A stretch of DNA of 64,000 nucleotides, taken from the NCBI RefSeq assembly GCF_018310535.1, contig NZ_CP074102.1, positions 1,116,001 to 1,180,000 of the forward strand. Direction: 5' to 3'. The translations under genes and the position numbers were made by a program. Shown in pieces: positions 1 to 64,000 of the stretch. Source of the DNA: Streptomyces mirabilis (GTDB lineage Bacteria; Actinomycetota; Actinomycetes; Streptomycetales; Streptomycetaceae). The notes below the pieces were generated by a model, which searched no databases, had not been told where the DNA came from, and saw only the letters and a list, made by a program, of their open reading frames with translations. Within the stretch, counting starts at the first letter, position 1. Every line of letters starts with the position of its first letter.

Positions 1-1056
1 CCGCTGCCTCAAGTACTCCAGGTAGGGGTCGAGGCTGGTTGGCCGACGGGGCCGGGGACGGCGAACGCATTCCTGCCAGGTGGCGGCTCGCGCGTATTTG
101 CCCACGGTGCGTCGGTTCAGGCCCAGTTCGCGGGCTGCGGCGTTGAGCGAGCGGCCGGTGTCGGTCGCCGCGTGCACCGCCTCGAACAGTCGTTTCGCAT
201 GACGGCGGGCAGGGGTGTCGTCACTGTCGGACGGTCCCGCCGAGTTCGCCGATGGCGGTGGGGGTTCGGGGTCCCCCATCGCGGCGGGCAGGCAGCCGCG
301 ATGGGCGGCGGCAATGTCCCCGACCCGCTTCGACAGGCCCTGCCACAGGTGGAAGCGGTCGCTGACCTGCACCGCTTCCGGTGCGCCTTCGGCGATGCCC
401 TGCCGGTATATGAGCGAGCCGTCCCGGCAGACCACCTCGACACCGGGGTGGGTCCGCAGCCAGGCGGCCAGCGGCCCGGCGTCTCGCCCGGCCCACAGCT
501 CGATGGGCAGCCTGGTATCGGCATCCACCAGCAGGGTTCCGTAGACGTCTGCGTACAGCGCGAAGTCGTCCACGCCCAGCACCCGCGGGGTCGGTGCCGG
601 CGGAAGCGGCAGGCGCATCAAGTGGAACAGCACGCTGGTCCGCGACAGCGGCACCTTCAGTATCTGCAGGAGCCGGGCCCCGCCGCGGCCGGCGAGCAGC
701 ACCCCGGCCATCTCCACCAGGTGCTGCAGCAGTGGACTGCGGCGCTGGTAGCGCGCCGTCAGCCCCTCGACCTGCTCGGCGAACGTCCGCCGACCGCAGC
801 CCGGACCGTCGCAGAACAACCGCCTCACCGACAGCCCGATCAGCACCGGGCGTCCACCGACAGCGACATCGGCCAGCGTGCGGCCATAGCGACTATGCAC
901 CCGCGCAGAACCGCGACCGCAGTCCGGACACGCCACCGCCGACTCGCCGGTGCAGGCCGCAATGCGGACCACACCGCCCGCTACCCACACTCGTTCCACC
1001 CGCACCGCATCGAGGTGCGGAGCCGTGATCCCTACGAGGTCGTCACACTTGCTGAC
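1..1056 (-). CDS. ISL3-family transposase, 3' end cut by window edge
   Basis: The minus strand is open from about 1056 to base 1 without a stop and reads as an ISL3-family DDE transposase. An N-terminal zinc-finger part contains ACPDCG and CDGPGCGRRTFAEQ. The catalytic core has LGVDDFALYADVY and VDADTRLPIELW, followed by VSDRFHLWQGL. A C-terminal helix-turn-helix-like stretch reads AARELGLNRRTVGKYAR. The frame is closed upstream by a TGA at 1081-1083. No convincing ATG or GTG precedes the conserved N-terminus, so the start is uncertain (first in-frame GTG at 1005). The C-terminus lies outside the window. The gene abuts a broken istB on the other strand, so this is a spot of repeated IS insertion. 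Confidence 0.8.
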
Positions 1057-1148
1057 AGTGCCACTACCTGTGACGGAACGTCACCGGCGCATGGTGGCAT
1101 ACCCCGGCTTCACGGAAATCTTGCCAGGGCCTCTTATCCGTGTACGCC

Positions 1149-1530
1149 GACAACCGCGGCCGAGCTCGCGGCCAAGTGCCACAAGGCCGCGCTCGATGGC
1201 CGGTGGAAGACCTGCATGAACTTCTTCGCAGGTCCCAGGCTTTTGATCATCGACGAGCTCGGCTATCTCCCGCTGCCCGAGGACGGCGCCTCCGCACTGT
1301 TCCAGGTGATCAACCAGAGGTATCTGAAGTCGAGCACGATCTTGAGCACCAACGTCGGCATTGCTGATTGGGCCTCGGCGTTTGGGGACGCGACCGTTGC
1401 CGCGGCGATGCTGGACCGGCTCCTGCACCGGGCCACGGTGGTCGGGATCGACGGCCCGTCCTACCGGCTCCGCCACCACCAAAGCCACGCCGAGACGCTT
1501 CGTCAGGGAGTGAACGCCCGTGTCTCTTGA
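1149..1530 (+). pseudogene. istB-like ATPase, N-terminally truncated (IS21 family)
   Basis: This is the C-terminal half of an IstB/DnaC-like AAA+ helper ATPase of IS21-type transposition. Visible landmarks are TTAAELAAKCHKAA, the Walker B-like LLIIDELGYLPL, STNVGIADWASAFGD and RLLHRATVVGIDG. The Walker A half, about 110 residues, is missing: homology begins abruptly near 1149, next to sequence unrelated to istB. The open frame can be extended upstream only through non-homologous sequence. The product would lack the nucleotide-binding loop and should be inactive. It is followed by the partner zinc-finger gene, whose GTG overlaps the istB stop. Confidence 0.8.
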
Positions 1531-2161
1531 ACCCACCAGCCCCGCAAGCGAATTCGACCGCACCTGCCCCGAGTGCGGCGCCGGTTTCACGGTCGACTCA
1601 GCGGCCAGCCGCCGCAAATACTGCTCGCCGGCCTGCCGCGAGAAAGGATGCGCGCACCTGCCCAAGCAGCGGGTCTGCCCGCAGTGCGACAAGGAGTTCA
1701 CCACCGACCTGAGCCGGAAGAGGAAGTTCTGCTCGGCCGAGTTCCTGGTCGCCTTCCGTCGCAGCGAGGAACAGAAAGAGGCCCGCCTCTGTCCGGTCTG
1801 CGACAACCCCTTCCAGGCACCGAAAACCGTCCGCACCATCTACTGCTCGATGGTCTGCCGCCAGGAGGCCGAACGCGTGCGTGACCAGGCCCTGAACGAG
1901 GAGCGGGACCGCCGCCTCGCCCAGATGGCACCGCCCGCGCTGCCGACCCGGATCGAGTTGCCGCCACCGCCGCCACCGGCCCGCACGAGCACGCGGCAGC
2001 AGGCACCGGTCCGGGACCCGCTGGAGCCGACCGCGACACGGAACTGCCCGCACTGCCAGCAGCCGATCACGATCGTCGCGCTGCTGGCCACCCCGGAGGC
2101 CGCGAGGCCGACCATGCCCCACCACCGCACCGACGTCGTCCCACTGAGGCGGACGCCCTGA
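1520..2161 (+). CDS. Zinc-finger protein accompanying IS21-type istB
   Basis: This 213-residue protein begins with a GTG inside the end of the istB fragment (overlapping frames), so the two were once translationally coupled. It contains several CxxC pairs typical of treble-clef or zinc-ribbon fingers: CPECGAGF, CSPACREKGC, CPQCDKEF, CPVCDNPF and CSMVCRQ. A proline-rich linker (LPPPPPPA) follows, then one more finger, CPHCQQPI. The second finger pair looks damaged (KFCSAEFLVAF instead of a CxxxC). The role is unknown. From its position it is a passenger or DNA-binding accessory of the IS21-like element. It could be expressed but is probably a relic. Confidence 0.6.
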   Translation: MSLEPTSPASEFDRTCPECGAGFTVDSAASRRKYCSPACREKGCAHLPKQRVCPQCDKEFTTDLSRKRKFCSAEFLVAFRRSEEQKEARLCPVCDNPFQAPKTVRTIYCSMVCRQEAERVRDQALNEERDRRLAQMAPPALPTRIELPPPPPPARTSTRQQAPVRDPLEPTATRNCPHCQQPITIVALLATPEAARPTMPHHRTDVVPLRRTP

Positions 2162-2185
2162 GCAGGCCCTCCATCCGTCCCCGGC

Positions 2186-2758
2186 TCATAGATCGAGTTG
2201 GGGACGGTCGGGGTCGAGGAGATCGGGGTCCTGGCGAACCAGTGCGTCCTCGAATGCCTCCCAGCCCTTCTCGCGAATGAAGGCGGTCTCCTCAGCCGTG
2301 ATGGGGATCAGCCAGACGATGGCGACATCACTGCCGTTCTCGACGGTGACCGAGAAGAAGTCGTCGTCGAAGTAGACAGGCAGCCCTGCATAGAGGCACG
2401 TCATGACTCCACCGGGCAGCGGAGCGGGAAGCGGAAGCACGTCGCCGCGCAGGATCGCCCGGCCGCTCGCCACCAGCTGCCCGGCGACGTATTCCAGAAC
2501 CTCGGGAAAGTGCCCATAGCCCGTAGTGCGGCTGGCGTTCTCGCAGGCCAGCAGCTCCAAGTGGAAGTGACGGTCCGAAGTCGGGTCCCACAACGGAGTA
2601 CGAGACAGGCCGATCGTCGCGAACGCCTGGGCGCCCGAGAGCTGACCCTCCCGGAAACACGCCACCTGAGGAGTGCCCTGCGGGGCGCCTGCGGGCGGGG
2701 ACCAGGCACCGAGCATGCGCCCGAGTCTGCTCTCAAGATGGTCTATGAGCTCCGGCAT
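2186..2758 (-). CDS. Suppressor-of-fused (SUFU)-like domain protein
   Basis: This 190-residue protein starts at the ATG giving MPELIDHLESRLGRMLG. The frame runs further upstream but without family resemblance. The C-terminal half, with AIVWLIPITAEETAFIREKGWEAFEDAL and then DPDRPQ, matches the bacterial SUFU-like family, which is common in Streptomyces and often linked to polymorphic-toxin immunity. The middle part (HFHLELLACENA, VLEYVAGQLVASGRAIL) also fits. No toxin partner is adjacent, although a secreted nuclease lies 1.7 kb away. Immunity function is therefore only a family-based possibility. Confidence 0.65.
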   Translation of the reverse strand: MPELIDHLESRLGRMLGAWSPPAGAPQGTPQVACFREGQLSGAQAFATIGLSRTPLWDPTSDRHFHLELLACENASRTTGYGHFPEVLEYVAGQLVASGRAILRGDVLPLPAPLPGGVMTCLYAGLPVYFDDDFFSVTVENGSDVAIVWLIPITAEETAFIREKGWEAFEDALVRQDPDLLDPDRPQLDL

Positions 2759-2894
2759 CAGGTCTCCAGTCTGGCTTCCGAGCACGTCAGGGCCCGGCGA
2801 TGACCAATGATCCCCTGGACAGTAACGATCACGCAGAGACGGGGGCCAGTCAGGTCGAACCACGCGCACCATCCCGACTGCCCCTCACCGACCA

Positions 2895-2929
2895 TGAGGG
2901 CCCGGCGACCTTCGGTCGCCGGGCCCTCA
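2895..2929. terminator. Perfect 16-bp inverted repeat with 3-nt loop
   Basis: TGAGGGCCCGGCGACC is followed by TTC and then the exact reverse complement. It looks like a factor-independent terminator that works on either strand, without a clear T-tract. It lies upstream of both flanking genes, so it may be the terminator of a gene that has been lost. Confidence 0.6.
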
Positions 2930-3065
2930 ACATCTCGCCGAGGCTCCACGATCGCTGATCTGGGCCATCCCCAGTCGCATGAAAGCCGGACCATCCGAGG
3001 AAGAAGATCCAGGCTGGCCGATTTCAAGAATCGCCATCACTGTGCAGTCGACCGTTTCATGGCCG

Positions 3066-3572
3066 GTGTTCCGGCGCTTCGTCGGCGCTTTCGCGGCCGG
3101 CGTGGCCCTGGCCGCAACCTCAGGGTGCACGGTGGCCGTCGATGCCGTGGCTGGCATCTCCGTGACCGACGACGGCCATCTGCTCGGCGTCATGATGGTC
3201 TGCGGGCATCAGATCGATGGCGCGACCCTCTACGTAGACAGCACCGACGTCGACAGCGAGGTGACGGTCGGATCATGGGCCGCCGACCGACCCCTCACGG
3301 CCGGTCTCGCCACCTGGACCCTCGATTCTCCTTCCGCCGGCTGGACCGCGACCAGATCCCTCAAACCGCTCACCGCCAAGACCACCTATGCCCTCTACGG
3401 CTGGACCAAGGACAGCTCGTGGTCATCGAGTAGCGTCTCCTTCACTCTGACCGACCGGGACCGGCTCACCCCGGGAACCGTCCGCTACGACGACGTCTCC
3501 GCCAACGGCGATGAATCCGCAATCACCGTCCCCGTAGCGGAGTTCAAAGCCAGGGCCTGCGAGAACAGTTAA
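3066..3572 (+). CDS. Putative small secreted lipoprotein
   Basis: This is a protein of about 168 residues with a lipoprotein-type export signal. A basic FRRF start is followed by the hydrophobic run VGAFAAGVALAATSGC, ending in a cysteine that would be lipidated. The mature part is rich in Thr and Ser, probably a beta-sandwich, and has no motif I recognise. I chose the GTG at 3066 because it places the signal sequence at the N-terminus. The frame is open from 2979, but that extension is not signal-like. No good ribosome-binding site is visible, so the start is uncertain. Confidence 0.5.
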   Translation: MFRRFVGAFAAGVALAATSGCTVAVDAVAGISVTDDGHLLGVMMVCGHQIDGATLYVDSTDVDSEVTVGSWAADRPLTAGLATWTLDSPSAGWTATRSLKPLTAKTTYALYGWTKDSSWSSSSVSFTLTDRDRLTPGTVRYDDVSANGDESAITVPVAEFKARACENS

Positions 3573-3883
3573 CTCCACGGCGCCTTGCGCCAGGCCAGCC
3601 ACTCACAAGACCGCGATCAACAGCTGGAGTACTAGTACTCCAGGCGGACTTCTGCATTACTCCTGCTCAACGGCCTGGCGGTGGGGAGCGTAGCGAGGGT
3701 TTGGCATGGCTGGGGCGGTCTTGGGCCGACCGTCCCACCAACGAGTGCCCGCGCTTCCACTCTGAGGATCCAGGCCGCCAGCCAACCGCGTCCGGGCGAC
3801 CGGCTGTCTGGGCGCGGTAGGCACGGGACGGGATCTACGATCCCTAGTGATGACCAGTGGTGCGTGACGTCGAAGGGACGCTC

Positions 3884-4351
3884 ATGGCAGAGCTTGTCCG
3901 CAAGCAGCACATCGATGCGGATGTGGGGTACAACGCGTTCGGGTTGCAGGAGTCCGATGACGCGGACCTGCCGGTGCCGTTCCCTGACGACTTCGACTAC
4001 GACACATTCCTCAGCACTCATCCGGGGCGGCTGGACATCACCAGCGGTGGCCACACCCACACTGCCGCCGTCACGGTCGAAGTGTGGGACGGGCCGCCGC
4101 TCGCACAAGACCCAGCCGGTTGGGACGAGCAGGCCGAAGCCGACTTCGAATCGACCAGCGGCCAGGTGGCGGTGTGGTCTATGAGCCTGGGCCGAGCCCG
4201 CGATGTCATCACGCTGGCCGATTCCGGCGGTACGTGGCAGGTCCGGGTGAGCTGTGCGGGCCGGGCTGAGGCTGCTGCTCTGTCCGACGGTGAGGGCACC
4301 GGCACGGGGGTCGAGCGCTATCTCGTCCAGTTCTGGCCGGCTGGATCCTGA
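3884..4351 (+). CDS. Hypothetical protein, 155 aa
   Basis: The start at 3884 (MAELVRKQHIDADVGYNAFG) is supported by a GAAGGGA ribosome-binding site. The protein is acidic and soluble, with no membrane segment or catalytic motif I recognise. A likely beta-rich half includes HTAAVTVEVWDGPP, GQVAVWSMSLGRARDVITLAD and TWQVRVSCAGR, which resembles the small immunity-like or ligand-binding proteins common in Streptomyces accessory DNA. It converges on the secreted nuclease across a shared terminator. Cognate immunity to that nuclease is conceivable but unsupported. Confidence 0.6.
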   Translation: MAELVRKQHIDADVGYNAFGLQESDDADLPVPFPDDFDYDTFLSTHPGRLDITSGGHTHTAAVTVEVWDGPPLAQDPAGWDEQAEADFESTSGQVAVWSMSLGRARDVITLADSGGTWQVRVSCAGRAEAAALSDGEGTGTGVERYLVQFWPAGS

Positions 4352-4364
4352 TTACGCGAAGTGG

Positions 4365-4393
4365 GGCGGGGCAGTGCCCGGCACTGCCCCGCC
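4365..4393. terminator. Bidirectional hairpin between convergent genes
   Basis: GGCGGGGCAGTGCC and its complement GGCACTGCCCCGCC flank a minimal loop. The hairpin lies between the stop of the rightward hypothetical gene (4351) and the stop of the leftward nuclease (4415), the expected place for a shared terminator. Confidence 0.75.
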
Positions 4394-4414
4394 TCGGCAA
4401 CTGGTGACACCAGG

Positions 4415-5824
4415 TCAGGTGACGATCTTCACGATGAAGCCGTCGTTGTCTCCGTCGATGATGCGGTTGTTGCCGTAGAAACCTTGCAGGAGATTCCCGC
4501 CGGCCCGGTTGTCGTCCTTCGGGATCGGCTTCACCGAGAAGTTGAATTTCCTGACTTCGGGGTCATAGTCGTGTTCCGCGGCCCCCTCGTAGGTGGTCGC
4601 GAAGGGGTACTCGTCGCACTCCTTGCCTCCGTTGGTGTAGTTGGCGCCCCAGTATCGTCTGCATTGCTTGACTGCCGCCTTGCGGTTGTTGTCCCTGCGG
4701 GTGGCACTCACCGTGCGGTGCAGAGGGTCCTCCACTGTCTGGCCGGGCACCTTCTTCGCCGACATGTACGGTTTGGTGTCCTGCGGGTTGATGAACGCCG
4801 TCCTGATGTGCGCGGCCTCGGCTCGTTCCTCGGCTCCCTGCTTCGCGCTCAGAACGAGCGTCGTGATGTAGCTGAAGGTGGCCGCGCCCTTCTTCGCCGG
4901 GTTGCCGCCGCCCGTGGAGTTGGCCAGGTACGACGCGGCATCCCATCGGGGCGCGAGCATGAACAGCTTGCCGCCCATGTCCCCGCTCAGCGTCCACGGG
5001 GCCGGAGGCGTGTAGCTGATGGCCGGCTCGTACACCGAGAAGAGCAGGTCCGAGTTGCCGCTGCCTTGCCCCGGCTTCGCGTTCACCGTCTCATGGAACG
5101 TGCGAAGCGCCTTCAGCTCCGCGAACGTCTTCGTGCCCGGCGCGTTCCCGCCCCGGGTGTAGTGCGCCCCGGCTGGCCAGCTCTGCGGGATGTTGCCCTT
5201 CGTCGTGATCGGCATAGACGCGGCGCCGGTCGTGCCGGTCGTCGCAAAGTCGGTGAAGTAGTACTGGAAATCGATCGTGCGGCTGTTCTTCGCGATCGTG
5301 CCGACCACACGAACGTTGAACGCGCTCTCGCCGACAACCTGTCTGTTGCGCACCCAGGTCTGCAGGAACGACGCCCCGTCACACACCGCGAACCGGGACT
5401 TCACGAAGAATTTCTTGTCGCTGCCCAGCCCCTTCTTGCACTCCTCGAACGTCATCGTCCGAGCCGGCTGCGGAGCCGTGACCCCAGCCCGGGCCGGCCC
5501 CGCAGCCTCCGAGGCCGGTACCGTGCCCGAGGCTCTGCGGGAGATGGGCGCGTACGAGGCAGCCGGACCCACCGTCTCCCGCGCCAGCCCCACCCCCGGC
5601 TCCGCCTTCGCGGCGAGTTCCCTCAGCTGCCGCACACCCTGCCCGCTCTGCAACTCTTTCAGTAACGGTGTGGCAGCACCGACCGGGAGCACATACGACT
5701 CCACTTTCAGATCGTCCCGGCCGTCCGCGCTCGCCCCTGCGGACGCCGTGGCCGACACCACAGCGAGCACGGTCAACGTCGTCAGTGCACGCGTACTACC
5801 CCGCCACGTCCAGGTCCTACCCAT
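4415..5824 (-). CDS. Secreted NucA/NucB-type deoxyribonuclease-domain protein
   Basis: This is a 469-residue exported protein. The N-terminus has a Sec/Tat-like signal (RALTTLTVLAVVSATASAGA) after basic residues. A long middle region of unknown fold carries paired cysteines (FEECKKGL, FAVCDGA). The C-terminal about 110 residues resemble the NucA/NucB sporulation nuclease domain: CRRYWGANYTNGGKECDEYPFA, then the NRAGGNLLQGFYGNN and DGDNDGFIV motifs. It probably degrades DNA outside the cell, for nutrition or competition. The ATG at 5824 is used; a TTG just before it is the alternative. It stands alone, with the IS110 element upstream. Confidence 0.8.
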   Translation of the reverse strand: MGRTWTWRGSTRALTTLTVLAVVSATASAGASADGRDDLKVESYVLPVGAATPLLKELQSGQGVRQLRELAAKAEPGVGLARETVGPAASYAPISRRASGTVPASEAAGPARAGVTAPQPARTMTFEECKKGLGSDKKFFVKSRFAVCDGASFLQTWVRNRQVVGESAFNVRVVGTIAKNSRTIDFQYYFTDFATTGTTGAASMPITTKGNIPQSWPAGAHYTRGGNAPGTKTFAELKALRTFHETVNAKPGQGSGNSDLLFSVYEPAISYTPPAPWTLSGDMGGKLFMLAPRWDAASYLANSTGGGNPAKKGAATFSYITTLVLSAKQGAEERAEAAHIRTAFINPQDTKPYMSAKKVPGQTVEDPLHRTVSATRRDNNRKAAVKQCRRYWGANYTNGGKECDEYPFATTYEGAAEHDYDPEVRKFNFSVKPIPKDDNRAGGNLLQGFYGNNRIIDGDNDGFIVKIVT

Positions 5825-6059
5825 CAATCAAACCCCCGGAATTCAGGTGGTACCGGACCTGACGTCCCGCACCTGGTCACCCAAGACCTTCTCGAACAAA
5901 GAAGCGAAAGCAATGGCGCCACACCGGACATGTCCTGATCACGACGACATCTTGGCCGAGATCATGACGCTCCGACTCACCCCCGCTGGGGCCTGCTGAG
6001 CACCCCCACTTGCGGAAGGGCGGGGGCGCCGGCGGGTAGGGCGCTGGTGACGTGTATGC

Positions 6060-7490
6060 GGGGCGCCTAATTAGGCAAGGCCCGTCATGGTGGTCTGCCT
6101 CCCGCGTGGTGATGTGCTGGTGGCCGGCATCTGCCGGTCGGGCGGTCTGAACCGTGATGGCGCCTGAAAGACGGCAAAGCCCCTGACTTGTTGAATCGAG
6201 TCCAGACGCGCGGTCTGCAGCCGTAGCGTCCAGGGTGTCGGTCGGCACGGGCCCGCAGTGCCCCTTGCCGCCCATGGGCTGGCTCTCCAATAGCGTGCCG
6301 CCGCCGGCCGACACCCACGCGGTGTGGCTCGACAGAGGCGTGAAGGTGACGCAATGACTTCAAGTCAGGGTGCCCACCGCACTCTTGTTGCTGTCTCATC
6401 GAGTGCAAGGCTGGCTGCCCGTGATCCTGATCGGTGTCGATCCCCACAAGTCGTCCCACACCGCCGTCGCCGTCGACGCCGCAGGCCATCAGGTGGCTCA
6501 GCGCCGGTTCGTCGTCAACGCCGGAACCTTCCGCCAGCTGATGCGCTGGTGCGAGCAGTGGCCCGAGCGCCGTTTCGCGGTCGAGGGCGCCGGCGGCCTG
6601 GGCCGCTCGCTCGCCCAGCAGCTGGCCGCCGCGGGCGAGAACGTGGTCGACGTGCCCTCCACCCTGTCGGCCCGGGCCCGGCTCCTGGCCACCGGCGGAG
6701 ACCGCAAGACCGACGCCAAGGACGCTCTCCACGTCGCCCAGGTCGCCCTCTTCCGCCACGACCTGCGACCCGTCGTGCGGGAAGACCAGACCACCATCCT
6801 GCGACTGCTGACCGAACGGCGAGACGACCTGGTCCACGAACGCACCCGCGTCCTCAACCGGCTGCACGCCGTCCTTCGCAATCTCCTGCCCGGCGGTGCC
6901 CCCACCGGGCTGTCGGCCGACAAGGCCGCTGCCGTCATGAAGGGCATCCGGCCGGTGACGGCCACCGACAACTGCCGCCGTGACATAGCCCGTGACCTGC
7001 TGGCCGACCTGCGCCACCTGGACCGGCAGGTCAAGGACAACGAGGCCGAGATGCGCGAGGCCGTCGCCGCGACCCGCACCACACTGACCACGCTGCCGGG
7101 CCTGGGCACCGTGCTGGCCGCGAAGGTCATCGGCCACATCGGGGACGTCAGCCGCTTCCCCACCGAGCACCACTTCGCCAGCTACACCGGCAGCGCCCCC
7201 CTGGACGCCTCCAGCGGCAACAACGTCCGCCACCGGCTCAACACCGGCGGCAACCGCGCGCTGAACTCGGTGCTGCACACCATCGCCGTCTGCCAGATCC
7301 GCGACGGCGGGCGCGGACAGGACTACTACCTCCGCAAGATCGCTGAGGGGAAGACCCCTTCGGAGGCCCGCAGGGCCCTCAAACGGCGCCTGTCCAACGT
7401 GGTCTACCGGATCATGAAACGAGATCAACGAAACCACCTCGCTCAAGCCGCTTGACACACAGAGGCGCTATTGGGACACGCCCTGTGGCT
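6060..7490 (+). mobile_element. IS110-family insertion sequence (approximate limits)
   Basis: The element consists of a single transposase gene with about 350 bp of gene-free sequence before it and a short tail after it. IS110-group elements lack inverted terminal repeats, so the exact ends cannot be read from one copy. The long upstream non-coding stretch is where IS110-group elements encode their target-specifying bridge RNA. Confidence 0.55.
6421..7455 (+). CDS. IS110-family transposase (RuvC-like DEDD + Tnp_20)
   Basis: This 344-residue transposase begins at a GTG giving VILIGVDPHKSSHTAVAV, the conserved start of the family with the first catalytic Asp. The N-terminal DEDD domain continues with RFAVEGAGGLGR and GGDRKTDAKDA, which carry further acidic residues. 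The C-terminal domain shows LTTLPGLGTVLAAKVIG, FASYTGSAPLDASSG and RLNTGGNRALNSVLH with the conserved serine. The gene is full length and intact, so the element may still be active. It acts with a bridge RNA in the characterised family members. Confidence 0.9.
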   Translation: MILIGVDPHKSSHTAVAVDAAGHQVAQRRFVVNAGTFRQLMRWCEQWPERRFAVEGAGGLGRSLAQQLAAAGENVVDVPSTLSARARLLATGGDRKTDAKDALHVAQVALFRHDLRPVVREDQTTILRLLTERRDDLVHERTRVLNRLHAVLRNLLPGGAPTGLSADKAAAVMKGIRPVTATDNCRRDIARDLLADLRHLDRQVKDNEAEMREAVAATRTTLTTLPGLGTVLAAKVIGHIGDVSRFPTEHHFASYTGSAPLDASSGNNVRHRLNTGGNRALNSVLHTIAVCQIRDGGRGQDYYLRKIAEGKTPSEARRALKRRLSNVVYRIMKRDQRNHLAQAA

Positions 7491-7560
7491 CGGTGACAGC
7501 AGGCACCGCCCGCAATGGCAGTCGACATGTCTGTGACAAGAAACTTCGGTCAAAGGTGTC

Positions 7561-7698
7561 ATGAGTCAGACCCCCGCCCCGAACGGTGCTACGCAACCGT
7601 CCCACTGCCCCCAGTGCGACCGCATGACCCGACCGCTCCCGGGAGACTTCGTCCGAACCGGCAGTGAACCCGCTCTGGACGGGGTAACGATGAGTTGA
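7561..7698 (+). CDS. Possible 45-aa CxxC protein
   Basis: A short ATG frame encodes a 45-residue peptide with one CPQC pair near residue 17. It ends at a TGA inside ATGAGTTGA. Its codon pattern looks acceptable, but nothing else supports it. The rest of 7490-8149 shows no convincing gene. It may be a relic of sequence displaced by the IS110 element. Confidence 0.25.
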   Translation: MSQTPAPNGATQPSHCPQCDRMTRPLPGDFVRTGSEPALDGVTMS

Positions 7699-8149
7699 CT
7701 CCTCGTCCACCCGTGACCGGCATTGACGGACAGCCCAGTGGCCCGCCCTACCAGCGGCCCCTCACCGGCCATCGCACGGGCGGCCTCGAACCCTCATCCT
7801 GGGTAAACTGCCAGCCGCAAGTCCCAGAACTATTACGCGAGTTCCCTCGTCGGCTTCCTCCAGCTCCTCCACGAGGTTGGGTGCTCGATACGGAATCGAA
7901 GCCGGTAGGCCGACGCACCGCGCAAGACAACTCACCGGAGCCCGCCAAGGAATTTCCCGGAGGCAATGCACACCACACCTGACGCATTGTCGGACGCGAC
8001 AGATAATCTCATCGGGTGGCCCAAGACGTCGCTGCGCCCTCGGGACGTGTGTGACTGCGCAGGCTCCAGGGGTGCTTCGGGGCGCGGTATCCGCGCCGGA
8101 TGTGCCTCCTTGGGTGGATGGGTGCTGACTGTATTCGGAGGAACTGCTG

Positions 8150-11100
8150 GTGGCGCAGATCGACTTCCGTCTCGTCCAGACGGCGGTCATGGGAGGCCGG
8201 GATTCAGACCAGCCGGTCATCCTGCCCGAGGAGCCGCACAATCTGGATGAGTTCCGCCGCCAGTTCGGCAAGGACGACTTCTGGTGCGGCACCCTGCTCG
8301 GTGGCTGCGGCGAGCGGCTGATGACCAAGCGCTACGAAACGAAGGTCTGTCACTTCTCCCATTTCCCGGACCGCGACGGAAGCCGGGCGGCTTGTCATCG
8401 CACGGCCAACGGCGTCGACAGCGCCGATCATCTGTTCGTCAAGGCGCACGTGACGCAGTGGCTGGCGGGCCAGGGACACGCGGCGCAGGCCGAGTTGTGC
8501 AGCCTCGGGCACGGCCCCGGGGATGCCGTGGACTTCGTGCTGCGTGCCACGAATCAACGCCTGCGCTTCGAGCTGCGGCCCAACGACTACCGCAGCTGGC
8601 GTGGAACGGCGGACAGTCTGGCCGCCAAGGAAGGGCATGTCGAGTGGGTCTTCGGGCTGGAGAGCGCCATCACCCGGGATATGACGGCCCGCTACGGCTA
8701 TGCCCTGCGGGTGCGGTGCGAAACCGACGGCAACAGCCGCCGGGTTCTGATCGGCACCGTCACCGAGAACCGCCCCGTCGCCTGGTCCCCGCTCGAGCAG
8801 TGCCGGATGACTGGCGACGGCCTCATCACCCCCGACCTCGACGAACTGCGTAACCGCGGGCTGATCCGCGAGGGCGCCGCGCGCCACGACGCCGTGGCCG
8901 GCAGCCTGCCGCTGCGCGGCGCCGAGATCGTCTTCGCGATCGACGGCGAGGCCCGGCCGGACACCGACTCGCCCCTCGTGGAGGGCGGTCGGTACCTGAT
9001 ATCCGGCTTCATCAAACCGGCCGGACATCGGATCCTCAAGGCCCAGCTCTCCTTGCCCCACGACACACCCCGCCCCACCGAGCAGTACGTGTACCGGCTG
9101 GCGGGCTCGGTGCGCCTGCTGGTCACCGAAGCCGACCGGCCGGGTGAGAACACCGGCTGGGCGGTGCGCGCGGACAGCCTCATCCAGCTCAAGGGCCTGG
9201 ACGCGGAACGTACCGGCCTGTGGCGTCCCCCCGTCGCCTTGGACGAGCCCCTGCCCGCGCCGAAGCCCGCCACGCGGCCCGCCCCGGCCCCCGCCGTTCC
9301 GGTGCAGTCCCAGAGCAGCCGCACCGCCACACTGTTGCGGCGGGCTCTCGAAGACGTGGCGCGGGAGGGGGCCACCACCACGTGGAAAGAGCTGGCCGAG
9401 CGGGTCGGCCTGGATCTTGCGCACCTGCCCGATCCCAAGCGCCGGGACCTCCTCGTGGAGGTCGACAAGCCGCGAGATCGGAACCGGTCGCTGTTGTGCG
9501 TCCTGGTCCGCGCGCCCTCCGGCCGTCCCCTGTCCTATCTCGCCACCGTGCTGCGCCTGCTCCAAGTCCCTGCCCCGGCCTCGGAGTCCGCGCTGTACCG
9601 GTGGAGCGAGGAGCAGATCCGCGCGGCGCATACGGCGTACGGCCACCGTACTCCTCCTCTACCGGCATCGGCTGCCATTGCGGAGGCGCCCCGCCCCGCG
9701 GAAGTGCGGGCCGCCCAGGAACAACTGATCATCCTCAAGGCCCAGTTGGCCGTGGGCCGTGCCACGTTGCCCCACGCCACCGGCCGTCGCGCCGCCCGCC
9801 TGACCACCACGGTCAAGGACGGCGAACAGCACCAACGGCTCTACGAGACGGTCCGGCAACGCAGGCAGGAGCTGCGCGCGTGGCGACGCGAGAGCGAGCG
9901 GCTCCTGGACGACCTCGACCGCATCATTGGCCACCCTCTGCCGGCGTCTGCTCCCTCGAAGAAGAGCACGCCCGCCGTCCCGCCCGCCGCCGCGAAGAGC
10001 CCCGTCTCGCCGGGGAAGGACCAGCGCACGTTCCAGGCGCAGGCGACAGCAGACATCGCCTGTCTGACGCGGCTGTTCAAGCAGGCCCGTGATGCCGACG
10101 ACCTGAACGAGGCCAGACGGATCCGCCAGGACGTCTCACGGATCGCCACGGATCGCCTGTCCGGTGAGCCACGGCAGAACCTCCTACTGCTCCGCACCGA
10201 CCTGCAGACCTGGATCAACAGCCGTGAAGCAGCAGCCGCCCACGCGGCGCTGCGCACCTTGTTCGCCGACCTCGCGACGGCCGGCCCCGCCCCCACGCTT
10301 CTCGCCCTGCGCAGTGCCCTGGCCCACTCGAAGATTCTCAAACGACGCTGCCCCGGCCCCCTTCCGCAGGACCTCCACACGGCGCTCACCCGCCTGGAAG
10401 CCCAGGTCAACGGCGAATCGGTGACTCCAGACGACGGAGCCACCCTGTCGGCGACCCACCCGTCACCCAGCGGCGCGCCACCTTCCGAGTCTGCCGATTT
10501 CGCAGAAGCCCGAGCGGAGTTCGCCTGGCTCGTGAAGGAAATCCGTGCCGCGCAGGAGGCCGGCGATCTTGCTGCGGTCCAGACCGCGCGCCACTTGGCC
10601 GGACCCATCTACGGCCGGCGTCTGTCGCCCGAAGACCGGGCCACCTACACGCCGTTGATGCGCGAGGTGAAGGCGTGGTGCCAGGAACAGGATCCGAACA
10701 CGGACCCGATCCTGCGCCGTATCCGTCAAGTCCTCGCCGAACTCGGCCGTGCCGGCAACGGCCTGGCCACCGAGCAACTCGCCGCATTCCTCGACGAGAT
10801 CAGCTCGCTGCGCCGTCAGTTGGACCGGCGCCTACCGGTGCTCGAAGAGGTTCAGGTCAAGCGGTGGAAGCGCCAGCTCAAGGCCCGCACCTCGAGCGCG
10901 CCGCGTCGTGCCGTACCCCGCGCGGCGGACCCGGTCAAGGCCGTCCCCGGCCCCAAGGCCACCGCACCGTCTCCCCCGGACCGTCTGCCGATCGAGACCA
11001 TCGACAAGCTGGCCGCCATCGCCCGGGACGTCCTCAAGGACGCGGCGCGCGGCGGCGGCTCACTTCTGACGTGGAGTGACCTGCGGCTGCGGATGGCGGG

Positions 11101-11338
11101 CGGGCTGCCGCACCTGCACCCGGACGACCAAGGTGAACTCCTGGTCGCCGTCGACCGGGAGACACCAGTCGGTGAACCGCTGCTGTCCACACTCGTCGCG
11201 AGCTCGGACGCCTCGCTGCACTGGCTCTACCGCCACGTCCGCTTCAGCCTCGGCCGCGAACGCATACCCGAACCAGACCTTCCCGCCCACTGGGCCACCG
11301 AAGTCCTGCGCCTGCGCCAAACCTGGCGCCACCGCTGA
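8150..11338 (+). CDS. Large CoiA-like nuclease-domain protein with duplicated tail module
   Basis: The GTG start has a strong GGAGGA site 6 bases upstream; the product is 1062 residues. The N-terminal about 200 residues resemble the competence protein CoiA family: a zinc-like cysteine and histidine region (WCGTLLGGCGERLM, KVCHFSHFPDRDG, CHRTANG), HLFVKAHVTQWLAGQG, then DAVDFVLRATNQRLRFELRPNDY, where CoiA proteins carry the restriction-endonuclease-like acidic and lysine residues. The rest is largely alpha-helical and coiled. A module of about 100 residues, with TWKELAERVGLDLAHLP and DLLVEVDKPRDRNRSLL, is repeated at the C-terminus as TWSDLRLRMAGGLPHLH and ELLVAVDRETPVGEPLL. Role unknown; nucleic-acid processing or defence is plausible. 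Confidence 0.7.
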   Translation: MAQIDFRLVQTAVMGGRDSDQPVILPEEPHNLDEFRRQFGKDDFWCGTLLGGCGERLMTKRYETKVCHFSHFPDRDGSRAACHRTANGVDSADHLFVKAHVTQWLAGQGHAAQAELCSLGHGPGDAVDFVLRATNQRLRFELRPNDYRSWRGTADSLAAKEGHVEWVFGLESAITRDMTARYGYALRVRCETDGNSRRVLIGTVTENRPVAWSPLEQCRMTGDGLITPDLDELRNRGLIREGAARHDAVAGSLPLRGAEIVFAIDGEARPDTDSPLVEGGRYLISGFIKPAGHRILKAQLSLPHDTPRPTEQYVYRLAGSVRLLVTEADRPGENTGWAVRADSLIQLKGLDAERTGLWRPPVALDEPLPAPKPATRPAPAPAVPVQSQSSRTATLLRRALEDVAREGATTTWKELAERVGLDLAHLPDPKRRDLLVEVDKPRDRNRSLLCVLVRAPSGRPLSYLATVLRLLQVPAPASESALYRWSEEQIRAAHTAYGHRTPPLPASAAIAEAPRPAEVRAAQEQLIILKAQLAVGRATLPHATGRRAARLTTTVKDGEQHQRLYETVRQRRQELRAWRRESERLLDDLDRIIGHPLPASAPSKKSTPAVPPAAAKSPVSPGKDQRTFQAQATADIACLTRLFKQARDADDLNEARRIRQDVSRIATDRLSGEPRQNLLLLRTDLQTWINSREAAAAHAALRTLFADLATAGPAPTLLALRSALAHSKILKRRCPGPLPQDLHTALTRLEAQVNGESVTPDDGATLSATHPSPSGAPPSESADFAEARAEFAWLVKEIRAAQEAGDLAAVQTARHLAGPIYGRRLSPEDRATYTPLMREVKAWCQEQDPNTDPILRRIRQVLAELGRAGNGLATEQLAAFLDEISSLRRQLDRRLPVLEEVQVKRWKRQLKARTSSAPRRAVPRAADPVKAVPGPKATAPSPPDRLPIETIDKLAAIARDVLKDAARGGGSLLTWSDLRLRMAGGLPHLHPDDQGELLVAVDRETPVGEPLLSTLVASSDASLHWLYRHVRFSLGRERIPEPDLPAHWATEVLRLRQTWRHR

Positions 11339-11449
11339 CCTGCCGCACTCAGCGAACGCCATCCGGGCCCAGCCGGCCCGCCGTTCAACTCGGTCGCGGA
11401 CACCCGCCGGCCCCGGCTCGCTGCACTGGTCCGCTACGACGACACGCGG

Positions 11450-12280
11450 CTACGGGTAGACACCGAGCTCGTAGTGGGACACCCCGACGTACACGGTCAC
11501 GGTGCCGCCGTCGTGCATCTCGCCCCAGGGACGCTCCGGCAGTGAGATGTCCAGGAAGCTGCCGGAGCAGCCCTCGCAGCAGTCGAAATGGTCCTGCCAC
11601 GCTGTCACGTCCGCTTCGGTGCGAGCGTTGCGCATCGTATGGACGTCGTGACCGCTGCACTCGTCGTTCGGACACGGTGCGCCGTGGCCACAGTCCGCGG
11701 TGCCGCACGGGCAGGGACGGTCACACCCGACCGGTTCCCAGTCCTGGGTGATCACGGCGCGTTCTCGGGGTGACTTCCGATCCGCGGTCAGGGCTGCCAC
11801 GACGTCCTGCCGGGACGCCCCGGTCGCTTTCTGCACGCATCCGTGAGCGCGACCACGTTGCCGAGGTCGGGATCAGTGCCCGAAAGCCATACGGTCGGTG
11901 AGCCCGACGAGTCGGCCTCGTTGCGGTACAGCCTCGCGAAGAACGAACGCGTCCCCGTGTCGTATCCCCAGTCGCTGCCCCGCTCCCAGCCGCGAAGTGG
12001 CAGAGCGAGGGTGAAGTCCTCGACGATTCGCTGCCCTTGTGGCACGTAGAGCGCGGTCATACGGTGCCAGCGGCAATGCGCCAGATCGCCGTGGGCGATG
12101 GCGGTGCAGGCGTCGGCGAGGGCCGGATTCCCTCGGCAGCGCCGCTTGGTGCGATGGGCACGGCAACGCGTCGTGGTTGCAGGTCAGGAGCGCTTTCGGG
12201 TCCTCGTAGACCTGGAGGCGGGTGTTGGTCAACCTCACCCAAACCTGCAGCAGACCCAACGGCGTATGCCAGGACGGCAC
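11450..12280 (-). pseudogene. Hypothetical gene broken by two frameshifts
   Basis: Three successive minus-strand frames join into one protein. The first runs from MPSWHTPLGLLQVWVRL to LPRESG. The second runs from LADACTAIAHGDLAHCRWHR through TALYVPQGQRIVEDF to VVALTDA. The third runs from VQKATGASRQDVVAAL to a Cys-rich end (CPCGTADCGHGAPCPND). Each junction needs only a one- or two-base indel, near 12115 and near 11838, and the coding character is continuous across both. The function of the intact protein is unknown to me. Two lesions argue for a real pseudogene, but sequencing errors cannot be excluded from one assembly. Confidence 0.65.
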
Positions 12281-12516
12281 CGCGCTGCGGCTGCTTGCCT
12301 ACCAGCTGGAGCAGCAGGTGCCGCGCACCGCTGCAACCAGCGGGTATGACGCCGCGTCGGACACGGCGCCGCGTCCGCGCCCCGCCTCGCGCAGGTTGCC
12401 CGGCCCGCCGCCGGGCCGCCATCTGCGGGCGTAGTCGACTCGGTCGCCGTCGGACGTTGCGCCCTGCCTGTCAGACACGATGGGCGCAGCGTCCGACGAA
12501 CCGTGCCGGGGCCCTC

Positions 12517-12648
12517 TCACCGGGTTTGGCACCACCACGTAACCGTGGTGACCAGCAGGCCACCAATCGCCGTTCCGACTCCTCGCACCACTGCGAACAT
12601 GGCTACGCGAACCAGTCGACGGCCGCGCCCATGTTGCCGCTTGTCCAT
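12517..12648 (-). CDS. Possible 43-aa single-span membrane protein
   Basis: The ATG frame starts MDKRQHGRGRRLVRVAMF, continues with a hydrophobic helix (VVRGVGTAIGGLLVTTVTWW) and ends CQTR. GGAG lies about 8 bases before the start. Such small membrane proteins occur in Streptomyces mobile DNA, but I cannot name a family. It is too short for certainty. Confidence 0.4.
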   Translation of the reverse strand: MDKRQHGRGRRLVRVAMFAVVRGVGTAIGGLLVTTVTWWCQTR

Positions 12649-12836
12649 CCGGGTCACTCCAGAAATGAGAGGTGAGCGCTGCGGGAGAGCAGCGGCCTCC
12701 ACCGTGCCCCCGCCTCCCCAAGCGGCGGACGCCTCCCAATGACAGCCAATGACTTCGAATGCACCCCCACGGAACTGGATGCCTGCGAAGATTGCCGGAC
12801 GGATTCAAACGGTTTCGAACGGGGAGAGTCTGCGAG

Positions 12837-13436
12837 ATGGGGCGGTCCGGGAGACTACGGAAGCCGCAACTGAGCGGCAGTCATGCGCAACTTAACGTTG
12901 CACTTCACGACTTACACAGGGGCGCAGGGTTGCCGTCCCTCGCTGTCATGACGCAAGAACTCAAGGGAGCCGGCATCTCCCGCAGCACGGTCTACGACGC
13001 CTTCTCCAGCACGCGCCTCCCCTCATGGCAGGTTGTTGACGCACTAGTTGAGGTGTTGGGCACCAGGCACCCCCGGACGGCTCCTGAAGAGGAGCAACCC
13101 CGCTTCTACGACCTGTGGATAGGCGCAGTGAGCGAAGAGGACGAAGAGCAGGGCGACGACCTACACGCTCTGGCGGCTGCCGGAAGCACCGCGATCGTGA
13201 GCGCTATGGCCACCGAGGCGTGGGAGTCCCTGCGTGAAAGTTCGCGGGCCGTTCTCACGAGACGGAACAGTGACCGCATCTGGCTACGCGTCCCGTTCGA
13301 GCTCAAGGCAGATGCCAAGAAACATGGAGCTCGCTGGGACAGGCAGCACCTGCTCTGGTTCGTCAACGAGCCCGTGCCGGAGCTCATGCACTGGCGCGTC
13401 GACGCCCCGCCGGAACTACCGACTCCTTCCGAGTAG
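12837..13436 (+). CDS. HTH regulator with C-terminal DUF5710 domain
   Basis: This 199-residue protein starts at an ATG preceded by GGGGAGAG. The N-terminal half reads as a helix-turn-helix domain of the kind seen in Streptomyces regulators that sense co-located ATPases or NTPases: QLNVALHDLHRGAGLPSLAV, then ISRSTVYDAFSSTRLPSWQVV. The C-terminal about 50 residues (WLRVPFELKADAKKHGARWD, then LLWFV) match DUF5710, a small domain usually found in primases and plasmid DNA-processing proteins. I do not know of a described fusion of these two. No partner gene is adjacent. Confidence 0.65.
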   Translation: MGRSGRLRKPQLSGSHAQLNVALHDLHRGAGLPSLAVMTQELKGAGISRSTVYDAFSSTRLPSWQVVDALVEVLGTRHPRTAPEEEQPRFYDLWIGAVSEEDEEQGDDLHALAAAGSTAIVSAMATEAWESLRESSRAVLTRRNSDRIWLRVPFELKADAKKHGARWDRQHLLWFVNEPVPELMHWRVDAPPELPTPSE

Positions 13437-13525
13437 CGCAGGACCACCCGAAGACTTGCGTCGTTATCGCTTCGTGACCTAATGTTGGGGGCGTCTTCGG
13501 CGTGCCCGGAAACACCCCAACTCGA

Positions 13526-13557
13526 CGCCCCGCTGCTATCCCCCGTGCAACGGGGCG
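13526..13557. terminator. Hairpin between convergent genes
   Basis: CGCCCCG and CGGGGCG pair across an 18-base loop. The hairpin lies between the stop of the rightward HTH-DUF5710 gene and the stop of the leftward membrane protein at 13613. Confidence 0.45.
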
Positions 13558-13612
13558 TTGGATTCCCGACGCGACAAGACAATCGCCTGTCACACTCAAG
13601 AACCAATGGCGT

Positions 13613-14203
13613 CTATCGCAACCCGTAGACCTCGCGCGCCACAAAACGGCATGTCTCGACAAAGTCACGCGCTGCCGCCGGGGTCACCACCTCGCCATGC
13701 ACCGCCTTATTCCTCAGACGCCGCAGATCGTTGAGGATCGCGACACCGCGCGACGAGAGGCCAATGCCTTCTAGTCCAGCGATCAGCTCAGTGAGCAGCG
13801 GAGGGGTATCACGCCTATACCTGCTCTCCGGCATGGCGTCTTTCTGCTGAAGCGTTGTCCGGCAAATCTCTTCCAGCACCAGCCAAGCCGAGATGAGCGC
13901 CCCGATGGGTGAGGCAGTGGCGACGTCCCACGCCTCTTGAAAGACTCCGAGCCTCGGACCCTCATCCTGAGTCGGGCGCGGTTCTTGCCCTGACGTGGCC
14001 TGCGCCTGAGCTAGTCCTTCCGCTTCTCGCCGCATCTCACGGGCATCCGTCGCGAACTCAATCGCGCCCGCTGGAGTTTCGAGTCGGGTCATGCGCGTGA
14101 GGGCCCCTTGGATGTGACCACGCAGGCCCCACACAACGGTGACCGTCACGAGAGGCCACGCCAGGGCTTCTATGTACTTCAAGACCAGCTCTGCAACTTC
14201 CAC
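13613..14203 (-). CDS. Membrane-anchored DUF4145/HEPN-like protein
   Basis: A 196-residue product from a GTG giving VEVAELVLKYIEALAWPLV. One N-terminal membrane segment (ALAWPLVTVTVVWGL) is followed by a charged linker. The C-terminal helical domain, IGALISAWLVLEEICRTTL and GVAILNDLRRLRNKAVHGEV, resembles DUF4145/HEPN-type domains. The RNKAVHG motif near residue 170 is the Rx4-6H signature of HEPN nucleases, which occur in phage-defence and toxin proteins. The frame is open much further upstream but without homology-like sequence. The function is inferred only from that motif. Confidence 0.6.
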   Translation of the reverse strand: MEVAELVLKYIEALAWPLVTVTVVWGLRGHIQGALTRMTRLETPAGAIEFATDAREMRREAEGLAQAQATSGQEPRPTQDEGPRLGVFQEAWDVATASPIGALISAWLVLEEICRTTLQQKDAMPESRYRRDTPPLLTELIAGLEGIGLSSRGVAILNDLRRLRNKAVHGEVVTPAAARDFVETCRFVAREVYGLR

Positions 14204-14282
14204 CCTGACATGTTGACGGCCGCGCCCTCTGACCAGTTGCCCCAGAGTCGATCTGTGATCGAGGTGAGACGTGCCCCGCCCC

Positions 14283-14773
14283 ATGGACCACCGCGACCGC
14301 GACCAGGTCCGCCGACTGCACGCCCAGGGCAAGAGCCGTAACGAGATCGCCCGCATCATCGGGCGCAGCGGCTCGACCGTGTCGAAGATAGCCGGCGCGT
14401 TCGACCCACCGTTGACGTTCGAGCGGGGGCCGGAAGTGGTCGCCGCGACCGAGGCCCGTTGTGTCGACCTCGCTGCCCGCCGGAGCAACTCGCCGAGTCC
14501 CTGCACGAGTCGGCCGAGCGACTGCACCGGCAGCTGTTCGAGCCCTGCACCATCGGGGCATTCGGTGGCAAGGACAACGTTTGGAGCGAGCAGGCCCTCG
14601 ACCGGCCCGCGTTCGCCGACCAACGGCAGATCCTCGCCGCTACGTCTATCGCCATCGACAAGAGCCTGAAACTTGCCCCCGCCGAGGGCGGCGAGGACGC
14701 CGAGCAGGTCCGTTCGATGCTGGGCACCCTCGGCTCTGTGTTGGCCGACGCGTTCGCCGACGACGGGGGGTGA
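14283..14773 (+). pseudogene. Phage-type HTH (terminase-small-subunit-like) gene, frameshifted
   Basis: The first frame gives MDHRDRDQVRRLHAQGKSRN and a helix-turn-helix, EIARIIGRSGSTVSKIAGAF, as found upstream of actinophage terminase genes. Coding continuity then jumps frame near 14475, from VDLAARR to EQLAESLHESAERLHRQLFE, and runs to the stop at 14773 through LDRPAFADQRQILAATSIAI. One base has been gained or lost. A GTG at 14271 is an alternative start. No other intact phage structural gene is present, so this is a prophage remnant. Confidence 0.55.
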
Positions 14774-14782
14774 GCCGCGCGC

Positions 14783-15319
14783 TTGCCCCCCCGGCCTCGA
14801 ACTAACCGGAACGACTCCGAGAGCCGAGGCGCCGAAGGGGAACTGGCGCACGCCCTGGAGACGGTCATGCCGGTCACTCTGGGCCAGGGGCGCGCGGTCT
14901 CCCGCGCTGCCGCCAGGGGCGTTCCGACCATGGAGGCGTTCGGGCAGATCATGCCCCAGGTGGTGGAAGCCGCTGCCCAGCAGTATCTGCGTCATGCGCA
15001 GGTACACCCGCCTGCGGGCCCGCAGGGTCGTGAGCGTCCCCGCCTCCTCGGCCCAATGGGCGACAGCGGGGGGTACACACTGCCGCACATAGTGACCAGC
15101 GACGACACGGGCGTCAACAACGGCACCGACGACGACCGGGCCGGGCCGCCGCGGCGCCATCCCGACCGCGGCAGCCGCGAACAGACCCGTACGGCCGGAG
15201 TTGCATATGTCGGCGCGGTGGGGCGGGGGCTCACCCCGAAGGCCGGCGGTCGTGTGCTGGACGGCCGAACCTGGGACGAGTACCCGACCATGGTGCCGGC
15301 CGGGGTGGCTGGTGCCTGA
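14783..15319 (+). other. Open stretch with small phage-protein remnant
   Basis: This region is open on the plus strand but looks composite. A first half (VMPVTLGQGRAVSRAAARG, TMEAFGQIMPQVVEAAAQQY) has no family I recognise. The last 20 residues include GRVLDGRTWDEYP, which resembles the C-terminus of phage Gp37/Gp68-type proteins. I read it as joined gene fragments rather than one gene. Confidence 0.25.
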
Positions 15320-15321
15320 AC

Positions 15322-15530
15322 TCAGAGCCGCAGCGCCAACAGGTGGTCATCGGTGGCGACGAACACCACGCCGTCCTCGGTGATGGCCAAGTGGCGGATG
15401 GGAGAGCGCACGTCGACGTTTCCAGCAGGTTCGTCGTCCCCATGCCACCAGTGCAAAACGCCGTCGTGGCCGCCCGAGGCGATGAGTTCCCCGTCCGGGG
15501 ATCGGGCATCGGACGCAGGCTTCTCTGAAC
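15322..15530 (-). pseudogene. C-terminal remnant of a WD40-repeat protein
   Basis: The minus strand encodes about 68 residues that read as WD40 blades up to a proper stop: SPDGELIASGGHDGVLHWW, then RHLAITEDGVVFVATDDHLL. No start codon or upstream repeats remain, so only the tail survives. Confidence 0.55.
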
Positions 15531-15605
15531 TACCGTCGGCAGCGGGTCAGCGGCTGCCGGTAAACCAGTGGCTCTGCGTGGACGAGCCTCGTAGCTTGTG
15601 CGTTC

Positions 15606-16433
15606 GTGACTGATGATCCGCAGATGCGCCCGAATCGACACGACCTCGGCCGGGTGTTCAACGAGGTGCCGGAGCTCTACGACCGGGTCCGGCCGGGATA
15701 CCCCGACGAGCTGTTCGCGGACCTTGTCGCCATCACCGGCATGGACGACAGGTCGTCGGTGCTGGAGGTGGGCTGCGGTACCGGTCAGGCGACGCGCACG
15801 CTGGCAGCGCTCGGATGCTCAGTGACCGCCGTTGAGCCGGGCACGGACATGGCCGCACTCGCTCGCCAGCGGATCGCCTCCTTTCACAACGTCGAAGTCG
15901 AGACGTCGACCTTTGAGGAGTGGGACGACCGCGGTCGACGCTTCGATGTTCTCGTGGCTGCATCGTCTTGGCACTGGGTCGACCCGTCGATTGGCTGGCA
16001 GCGGGCGCACGCCGTGCTCTCTCCCGGGGGTTGGATGGCGCTGCTCGGCCACGTCGTTGTCCGTCGGCCGGGAGAACCGGAGGTGTATGCCGAGACCGCC
16101 GATCTGCACGAGCGGTTCTGTCCCGGCAACCCCGGCTGGGGTCATCCGCCGCTGGAGGACGACGTGCGCACCACTGACGAGGGTTGGGGCCTGGTCGACG
16201 ATCCCGGGGGATTGTTCGGCCCAACGATCGTGCGCTGGTATCCAACCGATCAGTGGTTCAACGGGGACGGCTTTGCCGATCACCTTCGCTCGTTGTCGCT
16301 GTACCGGAGGCTCGACCGCGACGTCCGTGAGCCCCTTCTCGACGCCATCGCCGAGCGCATCCGCACGCGGATGGGCGATCGAGCATCACGCCGTTATCTG
16401 AGCGTCCTGCGGGTCGGACGCCGCGCCGAGTGA
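15606..16433 (+). CDS. Class I SAM-dependent methyltransferase
   Basis: This 275-residue protein has a Rossmann-type methyltransferase domain. Motif I is VLEVGCGTGQATRTLAAL near residue 49, motif II is VTAVEPGTDM, and FDVLVAASSWHWVDPSIGW followed by LSPGGWMALLG are typical of the methyltransf_11/25 group. The GTG at 15606 is the natural start (MTDDPQMRPNRHDLGRVFNE). It is full length and intact, and probably acts on a small molecule. It lies alone among fragments, so no pathway can be assigned. Confidence 0.8.
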   Translation: MTDDPQMRPNRHDLGRVFNEVPELYDRVRPGYPDELFADLVAITGMDDRSSVLEVGCGTGQATRTLAALGCSVTAVEPGTDMAALARQRIASFHNVEVETSTFEEWDDRGRRFDVLVAASSWHWVDPSIGWQRAHAVLSPGGWMALLGHVVVRRPGEPEVYAETADLHERFCPGNPGWGHPPLEDDVRTTDEGWGLVDDPGGLFGPTIVRWYPTDQWFNGDGFADHLRSLSLYRRLDRDVREPLLDAIAERIRTRMGDRASRRYLSVLRVGRRAE

Positions 16434-16468
16434 GGCCAGGGACCGATCTCTGAACTACCGGCCGCGGC

Positions 16469-17131
16469 CTAGTCAGCAGTTGGAGAGGACTCTTTCGTCT
16501 CCCGCCTGCCGAGGGCGATCTGGCCGAGGGCCGGCATGCCGAGGCTGACCGTATTGGATCGGCGGGTCGCCTCGGCATCGAGCTGCGCGAGCTTGTCCTG
16601 GGCGCCGGCGAGGCTGACCTGCAGGCCCTCCACCTCGCCGAGCCAGCCTTCGCGCTCGGCCTCGGCGATGCGGGCGATCAGGTTGTCACGGATGTCGGCG
16701 AGCCGTGCCCGTTGGGCCGTGTCGGGTCGAAGGCGTAGCCGGGCCCAGCTGACGGCTTCCCCGTCACGACGTTCGGTGCGTTGGCTGCTCGTACCGACCG
16801 CCGAGCCGAAGACTTCGCTCGTTGTGGCTTGACCGCCAGCTGAATCCAGCGGCTGAAGTCCCTGGCCTCCGCCCGGGTCGCTTGTTCCCAAGAAACGCCC
16901 ACTGCCTGCAGGAACCGCCACCACCGGAGCACATCCATCCCGTAGGAACGGACCGTCGACGGCGCCTTCCCCGCCCGCCAGCAACTCCTGGAAGTAGGCC
17001 GCGACCGCTTCCACGGTCGCACCGTCCGGGTCGACGAGCCGATACGGCTCGTACCGATCGCCGGTCTCCACCAGGCGGCCCCATCGAGGAACCACCAACG
17101 TCGCCAGATCCCGCTCGGGAGCATCGTCCAT
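16469..17131 (-). pseudogene. Tyrosine-integrase pseudogene (frameshift and internal deletion)
   Basis: The N-terminal part, from the ATG at 17131 (MDDAPERDLATLVVPRWGR), leads into a core-binding domain: VEAVAAYFQELLAGG. There the frame shifts to KAPSTVRSYGMDVLRWWRFL and RDFSRWIQLAV. The end of the frame (RARLADIRDNLIARIAEAER, EGWLGEVEGLQVSLAGAQDK) matches the charged tail of Streptomyces tyrosine integrases. The catalytic middle with its R, H and Y is absent, so the gene is dead. It is a fusion of an N-terminus and a C-terminus. Confidence 0.65.
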
Positions 17132-17217
17132 CACGACCGGTGACCGTAGCGACCACACGCAGCATCCGCTCCCTGAACTGCCCAATCCCCACTGCTCGTT
17201 CAGTCAACGGGGCGTGC

Positions 17218-17313
17218 TCATGCGCGCAGGGCGTGCCATAGGGGCGTCCGCAGGAGCCGAGTTCAACTTTGCGTTTGTCGAAGTGGTCTTGGAAGTTGCT
17301 CCACTCTTCATTA
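17218..17313 (-). pseudogene. Second integrase C-terminal fragment
   Basis: A short minus-strand piece reads FQDHFDKRKVELGSCGRPYG and then TPCA before a stop. This is the cysteine-containing segment of Streptomyces tyrosine integrases just before their charged tail. It is separate from the preceding pseudogene and directly abuts the TcmP fragment on the opposite strand. Confidence 0.5.
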
Positions 17314-17317
17314 ACTG

Positions 17318-17686
17318 GGACTGGAGAAGATGAAACACGCCATGTGGAAGGTAGACCCTTCCTACGGCGTCCGATACCGCGATCCCAGGGACACCCAGCA
17401 GCAGATGCTGGACCTCGACCTGGAACCTGAGACGGCTCCGCTGCGACGCATCCTGGTCGACTTCATCTCCGAAGCGCCCGACGGGCGAACCATCCCCGAG
17501 CTCAAGCGGTACACCCTGCTGGAAACCGTCTACCGGCCCGGCCAAGTAATCGAGGCCATCCGACAGCTACGTGCAGCAGGAACCGTGACAACGGAACCTC
17601 GCACCATCAACACCAAGACCCGAGTGCGCCTGGCACCGACGCCGCCCCCCGCTCGCCCATCAGCCGAGCAGGGCGCCCTCTGGTGA
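17318..17686 (+). pseudogene. C-terminal fragment of a three-Cys-motif partner (TcmP) protein
   Basis: Homology begins at LGLEKMKHAMWKVDPS, the conserved interior of TcmP proteins, immediately after an in-frame TAA. It continues through the C-terminal winged-helix-like part (APLRRILVDFISEAPDGRTI, LKRYTLLETVYRPGQVIEAI). The internal ATG at 17330 can start translation of a 118-residue product, but the N-terminal catalytic or Cys-bearing domain is absent. TcmP genes belong to a mobile defence-like locus type with a phage Gp37/Gp68-family partner. A possible scrap of such a partner lies at about 15.25 kb. Confidence 0.55.
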
Positions 17687-17882
17687 GAGTCCGCGGCTGC
17701 CTGTCGCCGACCGCTGGGCGCGCACCCCACCACCGCGACCAAGACCCCTGCCGGAGCAACCGACGGGGGCACCATCTGTCACGCCCGTGTCACCAACACC
17801 GTTGACGCGCCTGGACGGCACGAACCCAACTCGGTCAAACGCTCCTGACCTGGACCACATGGACACCAGAAGACGGCTTCGC

Positions 17883-17987
17883 CTACCTGTGCCAGGTGGT
17901 TCCCAGCGAGGGGCCCAGGATCAGGACAGGAGCGTCTTCTGGCCCGTCAAAGCGGTATTGCAGGGTGTTTGCTGGTGTCTCGCTCAC
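17883..17987 (-). pseudogene. 5' fragment of pcaD-like 3-oxoadipate enol-lactonase (left copy)
   Basis: GTG-initiated, 34 codons, ending PVLILGPSLGTTWHR then TAG. This is the N-terminus of PcaD-type alpha/beta hydrolases, in which TTWH is followed by MWD and the catalytic domain. The rest of the gene is missing and replaced by unrelated sequence below 17885. A second fragment cut at the same codon lies at 45662-45769, so the two bracket the biosynthetic island. Confidence 0.75.
17885..17900 (+). repeat. Left copy of shared 16-bp breakpoint sequence
   Basis: ACCTGTGCCAGGTGGT is identical to 45667-45682. Its first 13 bases form an inverted repeat (ACCTG-TGC-CAGGT). Homology between the two pcaD fragments stops exactly at its left edge. 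Confidence 0.6.
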
Positions 17988-18509
17988 CCGCCCGACTCTC
18001 TCATCTCTCACGAGATCACACATGACCGGTTCCGGCCCAGGGCCTCTTCCCCCTCTCTCCACGGCCGGTGCGGTACCTCCGGAGCCCTCGGGAAACGGGT
18101 ACACGTTCTCCGCATGTACACATGTGTGCCAGCACTCCCGCCGCTCGGTGTGCCGCGTGCGGCGCGGTGTCCCACCCGGACCGCGGGGCCGCAGGGCGGA
18201 TGCGACGGGTCGCCGCAGGCCCGGGTGAGCAGGGGGTCCGCGGGTGAGTGCGGCGGATCGGCAGCGCGGAATCGGGCCACGCCGGGGGCGTCACGTGGCG
18301 TGCGGACGGGTCCGGTCCCGGCCGGCGGTCATCCGGGGTCCGGCCCGGTGGACGCGGCGGCTGTGAACGTGGTGCCACGGTTGTGAGGATGCGGTGGTCG
18401 CCGCACACCCCTGGGGTGAGTCCGCGCCCCGCCCCCGGCTGCGTCACGCCGCCCCCGGCCGACGGTCACCCCTGGCGATCGCCTGCGTCGACCGCCCGTC
18501 GCCGGCCGG
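17988..18509. other. Gene-free GC-rich stretch
   Basis: This is the sequence upstream of the pcaD fragment. All frames look like GC-rich shadow translation without family resemblance. I see no RNA gene or array. Confidence 0.4.
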
Positions 18510-18722
18510 TCACGAGGAGGGCCCGTGGTATCTCGACCCCGTGCCGTTCCACTTCTCCGGGTCCTCGGCCCGGTGGTGGTGGTTCACCGTGCCGGACGAC
18601 GGGTGGTTCGCCACTCCGTCGACGGGGGAACCGACGATGACGGCGGCCAGGATGAACGGCAGCGCCAGGACGGCGGCAAGCAGGGACTGACGCAGCGGAA
18701 CGCCGGATTTGCATCGCTTCAC
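18510..18722 (-). CDS. Possible 70-aa membrane/secreted peptide at island edge
   Basis: The GTG frame starts VKRCKSGVPLRQ, then a hydrophobic helix (LLAAVLALPFILAAVIV), then a polar tail rich in His and Gly (TVNHHHRAEDPEKW). It looks like a signal peptide or single-span protein. The ribosome-binding site is weak. It is oriented with the SARP and LuxR genes. I cannot assign a role. Confidence 0.35.
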   Translation of the reverse strand: MKRCKSGVPLRQSLLAAVLALPFILAAVIVGSPVDGVANHPSSGTVNHHHRAEDPEKWNGTGSRYHGPSS

Positions 18723-18909
18723 TTTATGTATCCGTTCTGGTGAGTTCTGCGCCGCGTGCCACCGGGCCCGCAGCGATTGGCCATGCTGGCAGGCCGTGAT
18801 CAACGGGTGATCAATGTGCAGGTCAGGCGGTGAATCGGTGGCTGCTGTGCCCAATGCCGCGACGGCCGCCTCCGCGACGGGAGCGCCTTCCCGCGGGCCG
18901 TGAACGACG

Positions 18910-19767
18910 TCATGGAGCGACGCTCCGGTCCGTCGTCAGGCCACCCATGATGTCCGCGTCGTCGGCCAGGATCGCCTGGTGCAGCGCATGCAACTGCCGT
19001 CCGGGGAAGATTCCCAGGTCGTCGGCGAGCAGCTGGTACGCCTCGCGATAGGTGGCCAGCGCGGCGTGGCGTTGGCCGGACCGCCACAGGGCCATCATGA
19101 GATCCGCGCGCAGTCGTTCCTGGTGCGGATGATCAGCGACCGTGGCGAGGAGTTCGGGAATTATCTCGAAGTGCTGACCGTCCGCGAGCTGCGCCTGGAA
19201 GTACTTCATCAGCAGTCCGAGCCGGAACTGTTCCAGCCTGGCCGCCTCGGCCTGCATGACCAGAGTGTGGGTGAGGCCGCTCAGAGGCTTGCCCCGCCAC
19301 AGCCGGATCGCCTCGCGCAGCAGCCTGCCGGCCTCCTTGGGCGCACCGTTGTGGAGGCTTTCCTGGCCGAGCTGCCACAGTTGCTGGCACCGCTCCAGGT
19401 CGACCTGATCGGACTCGGCCGTGAGCTGGTACCCGTCGCTGGTCGTGATCAGACGGACGCCGGTCGCGTAGGCGAACTGCCGGCGCAGGCGGCTCACGTA
19501 CAGTTGGATGTTCTTCTTGGCGCTCGAGGGTGGTGCCTCTCCCCAGACGGCCTCGATGATGTTGTCGACCGAGACGTGCCGGTTGGCATGGAGACACAGG
19601 TAGGCGAAGAGGATCTGCGGCTTCGCTCCTCCCGGGGACACGGTGACACCGGACACGAGGATCTCGAGCGGCCCTAAGAGATTCAGCTGAGTGGGGCCGG
19701 TCTCGACCCCCGCGTCCGGGTCGGCGTCCGAACGGGACGTTCCGCCGCCCTGCCACGCTCTGCGCAT
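18910..19767 (-). CDS. SARP-family transcriptional activator
   Basis: This 285-residue regulator starts at an ATG with GGAG upstream. The OmpR-type winged-helix domain spans about residues 25-115 (LNLLGPLEILVSGVTVSPGG, LFAYLCLHANRHVSVDNIIE, NIQLYVSRLRRQF). A bacterial transcriptional activation domain follows (GAPKEAGRLLREAIRLWRGK to LLADDLGIFPGRQLHALHQA). Proteins of this size activate one adjacent pathway by binding direct repeats near -35 regions. Codon 31 is TTA (19675-19677), the rare leucine codon read by the developmental tRNA BldA. It is probably the cluster-situated activator of the leftward operon. Confidence 0.9.
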   Translation of the reverse strand: MRRAWQGGGTSRSDADPDAGVETGPTQLNLLGPLEILVSGVTVSPGGAKPQILFAYLCLHANRHVSVDNIIEAVWGEAPPSSAKKNIQLYVSRLRRQFAYATGVRLITTSDGYQLTAESDQVDLERCQQLWQLGQESLHNGAPKEAGRLLREAIRLWRGKPLSGLTHTLVMQAEAARLEQFRLGLLMKYFQAQLADGQHFEIIPELLATVADHPHQERLRADLMMALWRSGQRHAALATYREAYQLLADDLGIFPGRQLHALHQAILADDADIMGGLTTDRSVAP

Positions 19768-19881
19768 GAGCTCCACTCCTACCCCCTTACGAGAAACAAG
19801 GACCATCCGGGGAAATGGCGACGCGTCCTGATGACGGGCCGCGTGTCAGACGAGGGGCAGGGCATAGACTCATCCGGATTC

Positions 19882-20613
19882 CTATTTTATGAACTCATCG
19901 GCGACCCGGGGCGGCCACGAATTGATTTGCAGTATTCCCGTCGAGTAGGCGAGCGCGATCAGCGCCACCCGATTCGGCATGCCGAACTGCCGGAGCATGC
20001 GCGAGATGTGGTAATCGACGGTCTTGGGGCTGATGAATAAACGTGAGGCCAGGAATTCTGATGTCAATCCTGCCGCGGTTCCTTCGAGGATTTTCGCCGC
20101 CATCTCACCGATGACCAGACTCTCGCTGACGGTCTTCGGCCCGGCGGGGTCCGTGGGGTGGAAGAGCTGTATGACCACGGCCCTGTTCGGCGAACTACCC
20201 CACAGGGCTGTCGCCGTGAGCACGGCCCTGAGCGGTGTGGCAGACCGTCGCCGCATTGCTATGCGGTGACTGAACTGGTCCCGGTCTCCGACGAGCAGCT
20301 GGTTCAGGTCGCGGTCGAGAGCCTCGCGGAGGTCCGATTCTATGAGGTAGCGAAACGGCTTTCCGTACAGTTCCTCGCCCGACCCGCCGAACTGTCGGAA
20401 GAATTCCGGACTCCCGTACTGCATCTGGTGCTTGCGGTCGAGAAAAACCAAGACCTCTCTGTCCGTTGTCAGCGCAGAATGACCCATTCGTGCTCCTGTG
20501 GCTTTCGACTGCACCCTGCCGGCCCGATCGACGGCGACTCGCAGGGCAGACTTGTCGTAGGCGCCGCTGGGCATGGAGCGCTGCACGCGCCCGACCTGTT
20601 CGGTTACGGCCAT
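19882..20613 (-). CDS. PAS-LuxR type transcriptional regulator
   Basis: A product of 243 residues. A PAS-like sensor covers about residues 50-150 (VLVFLDRKHQMQYGSPEFFR, GSGEELYGKPFRYLIESDLR). A C-terminal LuxR-type helix-turn-helix follows: AAGLTSEFLASRLFISPKTV, DYHISRMLRQFGMPNRVAL. This matches the PimM-like architecture used by antibiotic clusters. Codon 192 is TTA (20038-20040), within the recognition helix region. It lies upstream of the SARP gene and on the same strand, and probably acts with it. Confidence 0.85.
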   Translation of the reverse strand: MAVTEQVGRVQRSMPSGAYDKSALRVAVDRAGRVQSKATGARMGHSALTTDREVLVFLDRKHQMQYGSPEFFRQFGGSGEELYGKPFRYLIESDLREALDRDLNQLLVGDRDQFSHRIAMRRRSATPLRAVLTATALWGSSPNRAVVIQLFHPTDPAGPKTVSESLVIGEMAAKILEGTAAGLTSEFLASRLFISPKTVDYHISRMLRQFGMPNRVALIALAYSTGILQINSWPPRVADEFIK

Positions 20614-20839
20614 ACTGGCTCACGGCGATCAGCGCACGATCAGTGCGGAATCGATGAGTGCGGGCGCCGCCCGCACCCGGGTGCAGCGAGCGGAGCGGCA
20701 CCGGGCGCCGGCGGACCGTCCGGTCCCCGGGCCGCTACGACGACGGGCCGGCCGGGGTCCTCGGACCGGTGCCCGGTGTCAGCACGGCTCCGGACGCCCG
20801 GTGGCGACCGGTGCGGCCTCCGGCGTCGGGACGCGCGGA

Positions 20840-21775
20840 TCACCGCGGATCGGCGTATCCGGCGGCCAGGTCACCGAGCGAGACCGGTGCACCGGGATCG
20901 GGCAGGGCGGCAAGCCTGGTCCGCCTCGCGTGGTCCACCAGGTCCTGAGGGGTCAGACCGGCCAGTGCCTTGCTCACGTGCTCGAGCATGGCGGTGGCGG
21001 CGGCGAGGACGGCTTCGTCGTCCAGGGGACGCGCTTCGACGTTCATCGCCCTGGCCGTGAGCTTCTGGAGGCTGCGGAACAGATCGCCCTTGTGGACCTC
21101 ACGGATCGTCAGTGACAGGTGCACGGACAGGCCGTCGCTGCCGACTGCCTCGTGGGCGAAGGCGCGTGGGATGTACAGGACGTCCCCGGCGTGCACGGTG
21201 GCGCGCAGCACCTCCGCCGGCTTCTCCCCTTCCACACTCCCCTCGCGCCATTCACCGTTCGCCGGTCCCTCGTAGACACGCCAGTCCTTGCTGCCGGCCA
21301 GTTGGAGAACGAGCACATCGGCGTCGTCGCGATGCAGTGGAGCTCCCTGGGCGCCGGGCGGGGTGACGAAGCAGAACGCCTCCACCGGCCGCTGGAGTTC
21401 GGCCGAGAGGCGGGCCAGCAGATCGCGGGTGGGGCGGTGCCACTGGTCGACCCGGTGCATGAGCAGGGTCGCGCCCTGCTCGATCAGTCCCCGTATCTTC
21501 TTCTGGTCGGCGAACCCCGGGTGGGAGACGCCTCGGACCGAACGTGCCGAGAAGTAGGTGTCGGTGGGCAGGGGACCCTCGGCGCCGGTCATCTCCAGGT
21601 AGGGCTCGTGCAGGAAGCCGCTGGCGAGGGCGTCGTCCACGTCGGCCGGCGTGAAGGGACTGACGAGGGAGCCGTCGGGAGTGAAGACACCGGGACGGCG
21701 GCGCCAGTGGTCGGCGGCGAAGGCCGCCGGGTCGCCGACCCACCGGGACAGTGTCGTGGAGTGCGCAATGGTCAT
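20840..21775 (-). CDS. JmjC/cupin-type Fe(II)/2-oxoglutarate oxygenase
   Basis: This 311-residue protein starts at an ATG overlapping the preceding stop (ATGA). It belongs to the JmjC-like cupin family related to ribosomal-protein hydroxylases. The HxD iron motif is visible in GAPLHRDDADVLVLQLAGSK, and the distal His in VLYIPRAFAHEAVGS. The N-terminus WVGDPAAFAADHWRRRPGVF is also typical. In these clusters such enzymes hydroxylate a peptide or a carrier-bound amino or acyl group. It is the last gene of the leftward operon. Whether it tailors the peptide or protects the ribosome cannot be told from sequence. Confidence 0.85.
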   Translation of the reverse strand: MTIAHSTTLSRWVGDPAAFAADHWRRRPGVFTPDGSLVSPFTPADVDDALASGFLHEPYLEMTGAEGPLPTDTYFSARSVRGVSHPGFADQKKIRGLIEQGATLLMHRVDQWHRPTRDLLARLSAELQRPVEAFCFVTPPGAQGAPLHRDDADVLVLQLAGSKDWRVYEGPANGEWREGSVEGEKPAEVLRATVHAGDVLYIPRAFAHEAVGSDGLSVHLSLTIREVHKGDLFRSLQKLTARAMNVEARPLDDEAVLAAATAMLEHVSKALAGLTPQDLVDHARRTRLAALPDPGAPVSLGDLAAGYADPR

Positions 21776-23517
21776 GTCGTGCGTTCCTCTCTGTGCTCGG
21801 ACGATGTGCGCCGGGGCACGTGGGGCCGGAGAACGGGCAGGTCGCCCCGCTCGAAGCGCTGTTTCGTCTCGGAGATCCGCACCTTGCCGCTGGTCGTCAC
21901 GGGAAGGCCGCCGGCGGGCAGCAGGGCGACCTCGGAGACGTACAGGTCGAGGACCTGGGCGAGCCGGCGCCGTACCTGGGCGGCCACCTGCGCGGGGGAC
22001 GGTGCGCCGGAGCCGCCGGTCACTTCCGAGACCAGGCACAGGAGTTCGCCGGCCGCCTCGTCCTCGACGGTGAAGGCGGCGCACCGCCCCGGTCTGAGGC
22101 CCGGTACGGCGGCACAGGCCGCGGCGATGTCCGCCGGGTGGAAGTTGCGGCCGCGGTGCACGAGTACGTCGTCCGTCCGTCCGAGGACGAACAGCTGGCC
22201 GCCGTCGAGGAACCCGAGGTCCCTGGTGGGATGCCAACGGGATCGCCGGACCGGCTTGCGCCAGTAGCCGCTGAAGAGTTGCGGGCCCCGGATGTGGATC
22301 TCTCCCACGCGGTGCGGGTCCTGGCGGCCGTCGCCGATGCGTACCCGGGTTCCCGGCAGCGGGCCGCCCGAGGAGAGCAGGGTGGTGGAGGGGGTTCCCC
22401 GCGCGGCGCGGACCGCGCGGCCCGCACGCAGTGCTTCGGTGCTGACGGCGAGGCGGAGCGGCGGGAGTTCGGGGGTGGTGGCGGTGACCGTGAGGGTCGC
22501 CTCCGCCATCCCGTACGAGGGACACAGGACCTCGGCCCGGAACCCCGCTGCCGCGAACCGGGCGGCGAACCGCTCGGCGGTGGCGGTGCGGACCACCTCA
22601 CCCGCGCTGCGCGCGACCCGCCAGGCACGCAGATCCAGGGTGGCCATCTCGTCGTCGGTGGTCTTGCGCGCGCACAGGTCGTACGCGAAGTCGGGAGCGC
22701 TGGACAGCGTGCCGCGGCAGACGGTGAGAGCGGAGAGCCATTCCGCCGGACGGCGGGCGAAGCGCTCGGTCGGCAGGAGCACGGACTCGTATCCGCTGAA
22801 CAGCGGCCTGAGGATTCCGGTGATCAGACCCATGTCGTGGCTGAGCGGCACCCATGTCACGGCGACGTCGGCCGGGCTCTCGCGGTAGCAGACGGCCGCT
22901 TGGCGGCAACTCGACCGCAGGGCACGGTGATCGATGACGACGCCCTTGGGAGAGCCGGTCGATCCGGAGGTGTACTGGAGAAAGGCGGGTGTTCGCGGGC
23001 TCACCCGTACGTCGGGCGCGCCGCCGCGCTCCGGCACGGCGGCGGCGACCGCCGGCAGCTCCTCCCAGGTGCGGATCCTGACCCGCGTGGCGGAGTCCTC
23101 CAGCGCGGGGCGCACCGTGTCCCGCCACGCTTCCGTGGTGATCACGAGAGCCGGGCAGCAGTCCCAAACGATGGCACGCAGTCGCTGCTCGAACGCCTCC
23201 GCGCGCATCGTGCGCGGGCCCGGGGCGGGAACCGCGACGAGTCCGGTGCCGATCACGGCCAGCAGGACGGCGGCGAACGTCTCGTCGTTCGGCAGCACCA
23301 GGACCACCCGTTGTCCGGGTTCGGCGTCCAGGCCCCGCAGCGCGCGGGCGACGGTGTCCACCAGCCGGTCCAGTTCCCCGAAGGTCGTACGGCGCCGGAT
23401 CTCCCCTTCGTCCCAGCTGGTCAGGGCGATGGCTTCCGCCCGCTGCCGGGCGTGGTGCCGGAGCCATCCGGTGGCTGTGACGGAGTCGTGGGCCGGTCCT
23501 CCGCTACCGGGGGCCAC
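21772..23517 (-). CDS. Fatty acyl-AMP ligase (FAAL)-like adenylating enzyme
   Basis: This 581-residue ANL-superfamily enzyme starts at a GTG overlapping the upstream ligase gene by 14 bp. Motifs include the phosphate-binding LQYTSGSTGSPKGVV, the FAAL/acyl-ligase signature WVPLSHDMGLITGIL, PSYGMAEATLTVTAT and the hinge region LFVLGRTDDVLVHRGRNFHP. The last is close to FAAL enzymes, which make acyl-adenylates and pass them to carrier proteins rather than to CoA. The likely acceptor is the carrier protein at 24923. The acyl substrate cannot be predicted. Confidence 0.85.
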   Translation of the reverse strand: MAPGSGGPAHDSVTATGWLRHHARQRAEAIALTSWDEGEIRRRTTFGELDRLVDTVARALRGLDAEPGQRVVLVLPNDETFAAVLLAVIGTGLVAVPAPGPRTMRAEAFEQRLRAIVWDCCPALVITTEAWRDTVRPALEDSATRVRIRTWEELPAVAAAVPERGGAPDVRVSPRTPAFLQYTSGSTGSPKGVVIDHRALRSSCRQAAVCYRESPADVAVTWVPLSHDMGLITGILRPLFSGYESVLLPTERFARRPAEWLSALTVCRGTLSSAPDFAYDLCARKTTDDEMATLDLRAWRVARSAGEVVRTATAERFAARFAAAGFRAEVLCPSYGMAEATLTVTATTPELPPLRLAVSTEALRAGRAVRAARGTPSTTLLSSGGPLPGTRVRIGDGRQDPHRVGEIHIRGPQLFSGYWRKPVRRSRWHPTRDLGFLDGGQLFVLGRTDDVLVHRGRNFHPADIAAACAAVPGLRPGRCAAFTVEDEAAGELLCLVSEVTGGSGAPSPAQVAAQVRRRLAQVLDLYVSEVALLPAGGLPVTTSGKVRISETKQRFERGDLPVLRPHVPRRTSSEHREERTT

Positions 23518-24916
23518 GCGGAGCGCTCCGGGCCAGGACGCCGAGATCGGCCCGCCTCAGCTTGCCGCTGGGCGTACGGGGCAGGGAGCCCGAAACCGCG
23601 AGCACGACGCGCGGACAGGGCAGGTCCAGTTCTTCCGCCGTGGCCTCGATGGCGGGCACCGGGTCCTGGAAGTCGGCACCGTGACCGTGTTCCACGAAGC
23701 ACACCGGTCGGTCGCCGGCGCCGTCGAGGGCGGCGGCGTCGGTGACTCCGGGCAGCAACCGGATGTCGTGCTCCAGTCGCGCCATCCGGATCTCCCGCGG
23801 GCTCTCGGCCCGGCCGAGGACGAACAGATATCCCTCGTCGTCGAGATGGCCCACGTCCCCGGTCTTCAGCACGCCGGTGTCGGTCGGATCCCGGTCGGCC
23901 GCCCGCAGCCGGATGTCTATGTCCCCGGTCTCGCCCGCGGGCACGGGCCGGCCCTCCCGCGAGATCTCGACGCGGATCCCCGGCAGGGGCCGTCCGACGG
24001 ATCCGGGCCTGGCCAGCCACTCCGCCGTGGTGATCTCGGTGATGACACCGTGGGACGTGCCGTAGTACTCGTGCAGGACCGGCCCGAACAGGTCGATGGC
24101 CGCGCGCTTGACCCCGGGTGGGCAGGCGGCTCCGCCGTGGAAGACGACCTGGAAGGGGTGGCTCGGTGCCGCGCCGGCCTCGACGAGGTCGGTCAGGCGG
24201 TCGGGGCTGAGCATGGCGCTGTCCGCACGGTGACGGTCCGCCAGTTCCGTGAAGGCGTCGCAGGACCAGCTTCGCTGGACGACGACCGTGCTGCCCGCCT
24301 GCAGCGCGTACAGGGCGGGGCCGAGAGTGCCCAAGTGGTAGGTGGGGTTGGCCATCAGGTGCGGGCCCCGGCCGACTCCGGCGCCGTAGCGTTCGACGAC
24401 CGCGACCCCGCGGTACGGCCTGCGCGGACGTGTCCGCGCCACGGCCTGCGGCAGTCCGGTGGTACCGGAGGTGGCGAACACGAGGCGGCCCGCGGCCGGC
24501 GGCGTCGCGGGCGTGGCGGGGCCGTCCGTCCGGGCCGTCAGCTGCGTGTCGGTCACGACCGGGCAGGGCAGGGCGGCTCCGTCGGCCCAGGGCCGCGCAC
24601 TGATGTGTACGGCGGTGGACACCGAATCGAGCAGGGACGGTCCCATGGGAATCCCGAGCAGCTCACGGTCGATGGGGAAGAGACCGAAGCCGTGTCGCAG
24701 CGCGGCCAGGGCCAGCGCGAAGAAGGCCGGTCCGGTGGGAATGTCGGTCGACACGACCGCGCCGTCCGGGATCCCGTGGGCGCGCAGCCCCCGGGCCAGG
24801 GCGTCCGCGCGGCCGGTGAGATCGCCGTAGGTGCTCTGCTCGCCGTCGGCGATCACGGCCATGCGGTCCGGGTGGGTCCGCGCGGTGGCCCAGGGGTCCC
24901 AGAGATAAGGCTTCAT
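23504..24916 (-). CDS. AMP-dependent acyl/aryl ligase (ANL superfamily)
   Basis: A 470-residue adenylating enzyme, shorter than typical members. The start is an ATG with a GAGGAATC site. Motifs present: LVFATSGTTGLPQAVART (P-loop), HEYYGTSHGVITEI (A5), VLKTGDVGHLDDEGYLFVLG (A7-A8 hinge) and SLPRTPSGKLRRADL with the C-terminal catalytic Lys. The architecture resembles CoA or carrier-protein ligases rather than NRPS A-domains embedded in modules. With the FAAL it gives two activation enzymes for a single carrier protein, so one may load an amino or aryl acid and the other a fatty acid. Confidence 0.8.
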   Translation of the reverse strand: MKPYLWDPWATARTHPDRMAVIADGEQSTYGDLTGRADALARGLRAHGIPDGAVVSTDIPTGPAFFALALAALRHGFGLFPIDRELLGIPMGPSLLDSVSTAVHISARPWADGAALPCPVVTDTQLTARTDGPATPATPPAAGRLVFATSGTTGLPQAVARTRPRRPYRGVAVVERYGAGVGRGPHLMANPTYHLGTLGPALYALQAGSTVVVQRSWSCDAFTELADRHRADSAMLSPDRLTDLVEAGAAPSHPFQVVFHGGAACPPGVKRAAIDLFGPVLHEYYGTSHGVITEITTAEWLARPGSVGRPLPGIRVEISREGRPVPAGETGDIDIRLRAADRDPTDTGVLKTGDVGHLDDEGYLFVLGRAESPREIRMARLEHDIRLLPGVTDAAALDGAGDRPVCFVEHGHGADFQDPVPAIEATAEELDLPCPRVVLAVSGSLPRTPSGKLRRADLGVLARSAPRGPR

Positions 24917-24922
24917 GATTCC

Positions 24923-25171
24923 TCAGTGCTTGGCTGTCGACGAGGCGGGAGAGGGCTGCGCGAGCGCGGCGGCGAGTGCCTCGAGGTCGGGGAGGCTGAC
25001 GACCAGTTCGACATCGACCTCGACGCCCAGGCTCTCCTCCAGACGGAGGCTCAGTTCGACCGCGGTGATGGAGTCGCCGCCGAGGGCGAAGAAATCGTCC
25101 TCGGGCACGACCGGCCTGCCGAACACCTCGCTCACGGCGGTCAGTACCTCGTCGATCGGCGTGTCGGACAT
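24923..25171 (-). CDS. Stand-alone acyl/peptidyl carrier protein
   Basis: This 82-residue carrier protein has the phosphopantetheine attachment motif FFALGGDSITAVELSLRLEE. The serine near residue 34 receives the arm. Aspartate after GG and the DSI pattern are as common in PCPs as in ACPs. It lies between the condensation-type gene and the two ligases in one operon, which makes it their shared acyl carrier. No phosphopantetheinyl transferase is in the window, so a chromosomal one would be needed. Confidence 0.9.
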   Translation of the reverse strand: MSDTPIDEVLTAVSEVFGRPVVPEDDFFALGGDSITAVELSLRLEESLGVEVDVELVVSLPDLEALAAALAQPSPASSTAKH

Positions 25172-25249
25172 GGCGCCTTCTCTGCTGGGGGGCGTGGGTC
25201 GGAATCGGGTACGGCGGGGAGGCGGACGGCCCTCACGGCTCCTGCCCGG

Positions 25250-26578
25250 TCATCCGGCGGGCACGGTGGCCGCCAGGCCGGCGAGCATGTCGTCCAGGAC
25301 CGACCGTGCCAGCCGGCGGTCGGCCCGGTGCCCGTCGTAGAGGAGGTCGACGCACAGGCGGTCGCGGAACTCCGTGCACCGGAGGTGAAGTGCGAAGGTG
25401 TCATGAAAGGTGATCCTGTGCAGCGGGTAGGCGTCAGCCGTGATGCGCAGACCGCCGATGTCGTCCGCGACCGCGGAGTTCCCTTCGAACCGGCGCAGGT
25501 TGACGTAGATGTCGCGGCTGACGGGTGCGCCGCCGGTCTCCTCCGCCTCCCTGGTCAGCGCGGTGAGGTCCTCGGCGTCGAGCCTCTGGTGCCGGAGCCC
25601 GTTGAGCAGTTGATCACGCACCTGTGTCCGCACGGAGAAGGCGTCGGCGCCGGCGTCGCGCAGGATCAGCGGGCAGGAGCCGGCGAACATGCCCACCACG
25701 TCCATGTCTCGGGACGCACGCGAGTCCATCGAGGTCCACAGTCCCACTTCGGACATGCCGGTTCGAGTGGCCAGTGCGGTGACGAACAACCCGACCGCCG
25801 ACTGCAGGACGGTGAAGCGGAACTCGGCGCACAGACCACGCAGCGCCGTGACCGTCGCGGCCGGCAGTTCCGCGCTCACCATGCCTCCTTCCGCGGTGTC
25901 GGCCTCGGCGGGGCCGGTCCGGGGCCAGGAAACGCGGGTCATGAAGGCCAGGCGTTCCCGCCAGTTCGCCTGCGCCTGCTCGCGCAGCCGCTCGCTCGTC
26001 CGCTCCCGCTGCCGGACCGCCGCGTCGGCGAACGAGGGGGCGGTGTCCGGCGGGGACCCGCCGTCGCGCAGGGTCTGGTAGTCGCGCCAGACCTCATGCC
26101 CGAAGAGGTGATGGGCCCGGCCGTCGAAGACGAGGTTCTGGAAGGTGGCCAGCAGCGCGTGGTGGTTCTCGTCGTAGCGCAGCAGCCTGATGACGAACGG
26201 CCGTTGTGTGCCGTACGACCACGGGGTGACGCAGTCGCGGGACAGCAGGACCGAGGCGTAGTGGGAGAACTGTGCGGGCGAGGCGGCCTTCACCTTCACC
26301 CGTCGGACGACTTCCTCCTCGGCCTCGATGCCCCGGGTCCACTGCAACGGGTGCGGGCCCGGCACCGGATCCATCTGGAGGTGCAGGGCGTCGTGCCGGA
26401 CCACGAAGGCTCGTACGGCCGCGGCGAGGGCGTCCGTGTCGAGGCCGCCCAGGATCTCGAACGCGAGCTGAGTGTTCTTGTGGGACCAGCCGCTGGAGAG
26501 GGTCTTGGTGTGGAACCACTCCTGCTCGTAGGTCAGGGGGAACGGGGTACGCACCCGTGAGGCCGTCAGGCGAGGCAC
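25250..26578 (-). CDS. Stand-alone condensation-domain protein with degenerate HHxxxDG
   Basis: This 442-residue NRPS condensation-type fold has the N-terminal LTYEQEW motif and RHDALH (C2). C3 reads QNLVFDG at residues 147-153, where HHxxxDG is expected, so the catalytic second His is Asn while Asp and Gly remain. Later motifs include GMFAGSCPLILRD and LDAEDLTAL. The GTG at 26578 overlaps the ABC gene end and has GGAG at good spacing. It may transfer an acyl or aminoacyl group from the carrier protein to the peptide by other means, act as a scaffold, or be inactive. Confidence 0.85.
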   Translation of the reverse strand: MPRLTASRVRTPFPLTYEQEWFHTKTLSSGWSHKNTQLAFEILGGLDTDALAAAVRAFVVRHDALHLQMDPVPGPHPLQWTRGIEAEEEVVRRVKVKAASPAQFSHYASVLLSRDCVTPWSYGTQRPFVIRLLRYDENHHALLATFQNLVFDGRAHHLFGHEVWRDYQTLRDGGSPPDTAPSFADAAVRQRERTSERLREQAQANWRERLAFMTRVSWPRTGPAEADTAEGGMVSAELPAATVTALRGLCAEFRFTVLQSAVGLFVTALATRTGMSEVGLWTSMDSRASRDMDVVGMFAGSCPLILRDAGADAFSVRTQVRDQLLNGLRHQRLDAEDLTALTREAEETGGAPVSRDIYVNLRRFEGNSAVADDIGGLRITADAYPLHRITFHDTFALHLRCTEFRDRLCVDLLYDGHRADRRLARSVLDDMLAGLAATVPAG

Positions 26579-28851
26579 AGGTACTCCGTTCCGCTCTCCT
26601 TGAGGACGGCGGGGGAACCCGCCTCGACGATGCGTCCGTCGCGCATGACGACGACCTGGTCCGCCTCGTCCATCACCGTCAGGCGGTGGGCTATGACTAC
26701 GACGGTGATTCCCGCGTCCAGCAGCCCCCGCATGATGGATTCCTCGAGAGCCGGGTCGAGGGCGCTGGTCGCCTCGTCCAGGATGACCAGTTCGGGCTTC
26801 TTCGCCAGCGCCCGGGCCAGCACGATCCGCTGGCGTTGTCCGCCCGACAGCCCGTGGCCGCCGGGGGCGACGAGGGTGTTGTACCCCATGGGCATGGCTT
26901 CGATCTCCTCGTGGATGTGCGCCAGCCCGACCGCCGTGATCAGATCCGACTTGCTGATGTCGTCGCCGCCGAAGAGGATGTTGTCCCGGATGGTGCCGCC
27001 GAAGAGGTGCGCGTTCTGGTTGACGTAGCCGATGCGCCGCCGGTAGGTGGGCCGGTCGAGTTCGGCCAGGTCGGTGCCGTCGACGGTCAGGGTGCCCCCG
27101 GTGGGTGTGTACAGTCCGGCCAGCAGCATGCCGAGGGTGGACTTCCCGGAGCCCGAACGGCCGATGACGGCCATGAACTGCCCTGGTTCGAGTTCGAAAC
27201 TGACGCCGTCGAGGGTGGGCCGCGGAGCCCCCGGATAGCGGAAGCCGACCGCTTCGGCCTTGATCCGGCCAGGTCTGGCCACGCCGGTCCCGGCGAAGGC
27301 GCCCCGCGGTTCGGGGGCCGCTCGCAGGACGTCGTCGAGTTTGGCGAGGGTGGGCCGGACCGCGGCCAGCTGGGAGCCGGCGTCGAAGAGGCCTTCCAGC
27401 GGGATGAACAGGGCGATCGTCAGTGTCATGAAGCCCATGGCCTCGCCGAGCGAGTAGCGGTGGCTCAGGACCAGCCAGATCCCGGCGACCAGCACGATCA
27501 GGGGCGCGGCGAACTGCAGCGTGCGGCTGAGGGACGCGAACAGGGCGAGGTTGCGGCGGGCGCTCAGACGCTTGTTGACCTCATGGACCAAGGTGTGCGA
27601 CCAGCGCTCCACCGCCCGGCCGTCCATGCCGGCGGCCTTGAGGGTGGTGATGCTCTCCAGCATCTCCACCAGTTCCTCCTGGGCCTTGGTCTGGCGTTCG
27701 AGGACTTCTTGGCTCAGTCCGGTCTGCCGGCGCCAGGTCAGCACGAGGATGGCGGTCTGCACGACGACCAGCACGGTGACGAGAAGCGACAGGAGCGGGT
27801 TCGCGACGGCAATGGCGATCAGATAGACGACGATGAGCAGGCTGTCGAAGAGGGCCGAGACCGCGGTGAGGCTCAGGACCTGGACGAGCACGTTGCTGGT
27901 GCGGACCCGTAGCGCGAGATCACCGGAGTTGCGCACGGTGAAGAAGTCGTAGGGCAGGTCCGCCATATGCCCGACGATGCCCAGGGTGAGCCGTTTCTCG
28001 ATGACGGCCTGGCGCCTGGTGACCAGAAACGATCGCGCCACTGACAGGGAGAAATAGAGGACGACCAGACCGGCCAGGATGGCGCAGGCCGTCCACGCTC
28101 CGCCGGTGGACCGGTTGCCGAGGACGCGTTCGACCAGGAATCCGGCGGTGAGCGGCAGGGCGAGTTCGAAGGCCATGAGTCCGGCGGAGGAGGCGAGGAT
28201 CAGCGCCAGTTCCCGGCCGTGCGGCAGAAACTGCCCCAAGCGGTGCCAGGGGCCGGGGAGTTCACTGCCGCGTCGGCGCCGGCCGGAGCCGGCTTCGAGC
28301 GGCTGCTCGAACTCCAGGGCCACGCCCGTGAAGGATTCGGCGACCGTTGCCATGGTGAGCCTGCGGCGTCCATGGACAGGGTCGACGACATCCACATGGT
28401 CTTTGCCGGCTCCCTCCAGGACGACGAAGTGGTTGAAGTTCCAGAACAGGATCGAACCGGGGGACAGCCGCGCCAGGGCTTCCGTGCCGGCGCGTACGCC
28501 GCGGCCCTTGACGCCGTATTCGCGGGCGATCTCCAGGAGGGTGCGGGCCGATGCGCCATTGCGTCCGGAACCCGCACGCGCGCGGATCTCGTCGAGGGAC
28601 ACGTCCACGCCGTGGTGGCGCAGCACGGTCACGAGAGCGGCGGGACCGCAGTCGCTGACCTGGGTTTGGAAGCAGACCTGCAGCCGCGCTCCGCGTGTGC
28701 GTCGTCTGAACCGCTCGCGGACCGCCGTGATCCGCTCGGCTGCTCCCTTGGGCCGGGTCACGGCAGGAGCGTGACCGAAGACCGGTCCAAGGCCATCGCT
28801 CCTGCGATGGTGTTCGAGCGCCTCGGCGTTGAAACGCGAATCGCCAGGCAT
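26566..28851 (-). CDS. Peptidase-containing ABC exporter (C39, PCAT)
   Basis: A 761-residue protein has three parts. The first is an N-terminal C39 cysteine peptidase with Cys68 in QVSDCGPAAL, His141 in NHFVVLEG and Asp157 in VDVVDP. The second is a six-helix membrane domain (ELALILASSAGLMAFELALP, IAIANPLLSLLV). The third is a nucleotide-binding domain with GRSGSGKSTLGMLL, LSGGQRQRIVLARAL and LVILDEATSALDP. Such transporters cleave double-glycine leaders and export the core. I chose the ATG at 28851 over the GTG at 28875 because GGAAGGGA precedes it. It follows the precursor gene directly, across a hairpin. Confidence 0.92.
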   Translation of the reverse strand: MPGDSRFNAEALEHHRRSDGLGPVFGHAPAVTRPKGAAERITAVRERFRRRTRGARLQVCFQTQVSDCGPAALVTVLRHHGVDVSLDEIRARAGSGRNGASARTLLEIAREYGVKGRGVRAGTEALARLSPGSILFWNFNHFVVLEGAGKDHVDVVDPVHGRRRLTMATVAESFTGVALEFEQPLEAGSGRRRRGSELPGPWHRLGQFLPHGRELALILASSAGLMAFELALPLTAGFLVERVLGNRSTGGAWTACAILAGLVVLYFSLSVARSFLVTRRQAVIEKRLTLGIVGHMADLPYDFFTVRNSGDLALRVRTSNVLVQVLSLTAVSALFDSLLIVVYLIAIAVANPLLSLLVTVLVVVQTAILVLTWRRQTGLSQEVLERQTKAQEELVEMLESITTLKAAGMDGRAVERWSHTLVHEVNKRLSARRNLALFASLSRTLQFAAPLIVLVAGIWLVLSHRYSLGEAMGFMTLTIALFIPLEGLFDAGSQLAAVRPTLAKLDDVLRAAPEPRGAFAGTGVARPGRIKAEAVGFRYPGAPRPTLDGVSFELEPGQFMAVIGRSGSGKSTLGMLLAGLYTPTGGTLTVDGTDLAELDRPTYRRRIGYVNQNAHLFGGTIRDNILFGGDDISKSDLITAVGLAHIHEEIEAMPMGYNTLVAPGGHGLSGGQRQRIVLARALAKKPELVILDEATSALDPALEESIMRGLLDAGITVVVIAHRLTVMDEADQVVVMRDGRIVEAGSPAVLKESGTEYLCLA

Positions 28852-28920
28852 GAGTCCCTTCCCGTTGTGAGTCACTGGCCTGTCTGCCCGCGACAGGACG
28901 TCCGGACGTGAGCCGTCGGC

Positions 28921-28958
28921 CCGTCCGCCGAAGAAGCGCAGGCCCCCTCGGCGGACGG
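28921..28958 (-). terminator. Attenuating hairpin between precursor and exporter
   Basis: CCGTCCGCCGA and TCGGCGGACGG form a perfect 11-bp stem with a 16-base loop, starting 18 bases after the precursor stop. There is no T-tract. Such hairpins after RiPP precursor genes let the precursor be made in excess over the enzymes. Confidence 0.65.
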
Positions 28959-28976
28959 ACCGCGGACTTCAGATCG

Positions 28977-29078
28977 TCAGATGACGCAGGTGAGGGAAAT
29001 CCCGAACTGGCCGCCGACGATGTCGTCCAGCTCCTCTTCCGACAGGTCGGAAATGTCGATGTCGTCGAAGTTTTCCAT
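28977..29078 (-). CDS. RiPP precursor peptide, 33 aa, double-glycine leader
   Basis: An acidic leader of 23 residues ends in EEELDDIVGG, the classic double-glycine cleavage site for C39 peptidases. The predicted core is the decapeptide QFGISLTCVI. AGAGAGAAG gives a ribosome-binding site. The next gene is the matching peptidase-exporter. The core has one Gly, one Ser, one Thr and one Cys. No lanthionine synthetase, cyclodehydratase E1 partner or LanD is in the window, so modification should come from YcaO-TfuA, the radical SAM enzymes or the oxygenases. The gene is too short for most gene finders. The ORF can be extended upstream in frame, but without a better start. Confidence 0.85.
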   Translation of the reverse strand: MENFDDIDISDLSEEELDDIVGGQFGISLTCVI

Positions 29079-29274
29079 GACTTCTCTCTTTCGCAGGGGC
29101 TTCTTCGCATCCGTGGATCGGATTCTGTAACCAGAGAACTGTGTCGAGCCACACCAAGAAATCACCGAAAAGCGATGCCCGGACGAAATCCACTACAGGC
29201 ACCGAACCACCTGACGAGAGGAAGCACAGGGGATGTAATGCGTTCACTTCACGTCCGGATGACCGAACGGCTGA

Positions 29275-29303
29275 ACCGTAGAGAGCAACATTCGATCAGT
29301 CAA
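29275..29303 (-). promoter_or_regulatory. Promoter of precursor operon
   Basis: On the minus strand, TTGACT and TACGGT are separated by exactly 17 bases, a near-consensus housekeeping-type promoter. The transcript would carry an untranslated leader of nearly 200 bases before the precursor ATG. The SARP may act here, but I could not define an unambiguous heptamer repeat. Confidence 0.6.
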
Positions 29304-29484
29304 GCCTCGATTTCCCGTCCGCCGACACTATGAACTGAATAGACTGGGCAGGAAGGGAAAGGTTCCGCATAAACGTCCACACTCATGGTCGCATGAAAAT
29401 CGACTGGCAGAACGGCGGCCCGGAAAGACTAGTGGATTCCCTAGATCTTCGAGTTCTCCGCCCCGTTCGGGCGCCGGGCACGCG

Positions 29485-29515
29485 CACCTCCGGCCGCGGG
29501 ACGCGGCCGGAGGTG
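29485..29515. promoter_or_regulatory. Perfect 14-bp inverted repeat, 3-nt loop, in divergent region
   Basis: CACCTCCGGCCGCG, loop GGA, then the exact reverse complement. It sits between the leftward precursor promoter and the rightward glycyl-tRNA synthetase, in otherwise gene-free sequence (29304-29735). It could insulate the two transcription units or act as an operator. No T-tract follows. Confidence 0.55.
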
Positions 29516-29656
29516 ACGGGGCCCTGGCGCGGCCGCCGACAGGTCTCGGCCACTCGGGGGAACGCCGGCCGGCCCGCTCGGCCGGTCTCAATTGGCCCGG
29601 ACGTGGCGCCCGTTGGCTCCCCGGCGATGCCGAGCGGAAACGCCCTGATTGGTAGA

Positions 29657-29694
29657 CTCCCGCAGGCCATGGTCTCCTGAGCCTCAGCCGGGAG
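29657..29694 (+). promoter_or_regulatory. Leader hairpin before glycyl-tRNA synthetase
   Basis: CTCCCG (29657-29662) pairs with CGGGAG (29689-29694), with an inner AGGC/GCCT pairing, about 40 bases before the start codon. It may be an attenuator. I looked for a T-box consensus here and did not find one. Confidence 0.3.
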
Positions 29695-29735
29695 ATGCTC
29701 TGAGCATGTGCCGTATGCGTGGAGGAATGATCTCG

Positions 29736-32700
29736 GTGTTGACGATGCAAGAAGCACTGCTGGTGCTGAACAAGTACTGGACCGAACACGGGTGTCTGGT
29801 CGTTCAGCCCATGAACACCGAGGTGGGTGCGGGCACGCTCAACCCCGCTACGTTCCTGCGGGTCCAGGGACCGGAGCCGTGGCGTGTCGCATACGTGGAA
29901 CCGAGCGTCCGGCCCGACGACTCACGTTACGGCGAGAACCCGAATCGGCTGCAGACCCACACGCAGTACCAGGTCATCCTCAAGCCCGAGCCCGGAAACG
30001 CGCAGGAGCTTTTCCTGGGCAGTCTGCAGGCACTGGGCATCGACACGGCCGCACATGACATTCGCTTCGTCGAGGACAACTGGGCGTCCCCAGCGCTGGG
30101 CGCCTGGGGGCTCGGCTGGGAAGTATGGCTCGATGGTCTGGAGATCACCCAGTTCACATACTTTCAGCAGGCAGGCGGCATCACCCTCGACCCGGTGTCC
30201 GTCGAGATCACCTACGGCATGGAACGCATCCTGATGGCGCTTCAGGGCGTCAATCACTTCAAGGACCTCAAGTACGCGCCGGGTGTCACCTACGGCGAGG
30301 CGTTCGGCCAGGCCGAGTACGAGATGAGCCGCTACTACCTCGACGAGGCCGACCTGGAGACCCAGCGGAGCCTTTTCGAGGCCTACGCGGGCGAGGCGCG
30401 CCGCATGCTCGACGCGCGTCTTCCCGTTCCCGCGTACTCCTTCGTCCTCAAGTGCTCGCACGCGTTCAACGTGCTCGACGCGCGGGGCGCCATCTCCACC
30501 ACGGAGCGGGCACGTTCCTTCGCCCGGATGCGCGGGTTGGCCCACGAGGTCGCCGAGTTGTGGGTCGCGCGGCGCGAGGAACTCGGTTTCCCCCTGGGCC
30601 GCGTGTCGAGCAGCGGCTCCGCCCCGGCCGACACCGCGGTGAGCGAGGCTCCGGGCCGGGCGGCGGCCGCGGAACCCGTCGGGGCCGAGCAGGGCACGGT
30701 GACCCCGCCGGCCGAACCGGGGCCGGCCACCCTCGTGGTCGAGATCGGCGTGGAGGAGATGCCGCCGGCCGAGGTCACCCGGACCTCGCAGGCGGTGCGC
30801 ACCGCGTTGACGGAGAAACTGGGCGCAACCCGGCTGGGACACGGTGAGATCAGGGTCGACGCCAGCCCCCGACGCGTGGTGGCCACCGTCCTCGGCGTGG
30901 AACCCCGCGAGGCCGACTACGAACAGACCGTGCGCGGGCCCCGGGTCTCGGCGGCGTTCGACGCGGAGGGAAACCCCACCAAGGCGGCCATCGGCTTCGC
31001 CAGGAGCAACAGCGCCGAACCGGCGGACCTCGGTCGCGTCACCGTCGGGGCCAACGAGCATGTCGCGCTCACCCGGCAGGTCGTCGGGCGCTCGGCCGAG
31101 GACGTCCTCTCCGCTCTCCTCTCGGAGGTCGTGACCGGACTTCGCTCCGAGAAGAACATGCGGTGGAACGCTCCGCGGCTCTCCTTCACCCGTCCGATCC
31201 GCTGGATCATGGCTCTGCTGGGAGAGCGGGTCGTCCCTTTCACGGTGTCCAGCCTGACGTCGGGACGTACGACGCAGGTTCACCGTGACGCGGTGCCTCC
31301 CACGGCGGAGGTGCCGACGGCCGACGGGTACCTGCCCTTTCTGAAGGAGCACGGAATCCTCGCGGACGCCGCGGAGCGGCGGCGCCTCGTGGTGGACGGC
31401 GCGGCGCGACTCGCCGAGGCCGTGGGCGGACACATCCAGACGGAGCAGTACGGCGCGCTGATCGACGAGATCACCAACCTGGTCGAGTCCCCCACCCCGA
31501 TCCTCGGGAACTTCGACCCGAAGTACCTCACGCTGCCCGCGGACATCCTCGTCACCGTCATGCGCAAGCACCAGCGCTACCTTCCCGTGGTGGACGCCGA
31601 CGGCAGCATGCTGCCCCACTTCGTCGCGGTGGCCAACGGAACGTGCGACCACGACGTCGTCCGCCACGGCAACGAGGCGGTGCTGCGCGCCCGGTACGAG
31701 GACGCCTCCTTCTTCTGGAAGGCGGATCTGGAGACCCCGCTGAGCGAGATGAGAGAGAAGACGCACCTCCTCACGTTCGAGGAGCGTCTCGGCTCCATGG
31801 CGGACCGCGCCGACCGCATCTCGGCCATCGCCCGTCGACTGGCGAAGGTCATCGGCCTGTCCGGCACGGACCACGACGTCCTGGAACGGGCCGCGGCCCT
31901 GACCAAGTTCGACCTCGGCTCCCAGATGGTCACCGAACTGTCCAGCCTCGCGGGCATCATGGCGCGCGAATACGCCGTGCGCGCGGGCGAGAGCCAGGCG
32001 GTGGCGCAGGCCCTCTACGAGAACGAACTGCCGCGTTTCGCCGGCGACGCGTTGCCCGAAACCCTGCCGGGGGCCCTGCTGGCCCTGGCGGACCGGCTCG
32101 ATCTGCTGGTCGGACTCTTCGCGATCGGGGCCGAACCCACGGGCAGCTCGGACGCGTTCGGGCTGCGCCGCTCCGCGCTGGGCGTGGTCAACATCCTCCT
32201 CAGCAGGAGCGACCTGGCCGCGATCAGGCTCGGCCAGGCGCTGGCCGTCGCGGCGGAGCACCAGGCCGTCACGGTCGAGCAGAAGCATCTGGAGGACGCG
32301 GCCCAGTTCGTGCTGCGCCGCTTCGAGCAGCAGCTGATCGAGCTGGGGCACTCCACCACCGACGTCCGCGCGGTGCTGGTGCGCGGCGACTCGCCGCGCC
32401 TGGCCACGCGGACCCTGGAGGAGCTGGAAGGCCTGCAGGGTGACGACCGGTTCGCCACCGTTCTCGCGGCGTTCCAGCGGGTACGGCGCATCGTGCCGGC
32501 CGGGCTGGAGGCGGTGTACGACCCGGAGCAGCTCCATGAGCCCGCCGAGCAGGCTCTGCACGCCGCCCTGGTCAAGTGCCGGCAGGTCCTCGACGGGGAG
32601 ACCTCGCTCGTCCGCTTCAACGCGGAGACGGGCGAGCTGGTCGACGCGGTGAACATCTTCTTCGACAACATCCTGGTGATGTCCGAGGACCCCGCAGTCC

Positions 32701-32777
32701 GGGCCAACAGGCTGGGCCTGCTCGCCGGAGTGCGCGACCTCGCGGAGGGCATCGTCGACTGGGAGTCACTGGTCTGA
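29736..32777 (+). CDS. glyQS: Fused alpha-beta glycyl-tRNA synthetase
   Basis: The product is about 1013 residues and charges tRNA-Gly. The first ~290 residues are the catalytic alpha subunit ([76 protein letters not shown]). After a Pro/Ala-rich linker comes the complete beta subunit ([55 protein letters not shown]). Streptomyces normally use the unrelated alpha2-type GlyRS of about 460 residues, so this is an acquired extra enzyme. I chose the GTG at 29736 because GGAGGA lies 9 bases upstream; ATG 29727 is the alternative. Self-resistance is the likely role. Confidence 0.93.
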
Positions 32778-32802
32778 GAGGTCCGGCCGACCACTGACGG
32801 TT

Positions 32803-32836
32803 CATGAGCGGGTGCCCGTAGGGGCACCCGCTCATG
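32803..32836 (+). terminator. Strong hairpin after glycyl-tRNA synthetase
   Basis: A perfect 15-bp stem (CATGAGCGGGTGCCC and its complement) has a GTAG loop, 26 bases after the stop codon. It separates the synthetase from the AfsR-like regulator, so the synthetase is its own transcription unit. Confidence 0.8.
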
Positions 32837-33028
32837 TGTTCCCCGGAGCCGGTCTCCCCTGCCCCGCAATTCCGGCGGCCTCACGTTGTATACACATTTT
32901 CGAGGATGAACCGACGCGATTGATAAGCTGGTTGCCAGCCGACCGCGGTCGGCTGGCCACTTCAGCGCACAGGTGATCGATCCAAGCGTGAGCCGATCCC
33001 CACGGTGAGTTCGTGACCATGGTGGTGA

Positions 33029-36058
<3,030 letters not shown>

Positions 36059-36305
36059 CGGTACTCGTCGCCGGCCCATATCGGCACATCGCGTCACGTC
36101 ACTGAAATCCCCCTCGCGATGGAGCGGGAATACCGAAAAGGCGAGGCGCACGTCGAATATACCAGGGATGGACCACGTATATTCCCCGGCGTGCGAGAGT
36201 GAGCGCCAGCGGTCGCAATATGCGCACAAAAAGCCGTGGAGCAATCAGTAATTCAGCTCCGGGGCAGCGCGGACCGAATGCGGCCCTTTCCTAGGAGGCG
36301 TTTGA

Positions 36306-36656
36306 ATGCCCAAACCTCGCGAACAGAAGGACAACCACCTCATCTACGCCGACGCCGTGGGGTCGCGCGGTAAGTCGGGCGTGTGGTTCGGCGAGCGCGA
36401 AGACTTCAAGGCCAAGCAGGTCAGCGTGATGGACGCCGTCAAGGAGCGGATCGAGTGGGTGCCGGTCGAGGACGCCGTCATGGCGATCAGCCTTGACCCG
36501 CCCGGCATCGTTCTCATGGCGCCCAACCCGTCGCTGCCCGGCATCATCGTCCTCGCCGACGGTGCGACGTCCGAGAACACCGAGCACCTCAAGAAGCACT
36601 ACACCGAGATCGTTCAGGGTGTCCTGAAGGACGCGAACATCGCGCAAGAAGACTGA
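36306..36656 (+). CDS. Unknown 116-aa protein, possible scaffold or substrate
   Basis: The ATG start is preceded by AGGAGG. The protein is soluble and Cys-free. It has a basic start (MPKPREQKDNHLIYADAVGS), a middle with KSGVWFGEREDF, a hydrophobic Pro-rich strand region (AISLDPPGIVLMAPNPSLPG) and a helical C-terminus (NTEHLKKHYTEIVQGVLKDA). I recognise no family. It is the first gene of the rightward operon and is separated from the radical SAM genes by a hairpin, the layout expected of a product needed in excess. A precursor, a scaffold on which residues are modified, or a peptide-binding partner are all possible. Confidence 0.7.
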   Translation: MPKPREQKDNHLIYADAVGSRGKSGVWFGEREDFKAKQVSVMDAVKERIEWVPVEDAVMAISLDPPGIVLMAPNPSLPGIIVLADGATSENTEHLKKHYTEIVQGVLKDANIAQED

Positions 36657-36668
36657 TCGATCCATCCT

Positions 36669-36706
36669 GCTGCGGTGTCATCGGCAAGCGACGGTGGCAC
36701 CGCAGC
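36669..36706 (+). terminator. Attenuating hairpin after the 116-aa gene
   Basis: GCTGCGGTG and CACCGCAGC pair perfectly over 9 bp, with a 20-base loop. The hairpin lies 12 bases after the stop and well before the next ribosome-binding site. It mirrors the hairpin after the 33-residue precursor. Confidence 0.55.
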
Positions 36707-36768
36707 GGGCTTCTCGCTGTGCGGTTCGTTCCGACGCATGGCTGGTTCCGTTTCTTTAGGAGTTCACC

Positions 36769-38064
36769 GTGACGAACGATGCCGATCGACTCTGGAACAA
36801 GTATTTGCTTGTCGCTCAGGGGGCGGAGGGTATTGTTTTTGATCCCGTCTCCCTGGGGAGCGCGAGTCTCACCGCCGATGAGATGAAGCGGATCCGCGAC
36901 GACGAGCCCCAGATCCTGGCGGAGATGAAACAGCTGGGCTTCACTTCCGAGCCGCCGGCCGCACCTCAGCGTGATCTCATCTTCGACCGGCTCAACGGGC
37001 TGGGGATGACCGGAAAGCCGCCGCGGATCAGCGGATACCGCATCGTGGTGACCGACCGCTGCAACATGACCTGCACGTACTGCTTCGTGGACACCAACAC
37101 GGGCGCCGACGACATCACCATCCCCGACCTCCGCGAAGGGCTCGAGTACCTCTTCGAGCAGAACGCCGGCCAGGAGGAGGTCACCATTCAGTGGTTCGGC
37201 GGTGAGCCGACCACCCGGTTCGACCTCATGCAGTACGGAGACGAGTACGCTCTCGAACTCGCCGAGAAGCACGGCGTGGGGCGTGTGCAGTTCACCGTCG
37301 TCACCAACGGTGTCCTGATCAAGGACCCCATGATCGAGCACTTCAAGAAGTTCAAGTACGGCGTGGGCGTCTCCTTCGACGGGGCTCCGGACGACAACAA
37401 GGTCGAGCGGTTCCTGCTGTCGGGCAAGCCTGCGGACCAGCGGATCCACCGGAACATCCAGCGGCTGCTCGATGCCGGGGTGCACGTGGGCTGCAACCTC
37501 ACCCCCACGCCGGTCAATGTGAGCAACCTGCCGGACACCGTCGAGTACGTGCTGTCCCTCGGCATCAACTTCATCTACGTCAACACCCCCATTCCGATCT
37601 CCGGCCGCTGGCACGTCGACGGCGAGGCGCTGTGCCGCGCGGTGTTCCGTTCGCGGCTTCTGGCGCTGTCCCGCGGTGCCATGCTGTTCTCCTCGCTCGA
37701 CCGCATCTATCAGGCCCTGGACACCCGCCTGCCGAAGATGTACGAGCACATCCAGCAGGACGGCGGCCTGAACGCGGCTCTGCTGTCCCGCGGGCGCATC
37801 TCCATCCTCGACCTGAACTGGCGCGACGACTCGTTCGTCTTCCCGATCAGTCAGCTTCGGGAGCAGCCTGAGCTGCTGGCGGGAGCCGCCAAGAACCTCC
37901 TGCCGGCGAAGCAGTGCGGAGAGTGCCCCGCCGCCGCCGTCTGCGGTGGTCCGTCCCGCAACGACGTCTCGCTCCGGAACAACCCCGAGCCCGATCCGCA
38001 GATGTGCGACTTCTTCCAGGTGGGTCTCGAACTCGCCCTGACCGACCACACGGGGTTGCAGTGA
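36769..38064 (+). CDS. Radical SAM enzyme with SPASM-type C-terminus
   Basis: This 431-residue radical SAM enzyme has its [4Fe-4S] motif CNMTCTYC (Cys98, Cys102, Cys105) and GGEPT in IQWFGGEPTTRF. The C-terminal cysteine set CGECPAAAVCGGPSRND (Cys383, 386, 392) plus a last Cys in DPQMCDFF is a SPASM or twitch arrangement for auxiliary clusters. SPASM proteins typically modify peptides by C-C, C-S or C-O crosslinks, or by residue excision or epimerisation. The N-terminal about 70 residues may bind the substrate. AGGAG precedes the GTG start. It is coupled by GTGA to the next gene. Confidence 0.9.
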   Translation: MTNDADRLWNKYLLVAQGAEGIVFDPVSLGSASLTADEMKRIRDDEPQILAEMKQLGFTSEPPAAPQRDLIFDRLNGLGMTGKPPRISGYRIVVTDRCNMTCTYCFVDTNTGADDITIPDLREGLEYLFEQNAGQEEVTIQWFGGEPTTRFDLMQYGDEYALELAEKHGVGRVQFTVVTNGVLIKDPMIEHFKKFKYGVGVSFDGAPDDNKVERFLLSGKPADQRIHRNIQRLLDAGVHVGCNLTPTPVNVSNLPDTVEYVLSLGINFIYVNTPIPISGRWHVDGEALCRAVFRSRLLALSRGAMLFSSLDRIYQALDTRLPKMYEHIQQDGGLNAALLSRGRISILDLNWRDDSFVFPISQLREQPELLAGAAKNLLPAKQCGECPAAAVCGGPSRNDVSLRNNPEPDPQMCDFFQVGLELALTDHTGLQ

Positions 38065-38921
38065 CCGACAGCCTCGGAGCACTCCGCGGAGTACTCGTCT
38101 CGACCGCCGACAACTGCGAAGTGAACTGCCGGTTCTGCTTCCGGGCCGATGTCGGACGCGACGTCCTGAGCCTCAACACCTACGCCCGGGCACTGTCGCG
38201 GCTCCACGAACTCGGCGTTGACGAGCTGTGCTTGTCCGGCGGCGAGCCGACCGACCACCCGGAGTTCCGTCAACTCGTGCGCGTCGCACTTCAGTTCGGC
38301 TTCCGCACCTCGGTGGTCACCGCCGCCAGGACCGGCCCGCGACTCGATGCCCTCGCCGGTGTCGCCGGCATGCTCAGTCACGTAACCGTCTCCGCCGACA
38401 GCCGTAGAGCGGACGAAATCGGCCGCACCGGCCGCACGATCTCCTCGACGCCGAAGGTCTTCGAGGCGCTGGGACACCGTCGGGCGAGCCTGCATGTCAC
38501 CGCATACGAGCTGGACGAAGACGACCTGAAGGCCATCGTCTCGGTGGTCGAGACGGCCGATGTCCCGGTGGAGGTCAGCCCGCTGCTGCCGTCGCCGACG
38601 TTCCGTTTCGAGAATCCCCACCTCAAGCGCGACCTGGCGTTGATCGACACCTTCTTCGGCATGTCGGAGCAGCTGAGGACAGTGGTGTCGGACTACCACG
38701 AGTGGCTGCGCGGCCCGGTCGTCCGGTCCTGCCAGTCCGCGCGGCTGTACCTGTCCGCGGACGGCTTCCTGCGCCGCTGCCCCTACGACAGCTCTCAGCA
38801 GGTGTCGGTCTTCGCGACGCGGCAGGAGATCGGCGAGGCGCTCGAGCAGTCGTTCTGCGAACCACCGACCACCGGTCTGGCCTGCATGGCGATCTGCCGT
38901 TCGGAATCCCACGAAGGGTGA
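38061..38921 (+). CDS. Second radical SAM enzyme
   Basis: A 286-residue product from a GTG overlapping the previous stop by 4 bases. The cluster motif is CEVNCRFC (Cys19, Cys23, Cys26), and the GGE motif is in ELCLSGGEPTDHPEF. C-terminal cysteines (RRCPYDSSQQ, QSFCEPP, LACMAICRS) could hold one auxiliary cluster. It lacks the B12-binding and methyltransferase features of class B/C methylases. With its neighbour it probably acts sequentially on the same substrate. Confidence 0.87.
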   Translation: MTDSLGALRGVLVSTADNCEVNCRFCFRADVGRDVLSLNTYARALSRLHELGVDELCLSGGEPTDHPEFRQLVRVALQFGFRTSVVTAARTGPRLDALAGVAGMLSHVTVSADSRRADEIGRTGRTISSTPKVFEALGHRRASLHVTAYELDEDDLKAIVSVVETADVPVEVSPLLPSPTFRFENPHLKRDLALIDTFFGMSEQLRTVVSDYHEWLRGPVVRSCQSARLYLSADGFLRRCPYDSSQQVSVFATRQEIGEALEQSFCEPPTTGLACMAICRSESHEG

Positions 38922-38928
38922 GTTGTCC

Positions 38929-39738
38929 ATGAACACGATGCAAGATCAGCCGTCCGTGGTGATCGGCACCATGCGCTGCTCGGGGTCCTTCAACGGCCTG
39001 ATGGTGCTGGGTCGCGACGCGGACGAGGGCCGGGAGTTCGTCGAGGGTGCGATCGCCCAGGGCTTCACCACGTTCGACACCTCGCCCGTGTATGCCCGCG
39101 GGAGAGCGGAGGAGGACCTCGGCGCGCACCTTCCCGGCGACGCGTCGGTCTGGACCAAGGTCGGGATCGACACCACCACTCCCCTGCCCACCCTGGACTA
39201 CAGCCTCGAAGGAATGGCCAAGTCGCTGCAGGGAAGCCTGAAGCGGCTCGGGCGGGACCACGTCGAGGTCGCCTTCGTGCACAATCCGGAGCCGAGGCGG
39301 GTGTCGGACATCGACTTCGCCGGGTTCGCCAGGCACTGCTCACGGACGGGGCAGGCGGATCTGGTGGGCGTCAGTGTGCTGCTGCCGGACGTGAGTCTGC
39401 CGCAGATCGCCGGCAGGCTGCCCGCCGGCAGCGTGGTCATGTGCGAGGCGGACCAGCTGGATCCGCAGGACACGAACGTGACGCGCCTCCTCGCCGACTA
39501 CCGTCTCGTGGTCCGCAGTCTCTTCTCGGGCGGCTCTCGGCTGCGGGCGGTACCGCCCGAGCGCAGGGCGGAGGCGATCGCCGCCAGGATCTCCGAGATC
39601 CACGAGATCTACCGCCCCGAAGCCGTGGTCATCGGCCCTCGGACCAAGGAGCAGCTGGATGACTACGAGGCGGGGCCGGCCTGGCTCACGTCCGCTGCTC
39701 GGCACTCCGCACCCGGGCGGTCCCATGTCACTCGATGA
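38929..39738 (+). CDS. Aldo-keto reductase
   Basis: A 269-residue NADPH-type oxidoreductase with the AKR barrel. GFTTFDTSPVYARGRAEEDL holds the catalytic Asp and Tyr, followed by WTKVG, and HVEVAFVHNPEP replaces the usual hydrophobic HxP motif. GVSVLLPDV and IGPRTKEQLDDY form the cofactor end. The ATG at 38929 is preferred to a TTG 6 bases earlier; GAAGGG lies in front. The likely job is reduction of a ketone or imine formed by an oxygenase or radical SAM step in this operon. Its end overlaps the next gene by 14 bp. Confidence 0.85.
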   Translation: MNTMQDQPSVVIGTMRCSGSFNGLMVLGRDADEGREFVEGAIAQGFTTFDTSPVYARGRAEEDLGAHLPGDASVWTKVGIDTTTPLPTLDYSLEGMAKSLQGSLKRLGRDHVEVAFVHNPEPRRVSDIDFAGFARHCSRTGQADLVGVSVLLPDVSLPQIAGRLPAGSVVMCEADQLDPQDTNVTRLLADYRLVVRSLFSGGSRLRAVPPERRAEAIAARISEIHEIYRPEAVVIGPRTKEQLDDYEAGPAWLTSAARHSAPGRSHVTR

Positions 39739-40408
39739 GGCGGAGGTCGCGCAGCAGCTGCGGATGTTCGGATTCGCCCGCCTCCGGGGGGCCGCCGCGG
39801 ACACCGTGGAGGAACTGCAGCGTGCTTTCGGCCGGCTGATCGATCTGCCGGCGGACGGTACGCCGAACGAGAGAGTCACCAGGTTCGACGCCCTCAACGA
39901 GATGCCCGAGCTGGGGCTGATCTCCGGATCGGCGTGGGTGGGCGCGATCTGTGGGGCGTTCTTCGAACGCAACCACCAGGTCATCACCAGCGATGCCAAC
40001 GCGCTCGTCGGCGACTCGTACTGGCACTCGGACGGTTTCTACACCACGCCGTTCCTGCGTTTCGTTCTGTACCTGGACGCCACCGCGCACGACACGGGTG
40101 CCCTGCGTTTCCTTCCCGGTTCACATCGAGCCGACAACGGCTGGCTCGGGGAACCGACCCAGCACGTCATCAGGCACGGGGAGGACCTCGGCCTCACCGG
40201 TGGCGACGTTCCGGCGGTGGTCGTCGAGTCCGAGCCCGGCGACGTCATCGTCTTCGACACGAACGTCCTGCACTCGGCATGGCACGGCGACATACGACGG
40301 CAGCTGGCGTTCAACTGTGTCGGTGACCCGGTGACCGAGACCGAGCAGCGCGACACGCGTCGCTACTTCCTCAACCGCTACGTCTCCGGATCGGTGTCAA
40401 TCGGATGA
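39725..40408 (+). CDS. PhyH-family Fe(II)/2-oxoglutarate dioxygenase 1
   Basis: A 227-residue dioxygenase of the phytanoyl-CoA hydroxylase family. The iron ligands are His101 and Asp103 in YWHSDGFYT and the distal His183 in NVLHSAWHG. The 2-oxoglutarate-binding Arg is in DIRRQLAFN. GALRFLPGSHRADNG is characteristic. The ATG at 39725 lies inside the end of the reductase gene, so the two are translationally coupled. It probably hydroxylates an aliphatic residue or an acyl chain. Confidence 0.87.
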   Translation: MSLDEAEVAQQLRMFGFARLRGAAADTVEELQRAFGRLIDLPADGTPNERVTRFDALNEMPELGLISGSAWVGAICGAFFERNHQVITSDANALVGDSYWHSDGFYTTPFLRFVLYLDATAHDTGALRFLPGSHRADNGWLGEPTQHVIRHGEDLGLTGGDVPAVVVESEPGDVIVFDTNVLHSAWHGDIRRQLAFNCVGDPVTETEQRDTRRYFLNRYVSGSVSIG

Positions 40409-41091
40409 GACTCACCTCTTTGTCGGTGACCGACGCCGAGGTCACCCGCTTCAGGACGTTCGGGTTCCTCCACCTGCGCGGTGTGCAGATCGACGTCGTG
40501 CCGGCCGTCGCCGACGCCTTCGAAGACGTCTTCGAGAACTTCCCGCAGGTCGGCCGGCAGGGGCGTGCGGGCGTCGCCCGGATCGCCGAGCGCAGCGAGG
40601 TGCTCCAGAAGGTGCTCCTGGCCGACGACCGGTGTCCTCAGGTGGCACGTCGGCTGCTGGGCACGGATGTCGTCTACGTCGGCGGCGACGGAGTCCGCTA
40701 CGACGGTGCCACCTACTGGCACCGGGACGGGAACCACCGCGCTCTGCGGCTCCTCAAGATCGTCCAGTATCTGGAGCCGCTCGACGGCGACACCGGAGCG
40801 CTGCGGTTCATTCCCGGCACCCACCGCAGAGGCGGGAGCTGGGACTCGTTCGCCGCGGAGATGGAGAACCCGATGCGTCGCCTCGGGATGCGGCCCGAGG
40901 AGGTGCCGGCCTTCACCGTCGACTCCTCCCCCGGTGACCTCGTCGCCTTCGATCCGCACTCCTACCATGCGTCGTTCGGCGGTGCCGACAAGCGGCGGCA
41001 GATCACCACGACGTATGCGGCCGTGCCGGAGTCGGCCGAAGCGCGTCAGGAGCTGACGAGCTATCTGCTCGCCGACCGATCGCTCCTGTAG
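40405..41091 (+). CDS. PhyH-family Fe(II)/2-oxoglutarate dioxygenase 2
   Basis: This 228-residue paralogue overlaps the previous gene by 4 bases (ATGA). Iron ligands are His106 and Asp108 in YWHRDGNHR; the distal His is in DPHSYHASFGG (His185 or His188), and KRRQITTTY holds the co-substrate Arg. GALRFIPGTHRRGGSW parallels the first enzyme. The two differ enough to suggest different positions of attack rather than recent duplication. Confidence 0.87.
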   Translation: MRLTSLSVTDAEVTRFRTFGFLHLRGVQIDVVPAVADAFEDVFENFPQVGRQGRAGVARIAERSEVLQKVLLADDRCPQVARRLLGTDVVYVGGDGVRYDGATYWHRDGNHRALRLLKIVQYLEPLDGDTGALRFIPGTHRRGGSWDSFAAEMENPMRRLGMRPEEVPAFTVDSSPGDLVAFDPHSYHASFGGADKRRQITTTYAAVPESAEARQELTSYLLADRSLL

Positions 41092-41151
41092 CCCCTCCCC
41101 CGGTACTCCGTCAGGCTTATGAAGCGCGTGAATTGAACGGGTTGGTTTGTG

Positions 41152-42345
41152 ATGGACAACGTAACGGCGGAGACCACGGTGCCGCAGATCCCGACGGACC
41201 GGGAAGCGGAACCGGTCAAGTGGTTCGACGAACTGCGTGAGTCGCACGGTGTGCACTGGGACGAGAGCACGAACACGTGGTACGTGACGCGATACGACGA
41301 CGTGTACGACCTTCTGCCTGATCCCCGGCTCGGCGCCCAGGTGGAAACGTACTGCCCGCCCTCGCTGACGGAAGAGCAGGAGAACACCTACTGGCGGGTG
41401 ACGGAGTTCATCGACCGCTGGCCCGTGTTCTCCGATCCGCCGCGGCACACCGGTATGCGGCGTCTGCTCCTGCCGCTGTTCACGCCCGCCGCCGTTCGGC
41501 AGATGGTCGCCGCGATGACGGATTCCGTCGCGGCGACGAGTCCCACGGTGACGCCTGACAGGCTGTTCGCCGATGTCGTCAGGCCGGCTCTGGCAGCCGG
41601 CCTGAGCGATCTCCTGGACGAGGAGCCGGACGGCCTGGCACAGCTCGCGGACTGCGCCACCCGGATCCTGGCCGTAGGGCCGATCGAGACGTACAACCCC
41701 GGCATCGGGCGGCTCGCGGAAGAGGCCCTGGACGAGCTGACCGGGCTCGTCGCGCAGCGCTGCGCGGCTCCCCGGGGGGTCCTCGCCTCGGCGCTGAGCC
41801 GCGCTCTGTCCGACGGGACGTTGGATCTTCTGGACGCGACCGCGATATACGCCCAGCTGGTGAGTGGCGCGCTGGAACCCACCGCGGCGGCTGTCGCACG
41901 CCTGTTGGAGGCGTTGACCGGCCCGGAGAGCGCCGCCGTCGACCTGAAGGAAGACGTCGACGGGGCCGTGGACGAGGCGCTGCGGCTGGTCACGCCCTTC
42001 CACTTGGCCACCAGGCGCGCGCTGTCCGATCTGACCCTGCACGGTCACACCGTACGGGCCGAGTCGCGCGTGGTCCTCGTACTCGTGGCGGCCAACCGCG
42101 ACCCGAGGCGGTTCGCCGACCCGGGCACCTTCCGTGCGGACAGGACCGGGGCTCGCCATGTCGCCTTCGGGCGGGGCCGGCACGCGTGTCTGGCCGCCGG
42201 ACTCACGCGGCAGGTCATGAGGGAGATGATGCTGCAACTCGCGTCGACCGGCCTGTTGGAGGAGCTGCCTCGGCTGACCGCGGTGTGGAAGGGGGACTTC
42301 GGGGCGCGTTTCGCCGACGACCTCGTGGTCACGCGGGACGCCTGA
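41152..42345 (+). CDS. Cytochrome P450 (tailoring)
   Basis: A 397-residue bacterial P450. The I-helix region reads SGALEPTAAAVARLLEAL, with a Glu-Pro-Thr in place of the usual acid-Thr pair. The K-helix ExxR is in VDEALRLVTP, and the haem-binding loop is FGRGRHACLAAGLTRQ with the Cys thiolate. PRRFADPGTFRADR is the meander. Unusual acid-alcohol residues may indicate crosslinking or atypical oxidation rather than simple hydroxylation. A redox partner is not encoded nearby. Start ATG 41152; a GTG 3 bases earlier is equally possible. Confidence 0.9.
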   Translation: MDNVTAETTVPQIPTDREAEPVKWFDELRESHGVHWDESTNTWYVTRYDDVYDLLPDPRLGAQVETYCPPSLTEEQENTYWRVTEFIDRWPVFSDPPRHTGMRRLLLPLFTPAAVRQMVAAMTDSVAATSPTVTPDRLFADVVRPALAAGLSDLLDEEPDGLAQLADCATRILAVGPIETYNPGIGRLAEEALDELTGLVAQRCAAPRGVLASALSRALSDGTLDLLDATAIYAQLVSGALEPTAAAVARLLEALTGPESAAVDLKEDVDGAVDEALRLVTPFHLATRRALSDLTLHGHTVRAESRVVLVLVAANRDPRRFADPGTFRADRTGARHVAFGRGRHACLAAGLTRQVMREMMLQLASTGLLEELPRLTAVWKGDFGARFADDLVVTRDA

Positions 42346-42523
42346 GGCAGGCCCCAGGGGCGCGGACCGGGCCGTCGCGGTCCTCTGTGCCGTGACGAGC
42401 GCCGGCAGGGCCGTGTGGACCGGCGACCGTCGCCCCTCGTCGGCCCGCTCCGCCAGCTCCTGAACCGCAGCGACGCGGCGGTCCGCATTCCCGTCGATCC
42501 CCGCTTCCAGATAAGGCATCACG

Positions 42524-43774
42524 ATGATGGTCGAACCGAACAGCCTGACAGCCCTGCGCCCGGACAGCTTTCAGCCTGATGCGGAAAGTTCGGAGGCCGG
42601 ACACGCCAGAAGTTTCGAGGAGACGTGGGACTTCCTGAAACCACTGCTGCCCCGCGTCCCCGTCACGCGCGTGTACGACACCACCCCCCTGGATTACATC
42701 AGCTCCCCCGTGTGGTCGGCCGTGACCCCTCTGGCCAAAGACCTGATGGTGAGCGCGGGAAAGGGGGCGACGCCGATCGGGGCGAAGCTCAGCGCCGTCA
42801 TGGAGGCGATCGAGCGCGTCTCGGCCGAGGAGATTCCGGCCCGCCGGATCGTCAGGGGTTCCTACGAGGAACTCGCTCCCGCCGCTGCGGTCGACCCGGA
42901 GGACTTCAGCCTGCCGCAGGACACGACGTACCGGCCCGACGCCGTTTTCTCCTGGACGGGAGCGTACGACCTGGCGCAGGGGGGCCATCATCTGGTGCCG
43001 ACCGACCTCGTCCTCAATCCCTCCACGGAAGGCATGACAGCTCGGATCGAGACCAACGGGCTCGCCTCCGGAAATACGTATTCAGAGGCGGTCCTCCACG
43101 CGGTCGGTGAGCTTGTCGAGCGCGACGCGGTGTCGGAGGAAGCGTTCTACTCCGCTCACCACGACCCGGTTTTCTCTCCTCGTCGACCTTTGAGGGTCAT
43201 ATCTCCGGAGTCGGTTCCAGCCGGAACCGCGAAGGAGCTCATCGACGCGCTGACCGGTCAGGGTCTGGTTGTCCGGATACAGGATCTGACCAACGTGATC
43301 GACATTCCGGTCATCCGGGTCGTCCTTTTCGACGACGGCTACTTCGGGCAGGAGGGCAAGGTGACCTACTTCCCCGGGTACGGGGCCGACCTCCAGCCCG
43401 AACGGGCGCTGCTTCGCGCTCTCACCGAGGCGTGCCAAGGTCACGCCAGCTTCGCCACGGGTGCGCGAGAGGTGTTCGAGACCGGGCGCGCGCGGCGCAG
43501 GCCGGCCGAGCTGAAGCGGCTCGACTCTCTTTACCGGAACCCCGGCTCCCTGGCGTTCCCGCAGGCCAAGGACGGCAGCGGCAGCATCCTGCAGAACATA
43601 CACACGGTCGTCGGCCGACTGCGGGACGCAGGACACGAAAAGTGCCTGGTGACAGAACTTACCCGCGAGGATCTCGGCGTGCCGGTGGTTCGTGTCCTGG
43701 TTCCGGGCCTCGCGTCTCCCTACGGTGAGAGTTCGCGCACCCCTACCCTCCGCCTGCTGGAATCGGTGATCTGA
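42524..43774 (+). CDS. YcaO-domain ATP-dependent peptide-backbone enzyme
   Basis: A 416-residue YcaO enzyme that activates a backbone amide with ATP. Family landmarks are DLMVSAGKGATPIGAKLSAV, MEAIERVSAEE (ATP/Mg ligands), ETNGLASGNTYSEAVLHAVG and ELVERDAVSEEAF. The C-terminus ends LRLLESVI and lacks the PxPxP tail of azoline-forming enzymes that work with an E1-like partner; no such partner is present. With TfuA directly downstream, thioamide formation is the best-supported reaction. AAGG lies 8 bases before the ATG. Confidence 0.92.
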   Translation: MMVEPNSLTALRPDSFQPDAESSEAGHARSFEETWDFLKPLLPRVPVTRVYDTTPLDYISSPVWSAVTPLAKDLMVSAGKGATPIGAKLSAVMEAIERVSAEEIPARRIVRGSYEELAPAAAVDPEDFSLPQDTTYRPDAVFSWTGAYDLAQGGHHLVPTDLVLNPSTEGMTARIETNGLASGNTYSEAVLHAVGELVERDAVSEEAFYSAHHDPVFSPRRPLRVISPESVPAGTAKELIDALTGQGLVVRIQDLTNVIDIPVIRVVLFDDGYFGQEGKVTYFPGYGADLQPERALLRALTEACQGHASFATGAREVFETGRARRRPAELKRLDSLYRNPGSLAFPQAKDGSGSILQNIHTVVGRLRDAGHEKCLVTELTREDLGVPVVRVLVPGLASPYGESSRTPTLRLLESVI

Positions 43775-43777
43775 GCC

Positions 43778-44953
43778 ATGAGAACCACCATATTCACCGG
43801 GCCGTCCCTGCCGCCGGGCGAGGCACGGGCCCTTCTGCCGCAGGCGTACGTCCTTCCCCCCGCGAAACGCGGCGACGTCTACCGGGCCAGAGAAAGCGGA
43901 AGCTCCCGGATCCTCATCATCGACGGATCGTTTTCGCAGGTGCTCCCGGTGTCACCCCGAGAGGTCGTCGAGGTGGCTCGCGACGGCGCTCAGATCGTCG
44001 GGGCGTCCAGTATGGGGGCCATACGGGCCGCGGAATGCTGGCCCGTCGGCGTCCACGGTGTCGGAGCCGTCTACAGGATGTACCGGTCCGGCCTCTTCGA
44101 TTCGGACGACCCCGTGGTGGTCGCGACGGATCCCGACGACGACCACTCGGCGGTGAGCGTCGCCCTGGTCAATATCCGCGCGGCGATCAGAAAGCTGTAC
44201 GGTCTCAAGCTGATCACCCGGTCCCAGGGTGTGGAGCTTCACCGGGTCGCCGCCGAATCGTACTATCCCGACCGGGTCTGGCGGCTTCTGTTCAAGAAGG
44301 CCGGGATCGAAGACCCGAGTGGCGTGATAGGTGAAGTCGCAGCCTCCGTCGACATCAAGAGGGTGGACGCACTGAGGGCTGTTCGCTTTCTTTCGCTCCT
44401 GCCCGACGGGGCACCTGCCGATGGAACCGACCGCCGATTCAGCCAAGGGCCGCGATACTCCTCGCACGACCCGCTTCTCGGCCACAGCCGTGAAGAACTC
44501 GATCTGTCACTCCCTCCGTTCATATTCGGAACCGGCCGGTATCAGAAATACATCCGGTTCCTGCTGGCCGGACAGCTCGATTTCGCAGGACTGACCACCG
44601 GGAGCGAGTCGAAGCTGTCCCGGAATTCCTCGGTCGAGCCGGCTCTCGCGGGCCTCTTCCTGGACATTCCGTCACTGTCCGCAAACCTGATGGACAAGAT
44701 TCATCATTTCAGGCAGTTCGAGACGGAAGTGATGCTGTGGCATGCGGTTCACCGGCTGAAGGATCACAAGACGAGCCGCACGGAGGTGACACCCCCGCAT
44801 GAGACCAAGGTCAGGGACTCGATAGCGAAGGCCCACGGCTATGACAACTGGGACGCGCTGACAACCGACTTGCGTGACGACGCTCTGCCCAGCGGGGTCC
44901 CCCTCGACTGGATCGAGGAAGCCTGTCACGACTTGACTCTCGCCAGGTCCTGA
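43778..44953 (+). CDS. TfuA-like protein (thioamidation partner)
   Basis: A 391-residue protein starting 3 bases after the YcaO stop. The TfuA core is clear: TTIFTGPSLPPGEARALLP, ILIIDGSFSQVLPVSPREVV and QIVGASSMGAIRAAECWPVG, then YRMYRSGLFDSDDPV. It has a longer C-terminal region than minimal TfuA proteins (HHFRQFETEVMLWHAVHRLK). In thioviridamide-type and McrA systems TfuA acts with YcaO, supplying or channelling sulfide. The cluster has no sulfur-transferase gene, so the sulfur would come from general metabolism. Last gene of the rightward arm. Confidence 0.9.
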   Translation: MRTTIFTGPSLPPGEARALLPQAYVLPPAKRGDVYRARESGSSRILIIDGSFSQVLPVSPREVVEVARDGAQIVGASSMGAIRAAECWPVGVHGVGAVYRMYRSGLFDSDDPVVVATDPDDDHSAVSVALVNIRAAIRKLYGLKLITRSQGVELHRVAAESYYPDRVWRLLFKKAGIEDPSGVIGEVAASVDIKRVDALRAVRFLSLLPDGAPADGTDRRFSQGPRYSSHDPLLGHSREELDLSLPPFIFGTGRYQKYIRFLLAGQLDFAGLTTGSESKLSRNSSVEPALAGLFLDIPSLSANLMDKIHHFRQFETEVMLWHAVHRLKDHKTSRTEVTPPHETKVRDSIAKAHGYDNWDALTTDLRDDALPSGVPLDWIEEACHDLTLARS

Positions 44954-45002
44954 CACCCCCGAAACCGCCGGGCGGCGACACCGACGGAGGCCGGCGACAG
45001 GA

Positions 45003-45090
45003 AAGCGCGGACCTCTGGAGGTCGCCCGCCGCCCCGAGTCCGGTCAGCGCGCCCACCGGATCCAGGTCGGAGGTGCCTCTGAGCCACCAG
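45003..45090 (-). pseudogene. Duplicated 3'-end fragment of the SWIM gene
   Basis: The minus strand reads WWLRGTSDLDPVGALTGLGA and then AGDL. The intact SWIM gene beginning 0.9 kb to the right ends WWPRGTPDLDPVGALTGLGA then PGEL. The similarity is also visible in the DNA. The fragment is fused directly to a transposase fragment, leaving a scar at the island's right edge. Confidence 0.75.
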
Positions 45091-45345
45091 CGGACGTGAG
45101 ATGGGTCGAGGACCGCACGGGACAGGTCTACCAGGTCCTCCTCGTCCAGGAGCTGGAGAACTTTCTGGTGCAGCCGGCCCCAGACCCCGGCGCGGGACCG
45201 GATGGCGAAGCGGCGGTGCACGGTCGACTTCGATGCTCCGAAGCACGGTGGCAAGGTCCGCCAGGCGCAACCGCTGACGAGCAGGCGGCCTCGCCAACTC
45301 CCACAGACCGTCCGGAACGATCCATCCCCAACGCCCCTCCCCATG
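45088..45345 (-). pseudogene. IS5-type transposase N-terminal fragment
   Basis: The pieces WIVPDGLWELA and LLVSGCAWRTLPPCFGASKS, TVHRRFAIRSRAGVWGRLHQ and KVLQLLDEEDLVDLSRAVLD belong to one IS5-family transposase, but in two frames with an internal loss. It stops at SHVR and continues directly into the SWIM fragment. The catalytic domain is missing. Confidence 0.7.
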
Positions 45346-45661
45346 CCCAGTCCAACAATCAACTGACCATGTAGGACACGGTCTTGGACACGTAGGCGAG
45401 TGCAATCGCAAAGCAGGCGCACCCCGAGAGCGTCACAGGGACACGGACCGCATGAGGCGCCGACCGCATCGTGCCCGACAGCGCAGCCGATCTCACGACG
45501 AAGCCGCACCGGCCCCACCAGGATGGTCCTCGGCGGGGCCTCGCCGTATCACCCGCCTGTCACACAGCCATCACCAACTGGGCATGCCTTCCGGGACCAG
45601 GAGGCCCTGACCTGTGGTTTCATGCCCGCACCGGACTGACGTATACGCCCCTGGACGGTCT

Positions 45662-45769
45662 TTACAACCTGTGCCAGGTGGTGCCGAGCGAGGGTCCGAG
45701 GATGAGGACCGGGGCGGCTTCCGGGCCGTCGAAGCGGTACTGGAGGGCAGGGGTCTTCATCTCACTCAC
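45662..45769 (-). pseudogene. 5' fragment of pcaD-like gene (right copy)
   Basis: GTG-initiated, 35 codons, reading LQYRFDGPEAAPVLILGPSL then GTTWHRL before TAA. It matches the left copy at 17883 in protein and is broken after the same codon, but differs at many DNA positions. The body of the hydrolase is replaced by unrelated DNA on its left. 45346-45661 holds nothing else I recognise. Confidence 0.75.
45667..45682 (+). repeat. Right copy of shared 16-bp breakpoint sequence
   Basis: ACCTGTGCCAGGTGGT, identical to 17885-17900, lies exactly where homology of the two pcaD fragments ends. It is a candidate recombination or attachment site. Confidence 0.6.
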
Positions 45770-45923
45770 CGCACCACGCTAACTTCCGCGGCTGTGGGCG
45801 CGGACATGGGCCCCGGGTGTCCACTGCGCCCACACCGGTCCGTCACATGTTCACGAACGTGGTCAGCCGGCCTGTGGTGACTGACCGGGGTGCCGCGTGA
45901 CTCGGTCGGCGCTTGCGGGCGGG

Positions 45924-48026
45924 TCAGAGCTCGCCCGGTGCGCCGAGGCCGGTCAGGGCGCCGACCGGGTCGAGGTCGGGGGTGCCCCGGGGCCACCAGT
46001 CCTCATGGCCCGGTTCCGATTCGTAGGCGTACCAGAGGCCGTCGTGGCCCAGGCGGAGCTGGGCGTGGCCGCGGGGGTGGGTGAGGTGGTTGCGCCAGGG
46101 GCGGAAGGCGGGGAGGTCGGCGGCGAGGAGGAGCGGGCGGGCGCGGTCGAAGCGTCCCGCGGGCGGGTCCCAGGGTTCTTCGAGGACGGTCAGCCCTTCG
46201 AGCCCGCCCTGCCGCCAGGCGGCGACCGCGCGTGCCAGGTCGGCCGGGGTGCGGCCGGCGGCGGAGGCCAGCGAGGAGTAGAGGGCGCGGGTCGCGGCGG
46301 TGAGGCCGGAACCTGGGCGGGCGGCGGCCAGCCGTACCGCGTCCTGCCAGAGCGTCAGCTCCGCGACCGGGTCACGGCCTGTGGTGAGCAGCGCGTGCGC
46401 GCGGGCGGCCGCGTCCGTGGCGAGCTGGTCCAGCGCGAACGGGTCGGGGCCGCCCGGCGCGCCCGGGTAGGTCGGCGGCTGCTCGGGGTGCGCGGGTGCG
46501 GGCAGCGGCGCCGGGAGGGGCGGCAGCACCCGGCGTGCGAGGGCGTCACGGGCCCGTACACCGGGCAGCGGCGCCGACTGGTGTTCCTGGGCGGCACGGG
46601 CCGCGCGGGTGGCGTTGCGGCGGGACAGCGCGTCCAGCAGCTCGCGCTCGCCCCTGCCGCGCAGCAGAAGCAGTACGAAGGGGTCCTCGTCGAGCAGACG
46701 TGCCGTCTGGTAGCAGAGGGCGGCGGCGTGTTTGCAGGGGTGGCCGTGGTCGGGGCAGCTGCACTGGGGTGCGAGGTCGCCGGGGCCGGGGAGCAGGTCG
46801 ACTCCGCAGTCCGCGAGCGACTTGGGCATCTCCTTGTCGAGGAGCGCCGCGATGTGCCCGGGGCGCTCGGCGGCCGCGTCGAGGAAACGGTCCCAGTCGC
46901 CGTCGTCCAGCGTCCGCAGCCGGACCTGGACGCGGTACGGCCGCGGGCGGCTCCCGTGGACATAAGCGAGCACGAGTCCCGGTGTGACGGTGATGGCGTC
47001 GACGTGCCCCTGGTCGGCGTAAGCCCGTCCGCGCGCCAGCCGCGCCGCGTCCAGGGCCCCTTCTTCGAGGGCGCTCACCCAGGCGTTGCCCCACCAGGTC
47101 TCCGCGAAGGTGTGCGCGTCCGGGTGCGAGGTGCGGGCGGGGAGCGCTTCGAACGTGCGGCGCAGCTCGCCGTCACGGCGCGGGGATGCCATGGAGCGTG
47201 GCAGGGCGGCGGCCGACGGGAGCATGCTCGGCTCGCCGAGCCGGGGCTGCGTCTGGTGCGCCGGGTGCGCCGACCTGCGGTGCCGCTTCTCGGCGTCGGG
47301 CTCGGCGTCGGGCTCGGTGTCGGTCTTGGCGTCGGGCTCGGTGTCGGTCTTGGCGTCGATGTGCGCCGGACGTCCGGTGGCGGTTGCCTCGCGCGGCGCT
47401 TCGGAGCCGGGCAGCTCGAAGGCCTCCGCGAGCACCTCTCGTACGTCCCGGACCCGGCCTCCCCGGTCGTGGTCCCGTCGGTCGCGCCGGGCTCGCGAAC
47501 CGGCCGACGCGCGGTCGGCGGACCGGTGCGCGCTCTCGACTCCCTTGATTTCCGCCGCCGTCCGCGCCTGTCTGGCCTCCGTGCGCGCGGCGCGCAGGGC
47601 CTCGCGGGCGATGTCACCCGGACGCGTGCCGGTTGCGGGCACGTCGGCGGACGGGGCGTCCGCCGTCTCCGCTCGGGCCGGAGGCCGTATCGGGCCGGGT
47701 TCGGCGCCCGAGTCGGTCTCCGGATCCGGGACGGTGTCCGCACCCGGACTGGGGCCCGGGTGCGGATCGCTCCCCCTCGTGGCGGCCCGGCGCAGGGCCT
47801 GCCTGGCCACGTCACCCGGTCGGGCCGACGGGGAGGTCATCCCGTCGGACCGCGAACCCGGCTCCTCCCCTGCCGTCGCAACCCGGGTGTCGCGCTCCCG
47901 CGCGGCTCGCAGCGCGCGACGCGCCACGTCGGCGGGGCGCGGCACGGCCGCCGGACGTGACGGCTCGGCGTCCGGCACGTCCACGCCCCCGGCCACCGGT
48001 CGCGTCTCCTCCTCGGATCCGCTCAC
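45924..48026 (-). CDS. SWIM zinc-finger protein with repetitive disordered N-terminus
   Basis: A 700-residue protein coupled by GTGA to the SNF2 gene upstream. The N-terminal about 250 residues are low complexity. They contain three copies of a short motif (PADVARRALRAA, PGDVARQALRRA, PGDIAREALRAA) and an acidic repeat of the TDTEPDAK type. A folded part follows (TFAETWWGNAWVSALEEGAL). The SWIM finger is CSCPDHGHPCKHAAALCYQT. SWIM proteins next to SNF2 helicases are a conserved actinobacterial pair thought to act together on DNA. Confidence 0.85.
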   Translation of the reverse strand: MSGSEEETRPVAGGVDVPDAEPSRPAAVPRPADVARRALRAARERDTRVATAGEEPGSRSDGMTSPSARPGDVARQALRRAATRGSDPHPGPSPGADTVPDPETDSGAEPGPIRPPARAETADAPSADVPATGTRPGDIAREALRAARTEARQARTAAEIKGVESAHRSADRASAGSRARRDRRDHDRGGRVRDVREVLAEAFELPGSEAPREATATGRPAHIDAKTDTEPDAKTDTEPDAEPDAEKRHRRSAHPAHQTQPRLGEPSMLPSAAALPRSMASPRRDGELRRTFEALPARTSHPDAHTFAETWWGNAWVSALEEGALDAARLARGRAYADQGHVDAITVTPGLVLAYVHGSRPRPYRVQVRLRTLDDGDWDRFLDAAAERPGHIAALLDKEMPKSLADCGVDLLPGPGDLAPQCSCPDHGHPCKHAAALCYQTARLLDEDPFVLLLLRGRGERELLDALSRRNATRAARAAQEHQSAPLPGVRARDALARRVLPPLPAPLPAPAHPEQPPTYPGAPGGPDPFALDQLATDAAARAHALLTTGRDPVAELTLWQDAVRLAAARPGSGLTAATRALYSSLASAAGRTPADLARAVAAWRQGGLEGLTVLEEPWDPPAGRFDRARPLLLAADLPAFRPWRNHLTHPRGHAQLRLGHDGLWYAYESEPGHEDWWPRGTPDLDPVGALTGLGAPGEL

Positions 48027-50881
48027 GACGACCTCCGCAGTGACACCAGGTCCGACAGCTCGCGGTCGGTCAGTTCGGTCAGGGACGCCTCTCCGGAGCC
48101 CAGGATGGCGTCGGCGAGCGCCCGCTTCGCTTCGAGCATCTCGGCGATGCGGTCCTCGACCGTGCCCTCGGTGATGAGGCGGTGGACCTGGACGGGCTGG
48201 GTCTGGCCGATGCGGTAGGCGCGGTCGGTGGCCTGTTCCTCGACGGCCGGGTTCCACCAGCGGTCGAAGTGGACGACGTGGCCCGCCCGGGTGAGGTTCA
48301 GGCCGGTGCCCGCGGCCTTGAGGGACAACACCAGGATCGGGGTGGCCCCGCTCTGGAAGCGGTCCACCATGTGCTCGCGTTCGGCGACCGGGGTGCCGCC
48401 GTGCAGGAGCTCCACCGGGACGGCGCGCGCGGCCAGGTGGGCGGTGATCAGTCGGGCCATGCCCACGTACTGGGTGAAGACCAGCGCCGAGCCGTCCTCG
48501 GCGAGCAGTGTGTCCAGCAGCTCGTCGAGCAGGGCGAGCTTGCCGGAGCGGGCGGAGGGTCCGTGGGCGGACGCCCGGGCGTCCTCCTTCAGGAACAGCG
48601 CCGGGTGGTTGCAGATCTGCTTGAGGGAGGTGAGGAGCTTCAGGACCAGGCCGCGGCGGGCGATGCCCTCGGTCGTCTCGATGGCGAGCATCGACTCGCG
48701 GACCACGGCCTCGTAGAGGGAGGCCTGCTCGCGGGTCAGGGGGACCGGGTGGTCCGTCTCCGTCTTGGGCGGGAGCTCGGGGACGATCCCGGGGTCGGAC
48801 TTCTTGCGGCGGAGCAGGAAGGGACGGATCAGCCGGGCGAGGCGGGCGATCGCCTCCTCGTCCTCGCCGTTCTCCACGGCGCGGGCGTGTCGGGCGCGGA
48901 AGGACTTGAGGGGGCCGAGCAGGCCGGGGGTCGTCCAGTCCAGCAGGGCCCACAGCTCGGAGAGGTTGTTCTCCACGGGGGTGCCGGTGAGGGCCACGCG
49001 CGCGGGGGACGGGATCGTCCGTAGGGCCTTCGCCGTCGCCGAGTAGGGGTTCTTGACGTGCTGGGCCTCGTCCGCGACGACCATGCCCCACGTCTGCTGG
49101 GCGAGCCGGGGCGCGGCCGAGCGCATCGTGCCGTAGGTGGTGAGGACGAAACCGCCGTCGAGGTCCTCCAGGGTGCGGTCGGGGCCGTGGAAGCGGCGGA
49201 CGGGGACGCCGGGCGCGAAGCGGGTGATCTCCCGCTGCCAGTTACCCATGAGCGATGCCGGGCAGACGACCAGGGTGGGTTCGCCGCGGTCCCGGCGCAG
49301 GTGCAGGGCGATGACGGTGATGGTCTTGCCGAGGCCCATGTCGTCGGCGAGGCAGCCGCCGAGGCCGAGCGAGGTCATGAGGTCGAGCCAGGCGAGGCCC
49401 CGCAGTTGGTAGTCCCGCAGCCGGGCCTGGAGACCCGGGGGCGGTTCCACGGGGGTGATGCCGGCCGTCAGGCGGTCGCGCAGCGTGGCGAGGGCGCCGA
49501 CAGGCACCGCCTCGACCGTCTCGCCGTCGACCTCCGCGGTGCCGGTGAGCGCCACGGACAGGGCGTCGACCGGGTCGAGCAGGCCCAGCTCCCGCTTGCG
49601 GGCCTTGCGGACGAGCGCGGGGTCGACGAGGACCCACTGATCGCGCAGCCGGACGACCGGACGGTGGGCCTCGGCGAGGGCGTCCATCTCGGCCTCGGTG
49701 AGCGGGTCACCGCCGAGGGCCAACTGCCAGCGGAACTGGAGCAGTTCCTCGCTCTCGAAGAACCCGGTGCCGTCGGTGGCCGAGCCGGGCGCGGGGCGCA
49801 CCACCGCGGCGGCGCTGAGGTCGTGGGCGAGGTCGCGGGGCCAGTGGACGGCGACTCCGGCCGCGCCGAGGCGGGTCGCGACGATGCCCAGCAGGTCGGA
49901 GAGCTCCTCCTCGGAGAGTGCGAGGACGTCGGGCACGTCCTGTTCGGACAGACGGTCCAGGGGCGGCCAGACGCGGGCCGCGCGGCGCACGGCGAGCGCC
50001 GCGTCCACACGCGCGCGGGGGCCGAAGGCCGTGTCGGCGTCGCCCGCCCACAGGGCCGCGGCGTCGACGACGAGGGTGGGGTCGGCGAGGCTGTGCACCT
50101 GGACGACGGCGGCGCCCGCGCGGTGCGCGTCCTCGCCGTCGTCGAAGAGCTGGTACGCCGACAGGTCCAGGCGGAGCGAGATCCGTACGCCCGCGTCCAT
50201 GCCCGCGGCGACCTCGGCGGCCCAGTCGTGGGCTCCGGGCAGCCGCTGCGGCTCGCCGGCCGCGAAGGGTTTCCCTGAGGTGTGGGGAGCGGCGGGGGTG
50301 CGCGGCAGGGTGTCGGCGACCGCGTCCAGGAAGGAGCGCATCAGCGCTTCCGGGTCGGGCAGCCGGAGGGGGCCCTTGCCGGGGAGCGTGACGGCATGCC
50401 CTTCGTACGGGAGGGCGGCGGCCACGGCCCGCAGGTGGGCGATGTCGTCCGGGCCCAGTGGGCCCGCGCGCCAGGCGTCGTGGCCCTCGGGGGTGAGCCC
50501 GGGCAGCAGCCGGCCCCGCGCGACGAGCCGCAGCGCGTGCAGCGCGGCCGCGCCCCAGCAGGTCGTGGCCGGATGCGCGGCGCGGTCGTGGCGGGCCCCG
50601 GCAAGCAGCGGGAGGGCCTCGGCGATCGGCAGGGTCAGCGCGGGGACGGTGCCGCGGCGGGCTCCGGAGCCGTGCGGTCGTACCACCGTCAGCTCGATCG
50701 GCTCGGCGGACGTCGTGCTCTCGGCGGGCGGCACGCTCCCGGCGCCGCCGTCGGACGGCAGCGGCCCGCCCTCCGGGTCCCAGAAGGCGACGCGCCCCTG
50801 GCGGGGCACGGGTGCGGGCAGGAAGACGGCGGCAAGCCGCACCGGCACAGCCGTATCGGTCCACACGGCCTCGTCGCCCAT
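48023..50881 (-). CDS. SNF2/Rad54-family DEAD/DEAH-box helicase
   Basis: A product of 952 residues. The N-terminal half is the actinobacterial SNF2_assoc region. The ATPase has motif I in DDMGLGKTITVIALHL, motif II in VVADEAQHVKN, motif III in VALTGTPVENNL, motif V in GTGLNLTRAGHVVHFDRWWN and motif VI in DRAYRIGQTQPVQVHRL. It remodels or translocates on double-stranded DNA. I prefer the ATG at 50881, with GGGAGG upstream, to the GTG at 50893. It is co-transcribed with the SWIM gene. Confidence 0.93.
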   Translation of the reverse strand: MGDEAVWTDTAVPVRLAAVFLPAPVPRQGRVAFWDPEGGPLPSDGGAGSVPPAESTTSAEPIELTVVRPHGSGARRGTVPALTLPIAEALPLLAGARHDRAAHPATTCWGAAALHALRLVARGRLLPGLTPEGHDAWRAGPLGPDDIAHLRAVAAALPYEGHAVTLPGKGPLRLPDPEALMRSFLDAVADTLPRTPAAPHTSGKPFAAGEPQRLPGAHDWAAEVAAGMDAGVRISLRLDLSAYQLFDDGEDAHRAGAAVVQVHSLADPTLVVDAAALWAGDADTAFGPRARVDAALAVRRAARVWPPLDRLSEQDVPDVLALSEEELSDLLGIVATRLGAAGVAVHWPRDLAHDLSAAAVVRPAPGSATDGTGFFESEELLQFRWQLALGGDPLTEAEMDALAEAHRPVVRLRDQWVLVDPALVRKARKRELGLLDPVDALSVALTGTAEVDGETVEAVPVGALATLRDRLTAGITPVEPPPGLQARLRDYQLRGLAWLDLMTSLGLGGCLADDMGLGKTITVIALHLRRDRGEPTLVVCPASLMGNWQREITRFAPGVPVRRFHGPDRTLEDLDGGFVLTTYGTMRSAAPRLAQQTWGMVVADEAQHVKNPYSATAKALRTIPSPARVALTGTPVENNLSELWALLDWTTPGLLGPLKSFRARHARAVENGEDEEAIARLARLIRPFLLRRKKSDPGIVPELPPKTETDHPVPLTREQASLYEAVVRESMLAIETTEGIARRGLVLKLLTSLKQICNHPALFLKEDARASAHGPSARSGKLALLDELLDTLLAEDGSALVFTQYVGMARLITAHLAARAVPVELLHGGTPVAEREHMVDRFQSGATPILVLSLKAAGTGLNLTRAGHVVHFDRWWNPAVEEQATDRAYRIGQTQPVQVHRLITEGTVEDRIAEMLEAKRALADAILGSGEASLTELTDRELSDLVSLRRSS

Positions 50882-50987
50882 ACGTCCGGTCACCTCCCGC
50901 CCCTCGGCCGAATCAGTTGTCTTCGACTCTACGGGCGGGCTCTGACAATCGGTCCCGACGGTGGTGCCGGCGCGGGGCCGGGGCGAC

Positions 50988-51569
50988 TCAGGGGATCGTG
51001 CGGGAGACGACGTAGACCATGGCGCGCCCGGGCTGGGGCCAGTTCACGACGATGTCCTGGGTGGGCGCCGGGTCCTTCTGTTCGTGGACGAGGCCCCACC
51101 ACGAGCCGGGGCCCGTGAACTTCCAGCCGACGACCTTCTGGTCGCGGGCACTGATGGCGATGTCGTTCTTGCGCAGTTTGTCCCGGCTGGTGCCGATCTC
51201 CGCGAGGAACTGCTCCAGGCCCGGGCCGTTGGTGGCGAACTGCACGTAGAAGCGACTGGTCTTCCAGTTGTTCGTCTCGTAGGAGGCGACGGCGACGGCG
51301 TTCAGCGGGATCGGCACCTGGTAGAGGCGGAGCTGGACGCGCGAGGGCCAGCCCACGGTGAGGCCGGTCGCCGAGTACTTCTCCTCCTTCTGCTTGCCGC
51401 TGTCGCGGCTCTGGTTGGCGGAGATGACCAGGTAGCCGGCCGGGACGCCGATGAGCAGCACGATGATCAGCAGCGTCAGGGCACGGCGGCGGAACTTGCG
51501 GCGCGGGTCCTCCGGCGGGCGCTGGGGCTCGTCCGGAGGTGAGGCCTGGCGCGGCAGCGAGGCCGTCAC
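50988..51569 (-). CDS. Single-span membrane protein of unknown function, 193 aa
   Basis: GTGA-coupled to the ROK kinase gene. A Pro-rich cytoplasmic start (PPDEPQRPPEDPRRKFRRR) is followed by one transmembrane helix (LTLLIIVLLIGVPAGYLVIS) and an extracytoplasmic domain with RVQLRLYQVPIPLNAVAVAS and SWWGLVHEQ. I recognise no enzymatic motif. Genes like this accompany ROK glucokinases in Streptomyces, but the role is not known to me. Confidence 0.75.
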   Translation of the reverse strand: MTASLPRQASPPDEPQRPPEDPRRKFRRRALTLLIIVLLIGVPAGYLVISANQSRDSGKQKEEKYSATGLTVGWPSRVQLRLYQVPIPLNAVAVASYETNNWKTSRFYVQFATNGPGLEQFLAEIGTSRDKLRKNDIAISARDQKVVGWKFTGPGSWWGLVHEQKDPAPTQDIVVNWPQPGRAMVYVVSRTIP

Positions 51570-52711
51570 AGCGTCCCCTGGGTCGTACGGCGGGACTCGG
51601 AGTAGCGCTCGTACCGCTCGTAGCGCTCCACACGGCGGCGCTTGGCGCGGCGGAAGCGGCGGGCGACGAGGCGGGCGAGGTCGGCGGCGCCGACCATGCC
51701 CGCTTCGGGGCCGAGCTGGGCGCGGGCGATACGGGCCTCGGGGCGGTAGCCGCGGCCGGTCAGGTGGCGGCGGAAGGCGTCGCGCGCGGGTCCGATGAGG
51801 AGGTCGTCGGCCGCGCTGACGCCGCCGCCGATGACGAAGCAGGAGGGGTCCAGGGCCGCCGCCAGGTTGGCGATGCCGACGCCGAGCCACTGGCCGATGT
51901 CCTGGAGCAGCTCGATGCACATGGCGTCGCCCTCGCGGGCGAGCTCGGTGATCATCGGGCCGGTGATGTCGCCGATGTTGCCCTTGACGTGCTCGATGAT
52001 CCCGTACGCGACCGGAGAGTCCGCGGCGGCGAGTTCACGGGCCTCACGGACCAGCGCGTTGCCGGAGCTGTACTGCTCCCAGCAGCCGCGGTTGCCGCAC
52101 GGACAGCGGTGGCCGCCGGGGACCACCTGCATGTGACCGAACTCGCCCGCGACGCCGAACTTGCCGCGCTTGACCTGGCCGTCCTCCAGCAGCGCGCCGC
52201 CGATGCCGGTGCCGAGCGTGATCATGACGAGGTTGTCCTCGCCACGCCCCGCGCCGAACCGCCACTCCGCCCAGGCGGCGGCGTTGGCGTCGTTGTCGAC
52301 CAGAACCGGGACGGCGAGCCGTCCGGCGAGGCGGTCGCGCAGCGGCTCGTTGCGCCAGGAGAGGTGGGGGGCGAACAGGACGCGGTTGCGCTCGGCGTCG
52401 ACCCAGCCGGCCGCGCCGATGCCGACGGCGTGCACGTCGTGCCGGTCGGAGAGGTCCAGGACCAGCTCCACGATGGTGTCCTCGACGACCTTGGGGCTCT
52501 TGGACTTGTCCGGCGTCTCGGCGCGGAGCTTCTCCAGGATGTTGCCGTCGGCGTCGACGACGCCCGCCATCACCTTCGTGCCGCCGATGTCGATACCGAC
52601 GGTGGGGACGCGGGGCGCCGTCAGGTGGGAACGGCGTTCACGCGTCCCCACGGTCCGCAGGACAGTGGCCCGCGCGGAGCCGCGGTGTGCGAGGTCGCGG
52701 TAGGTGCTCAT
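51566..52711 (-). CDS. ROK-family glucokinase
   Basis: This 381-residue sugar kinase has its phosphate loop in VGIDIGGTKVMAGVV and the catalytic base region VDNDANAAAWAEW. ITLGTGIGGALL is followed by the ROK zinc site GHRCPCGNRGCWEQYSSG. It has an N-terminal extension of about 35 residues and a basic C-terminal tail (RRAKRRRVERYERYERY) compared with minimal glucokinases. It phosphorylates glucose or a related sugar; pairing with the adjacent ABC transporter is plausible. Confidence 0.9.
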   Translation of the reverse strand: MSTYRDLAHRGSARATVLRTVGTRERRSHLTAPRVPTVGIDIGGTKVMAGVVDADGNILEKLRAETPDKSKSPKVVEDTIVELVLDLSDRHDVHAVGIGAAGWVDAERNRVLFAPHLSWRNEPLRDRLAGRLAVPVLVDNDANAAAWAEWRFGAGRGEDNLVMITLGTGIGGALLEDGQVKRGKFGVAGEFGHMQVVPGGHRCPCGNRGCWEQYSSGNALVREARELAAADSPVAYGIIEHVKGNIGDITGPMITELAREGDAMCIELLQDIGQWLGVGIANLAAALDPSCFVIGGGVSAADDLLIGPARDAFRRHLTGRGYRPEARIARAQLGPEAGMVGAADLARLVARRFRRAKRRRVERYERYERYSESRRTTQGTL

Positions 52712-52884
52712 CGGGCCGATTCTGCCTCACCGTGCCATGGGGGCGCATGGCGGAGTCCCCCTGAGCTCTCCGGAACGCTCCGTCGGAGCGCCCCGAAGAG
52801 CCTTGGGACGTATGTGAACCGCGGGCCGTGTGTGGCTGGTCGCGCCCACGCGGCGGAGCCGCAAATGTCACAGCCCCGCGCCTC

Positions 52885-53730
52885 TTAGGGGGCGCTCCGC
52901 TCCAGCTCGTGACGCAGGTCGTCCAGCTCGCTGCCGCCCGCCATCTGGCGGGTCAGCTCGTCGAGGGTGATCTCGTCGCGGGTGTGACTGCCGAACATGG
53001 CGCCGCGCTTCAGGAGGACGAAACGGTCGCCCACCAGGTACGCATGGTGCGGGTTGTGGGTGATGAGGACCACGCCGAGACCGGCGTCCCGCGCGGCGGC
53101 CACGTACTTGAGGACCACGCCGGACTGCTTCACGCCGAGCGCGGCGGTGGGCTCGTCGAGGACGAGGACCTTGGCGCCGAAGTGGACGGCGCGGGCGATC
53201 GCCACGCACTGGCGCTCACCGCCGGAGAGGGTGCCGATGGGCTGGTCGACGTCACGCAGGTCGATGCCCATGCGCAGCAGCTCCGCGTGGGTGGTCCGCC
53301 GCATGCGGTCGACATCCATGCGCTTGAAGGGGCCCGTGCCCCTCGACAGCTCGGAGCCGAGGAAGAAGTTCCGCCACACCGGCATCAGCGGGACCACGGC
53401 GAGGTCCTGGTAGACGGTGGCGATGCCCCGGTCCAGCGCCTCGCGCGGGGAGGTGAGCCGGGTCTCCTCGCCCTCGATGCTCAGGGTGCCGGCGTCGTGC
53501 TGGTGCAGGCCGGCGATGATCTTGATCAGTGTGGACTTGCCCGCGCCGTTGTCGCCGAGCACACACGAGATCTCCCCCGCGTGCACCACCAGCGAGACGC
53601 CTTCGAGGGCGCGGATGTTGCCGTAGTACTTGCTGACGTCGTCGAGTTCGACGAGCGCCGTGCGTTCCGTGGCGGCCGCGCCGGTCGTCTTTCCCGCGTC
53701 CGTCGTCATGCCGTCGCCGTCCGTCGTCAT
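52885..53730 (-). CDS. Sugar ABC transporter ATP-binding protein
   Basis: A 281-residue single ABC domain of the ribose/inositol (CUT2) type, with one ATPase domain rather than the usual tandem pair. Walker A is [16 protein letters not shown], the signature is [16 protein letters not shown], and Walker B is [13 protein letters not shown]. Start by ATGA overlap with the permease; a second ATG lies 21 bases downstream, in a small in-frame repeat ([11 protein letters not shown]). It energises the adjacent permease. Confidence 0.9.
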
Positions 53731-54788
53731 GCCGTCGCCTCCGCGCGCTTGCGGACCCAGTGGTTGAGCAGGGTCGCCAGGAGCAGCATCACTCCCAGGA
53801 AGAACTTGAACCAGTCCGGGTTCCACTCGGCGAACACGATGCCCTTGCTCACCATGCCGAAGATCAGCGCGCCGACCGCCGCGCCGACCGCGGAGCCGTA
53901 GCCGCCGGTGATCAGACAGCCGCCGATGACGGCCGCGATGATGTAGATCAGCTCGTTGCCCACGCCCTCGCCGGACTGCACGACGTCGAACGAGAACAGC
54001 AGGTGCTGTCCGGAGATCCAGGCGCCGAAGGCGACACCCATGTAGAGGCCGATCTTCGTCTTGTTGACCGGGACGCCGACCGCGCGGGCCGCGTCCTCGC
54101 CGCCGCCGACGGCGTAGATCCAGTTGCCGAAGCGGGTGCGCAGCAGGATCCAGGTGGCGACGACGACCAGGGCCAGCCACCACAGGATGGTGATCTTGAA
54201 GTCGACGCCGCCGACGGTGAGCGTCGAGGCGAAGACGTCCCTGGCCGAGGAGAAGCCCTGCATGTCGGAGATCGACTTCGTGGACACCGTGCCGCTGATC
54301 AGCTTGGTGAAGCCGAGGTTCATACCGGTCAGCATCAGGAAGGTGCCGAGCGTGATGATGAAGCTCGGCGGGTCCGTACGGGTCAGCATGACGCCGTTGA
54401 AGACGCCGATCGCCAGCGTGACGACCAGCGAGACGAGGACGCCGACCCAGACGTTCGCGGTCATCTGGTAGCTGAACATCGAGGAGATCAGCGCGGAGCT
54501 GGTCACCATGACGCCCGCGGAGAGGTCGAACTCGCCGCCGATCATCAGCAGCGCGACCGGTACGGCCATGATGCCGATCGTCGAGGAGGCGTACAGCACC
54601 GTGCTGAGGCTCGCGGCCCGTACGAAGCTGTCCGCGAAGATCGCGAAGAAGAGGAAGACCGCGATCGCGCCGACCACGGAGCCGAGCTCGGGCCGGCCCA
54701 TGAGTCTGCGCAGGGGCGAGGTCTTCAGGAGGCGCTCGTCGACCTTGGTGTCGGGCGACGGCGCGGGTGCAGGCGCAGTGGCGCTCAT
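53727..54788 (-). CDS. Sugar ABC transporter permease (CUT2/RbsC-like)
   Basis: A 353-residue integral membrane protein with about ten helices, typical of the BPD_transp_2 family. Recognisable parts are [25 protein letters not shown]-type [34 protein letters not shown] and [20 protein letters not shown]. Start and stop are coupled to both neighbours by ATGA overlaps. It carries the sugar bound by one of the two tandem lipoproteins. Confidence 0.92.
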
Positions 54789-55789
54789 CGGGTCCCCCGC
54801 TTGGTGTACTCCTCGAGCGCGGCGGCCTGATCCTTGGTGATGATCTGCGGGCCGGTGAGGACCGGCTTGCCGCCGCCGAGGACATCGGCGTTGTACTTGT
54901 AGAGCCACAGCAGGTCCACGGCCTCGTACCCCTGGAGGTAGGGCTGCTGGTCGACCGCGAAGCCGAGCGTGCCGTCCTTGAGCTCCGAGGCCACCTTCGC
55001 GTTCAGGTCGAAGGTGTCGATCTCGGCCTCGCTGCCCGCGTCGGCCTTCGCCTTCACCGCGGTGTCCGCGTAGGGGGCGCCGAGCGTGACGACCGTGTCG
55101 ATGGACTTGTCGGCCTGCAGTTTGGCGCCGATGGAGGACTGCACGTCGGGCATGCTGGTGCCCTGGACGTAGAGGTTCTGCACGGTGCCGTGGAAGGTCT
55201 TCTTCACGCCCGCGCAGCGCTGCTCGTGGCCGACGTTGCCCTGCTCGTGCAGGATGCACAGCGCCTTCTTGCGGCCCCGCTTGTTCAGCTCCTCGCCGAC
55301 CGCCTCACCGGCGATCGTCTCGTCCTGCCCGATGTGGGCGAGCGCGCCGAACGCCTTGGACTGCTCGGATCCGGAGTTCACCGTGATCACGGGAATGCCG
55401 GCCTTCTCGGCGCGCGCGACGGCGGCCTTCATCGCGTCCGGCTTGGCCAGCGTGACGATGATGCCGTCGACCTGCTTGTCCACGGCGGCGTCGACGAGCT
55501 GCGCCTGCTGCTGCGCCTCGGCGTTGTGCGAGTACAGGAAGTTGATGTTGTCCTTGACGGCGGCCTGCTTGGCGCCGTTCTGCACGATGTCCCAGAACGT
55601 GTCGCCATCGCCCGAATGGGTGATCATCGCGAAAGTCCACTTGGGCGTGTTCACCGCGGCCCTGCCCTGGGCCGACGCCGCCTTACGGGCATCCTCGGCC
55701 CGCTTCCCGCCGGTGCTGCTGCATCCCGCGAGGGACACCCCCAGCGCCCCTGCGAGCGCGATGCTTACCCAGGTCCGAGTCCGTGCCAC
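54785..55789 (-). CDS. Sugar-binding lipoprotein, copy 1
   Basis: A 334-residue periplasmic-type binding protein (peripla_BP_4). Signal and lipobox: [18 protein letters not shown]. The ligand-binding part ([60 protein letters not shown]) resembles ribose, inositol or autoinducer binding proteins. The GTG at 55789 has GAAGGG upstream. It is followed in the operon by permease and ATPase, and is closely related to copy 2 just upstream. Confidence 0.9.
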
Positions 55790-55824
55790 GAGGCCGTGCC
55801 CTTCTTGCTGTGTTCCTTGGTGCG

Positions 55825-55869
55825 CCGGGGCCTGCGGAACGGCCCGGCGGGCCGTTCCGCAGGCCCCGG
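55825..55869. terminator. Perfect 21-bp inverted repeat between the two binding-protein genes
   Basis: A 21-base arm beginning CCGGGGCCTGCGGAACGGCC pairs perfectly with its complement across a GGC loop. It lies 61 bases after the stop of copy 2 and 36 bases before the start of copy 1. It is long enough to terminate or strongly attenuate transcription, or to stabilise the upstream mRNA so that copy 2 is made in excess. Confidence 0.8.
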
Positions 55870-55929
55870 GGGCCGACATCTCGCCGGCCCCAAACGCCCA
55901 AGTATCGAACACTGGGATCGTGCACCCCA

Positions 55930-56922
55930 TCAGCGGGTCCCGCGCGCGGTGTACTTCTCGAGGGTCGGGGCGTCCTTCTCGGTGATGATGGCCGGGCCGG
56001 TCAGGACCGTCTTGCCGCCGCCGAGGATGTCGCCGTTGGTCTTGTAGAGCCACAGCATGTCGATGGCCTCGTACCCCTGGAGGTAGGGCTGCTGGTCGAC
56101 CGCGAAGCCGACCTCCTTGGCCTGGAGGCGCTTGACCACCTCGGCGTTCAGGTCGAAGGTGTCGATCTCCGCCTTGCTGCCCGCGTCGGCCTTGGCCTTC
56201 ACCGCGACGGCGGCGATCGGGGCGCCCAGGGTGACCACGGCGTCGATGCCCTTGGTCGCCTGGAGCTTCGCCTCGATGGAGGACTGGGTGGCAGGGGCGT
56301 TGGTGCCGTCGACGTTGAGGTTCTCGACCGTGCCCTTGAAGGATTTCTTCACGCCCGCGCAGCGCTGCTCCAACGAGACGTTGCCCTGCTCGTGGATGAC
56401 GCAGACGGCCTTCTTCAGGCCCCGCTTGTTGAGCTCCTCTCCGACGGCCTCACCGGCGACCGACTCGTCCTGGCCGAAGTGCGCGAGCGCCCCGAACTGC
56501 TTGGAGAACTCGGCACCGGAGTTGATCGTGACGACCGGGATGCCCGCCTGCTCGGCCTTGGCGAGGACGTCCTTCATGGCATCGGGCTTGGCCAGGGTGA
56601 CGACGATCCCGTCGACCTTCTTGTCGATGGCGGCCTGGACGAGCTGGGCCTGCCCGCCCGCTTCCTTGTCGTTCGAGTACAGGAAGTCGACGTTGTCCTT
56701 GCTCGCCGCCTGCTTGGCGCCGCTCTGCACGATGTCCCAGAAGGTGTCGCCCTCGCCGGAGTGCGTCACCATCGCGATCTTCAGACGGGGCGTACTCGCG
56801 GCCTTGCCACCACTCCCGCTGCCGCTCGCCTTGTTCTCGGAGTCCTTGCCACCGGAGTTACTGCAGCCGGCCGCGAGCGCGATCACGGCGATCACCGCCG
56901 CTGCCGTTCGGGCTGTACGCAT
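55930..56922 (-). CDS. Sugar-binding lipoprotein, copy 2
   Basis: A 330-residue protein with signal and lipobox VIAVIALAAGCSNSGGK and the same fold as copy 1. Matching stretches include [37 protein letters not shown] and [20 protein letters not shown]. It comes first in the operon, with its own promoter. Its pocket residues differ from copy 1 at several places, so the pair may widen ligand range, or one may be a sensor. Confidence 0.9.
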   Translation of the reverse strand: MRTARTAAAVIAVIALAAGCSNSGGKDSENKASGSGSGGKAASTPRLKIAMVTHSGEGDTFWDIVQSGAKQAASKDNVDFLYSNDKEAGGQAQLVQAAIDKKVDGIVVTLAKPDAMKDVLAKAEQAGIPVVTINSGAEFSKQFGALAHFGQDESVAGEAVGEELNKRGLKKAVCVIHEQGNVSLEQRCAGVKKSFKGTVENLNVDGTNAPATQSSIEAKLQATKGIDAVVTLGAPIAAVAVKAKADAGSKAEIDTFDLNAEVVKRLQAKEVGFAVDQQPYLQGYEAIDMLWLYKTNGDILGGGKTVLTGPAIITEKDAPTLEKYTARGTR

Positions 56923-56967
56923 GGTCGGAACACCCTCTTCTCCGCCGCTCCTTTGCGGCTGAGGGGA

Positions 56968-56997
56968 GTTCTAGCTTTGCGTCCGCACACCAGTCAA
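56968..56997 (-). promoter_or_regulatory. Promoter of the sugar transporter operon
   Basis: On the minus strand TTGACT and TAGAAC are spaced by 18 bases, about 45 bases before the ATG of copy 2. Confidence 0.5.
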
Positions 56998-57071
56998 TGC
57001 ACTTTTTAGAACATTCTTACGATTCAAATTCGGCCTCACCGAAGCCGATTCACAACCCCTTCACGACCGCT

Positions 57072-57809
57072 TCACGGCCGTACGAGGAGCTGGAATTCGA
57101 AGGAGTAGCGCGAGGCACGGTACATGTGGCTGCCGAACTCCACCGCGCGTCCGGTGTCGTCGAAGGTGGTGCGCTGCATGGTCAGCAGCGGCGCCCCCTC
57201 GGGCTCACCGAGCCGCTCCCCCTCCTCCGCGGTGGCCGCGCGGGCACCGACGGACTGACGGGCGCTGTGCAGTGTGATGCCCGCGGCCCGCATCAGCCGG
57301 TACAGACCGGTGGCCTCCATCTGCTCACTGTCCAGCTCCAGCAGCTCCGGGGGCAGGTAGTTGCAGAGGTACGCCATCGGCTCCCCGTGGGCGAGCCGCA
57401 GCCGCTCCACCCGGTGGACGTCACTGCCCTCGGCCACGCCCAGAGCGGCCGCGACCTCGGCGGACGCCGGTACGACGGTGTTGACGAGCACCCGGGTCGC
57501 GGGGCGCTGCCCGGCCGCCTCCAGGTCGTCGTACAGGCTGCTGAGCTCCAGGGGCCTCTTGACCTGGCTGTGCACGACCTGGGTGCCGACGCCGCGGCGG
57601 CGCACCAGCAGACCCTTGTCGACGAGGGACTGGATGGCCTGGCGGACCGTGGGCCGGGACAGCCCGAGCCGCCCCGCGAGCTCGATCTCGTTACCGAGAA
57701 GGCTCCCCGGGGTCAGGGTCCCGTGCTCGATCGCGGCCTCCAACTGTTGGGACAACTGGAAGTACAGCGGGACCGGACTGCTGCGGTCGACGCTGAGCTG
57801 GAGCGACAC
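57072..57809 (-). CDS. GntR-family (HutC subfamily) repressor
   Basis: A 245-residue regulator from a GTG with GAGGAT upstream. The winged helix is at residues 10-75 (VPLYFQLSQQLEAAIEHGTL, ELAGRLGLSRPTVRQAIQSL, LLVRRRGVGTQV). A UTRA effector domain follows (HRVERLRLAHGEPMAYLCNY, GAPLLTMQRTTFDDTGRAVE). It lies between the transporter and the divergent dehydrogenase and probably represses both until the sugar appears. Confidence 0.9.
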   Translation of the reverse strand: MSLQLSVDRSSPVPLYFQLSQQLEAAIEHGTLTPGSLLGNEIELAGRLGLSRPTVRQAIQSLVDKGLLVRRRGVGTQVVHSQVKRPLELSSLYDDLEAAGQRPATRVLVNTVVPASAEVAAALGVAEGSDVHRVERLRLAHGEPMAYLCNYLPPELLELDSEQMEATGLYRLMRAAGITLHSARQSVGARAATAEEGERLGEPEGAPLLTMQRTTFDDTGRAVEFGSHMYRASRYSFEFQLLVRP

Positions 57810-57885
57810 GGTCGGATCCTCATCTGGTTTCGGCACGGGCCGAGCGTAGCTCTGGGAGATGTTGACGGGAAGTTGTGTAGTTCGA

Positions 57886-57897
57886 TTGTCCGGACAA
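57886..57897. promoter_or_regulatory. Candidate GntR operator
   Basis: TTGTCCGGACAA is a perfect 12-bp palindrome in the 127-bp divergent gap between the repressor and the dehydrogenase genes, placed where it would overlap a promoter (TTGACA follows at 57903). Confidence 0.55.
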
Positions 57898-57936
57898 AGC
57901 ATTGACAGCGTGCCTGGTGGGCCTCAGTTTGTTCCC

Positions 57937-58947
57937 ATGCGCATCGGACTTATCGGAACGGGTCGTATCGGCACATTTCACGCGACCGTTCTCAACCGCC
58001 ACCGCGAGGTCGGCTCCCTCATCGTCACGGACGCGGACTCGGTGAGGGCACATGCGGTCGCGGACCGGCTGGGCGCGACGGCGGCCCCCAGTGTGGACGA
58101 GATCTTCACCTGGGGCGTGGACGCCGTGGTCATCACGGCGGCCACCTCGGCGCACGGCGAACTGATCGGTCGGGCAGCGCGCCTGGGACTCCCGGTGTTC
58201 TGCGAGAAGCCCATCGCGGTCGATCTGCCGGGCACGCTGTCCGCGCTCGCCGAGGTCGACGCGGCCGGCACGGTCCTTCAGCTGGGTTTCCAGCGCCGCT
58301 TCGACACGGGCTACACGACCGCGCGTGAGGCGGTGCGCTCGGGGCGGCTCGGACGGCTGCACACCATCCGCGCGATGACCTCCGACCAGTCGCCGCCCCC
58401 GGCCGCGTACCTCCCGATCTCCGGCGGCATGTACCGCGACTGCCTCGTCCACGACTTCGACATGCTGCGCTGGATCACCGGCCACGAGGTCGTCGAGGTG
58501 TACGCGATGGGCTCCGACGCCGGGCCCTCGATGTTCCGTGAGGCGCATGACATCGACACGGCCGCCGCCGTCCTCACCCTGGACGACGGCACACTCGCCA
58601 CGACGACGGCGACCCGGCTGAACGGCGCGGGCTACGACGTGCGCATGGAGCTGGCCGGCGAGCTGGACCAGATCGGCGTCGGCCTGGACGACCGTACGCC
58701 GATCGCCTCCACCGAACCTGCCGGACCGCCGGCCGCCGACAAGCCGTGGACCGGTTTCCTGGAGCGCTTCGGCCCCGCCTACGAGGCCGAGCTCGCCGCC
58801 TTCGTCGGCGTCGTGCGCGGCGAACGCGCCAACCCCTGCGACGGGCAGGAGGCTCTGCACGCACTGCGCATCGCCGAGGCCTGCGAGCTGTCGCGGCTGG
58901 AGAGACGCCCGGTGTACCTGGCGGAGATCCCCGGCAGACGGGACTGA
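57937..58947 (+). CDS. Gfo/Idh/MocA-family dehydrogenase (inositol 2-dehydrogenase-like)
   Basis: A 336-residue NAD-dependent oxidoreductase. The Rossmann motif is RIGLIGTGRIGTFHATVLNR, the catalytic Lys is in FCEKPIAVDLPG, and the C-terminal His region is GGMYRDCLVHDFDMLRWITG. These agree with inositol or scyllo-inositol 2-dehydrogenases and related sugar dehydrogenases. Next to a GntR repressor and a CUT2 transporter, myo-inositol or a similar polyol is the likeliest substrate, but no other iol genes are present. Confidence 0.88.
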   Translation: MRIGLIGTGRIGTFHATVLNRHREVGSLIVTDADSVRAHAVADRLGATAAPSVDEIFTWGVDAVVITAATSAHGELIGRAARLGLPVFCEKPIAVDLPGTLSALAEVDAAGTVLQLGFQRRFDTGYTTAREAVRSGRLGRLHTIRAMTSDQSPPPAAYLPISGGMYRDCLVHDFDMLRWITGHEVVEVYAMGSDAGPSMFREAHDIDTAAAVLTLDDGTLATTTATRLNGAGYDVRMELAGELDQIGVGLDDRTPIASTEPAGPPAADKPWTGFLERFGPAYEAELAAFVGVVRGERANPCDGQEALHALRIAEACELSRLERRPVYLAEIPGRRD

Positions 58948-59024
58948 GCGAGCACGTCGGCGCCCCTCCCCACCCGAAGCCGCACCATCGTCACCCCCCG
59001 ACTCACCCCCCCACGCACCACCGC

Positions 59025-60197
59025 TCACCAGCGCACCGGCAGGCTGCGCAGACCGCGCATCAGCATGCCGGAGAGCCAGTCACCAGGGGGCCCGTCCAGC
59101 GCGAGATCCGGGCATCTCTCCAGCAGGGAGCGCAGCGCGACCCGGGCTTCGAGACGGGCCAGCGGCGCACCCAGGCAGTAGTGGATGCCGTGCCCGAAGG
59201 AGAGATGGCCCCGCGGGGCGCGGTGGATGTCGAAGCGGTCCGGATCCGGGCAGCGCGCCGCGTCACGGTTGGCGGCATCGAGCCCGATCATCACCGAGTC
59301 ACCGGCCGCGATGGCCCTGCCGCCGATCTCCAACGGCTGCGCCGCATAGCGGTACGTCGCCGTCTCGACCGGTCCCTCGAAGCGCAGCACCTCCTCCACC
59401 GCGCCGTCGAGGAGCGTCATGTCGGCCCGCAGCGCGGTGAGTTGGTCGGGGTGGGTGAGCAGAGCATGCACACCGTTCGTGATCAAATTGACCGTGGTCT
59501 CGTGGCCCGCGACCAGCAGGATGAACGCCATCCCGCGCAACTCGTCCCGGGAGAGCCGGTCGCCGTCCTCGGCCCGGGTGCGGATGAGGTCGCTGAGCAG
59601 GTCGTCGCCAGGTGCCGTGCACCGCTTGTCCTCGATCAGCTCATCGAGATAGGCGGCCAGCTGCCGGACGGCGGCCAGCTCGGAATCTCCGTCGGTCGGC
59701 GTCACGATCTCGTTCGACATCGCGCGGAACATCACCCGGTCGATGTCCGGAACGCCGAGGAGCTCGCAGATGACGGTGATCGGCAGCGGATAGGCGAACG
59801 AGTCGACGAGGTCGGCGCATCCCTTCGGCAGCATCTCGTCCAGCAGTTCGTCGGTGATCTGCTGAACGCGCGGGCGCATCGCCTCCACCCGCCGCATGGT
59901 GAACGCGCCCGTGACGAGGGAGCGCAACCGGGTGTGCTCCGGCGGGTCGGCGATCAGCACATACCGGCCCATCAGCTCCTCTTCGAGCGAGCTCCATCCC
60001 CCTCTCCTCGTGTCCTTGGAGAGCCTCGGGTCGGCGAGGGCGGCCCGCGCCTCCTCGTACCCGACGACGAGCCAGCCCTCGTACGCACCCGGCTGCGGCG
60101 TCCGCACCCAGTGGACGGGGCCGCGCTCGCGCAGCGCCGCGTACACCGGATACGGGTCCCTCGTGAACCCCGCGCCGTACTCCCCCAGATCGATCAT
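59025..60197 (-). CDS. Cytochrome P450 (CYP105/107-like)
   Basis: A 390-residue P450 with a canonical I-helix (LLVAGHETTVNLITNGVHAL), ExxR in VEEVLRFEGPVET and the haem loop FGHGIHYCLGAPLARLEARV. The ATG at 60197, preceded by GGGAGGGG, is chosen over a start 24 bases upstream. It belongs to the generalist hydroxylase type of Streptomyces. No ferredoxin is adjacent. Its substrate is unknown and it does not appear linked to the biosynthetic island. Confidence 0.92.
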   Translation of the reverse strand: MIDLGEYGAGFTRDPYPVYAALRERGPVHWVRTPQPGAYEGWLVVGYEEARAALADPRLSKDTRRGGWSSLEEELMGRYVLIADPPEHTRLRSLVTGAFTMRRVEAMRPRVQQITDELLDEMLPKGCADLVDSFAYPLPITVICELLGVPDIDRVMFRAMSNEIVTPTDGDSELAAVRQLAAYLDELIEDKRCTAPGDDLLSDLIRTRAEDGDRLSRDELRGMAFILLVAGHETTVNLITNGVHALLTHPDQLTALRADMTLLDGAVEEVLRFEGPVETATYRYAAQPLEIGGRAIAAGDSVMIGLDAANRDAARCPDPDRFDIHRAPRGHLSFGHGIHYCLGAPLARLEARVALRSLLERCPDLALDGPPGDWLSGMLMRGLRSLPVRW

Positions 60198-60237
60198 GGT
60201 CCCCCTCCCTTGCCCTTCCAACGCGCGGGCCCGGCGC

Positions 60238-60912
60238 TCAGTGCCCGTCGTCTCCCTCCAGAAGTCCCGCGTCGTACGTCAACAGGGCGATCTGCACACG
60301 GTTGTTGAGGCCGAGCTTGGCGAGGATCCGTGAGACATGGGTCTTGACGGTGGCGACGCTCATGTACAACTCGGCGGCGATCTCGGCGTTGGAGGAGCCC
60401 CGGCCGACGGCCACCGCGACCTCGCGTTCACGGTCGTTGAGCGCGCCGATCCGGTCCAGGGCGCCGGTGCGCCGCCCACCCGGCGCCCCACCGGCCGCGT
60501 GCTCCATCAACTGACGGGTGACGGCGGGCGAGAGCACGGGATCACCGGCCGCGACCCGGCGTACCGCGTCGAGGATCTCCATCGGCGGCGTGTCCTTGAG
60601 AACGAACCCGGCGGCACCCGCGCGCAGCGCCCGCAGCACCTGGTCGTCGGCGTGAAACGTGGTGAGGACCACGATCTGCGGCGCGTCCTCGCGCCCTCGC
60701 AGCCGTTCGGTGGCCGTGAGCCCGTCGACCACCGGCATCCGGATGTCCATCAGGACGACGTCCGGGCGGGTGCGGTCGACGAGCGCCTCCACCTCGCTGC
60801 CGTCCGCGGCCTCGCCGACGATCTCGATGTCGTCGGCGCCGCCCATCATGAAGGACAGGCCGGCCCTGACCAGCGGATCGTCGTCGACGAGAAGCAGCCG
60901 GATCGCATTCAT
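60238..60912 (-). CDS. NarL/LuxR-type response regulator
   Basis: A 224-residue response regulator. The receiver domain has the acidic pocket LLLVDDDPLVRAGLSF, the phospho-acceptor Asp in PDVVLMDIRMPVVDGLTA and Lys in GFVLKDTPP. The C-terminal LuxR helix-turn-helix is LNDREREVAVAVGRGSSNAE, MSVATVKTHVSRILAKLGL. Its partner is almost certainly the histidine kinase at 62156, separated from it by an aldo-keto reductase on the other strand. Confidence 0.93.
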   Translation of the reverse strand: MNAIRLLLVDDDPLVRAGLSFMMGGADDIEIVGEAADGSEVEALVDRTRPDVVLMDIRMPVVDGLTATERLRGREDAPQIVVLTTFHADDQVLRALRAGAAGFVLKDTPPMEILDAVRRVAAGDPVLSPAVTRQLMEHAAGGAPGGRRTGALDRIGALNDREREVAVAVGRGSSNAEIAAELYMSVATVKTHVSRILAKLGLNNRVQIALLTYDAGLLEGDDGH

Positions 60913-61026
60913 GGTGCCTACCGTAGGTGCCCGCCGGAGCATTACCCACGCTTCGACCGAGACGAACGACTACCGTCGGCGGACAGGACAGTGTCGACGG
61001 GGTCTCACCCGGGAGTGAGGAGTTCA

Positions 61027-62055
61027 GTGCGCTATCGGCTCTTGGGCAGGACCGGCCTGCGCGTCTCGGAACTGTTCCTCGGCGCCATGACGTTCGGGGA
61101 GCAGGGCGGGGTGGGAGCGCCGAAAGAGGAGTGCGCGCGGATCCTCGACGCGTACGCGGAGGCGGGCGGCAACGTGGTGGACACGGCCGTCAACTACCGG
61201 GGCGGCGCCAGCGAGGAGATCGTGGGGGAGTTACTCAAGGGCCGCCGCGACCGTTTCGTCCTCTCCACCAAGTACACCGTCTCCCGTGACGGCACCGACC
61301 CGAACGCCGCCGGGAACCACCGCAAGAACCTCGCCCTCTCCCTGGAGACGAGCCTGCGGCGCCTCGACACGGACTACATCGACGTCTACTGGGTGCACAT
61401 CTGGGACCGGAACACACCGGTCGAGGAGACCATGCGCGCCCTGGACGACGCCGTAAGGTCCGGCAAGGTCCTGTACGTGGGTATCTCGGACGCGCCCGCC
61501 TGGGTGGTCTCACGGGCCAACACCCTTGCCGAGTGGCGGGGTTGGTCCCCCTTCGCCGCACTCCAGGTGCCCTACAGCCTGCTCAGCCGCGACGCGGAGC
61601 GCGAGCTTCTCCCCATGGCGGAGACCTTCGGCATGTCGGTGGCCGCGTGGAGCCCGCTGCAGAACGGTGTTCTGTCGGGCAAGTACACACGTCCGGGCGG
61701 CGTGGCCCCCGGCACGGCGACCCGCCTCTCCCCCGAGGCGATCGGGGAACTCGAACGGACGGTGGCCGAAGCGGTCCAGTCGGCGGCCGACGAACTCGGC
61801 GCCTCCCCCGCGCAGGTGGCCATCGCCTGGACCATGGCCCACTCCCCCACCGTCCACCCCATCATCGGCGCACGCCACGTCACCCAGCTCACCGACAACC
61901 TGGGCGCAAGCGAACTCACCCTCCCCGACCACATACTGACCGGCCTGGAGGAGGCCACAGCCTTCCGTACAGGCTTCCCGACAGACTTCATCGACGAGAC
62001 ATCAAGCTGGGTGTACGGCACCGCGGGCCACCGAGTAATCCCCCGCAAGCCCTGA
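61027..62055 (+). CDS. Aldo-keto reductase (voltage-gated K+ channel beta-like)
   Basis: A 342-residue NADPH-dependent reductase, GTG start with GAGGAG 6 bases upstream. LGRTGLRVSELFLGAMTFGE begins the barrel. GNVVDTAVNYRGGASEEIVG has the catalytic Asp, but Asn-Tyr is displaced relative to the usual DTAxxYG. YIDVYWVHIWDRNTPVEETM and GISDAPAWVVSRAN follow. It is transcribed opposite to the two-component genes that flank it. The substrate is unknown. Confidence 0.9.
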   Translation: MRYRLLGRTGLRVSELFLGAMTFGEQGGVGAPKEECARILDAYAEAGGNVVDTAVNYRGGASEEIVGELLKGRRDRFVLSTKYTVSRDGTDPNAAGNHRKNLALSLETSLRRLDTDYIDVYWVHIWDRNTPVEETMRALDDAVRSGKVLYVGISDAPAWVVSRANTLAEWRGWSPFAALQVPYSLLSRDAERELLPMAETFGMSVAAWSPLQNGVLSGKYTRPGGVAPGTATRLSPEAIGELERTVAEAVQSAADELGASPAQVAIAWTMAHSPTVHPIIGARHVTQLTDNLGASELTLPDHILTGLEEATAFRTGFPTDFIDETSSWVYGTAGHRVIPRKP

Positions 62056-62061
62056 CACACC

Positions 62062-62160
62062 CGCAGCCGCCACGACCCCGACCCACCACGCACCCGCAGC
62101 CGCAGCCGCACCGCACGCTCACCCACGCACCCTCACCCGCAGCCGCAGCCCACGCTCACC
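62062..62160 (+). repeat. C-rich imperfect repeats
   Basis: The short spacer after the reductase contains repeated CCGCAGCCGCAGCC and CACGCTCACCCAC units, two to three imperfect copies each. It is low complexity, between convergent genes. I see no function. Confidence 0.5.
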
Positions 62161-63385
62161 CACCCCACGGCAGCCACGCCCGCACCAAGAAGCCCCCACC
62201 TCCGTCGGACCCGTGCTCCAGACGTCCCCCGGCCAGAGTAGCCCGCTCCGTCAGTCCGATCAGCCCCTGCCCGGAACCCGGCACATGCGGCACCTCCCCC
62301 GGAGGGGCCGGGTTTCGCACGGACACACTCAGACCGTCACCCGGGGCACCCGAGACATCAACCGTGACCTCGGCTCCCGGAGCATGTTTACGAGCGTTCG
62401 TCAGCCCTTCCTGGGCGATGCGATACACGGTCCGCCCGACGGACGCGGGCACAGCCGCGGCATCGGTGACCCGCAGATCGAGGGCCACCTTCATCCCCGC
62501 CTCACGCGACTCGGAGACCAGCGCGTCCAACGCGCCGAGCGTCGGCTGCGGCCGCCCCGCGTCGTCGGAGTCACCCGCCCGCAGCACCCCGATGATCTCC
62601 CGCAGATCCTGCAGGGCCTCGTGCGCGCTCTCCCGGATCACCCCGGCGGCCCGCGCGACCTCCTCGCGAGGCGCGTCCGGCCTGAACTCCAACGCCCCCG
62701 CGTGCACGCTCAACAGCGTCAGCCGGTGCGCGAGCACATCGTGCATCTCGCGCGCGATCGCCTCGCGCGCCAGCCGCTGCGCCTGCTCGGCCCGTAGCGC
62801 CGCCTCCGTCTCGGCCCGCCGCGCCCGGTCCCGCAGACTCAGCATGAGCTGCCGCTTGGACCGTACGAACATGCCCCAGCCGACGACCGCCAGCGTCAGC
62901 AGCGCGGAGACGGCGATGGCGGCGGCGTAGGGCAGATCGGGATCGGGGCGCAGCCAGAAGTAGACCGGAAGCAGGGCGAGCTGGAGACCGGCGACCCAGC
63001 CCACGTACTTGAGGGGCCGGTGCACGGCGAGCGTGAAGAGGGCGACCAGGCCTGCGCCGCCCGCGGTGTTGGAGAGCAGTCCGACGGGGATCATCGCCAC
63101 GGCCAGCCCCAGCGGCCACCGGCGACGCGACCACACCGCGAGACAAGCGAGTCCGCCGATCCACTGGTCGACGACGGCGAGGGCGTGCGGGGTGTCCGGG
63201 TCGCGGGTCAGCGTGTGCGCGGCCATCACCCCGATGACGACGGCCAGCAGAAAGCAGCCGAAGTCGACCACCCAGTCACGCGCGGTACGCCGTGGCCGTC
63301 CGCCCTGCCCCGTCCGCTCGGGGCCGAGCTCCGCGACCACGGCCGACGGCAGCAGCCAGCGCCGCCCGGGCAGAACGGGTGCCAT
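62156..63385 (-). CDS. Sensor histidine kinase (HisKA_3, NarL-pair type)
   Basis: A product of about 409 residues. Several transmembrane helices fill the first 170 (VDFGCFLLAVVIGVMAAHTL, LALLPVYFWL, VSALLTLAVVGWGMFV). The dimerisation box with the phospho-His is REMHDVLAHRLTLLSVHAGA. The ATPase has VYRIAQEGLTNARKHAPGAE (N box) and GSGQGLIGLTERATLAGGRL (G box). ATG 63385 is used; GTGs upstream are possible. It pairs with the response regulator at 60238. Confidence 0.88.
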   Translation of the reverse strand: MAPVLPGRRWLLPSAVVAELGPERTGQGGRPRRTARDWVVDFGCFLLAVVIGVMAAHTLTRDPDTPHALAVVDQWIGGLACLAVWSRRRWPLGLAVAMIPVGLLSNTAGGAGLVALFTLAVHRPLKYVGWVAGLQLALLPVYFWLRPDPDLPYAAAIAVSALLTLAVVGWGMFVRSKRQLMLSLRDRARRAETEAALRAEQAQRLAREAIAREMHDVLAHRLTLLSVHAGALEFRPDAPREEVARAAGVIRESAHEALQDLREIIGVLRAGDSDDAGRPQPTLGALDALVSESREAGMKVALDLRVTDAAAVPASVGRTVYRIAQEGLTNARKHAPGAEVTVDVSGAPGDGLSVSVRNPAPPGEVPHVPGSGQGLIGLTERATLAGGRLEHGSDGGGGFLVRAWLPWGG

Positions 63386-63505
63386 CGGCACCGGATTGTC
63401 ACCACTCACGGTCGACAAATCTATGAGGCCCACCCCGCGGGCACCTCCCCCGCGGCGGCGATCGTCGACCAAAGTAGCGGCGCCTCATACTTTCGTCCGG
63501 ACGTA

Positions 63506-63550
63506 CCTCGCCCCGCGGCCCATGAACGTGGGGGGAACCGCGGGGCGAGG
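63506..63550 (-). terminator. Hairpin after the ribonuclease gene
   Basis: CCTCGCCCCGCGG and CCGCGGGGCGAGG pair over 13 bp with a 19-base loop, downstream of the leftward ribonuclease stop and before the kinase start. Confidence 0.6.
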
Positions 63551-63631
63551 AGCTTCCGCAAGGCGATCAAAACAGTCAAAGCAGATGAAGCAGATGAAGC
63601 GGTCAAACCAGACGTACGCGCAGCCCTCGGC

Positions 63632-64000
63632 TCAGCAGCCGAAGTTGATCAGCTTGAACGTGACGTAGTGGTCCGAGGTGTAGTAGTCCTCCTGCGTCTT
63701 CTTACCGGTCACGATGCGCTTGGCGCCGCGCGTCGAGGATCCCGGCGTGATGACGGTGTACTCGTGGTAGTACCCGGTGGACTGAGAGGGCAGGACACCC
63801 TCCCGGTTCTGGAAGACGACCCCGTCCTGCGAGTACGGGAAGGGACCGCCCGACGCGATCAGGTCCAGCGTGTCGTACGCCTGCGACGGCAGGTTGCTGT
63901 AGCAGATGCTGCCCACGGCGGTGGCCGCCGCGTTGGCGGGGACCACGGTGGTGCCGCCGATGAGCAGCGCGGACATGAAGGCGACCAGGGCGCCGATACG
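63632..64000 (-). CDS. Secreted guanyl-specific ribonuclease (RNase Sa-like), 5' end outside window
   Basis: The mature domain (ICYSNLPSQAYDTLDLIASG, GPFPYSQDGVVFQNREGVLP, TGYYHEYTVITPGSSTRGAK, DHYVTFKLINFGC) matches microbial RNase Sa/T1-type enzymes. It has the catalytic Glu in YHEYTV, Arg in RGAKRI and His in SDHYVTF, and the disulfide Cys pair. The signal peptide (LVAFMSALLIGGTTVVPANA) is open to the window edge, so the true start lies beyond base 64000. It degrades RNA outside the cell after guanosines. Confidence 0.88.
   Translation of the reverse strand, partial: RIGALVAFMSALLIGGTTVVPANAAATAVGSICYSNLPSQAYDTLDLIASGGPFPYSQDGVVFQNREGVLPSQSTGYYHEYTVITPGSSTRGAKRIVTGKKTQEDYYTSDHYVTFKLINFGC

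What the first reader, a model, noticed from the sequence alone, without database searches (positions are those of the whole stretch)
18510..44953. A RiPP-like island combining acyl-loading genes, YcaO-TfuA, two radical SAM enzymes and four oxygenases
Two divergent arms share a middle with a precursor gene and a GlyRS. The left arm has exporter, condensation-type protein, carrier protein, FAAL-like and second ligase, and JmjC oxygenase. The right arm has a 116-aa unknown protein, two radical SAM enzymes, AKR, two PhyH enzymes, P450, YcaO and TfuA. I know of no described pathway with this set. It has no LanB/C/M/KC, no LanD, no azoline E1 partner and no PKS/NRPS module. Families are read directly; one joint product is inference, and two pathways side by side remain possible.
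Basis: partly seen in the sequence, partly recalled or inferred. Interest (0 to 1): 0.95.

Follow-up and report, generated by a model that had tools for sequence, protein, structure and literature searches.

The report
Mobile two-module antibiotic island with GlyRS
A 27-kb gene island that moves as one piece between Streptomyces species joins an apparently undescribed way of decorating a ribosomal peptide to a radical-enzyme cassette that keeps turning up near a foreign tRNA-charging enzyme, which suggests an unknown antibiotic aimed at glycyl-tRNA synthetase.

Summary
The island is a discrete unit: about 18.2-45.1 kb, 96-99% identical in S. hyaluromycini and S. shenzhenensis with different flanks, while one housekeeping region is only 87% identical. 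So both arms travel together, although each also exists alone.

Left arm: a separate RiPP-like family (11 genomes). A Gly-Gly leader precursor with Cys at core position 8 in 8 of 8 distinct peptides goes with a C39 exporter, a C-domain-like protein (HH of HHxxxDG lost in 9 of 9), ACP, a second ligase, FAAL and mostly a JmjC oxygenase.

Right arm: u116-rSAM1-rSAM2 are a fixed cassette (22 of 22 loci). An aminoacyl-tRNA synthetase of foreign type lies within about 11 kb in 20 of 22: archaeal-type AspRS in 16, fused alpha-beta GlyRS in 4. Housekeeping enzymes are retained wherever checked. Similar AspRS genes also occur without the cassette, which favours resistance.

Best reading: an aaRS-inhibitor pathway (here GlyRS) joined to an acylated, possibly thioamidated ribosomal peptide. 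Joint product, target, compound and u116's role are inferred; the structure predictor was never available.

The parts
18253..45124 (.). The island: block conserved in S. hyaluromycini (99%) and, from 18157 to 45015 with an assembly break at 33.8-35.9 kb, S. shenzhenensis (96-97%), with different flanks
   Evidence: blastn; housekeeping comparison 87%
18910..19806 (-). SARP-family regulator
   Evidence: BTAD + Trans_reg_C
19882..20613 (-). PAS-LuxR regulator
   Evidence: GerE + PAS_4
20840..21775 (-). JmjC_2 Fe(II)/2-oxoglutarate oxygenase, left arm
   Evidence: Pfam; intact in eight of 11 left-arm genomes
21772..23517 (-). FAAL-like ligase
   Evidence: AMP-binding; best NCBIfam hits include fatty acyl-AMP ligases, all below curated cut-off
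23504..24916 (-). Second AMP-forming ligase (AMP2)
   Evidence: used for the genome scan
24923..25171 (-). Free-standing acyl/peptidyl carrier protein (GGDSI)
   Evidence: PP-binding
25250..26578 (-). Condensation-domain-like protein with HHxxxDG changed to QNLVFDG
   Evidence: Pfam; alignment to Txo2; HH changed in 9 of 9 homologues
26566..28875 (-). C39 peptidase-containing ABC exporter
28977..29078 (-). Precursor peptide, leader ending GG, core QFGISLTCVI
29727..32777 (+). Fused alpha-beta glycyl-tRNA synthetase, a second GlyRS
   Evidence: NF011499 1427 bits against cut-off 1244; only copy of this type in the genome; tree
33071..36058 (+). AfsR-type regulator (BTAD, NB-ARC, TPR)
36306..36656 (+). 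u116, unknown protein conserved over residues 1-103, always before rSAM1
   Evidence: no family; alignment A2; 22 of 22 loci
36769..38064 (+). rSAM1: radical SAM with four conserved C-terminal Cys (SPASM-like)
38061..38921 (+). rSAM2: second radical SAM protein
38929..39738 (+). Aldo/keto reductase
39725..40408 (+). PhyH1 oxygenase
40405..41091 (+). PhyH2 oxygenase
41149..42345 (+). Cytochrome P450
42524..43774 (+). YcaO; 97-99% only in the full-island genomes, otherwise 39% or less in the genus sample
43778..44953 (+). TfuA
   Evidence: PF07812; NF033432 below cut-off

Best explanation
A horizontally mobile cluster built from two separable modules. Right module: u116, rSAM1 and rSAM2, with AKR, PhyH1, PhyH2 and P450 as tailoring enzymes, make a small aminoacyl-tRNA-synthetase inhibitor; the fused alpha-beta GlyRS is its self-resistance by target replacement, so the target is the producer's ordinary alpha2-type GlyRS. 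Left module: a 33-aa precursor with a Gly-Gly leader is processed and exported by the C39-ABC protein. FAAL and/or AMP2 load an acyl group on the free-standing carrier protein, and the altered condensation-type protein hands it to the peptide (N-terminus, or the invariant Cys 8). JmjC hydroxylates the peptide and YcaO-TfuA probably thioamidates it. The peptide would serve as carrier for the right module's warhead. Shown: gene content, conservation, modularity, transfer as a unit, and the link between the u116-rSAM cassette and foreign-type aaRS genes. Inferred: every enzymatic step, the resistance role, the target and the joint product.
For: u116-rSAM1-rSAM2 adjacent in 22 of 22 rSAM1 loci. 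Near rSAM1: non-discriminating archaeal-type AspRS in 16 of 22 (over the TIGR00458 cut-off in 15 of 15 sampled genomes), fused GlyRS in 4 of 22, 4 kb away in the window and 10 kb in G011, one inferred across a contig break. ND-AspRS and rSAM1 co-occur in 15 of 295 genomes (Fisher p 8e-14, kinship ignored). Housekeeping GlyRS retained in 17 of 17 fused-GlyRS genomes, bacterial AspRS in 15 of 15 cassette genomes. Island GlyRS and that of G005, which carries u116-rSAM1-rSAM2-AKR-PhyH1-PhyH2 but has its GlyRS about 250 kb away, form one clade (100/100) apart from 12 stand-alone fused GlyRS. ND-AspRS without rSAM1 in 13 of 295 genomes, some near SerRS or GluRS, one beside a cut-down F3. Left arm: eight distinct precursors with conserved GG leader and Cys at core position 8. 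Transfer as a unit. Two left-arm lineages paired with one right-arm type.
Against: No compound, activity or enzyme assay. Sixteen AspRS-type cassettes show no peptide module or exporter in their conserved part, so the warhead could be a complete product. G011, the second pairing, has no YcaO/TfuA or FAAL, its JmjC, first PhyH1 and first P450 are broken, and transposase genes lie among them: its pairing may be chance rearrangement. Fused GlyRS is not exotic in the genus: 12 other copies among 295 genomes have no such cluster. G073 carries the GlyRS-type cassette but no fused GlyRS was found (1140 contigs). Not all AspRS copies outside the cassette are plain orphans: three lie near other biosynthetic-looking genes. 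The C-domain-like protein lacks the catalytic motif, so acyl transfer by it is doubtful. rSAM1 is RiPP-maturase-like, so it could act on the left-arm peptide.
Confidence: 0.45

Rival explanations
1. Two independent pathways that merely travel together: an acylated RiPP (left) and an aaRS inhibitor with its resistance gene (right), giving two products, perhaps synergistic.
For: Left arm without rSAM1 in 7 of 11 genomes; right-arm core without left arm in 17 of 20 genomes; separate regulators lie at the left end and before the right arm; left and right arms have different histories.
Against: Whole block moves as one unit in three species with different flanks; two different left arms sit near the same rare right-arm type; P450 and YcaO-TfuA lie at the end of the right arm although the left-arm peptide is the likelier substrate for thioamidation (inference).
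Confidence: 0.35
2. The aaRS is a biosynthetic enzyme: it charges tRNA so that glycine (or aspartate) is transferred from aminoacyl-tRNA to the product, as AcmD with AcmF in ascamycin biosynthesis.
For: Dedicated aaRS genes act in some natural-product clusters, and AcmD serves both supply and self-resistance (PMC12945691, passages read).
Against: No Lan-type PEARL enzyme or other known aminoacyl-tRNA transferase in the Pfam results of the island; AspRS copies 81-92% identical to a cassette AspRS exist without the cassette; the isozymes are of another structural type than the housekeeping ones, which tRNA supply would not need.
Confidence: 0.12
3. A thioamidated or cyclophane-type RiPP in which rSAM1, rSAM2 and YcaO-TfuA all act on the 33-aa precursor; u116 is only a recognition partner and GlyRS a bystander.
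For: rSAM1 resembles SPASM peptide maturases such as PapB (NF047865, E 1.9e-31, below cut-off); YcaO-TfuA pairs thioamidate RiPPs, and a fused tfuA-ycaO gene next to two radical SAM genes is reported in Burkholderia thailandensis (PMC8120280, passages).
Against: u116-rSAM1-rSAM2 occur without left-arm genes in 16 AspRS loci, and seven left-arm genomes have no rSAM1.
Confidence: 0.08

Closest known systems
[quoted passage not shown]
   Same: FAAL-like ligase plus free-standing carrier protein plus condensation-type protein (PMC9113097: abstract and passages)
   Different: No NRPS module; the likely acceptor is a ribosomal peptide; the C-type protein lacks HHxxxDG; an extra ligase is present in all 11 genomes found (the scan itself used that ligase, so it is biased towards it)
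Thioamidated RiPPs (thioviridamide, thiovarsolin)
   Same: Adjacent ycaO-tfuA and a precursor gene (PMC6511847, PMC8120280: passages)
   Different: C39 exporter with GG leader, acyl-loading genes and u116-rSAM cassette; YcaO-TfuA is missing from relatives
Ascamycin and SB-203208 clusters (cluster-borne second aaRS)
   Same: Second aaRS in the cluster giving self-resistance (PMC12945691, passages)
   Different: There an extra AlaRS or IleRS and nucleoside or sulfonamide chemistry; here a GlyRS of a different structural type and two radical SAM enzymes
Microcin C and albomycin (Trojan-horse aaRS inhibitors)
   Same: Proposed carrier plus aaRS warhead (PMC7916415, passages)
   Different: No nucleotidyl-transferase or siderophore family in the Pfam results; warhead genes unrelated as far as families show

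Membership tests
RiPP | Short precursor gene with conserved leader and variable core beside maturation genes | tested here: met
   Precursor found in 10 of 11 left-arm genomes, eight distinct sequences
RiPP | Cognate leader peptidase/exporter | tested here: met
   C39-ABC gene right after the precursor, GG leader
RiPP | Mature product derived from the core peptide | not testable with these tools
   needs mass spectrometry
Thioamidated RiPP | Adjacent YcaO and TfuA | tested here: met
Thioamidated RiPP | YcaO-TfuA conserved with the precursor across relatives | tested here: not met
   Close copies only in the three full-island species; none in the G011 region and no match in the other left-arm loci as held, up to 10 kb of flank
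[quoted passage not shown]
   FAAL models below curated cut-offs
[quoted passage not shown]
   F(Q/N)N in place of HH in 9 of 9
[quoted passage not shown]
   none in the island
aaRS target-replacement self-resistance | Extra aaRS inside the cluster, housekeeping copy retained | tested here: met
aaRS target-replacement self-resistance | Extra copy of different type or origin from the housekeeping enzyme | tested here: met
   alpha-beta against alpha2 GlyRS; archaeal-type against bacterial AspRS
aaRS target-replacement self-resistance | Insensitivity of the extra enzyme to the product | not testable with these tools
   needs enzyme assays
Aminoacyl-tRNA-dependent biosynthesis | Aminoacyl-tRNA-using transferase in the cluster | tested here: not met
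   no such family (u116 has no family, so not fully excluded)

The most novel reading that the evidence does not exclude
u116 is itself a ribosomal substrate: the only small protein always beside rSAM1 (which resembles peptide maturases), conserved over most of its length because it yields one fixed warhead rather than a variable core. Two radical SAM enzymes carve an aminoacyl-adenylate-like unit from it, and tailoring decides which synthetase is hit (F3 oxygenase: AspRS; AKR and PhyH: GlyRS). In the island this unit is joined to an acylated ribosomal decapeptide built by NRPS-type parts, giving a Trojan-horse antibiotic against GlyRS.
Probability: 0.15. Interest if true: 0.95.

Novelty: new variant of a known kind. 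Interest (0 to 1): 0.82.

Why it matters
It names a testable target (GlyRS) for an unknown antibiotic; the listings and passages seen named no natural GlyRS-directed antibiotic. It defines two gene families for mining: u116-rSAM-rSAM cassettes marked by foreign AspRS or GlyRS genes, and GG-leader peptides served by FAAL, carrier and C-type proteins, which would join NRPS-style acylation to ribosomal peptides. AspRS copies of the cassette type in other Streptomyces suggest that such inhibitors are ecologically real.

Tried and rejected
Thought unlikely: u116 as an ordinary RiPP precursor (34 invariant columns in 19 sequences, spread over residues 1-103, no evident variable core; only the last dozen or so residues vary, so a tail core is not excluded). 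Rejected: GlyRS as the housekeeping enzyme. Not found: an Rfam element in 18000-46000 at gathering score; plasmid matches; end repeats of the island (only a 16-base direct match at 17885/45667, outside the conserved block). The P450 of other left-arm loci is only 28-35% like the window's, so no link was drawn. PDB profile search for u116: best E 0.03, judged chance. Four Corynebacterium loci (22-25% identity) were dropped as unrelated ligases before counting. The scan relies on two short peptide patterns and misses relatives without them. Gene calls in relatives come from my own codon-score caller (on); it missed or shortened some genes (the G011 carrier gene was found only by tblastn). Fold and function of u116 were not obtained.
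Full report
What is there. The window lies at 1.116-1.180 Mb of a 9.6-Mb genome. Genome G275, given as same genus, holds a contig of the same length and content as the S. hyaluromycini record of L102, so the genus is Streptomyces. The precursor at 28977-29078 is MENFDDIDISDLSEEELDDIVGG/QFGISLTCVI.

The island is a unit. blastn of the window finds 99% identity from 18253 to 45124 in S. hyaluromycini (plus 228 bases at 45193-45420, 97%, and a 222-base stretch at 17872-18092, 83%) and 96-97% from 18157 to 45015 in S. shenzhenensis, where a contig break leaves 33.8-35.9 kb unseen. In the roughly 5-7 kb of flank held on each side, the only window flank gene that scored was a P450, against the island's own P450. 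The 20-kb region round the housekeeping GlyRS is 87.2% and 87.1% identical to these two species over 7.8 and 6.6 kb aligned. The block has thus moved recently, both arms together. This rests on one housekeeping region per genome.

Left arm alone. A pattern-based scan of the 84,980-genome collection with the AMP2 alignment gave 13 loci; four Corynebacterium loci were dropped, nine remain from eight genomes. With G023, G011 and the window that makes 11 genomes. The run precursor, C39-ABC, C-like, carrier, AMP2, FAAL holds in nine of the 11 (FH025 read from two contig ends); G011 lacks FAAL, and the Plantactinospora locus is partial, in another order and without a precursor seen. JmjC is intact in eight, broken in G011, and not seen in G023 and Plantactinospora. 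The eight distinct precursors share the leader and have Cys at core position 8. The C-like proteins have F(Q/N)N in place of the HH of HHxxxDG in 9 of 9 rows; the PDB alignment shows the same against Txo2. rSAM1 is absent from 6 of 7 named left-arm genomes searched and from G023.

Right arm alone. rSAM1 at E 1e-20 or better is in 20 of 295 genus genomes and, at E 1e-60, in 1 of 394 class genomes, the window's own. u116 and rSAM2 flank it in all 20, and in both S. shenzhenensis loci: 22 of 22. Fifteen of the 20 plus one in S. shenzhenensis have the set u116-rSAM1-rSAM2-F3 with a convergent gene F4. F4 of L036 is over the cut-offs of NF003483 and TIGR00458, aspartate--tRNA(Asn) ligase, and all 15 sampled F4 pass TIGR00458; F3 is a weak, sub-cut-off Cupin_8 match. 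The other loci carry AKR, PhyH1 and PhyH2: window, G275, S. shenzhenensis and G011 with fused GlyRS nearby, G005 with it about 250 kb off, G073 with none found. In G005 an NRPS gene lies beside the cassette.

Why self-resistance. The fused GlyRS is a second enzyme: all 17 genomes with it keep the alpha2 enzyme, as all 15 AspRS-cassette genomes in the sample keep bacterial AspRS. PMC7916415 (passages) places archaeal/eukaryotic-type dimeric GlyRS and the alpha2beta2 type in different subclasses, so an inhibitor of one could well spare the other (inference). ND-AspRS occurs in 28 of 295 genomes, 13 of them without rSAM1. Fifteen copies lie outside the cassette (13 genomes, with two in G169, and a second copy in G006); 14 are 81-92% identical to F4 of L036, that of G020 only 38%. 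Five of the 15 are near SerRS (3) or GluRS (2) genes; the three SerRS loci share neighbours and may be one event. One copy (L147) lies beside a cut-down F3. Three lie near other biosynthetic-looking genes: carbamoyltransferase (G006), carbamoyltransferase and radical SAM (G284), ATP-grasp ligase and ornithine-cyclodeaminase-like genes (G020), so they are not all plain orphans. AspRS genes of this kind outside u116-rSAM loci suit resistance better than supply of tRNA to u116 chemistry. Whether the SerRS and GluRS are second copies was not tested. A standalone fused GlyRS lineage in 12 genomes, 57-59% identical, shows that this enzyme type alone does not prove resistance.

Are the arms coupled? 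In the 295 genomes the left arm (C-like protein 44% identical or more) is in 5, the GlyRS-type right arm in 5, both in 3 (Fisher p 2e-5; 8e-4 if the two near-identical islands count once; kinship otherwise ignored). The G011 left arm groups with NRRL B-24085 (93/95) and G023, the window's with Kitasatospora and FH025; holding window, S. shenzhenensis and G011 together is rejected (p 2.8e-34; the group was chosen after seeing identities, and G011 has a long branch and odd composition). So two left-arm lineages met one rare right-arm type. Against it, the G011 locus is partly decayed and holds transposase genes.

Novelty. Searches of the open-access library found no paper describing this set (most subscription papers are not held). 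Read in passages: PMC12945691, PMC6511847, PMC8120280, PMC7916415, PMC9113097 (its abstract too); the others only as listings. PMC8120280 names AMP-binding, ACP, PhyH, P450 and radical SAM genes among accessories of YcaO-TfuA clusters; its figures are not held, so which occur together could not be seen. Known and recalled, not tested: the roles of HHxxxDG, C39 cleavage after GG and YcaO-TfuA chemistry.

Verdict. Real, unusual, horizontally mobile, built from two modules. The mechanism given is the best supported but each catalytic step is inference.

Noticed in passing
L139, L145, L149, L150, L153: Archaeal-type AspRS genes outside the cassette near SerRS (three loci with shared neighbours) or GluRS (two loci) genes: possible aaRS resistance islands.
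   Followed up: partly
L139, L140, L152: AspRS copies without u116-rSAM1 near carbamoyltransferase, radical SAM or ATP-grasp ligase genes: perhaps other clusters that use AspRS as resistance gene.
   Followed up: partly
L147:9194-10920: Cut-down F3 oxygenase beside AspRS, without u116 or the rSAMs among the neighbouring genes shown: looks like a cassette remnant.
   Followed up: no
L030:10081-11949 and L031:11287-13248: Proteins of 622 and 653 aa (the first without Pfam or NCBIfam match) between u116 and an NRPS-type gene in the two AKR-PhyH loci that lack a left arm.
   Followed up: partly
L104, L105, L110: Kitasatospora/FH025 left arms share upstream genes: APH-like kinase, Gfo/Idh oxidoreductase, P450 and methyltransferase (families tested on L104), with a radical SAM gene at the edge of L104.
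   Followed up: partly
G011 contig C29, 61259-64687: Second, complete-length P450-PhyH2-PhyH1 set next to an F3 homologue, besides broken first copies.
   Followed up: partly
window 8150-11338: 1062-aa open frame with no Pfam match, left of the island, near an IS110 transposase gene.
   Followed up: no
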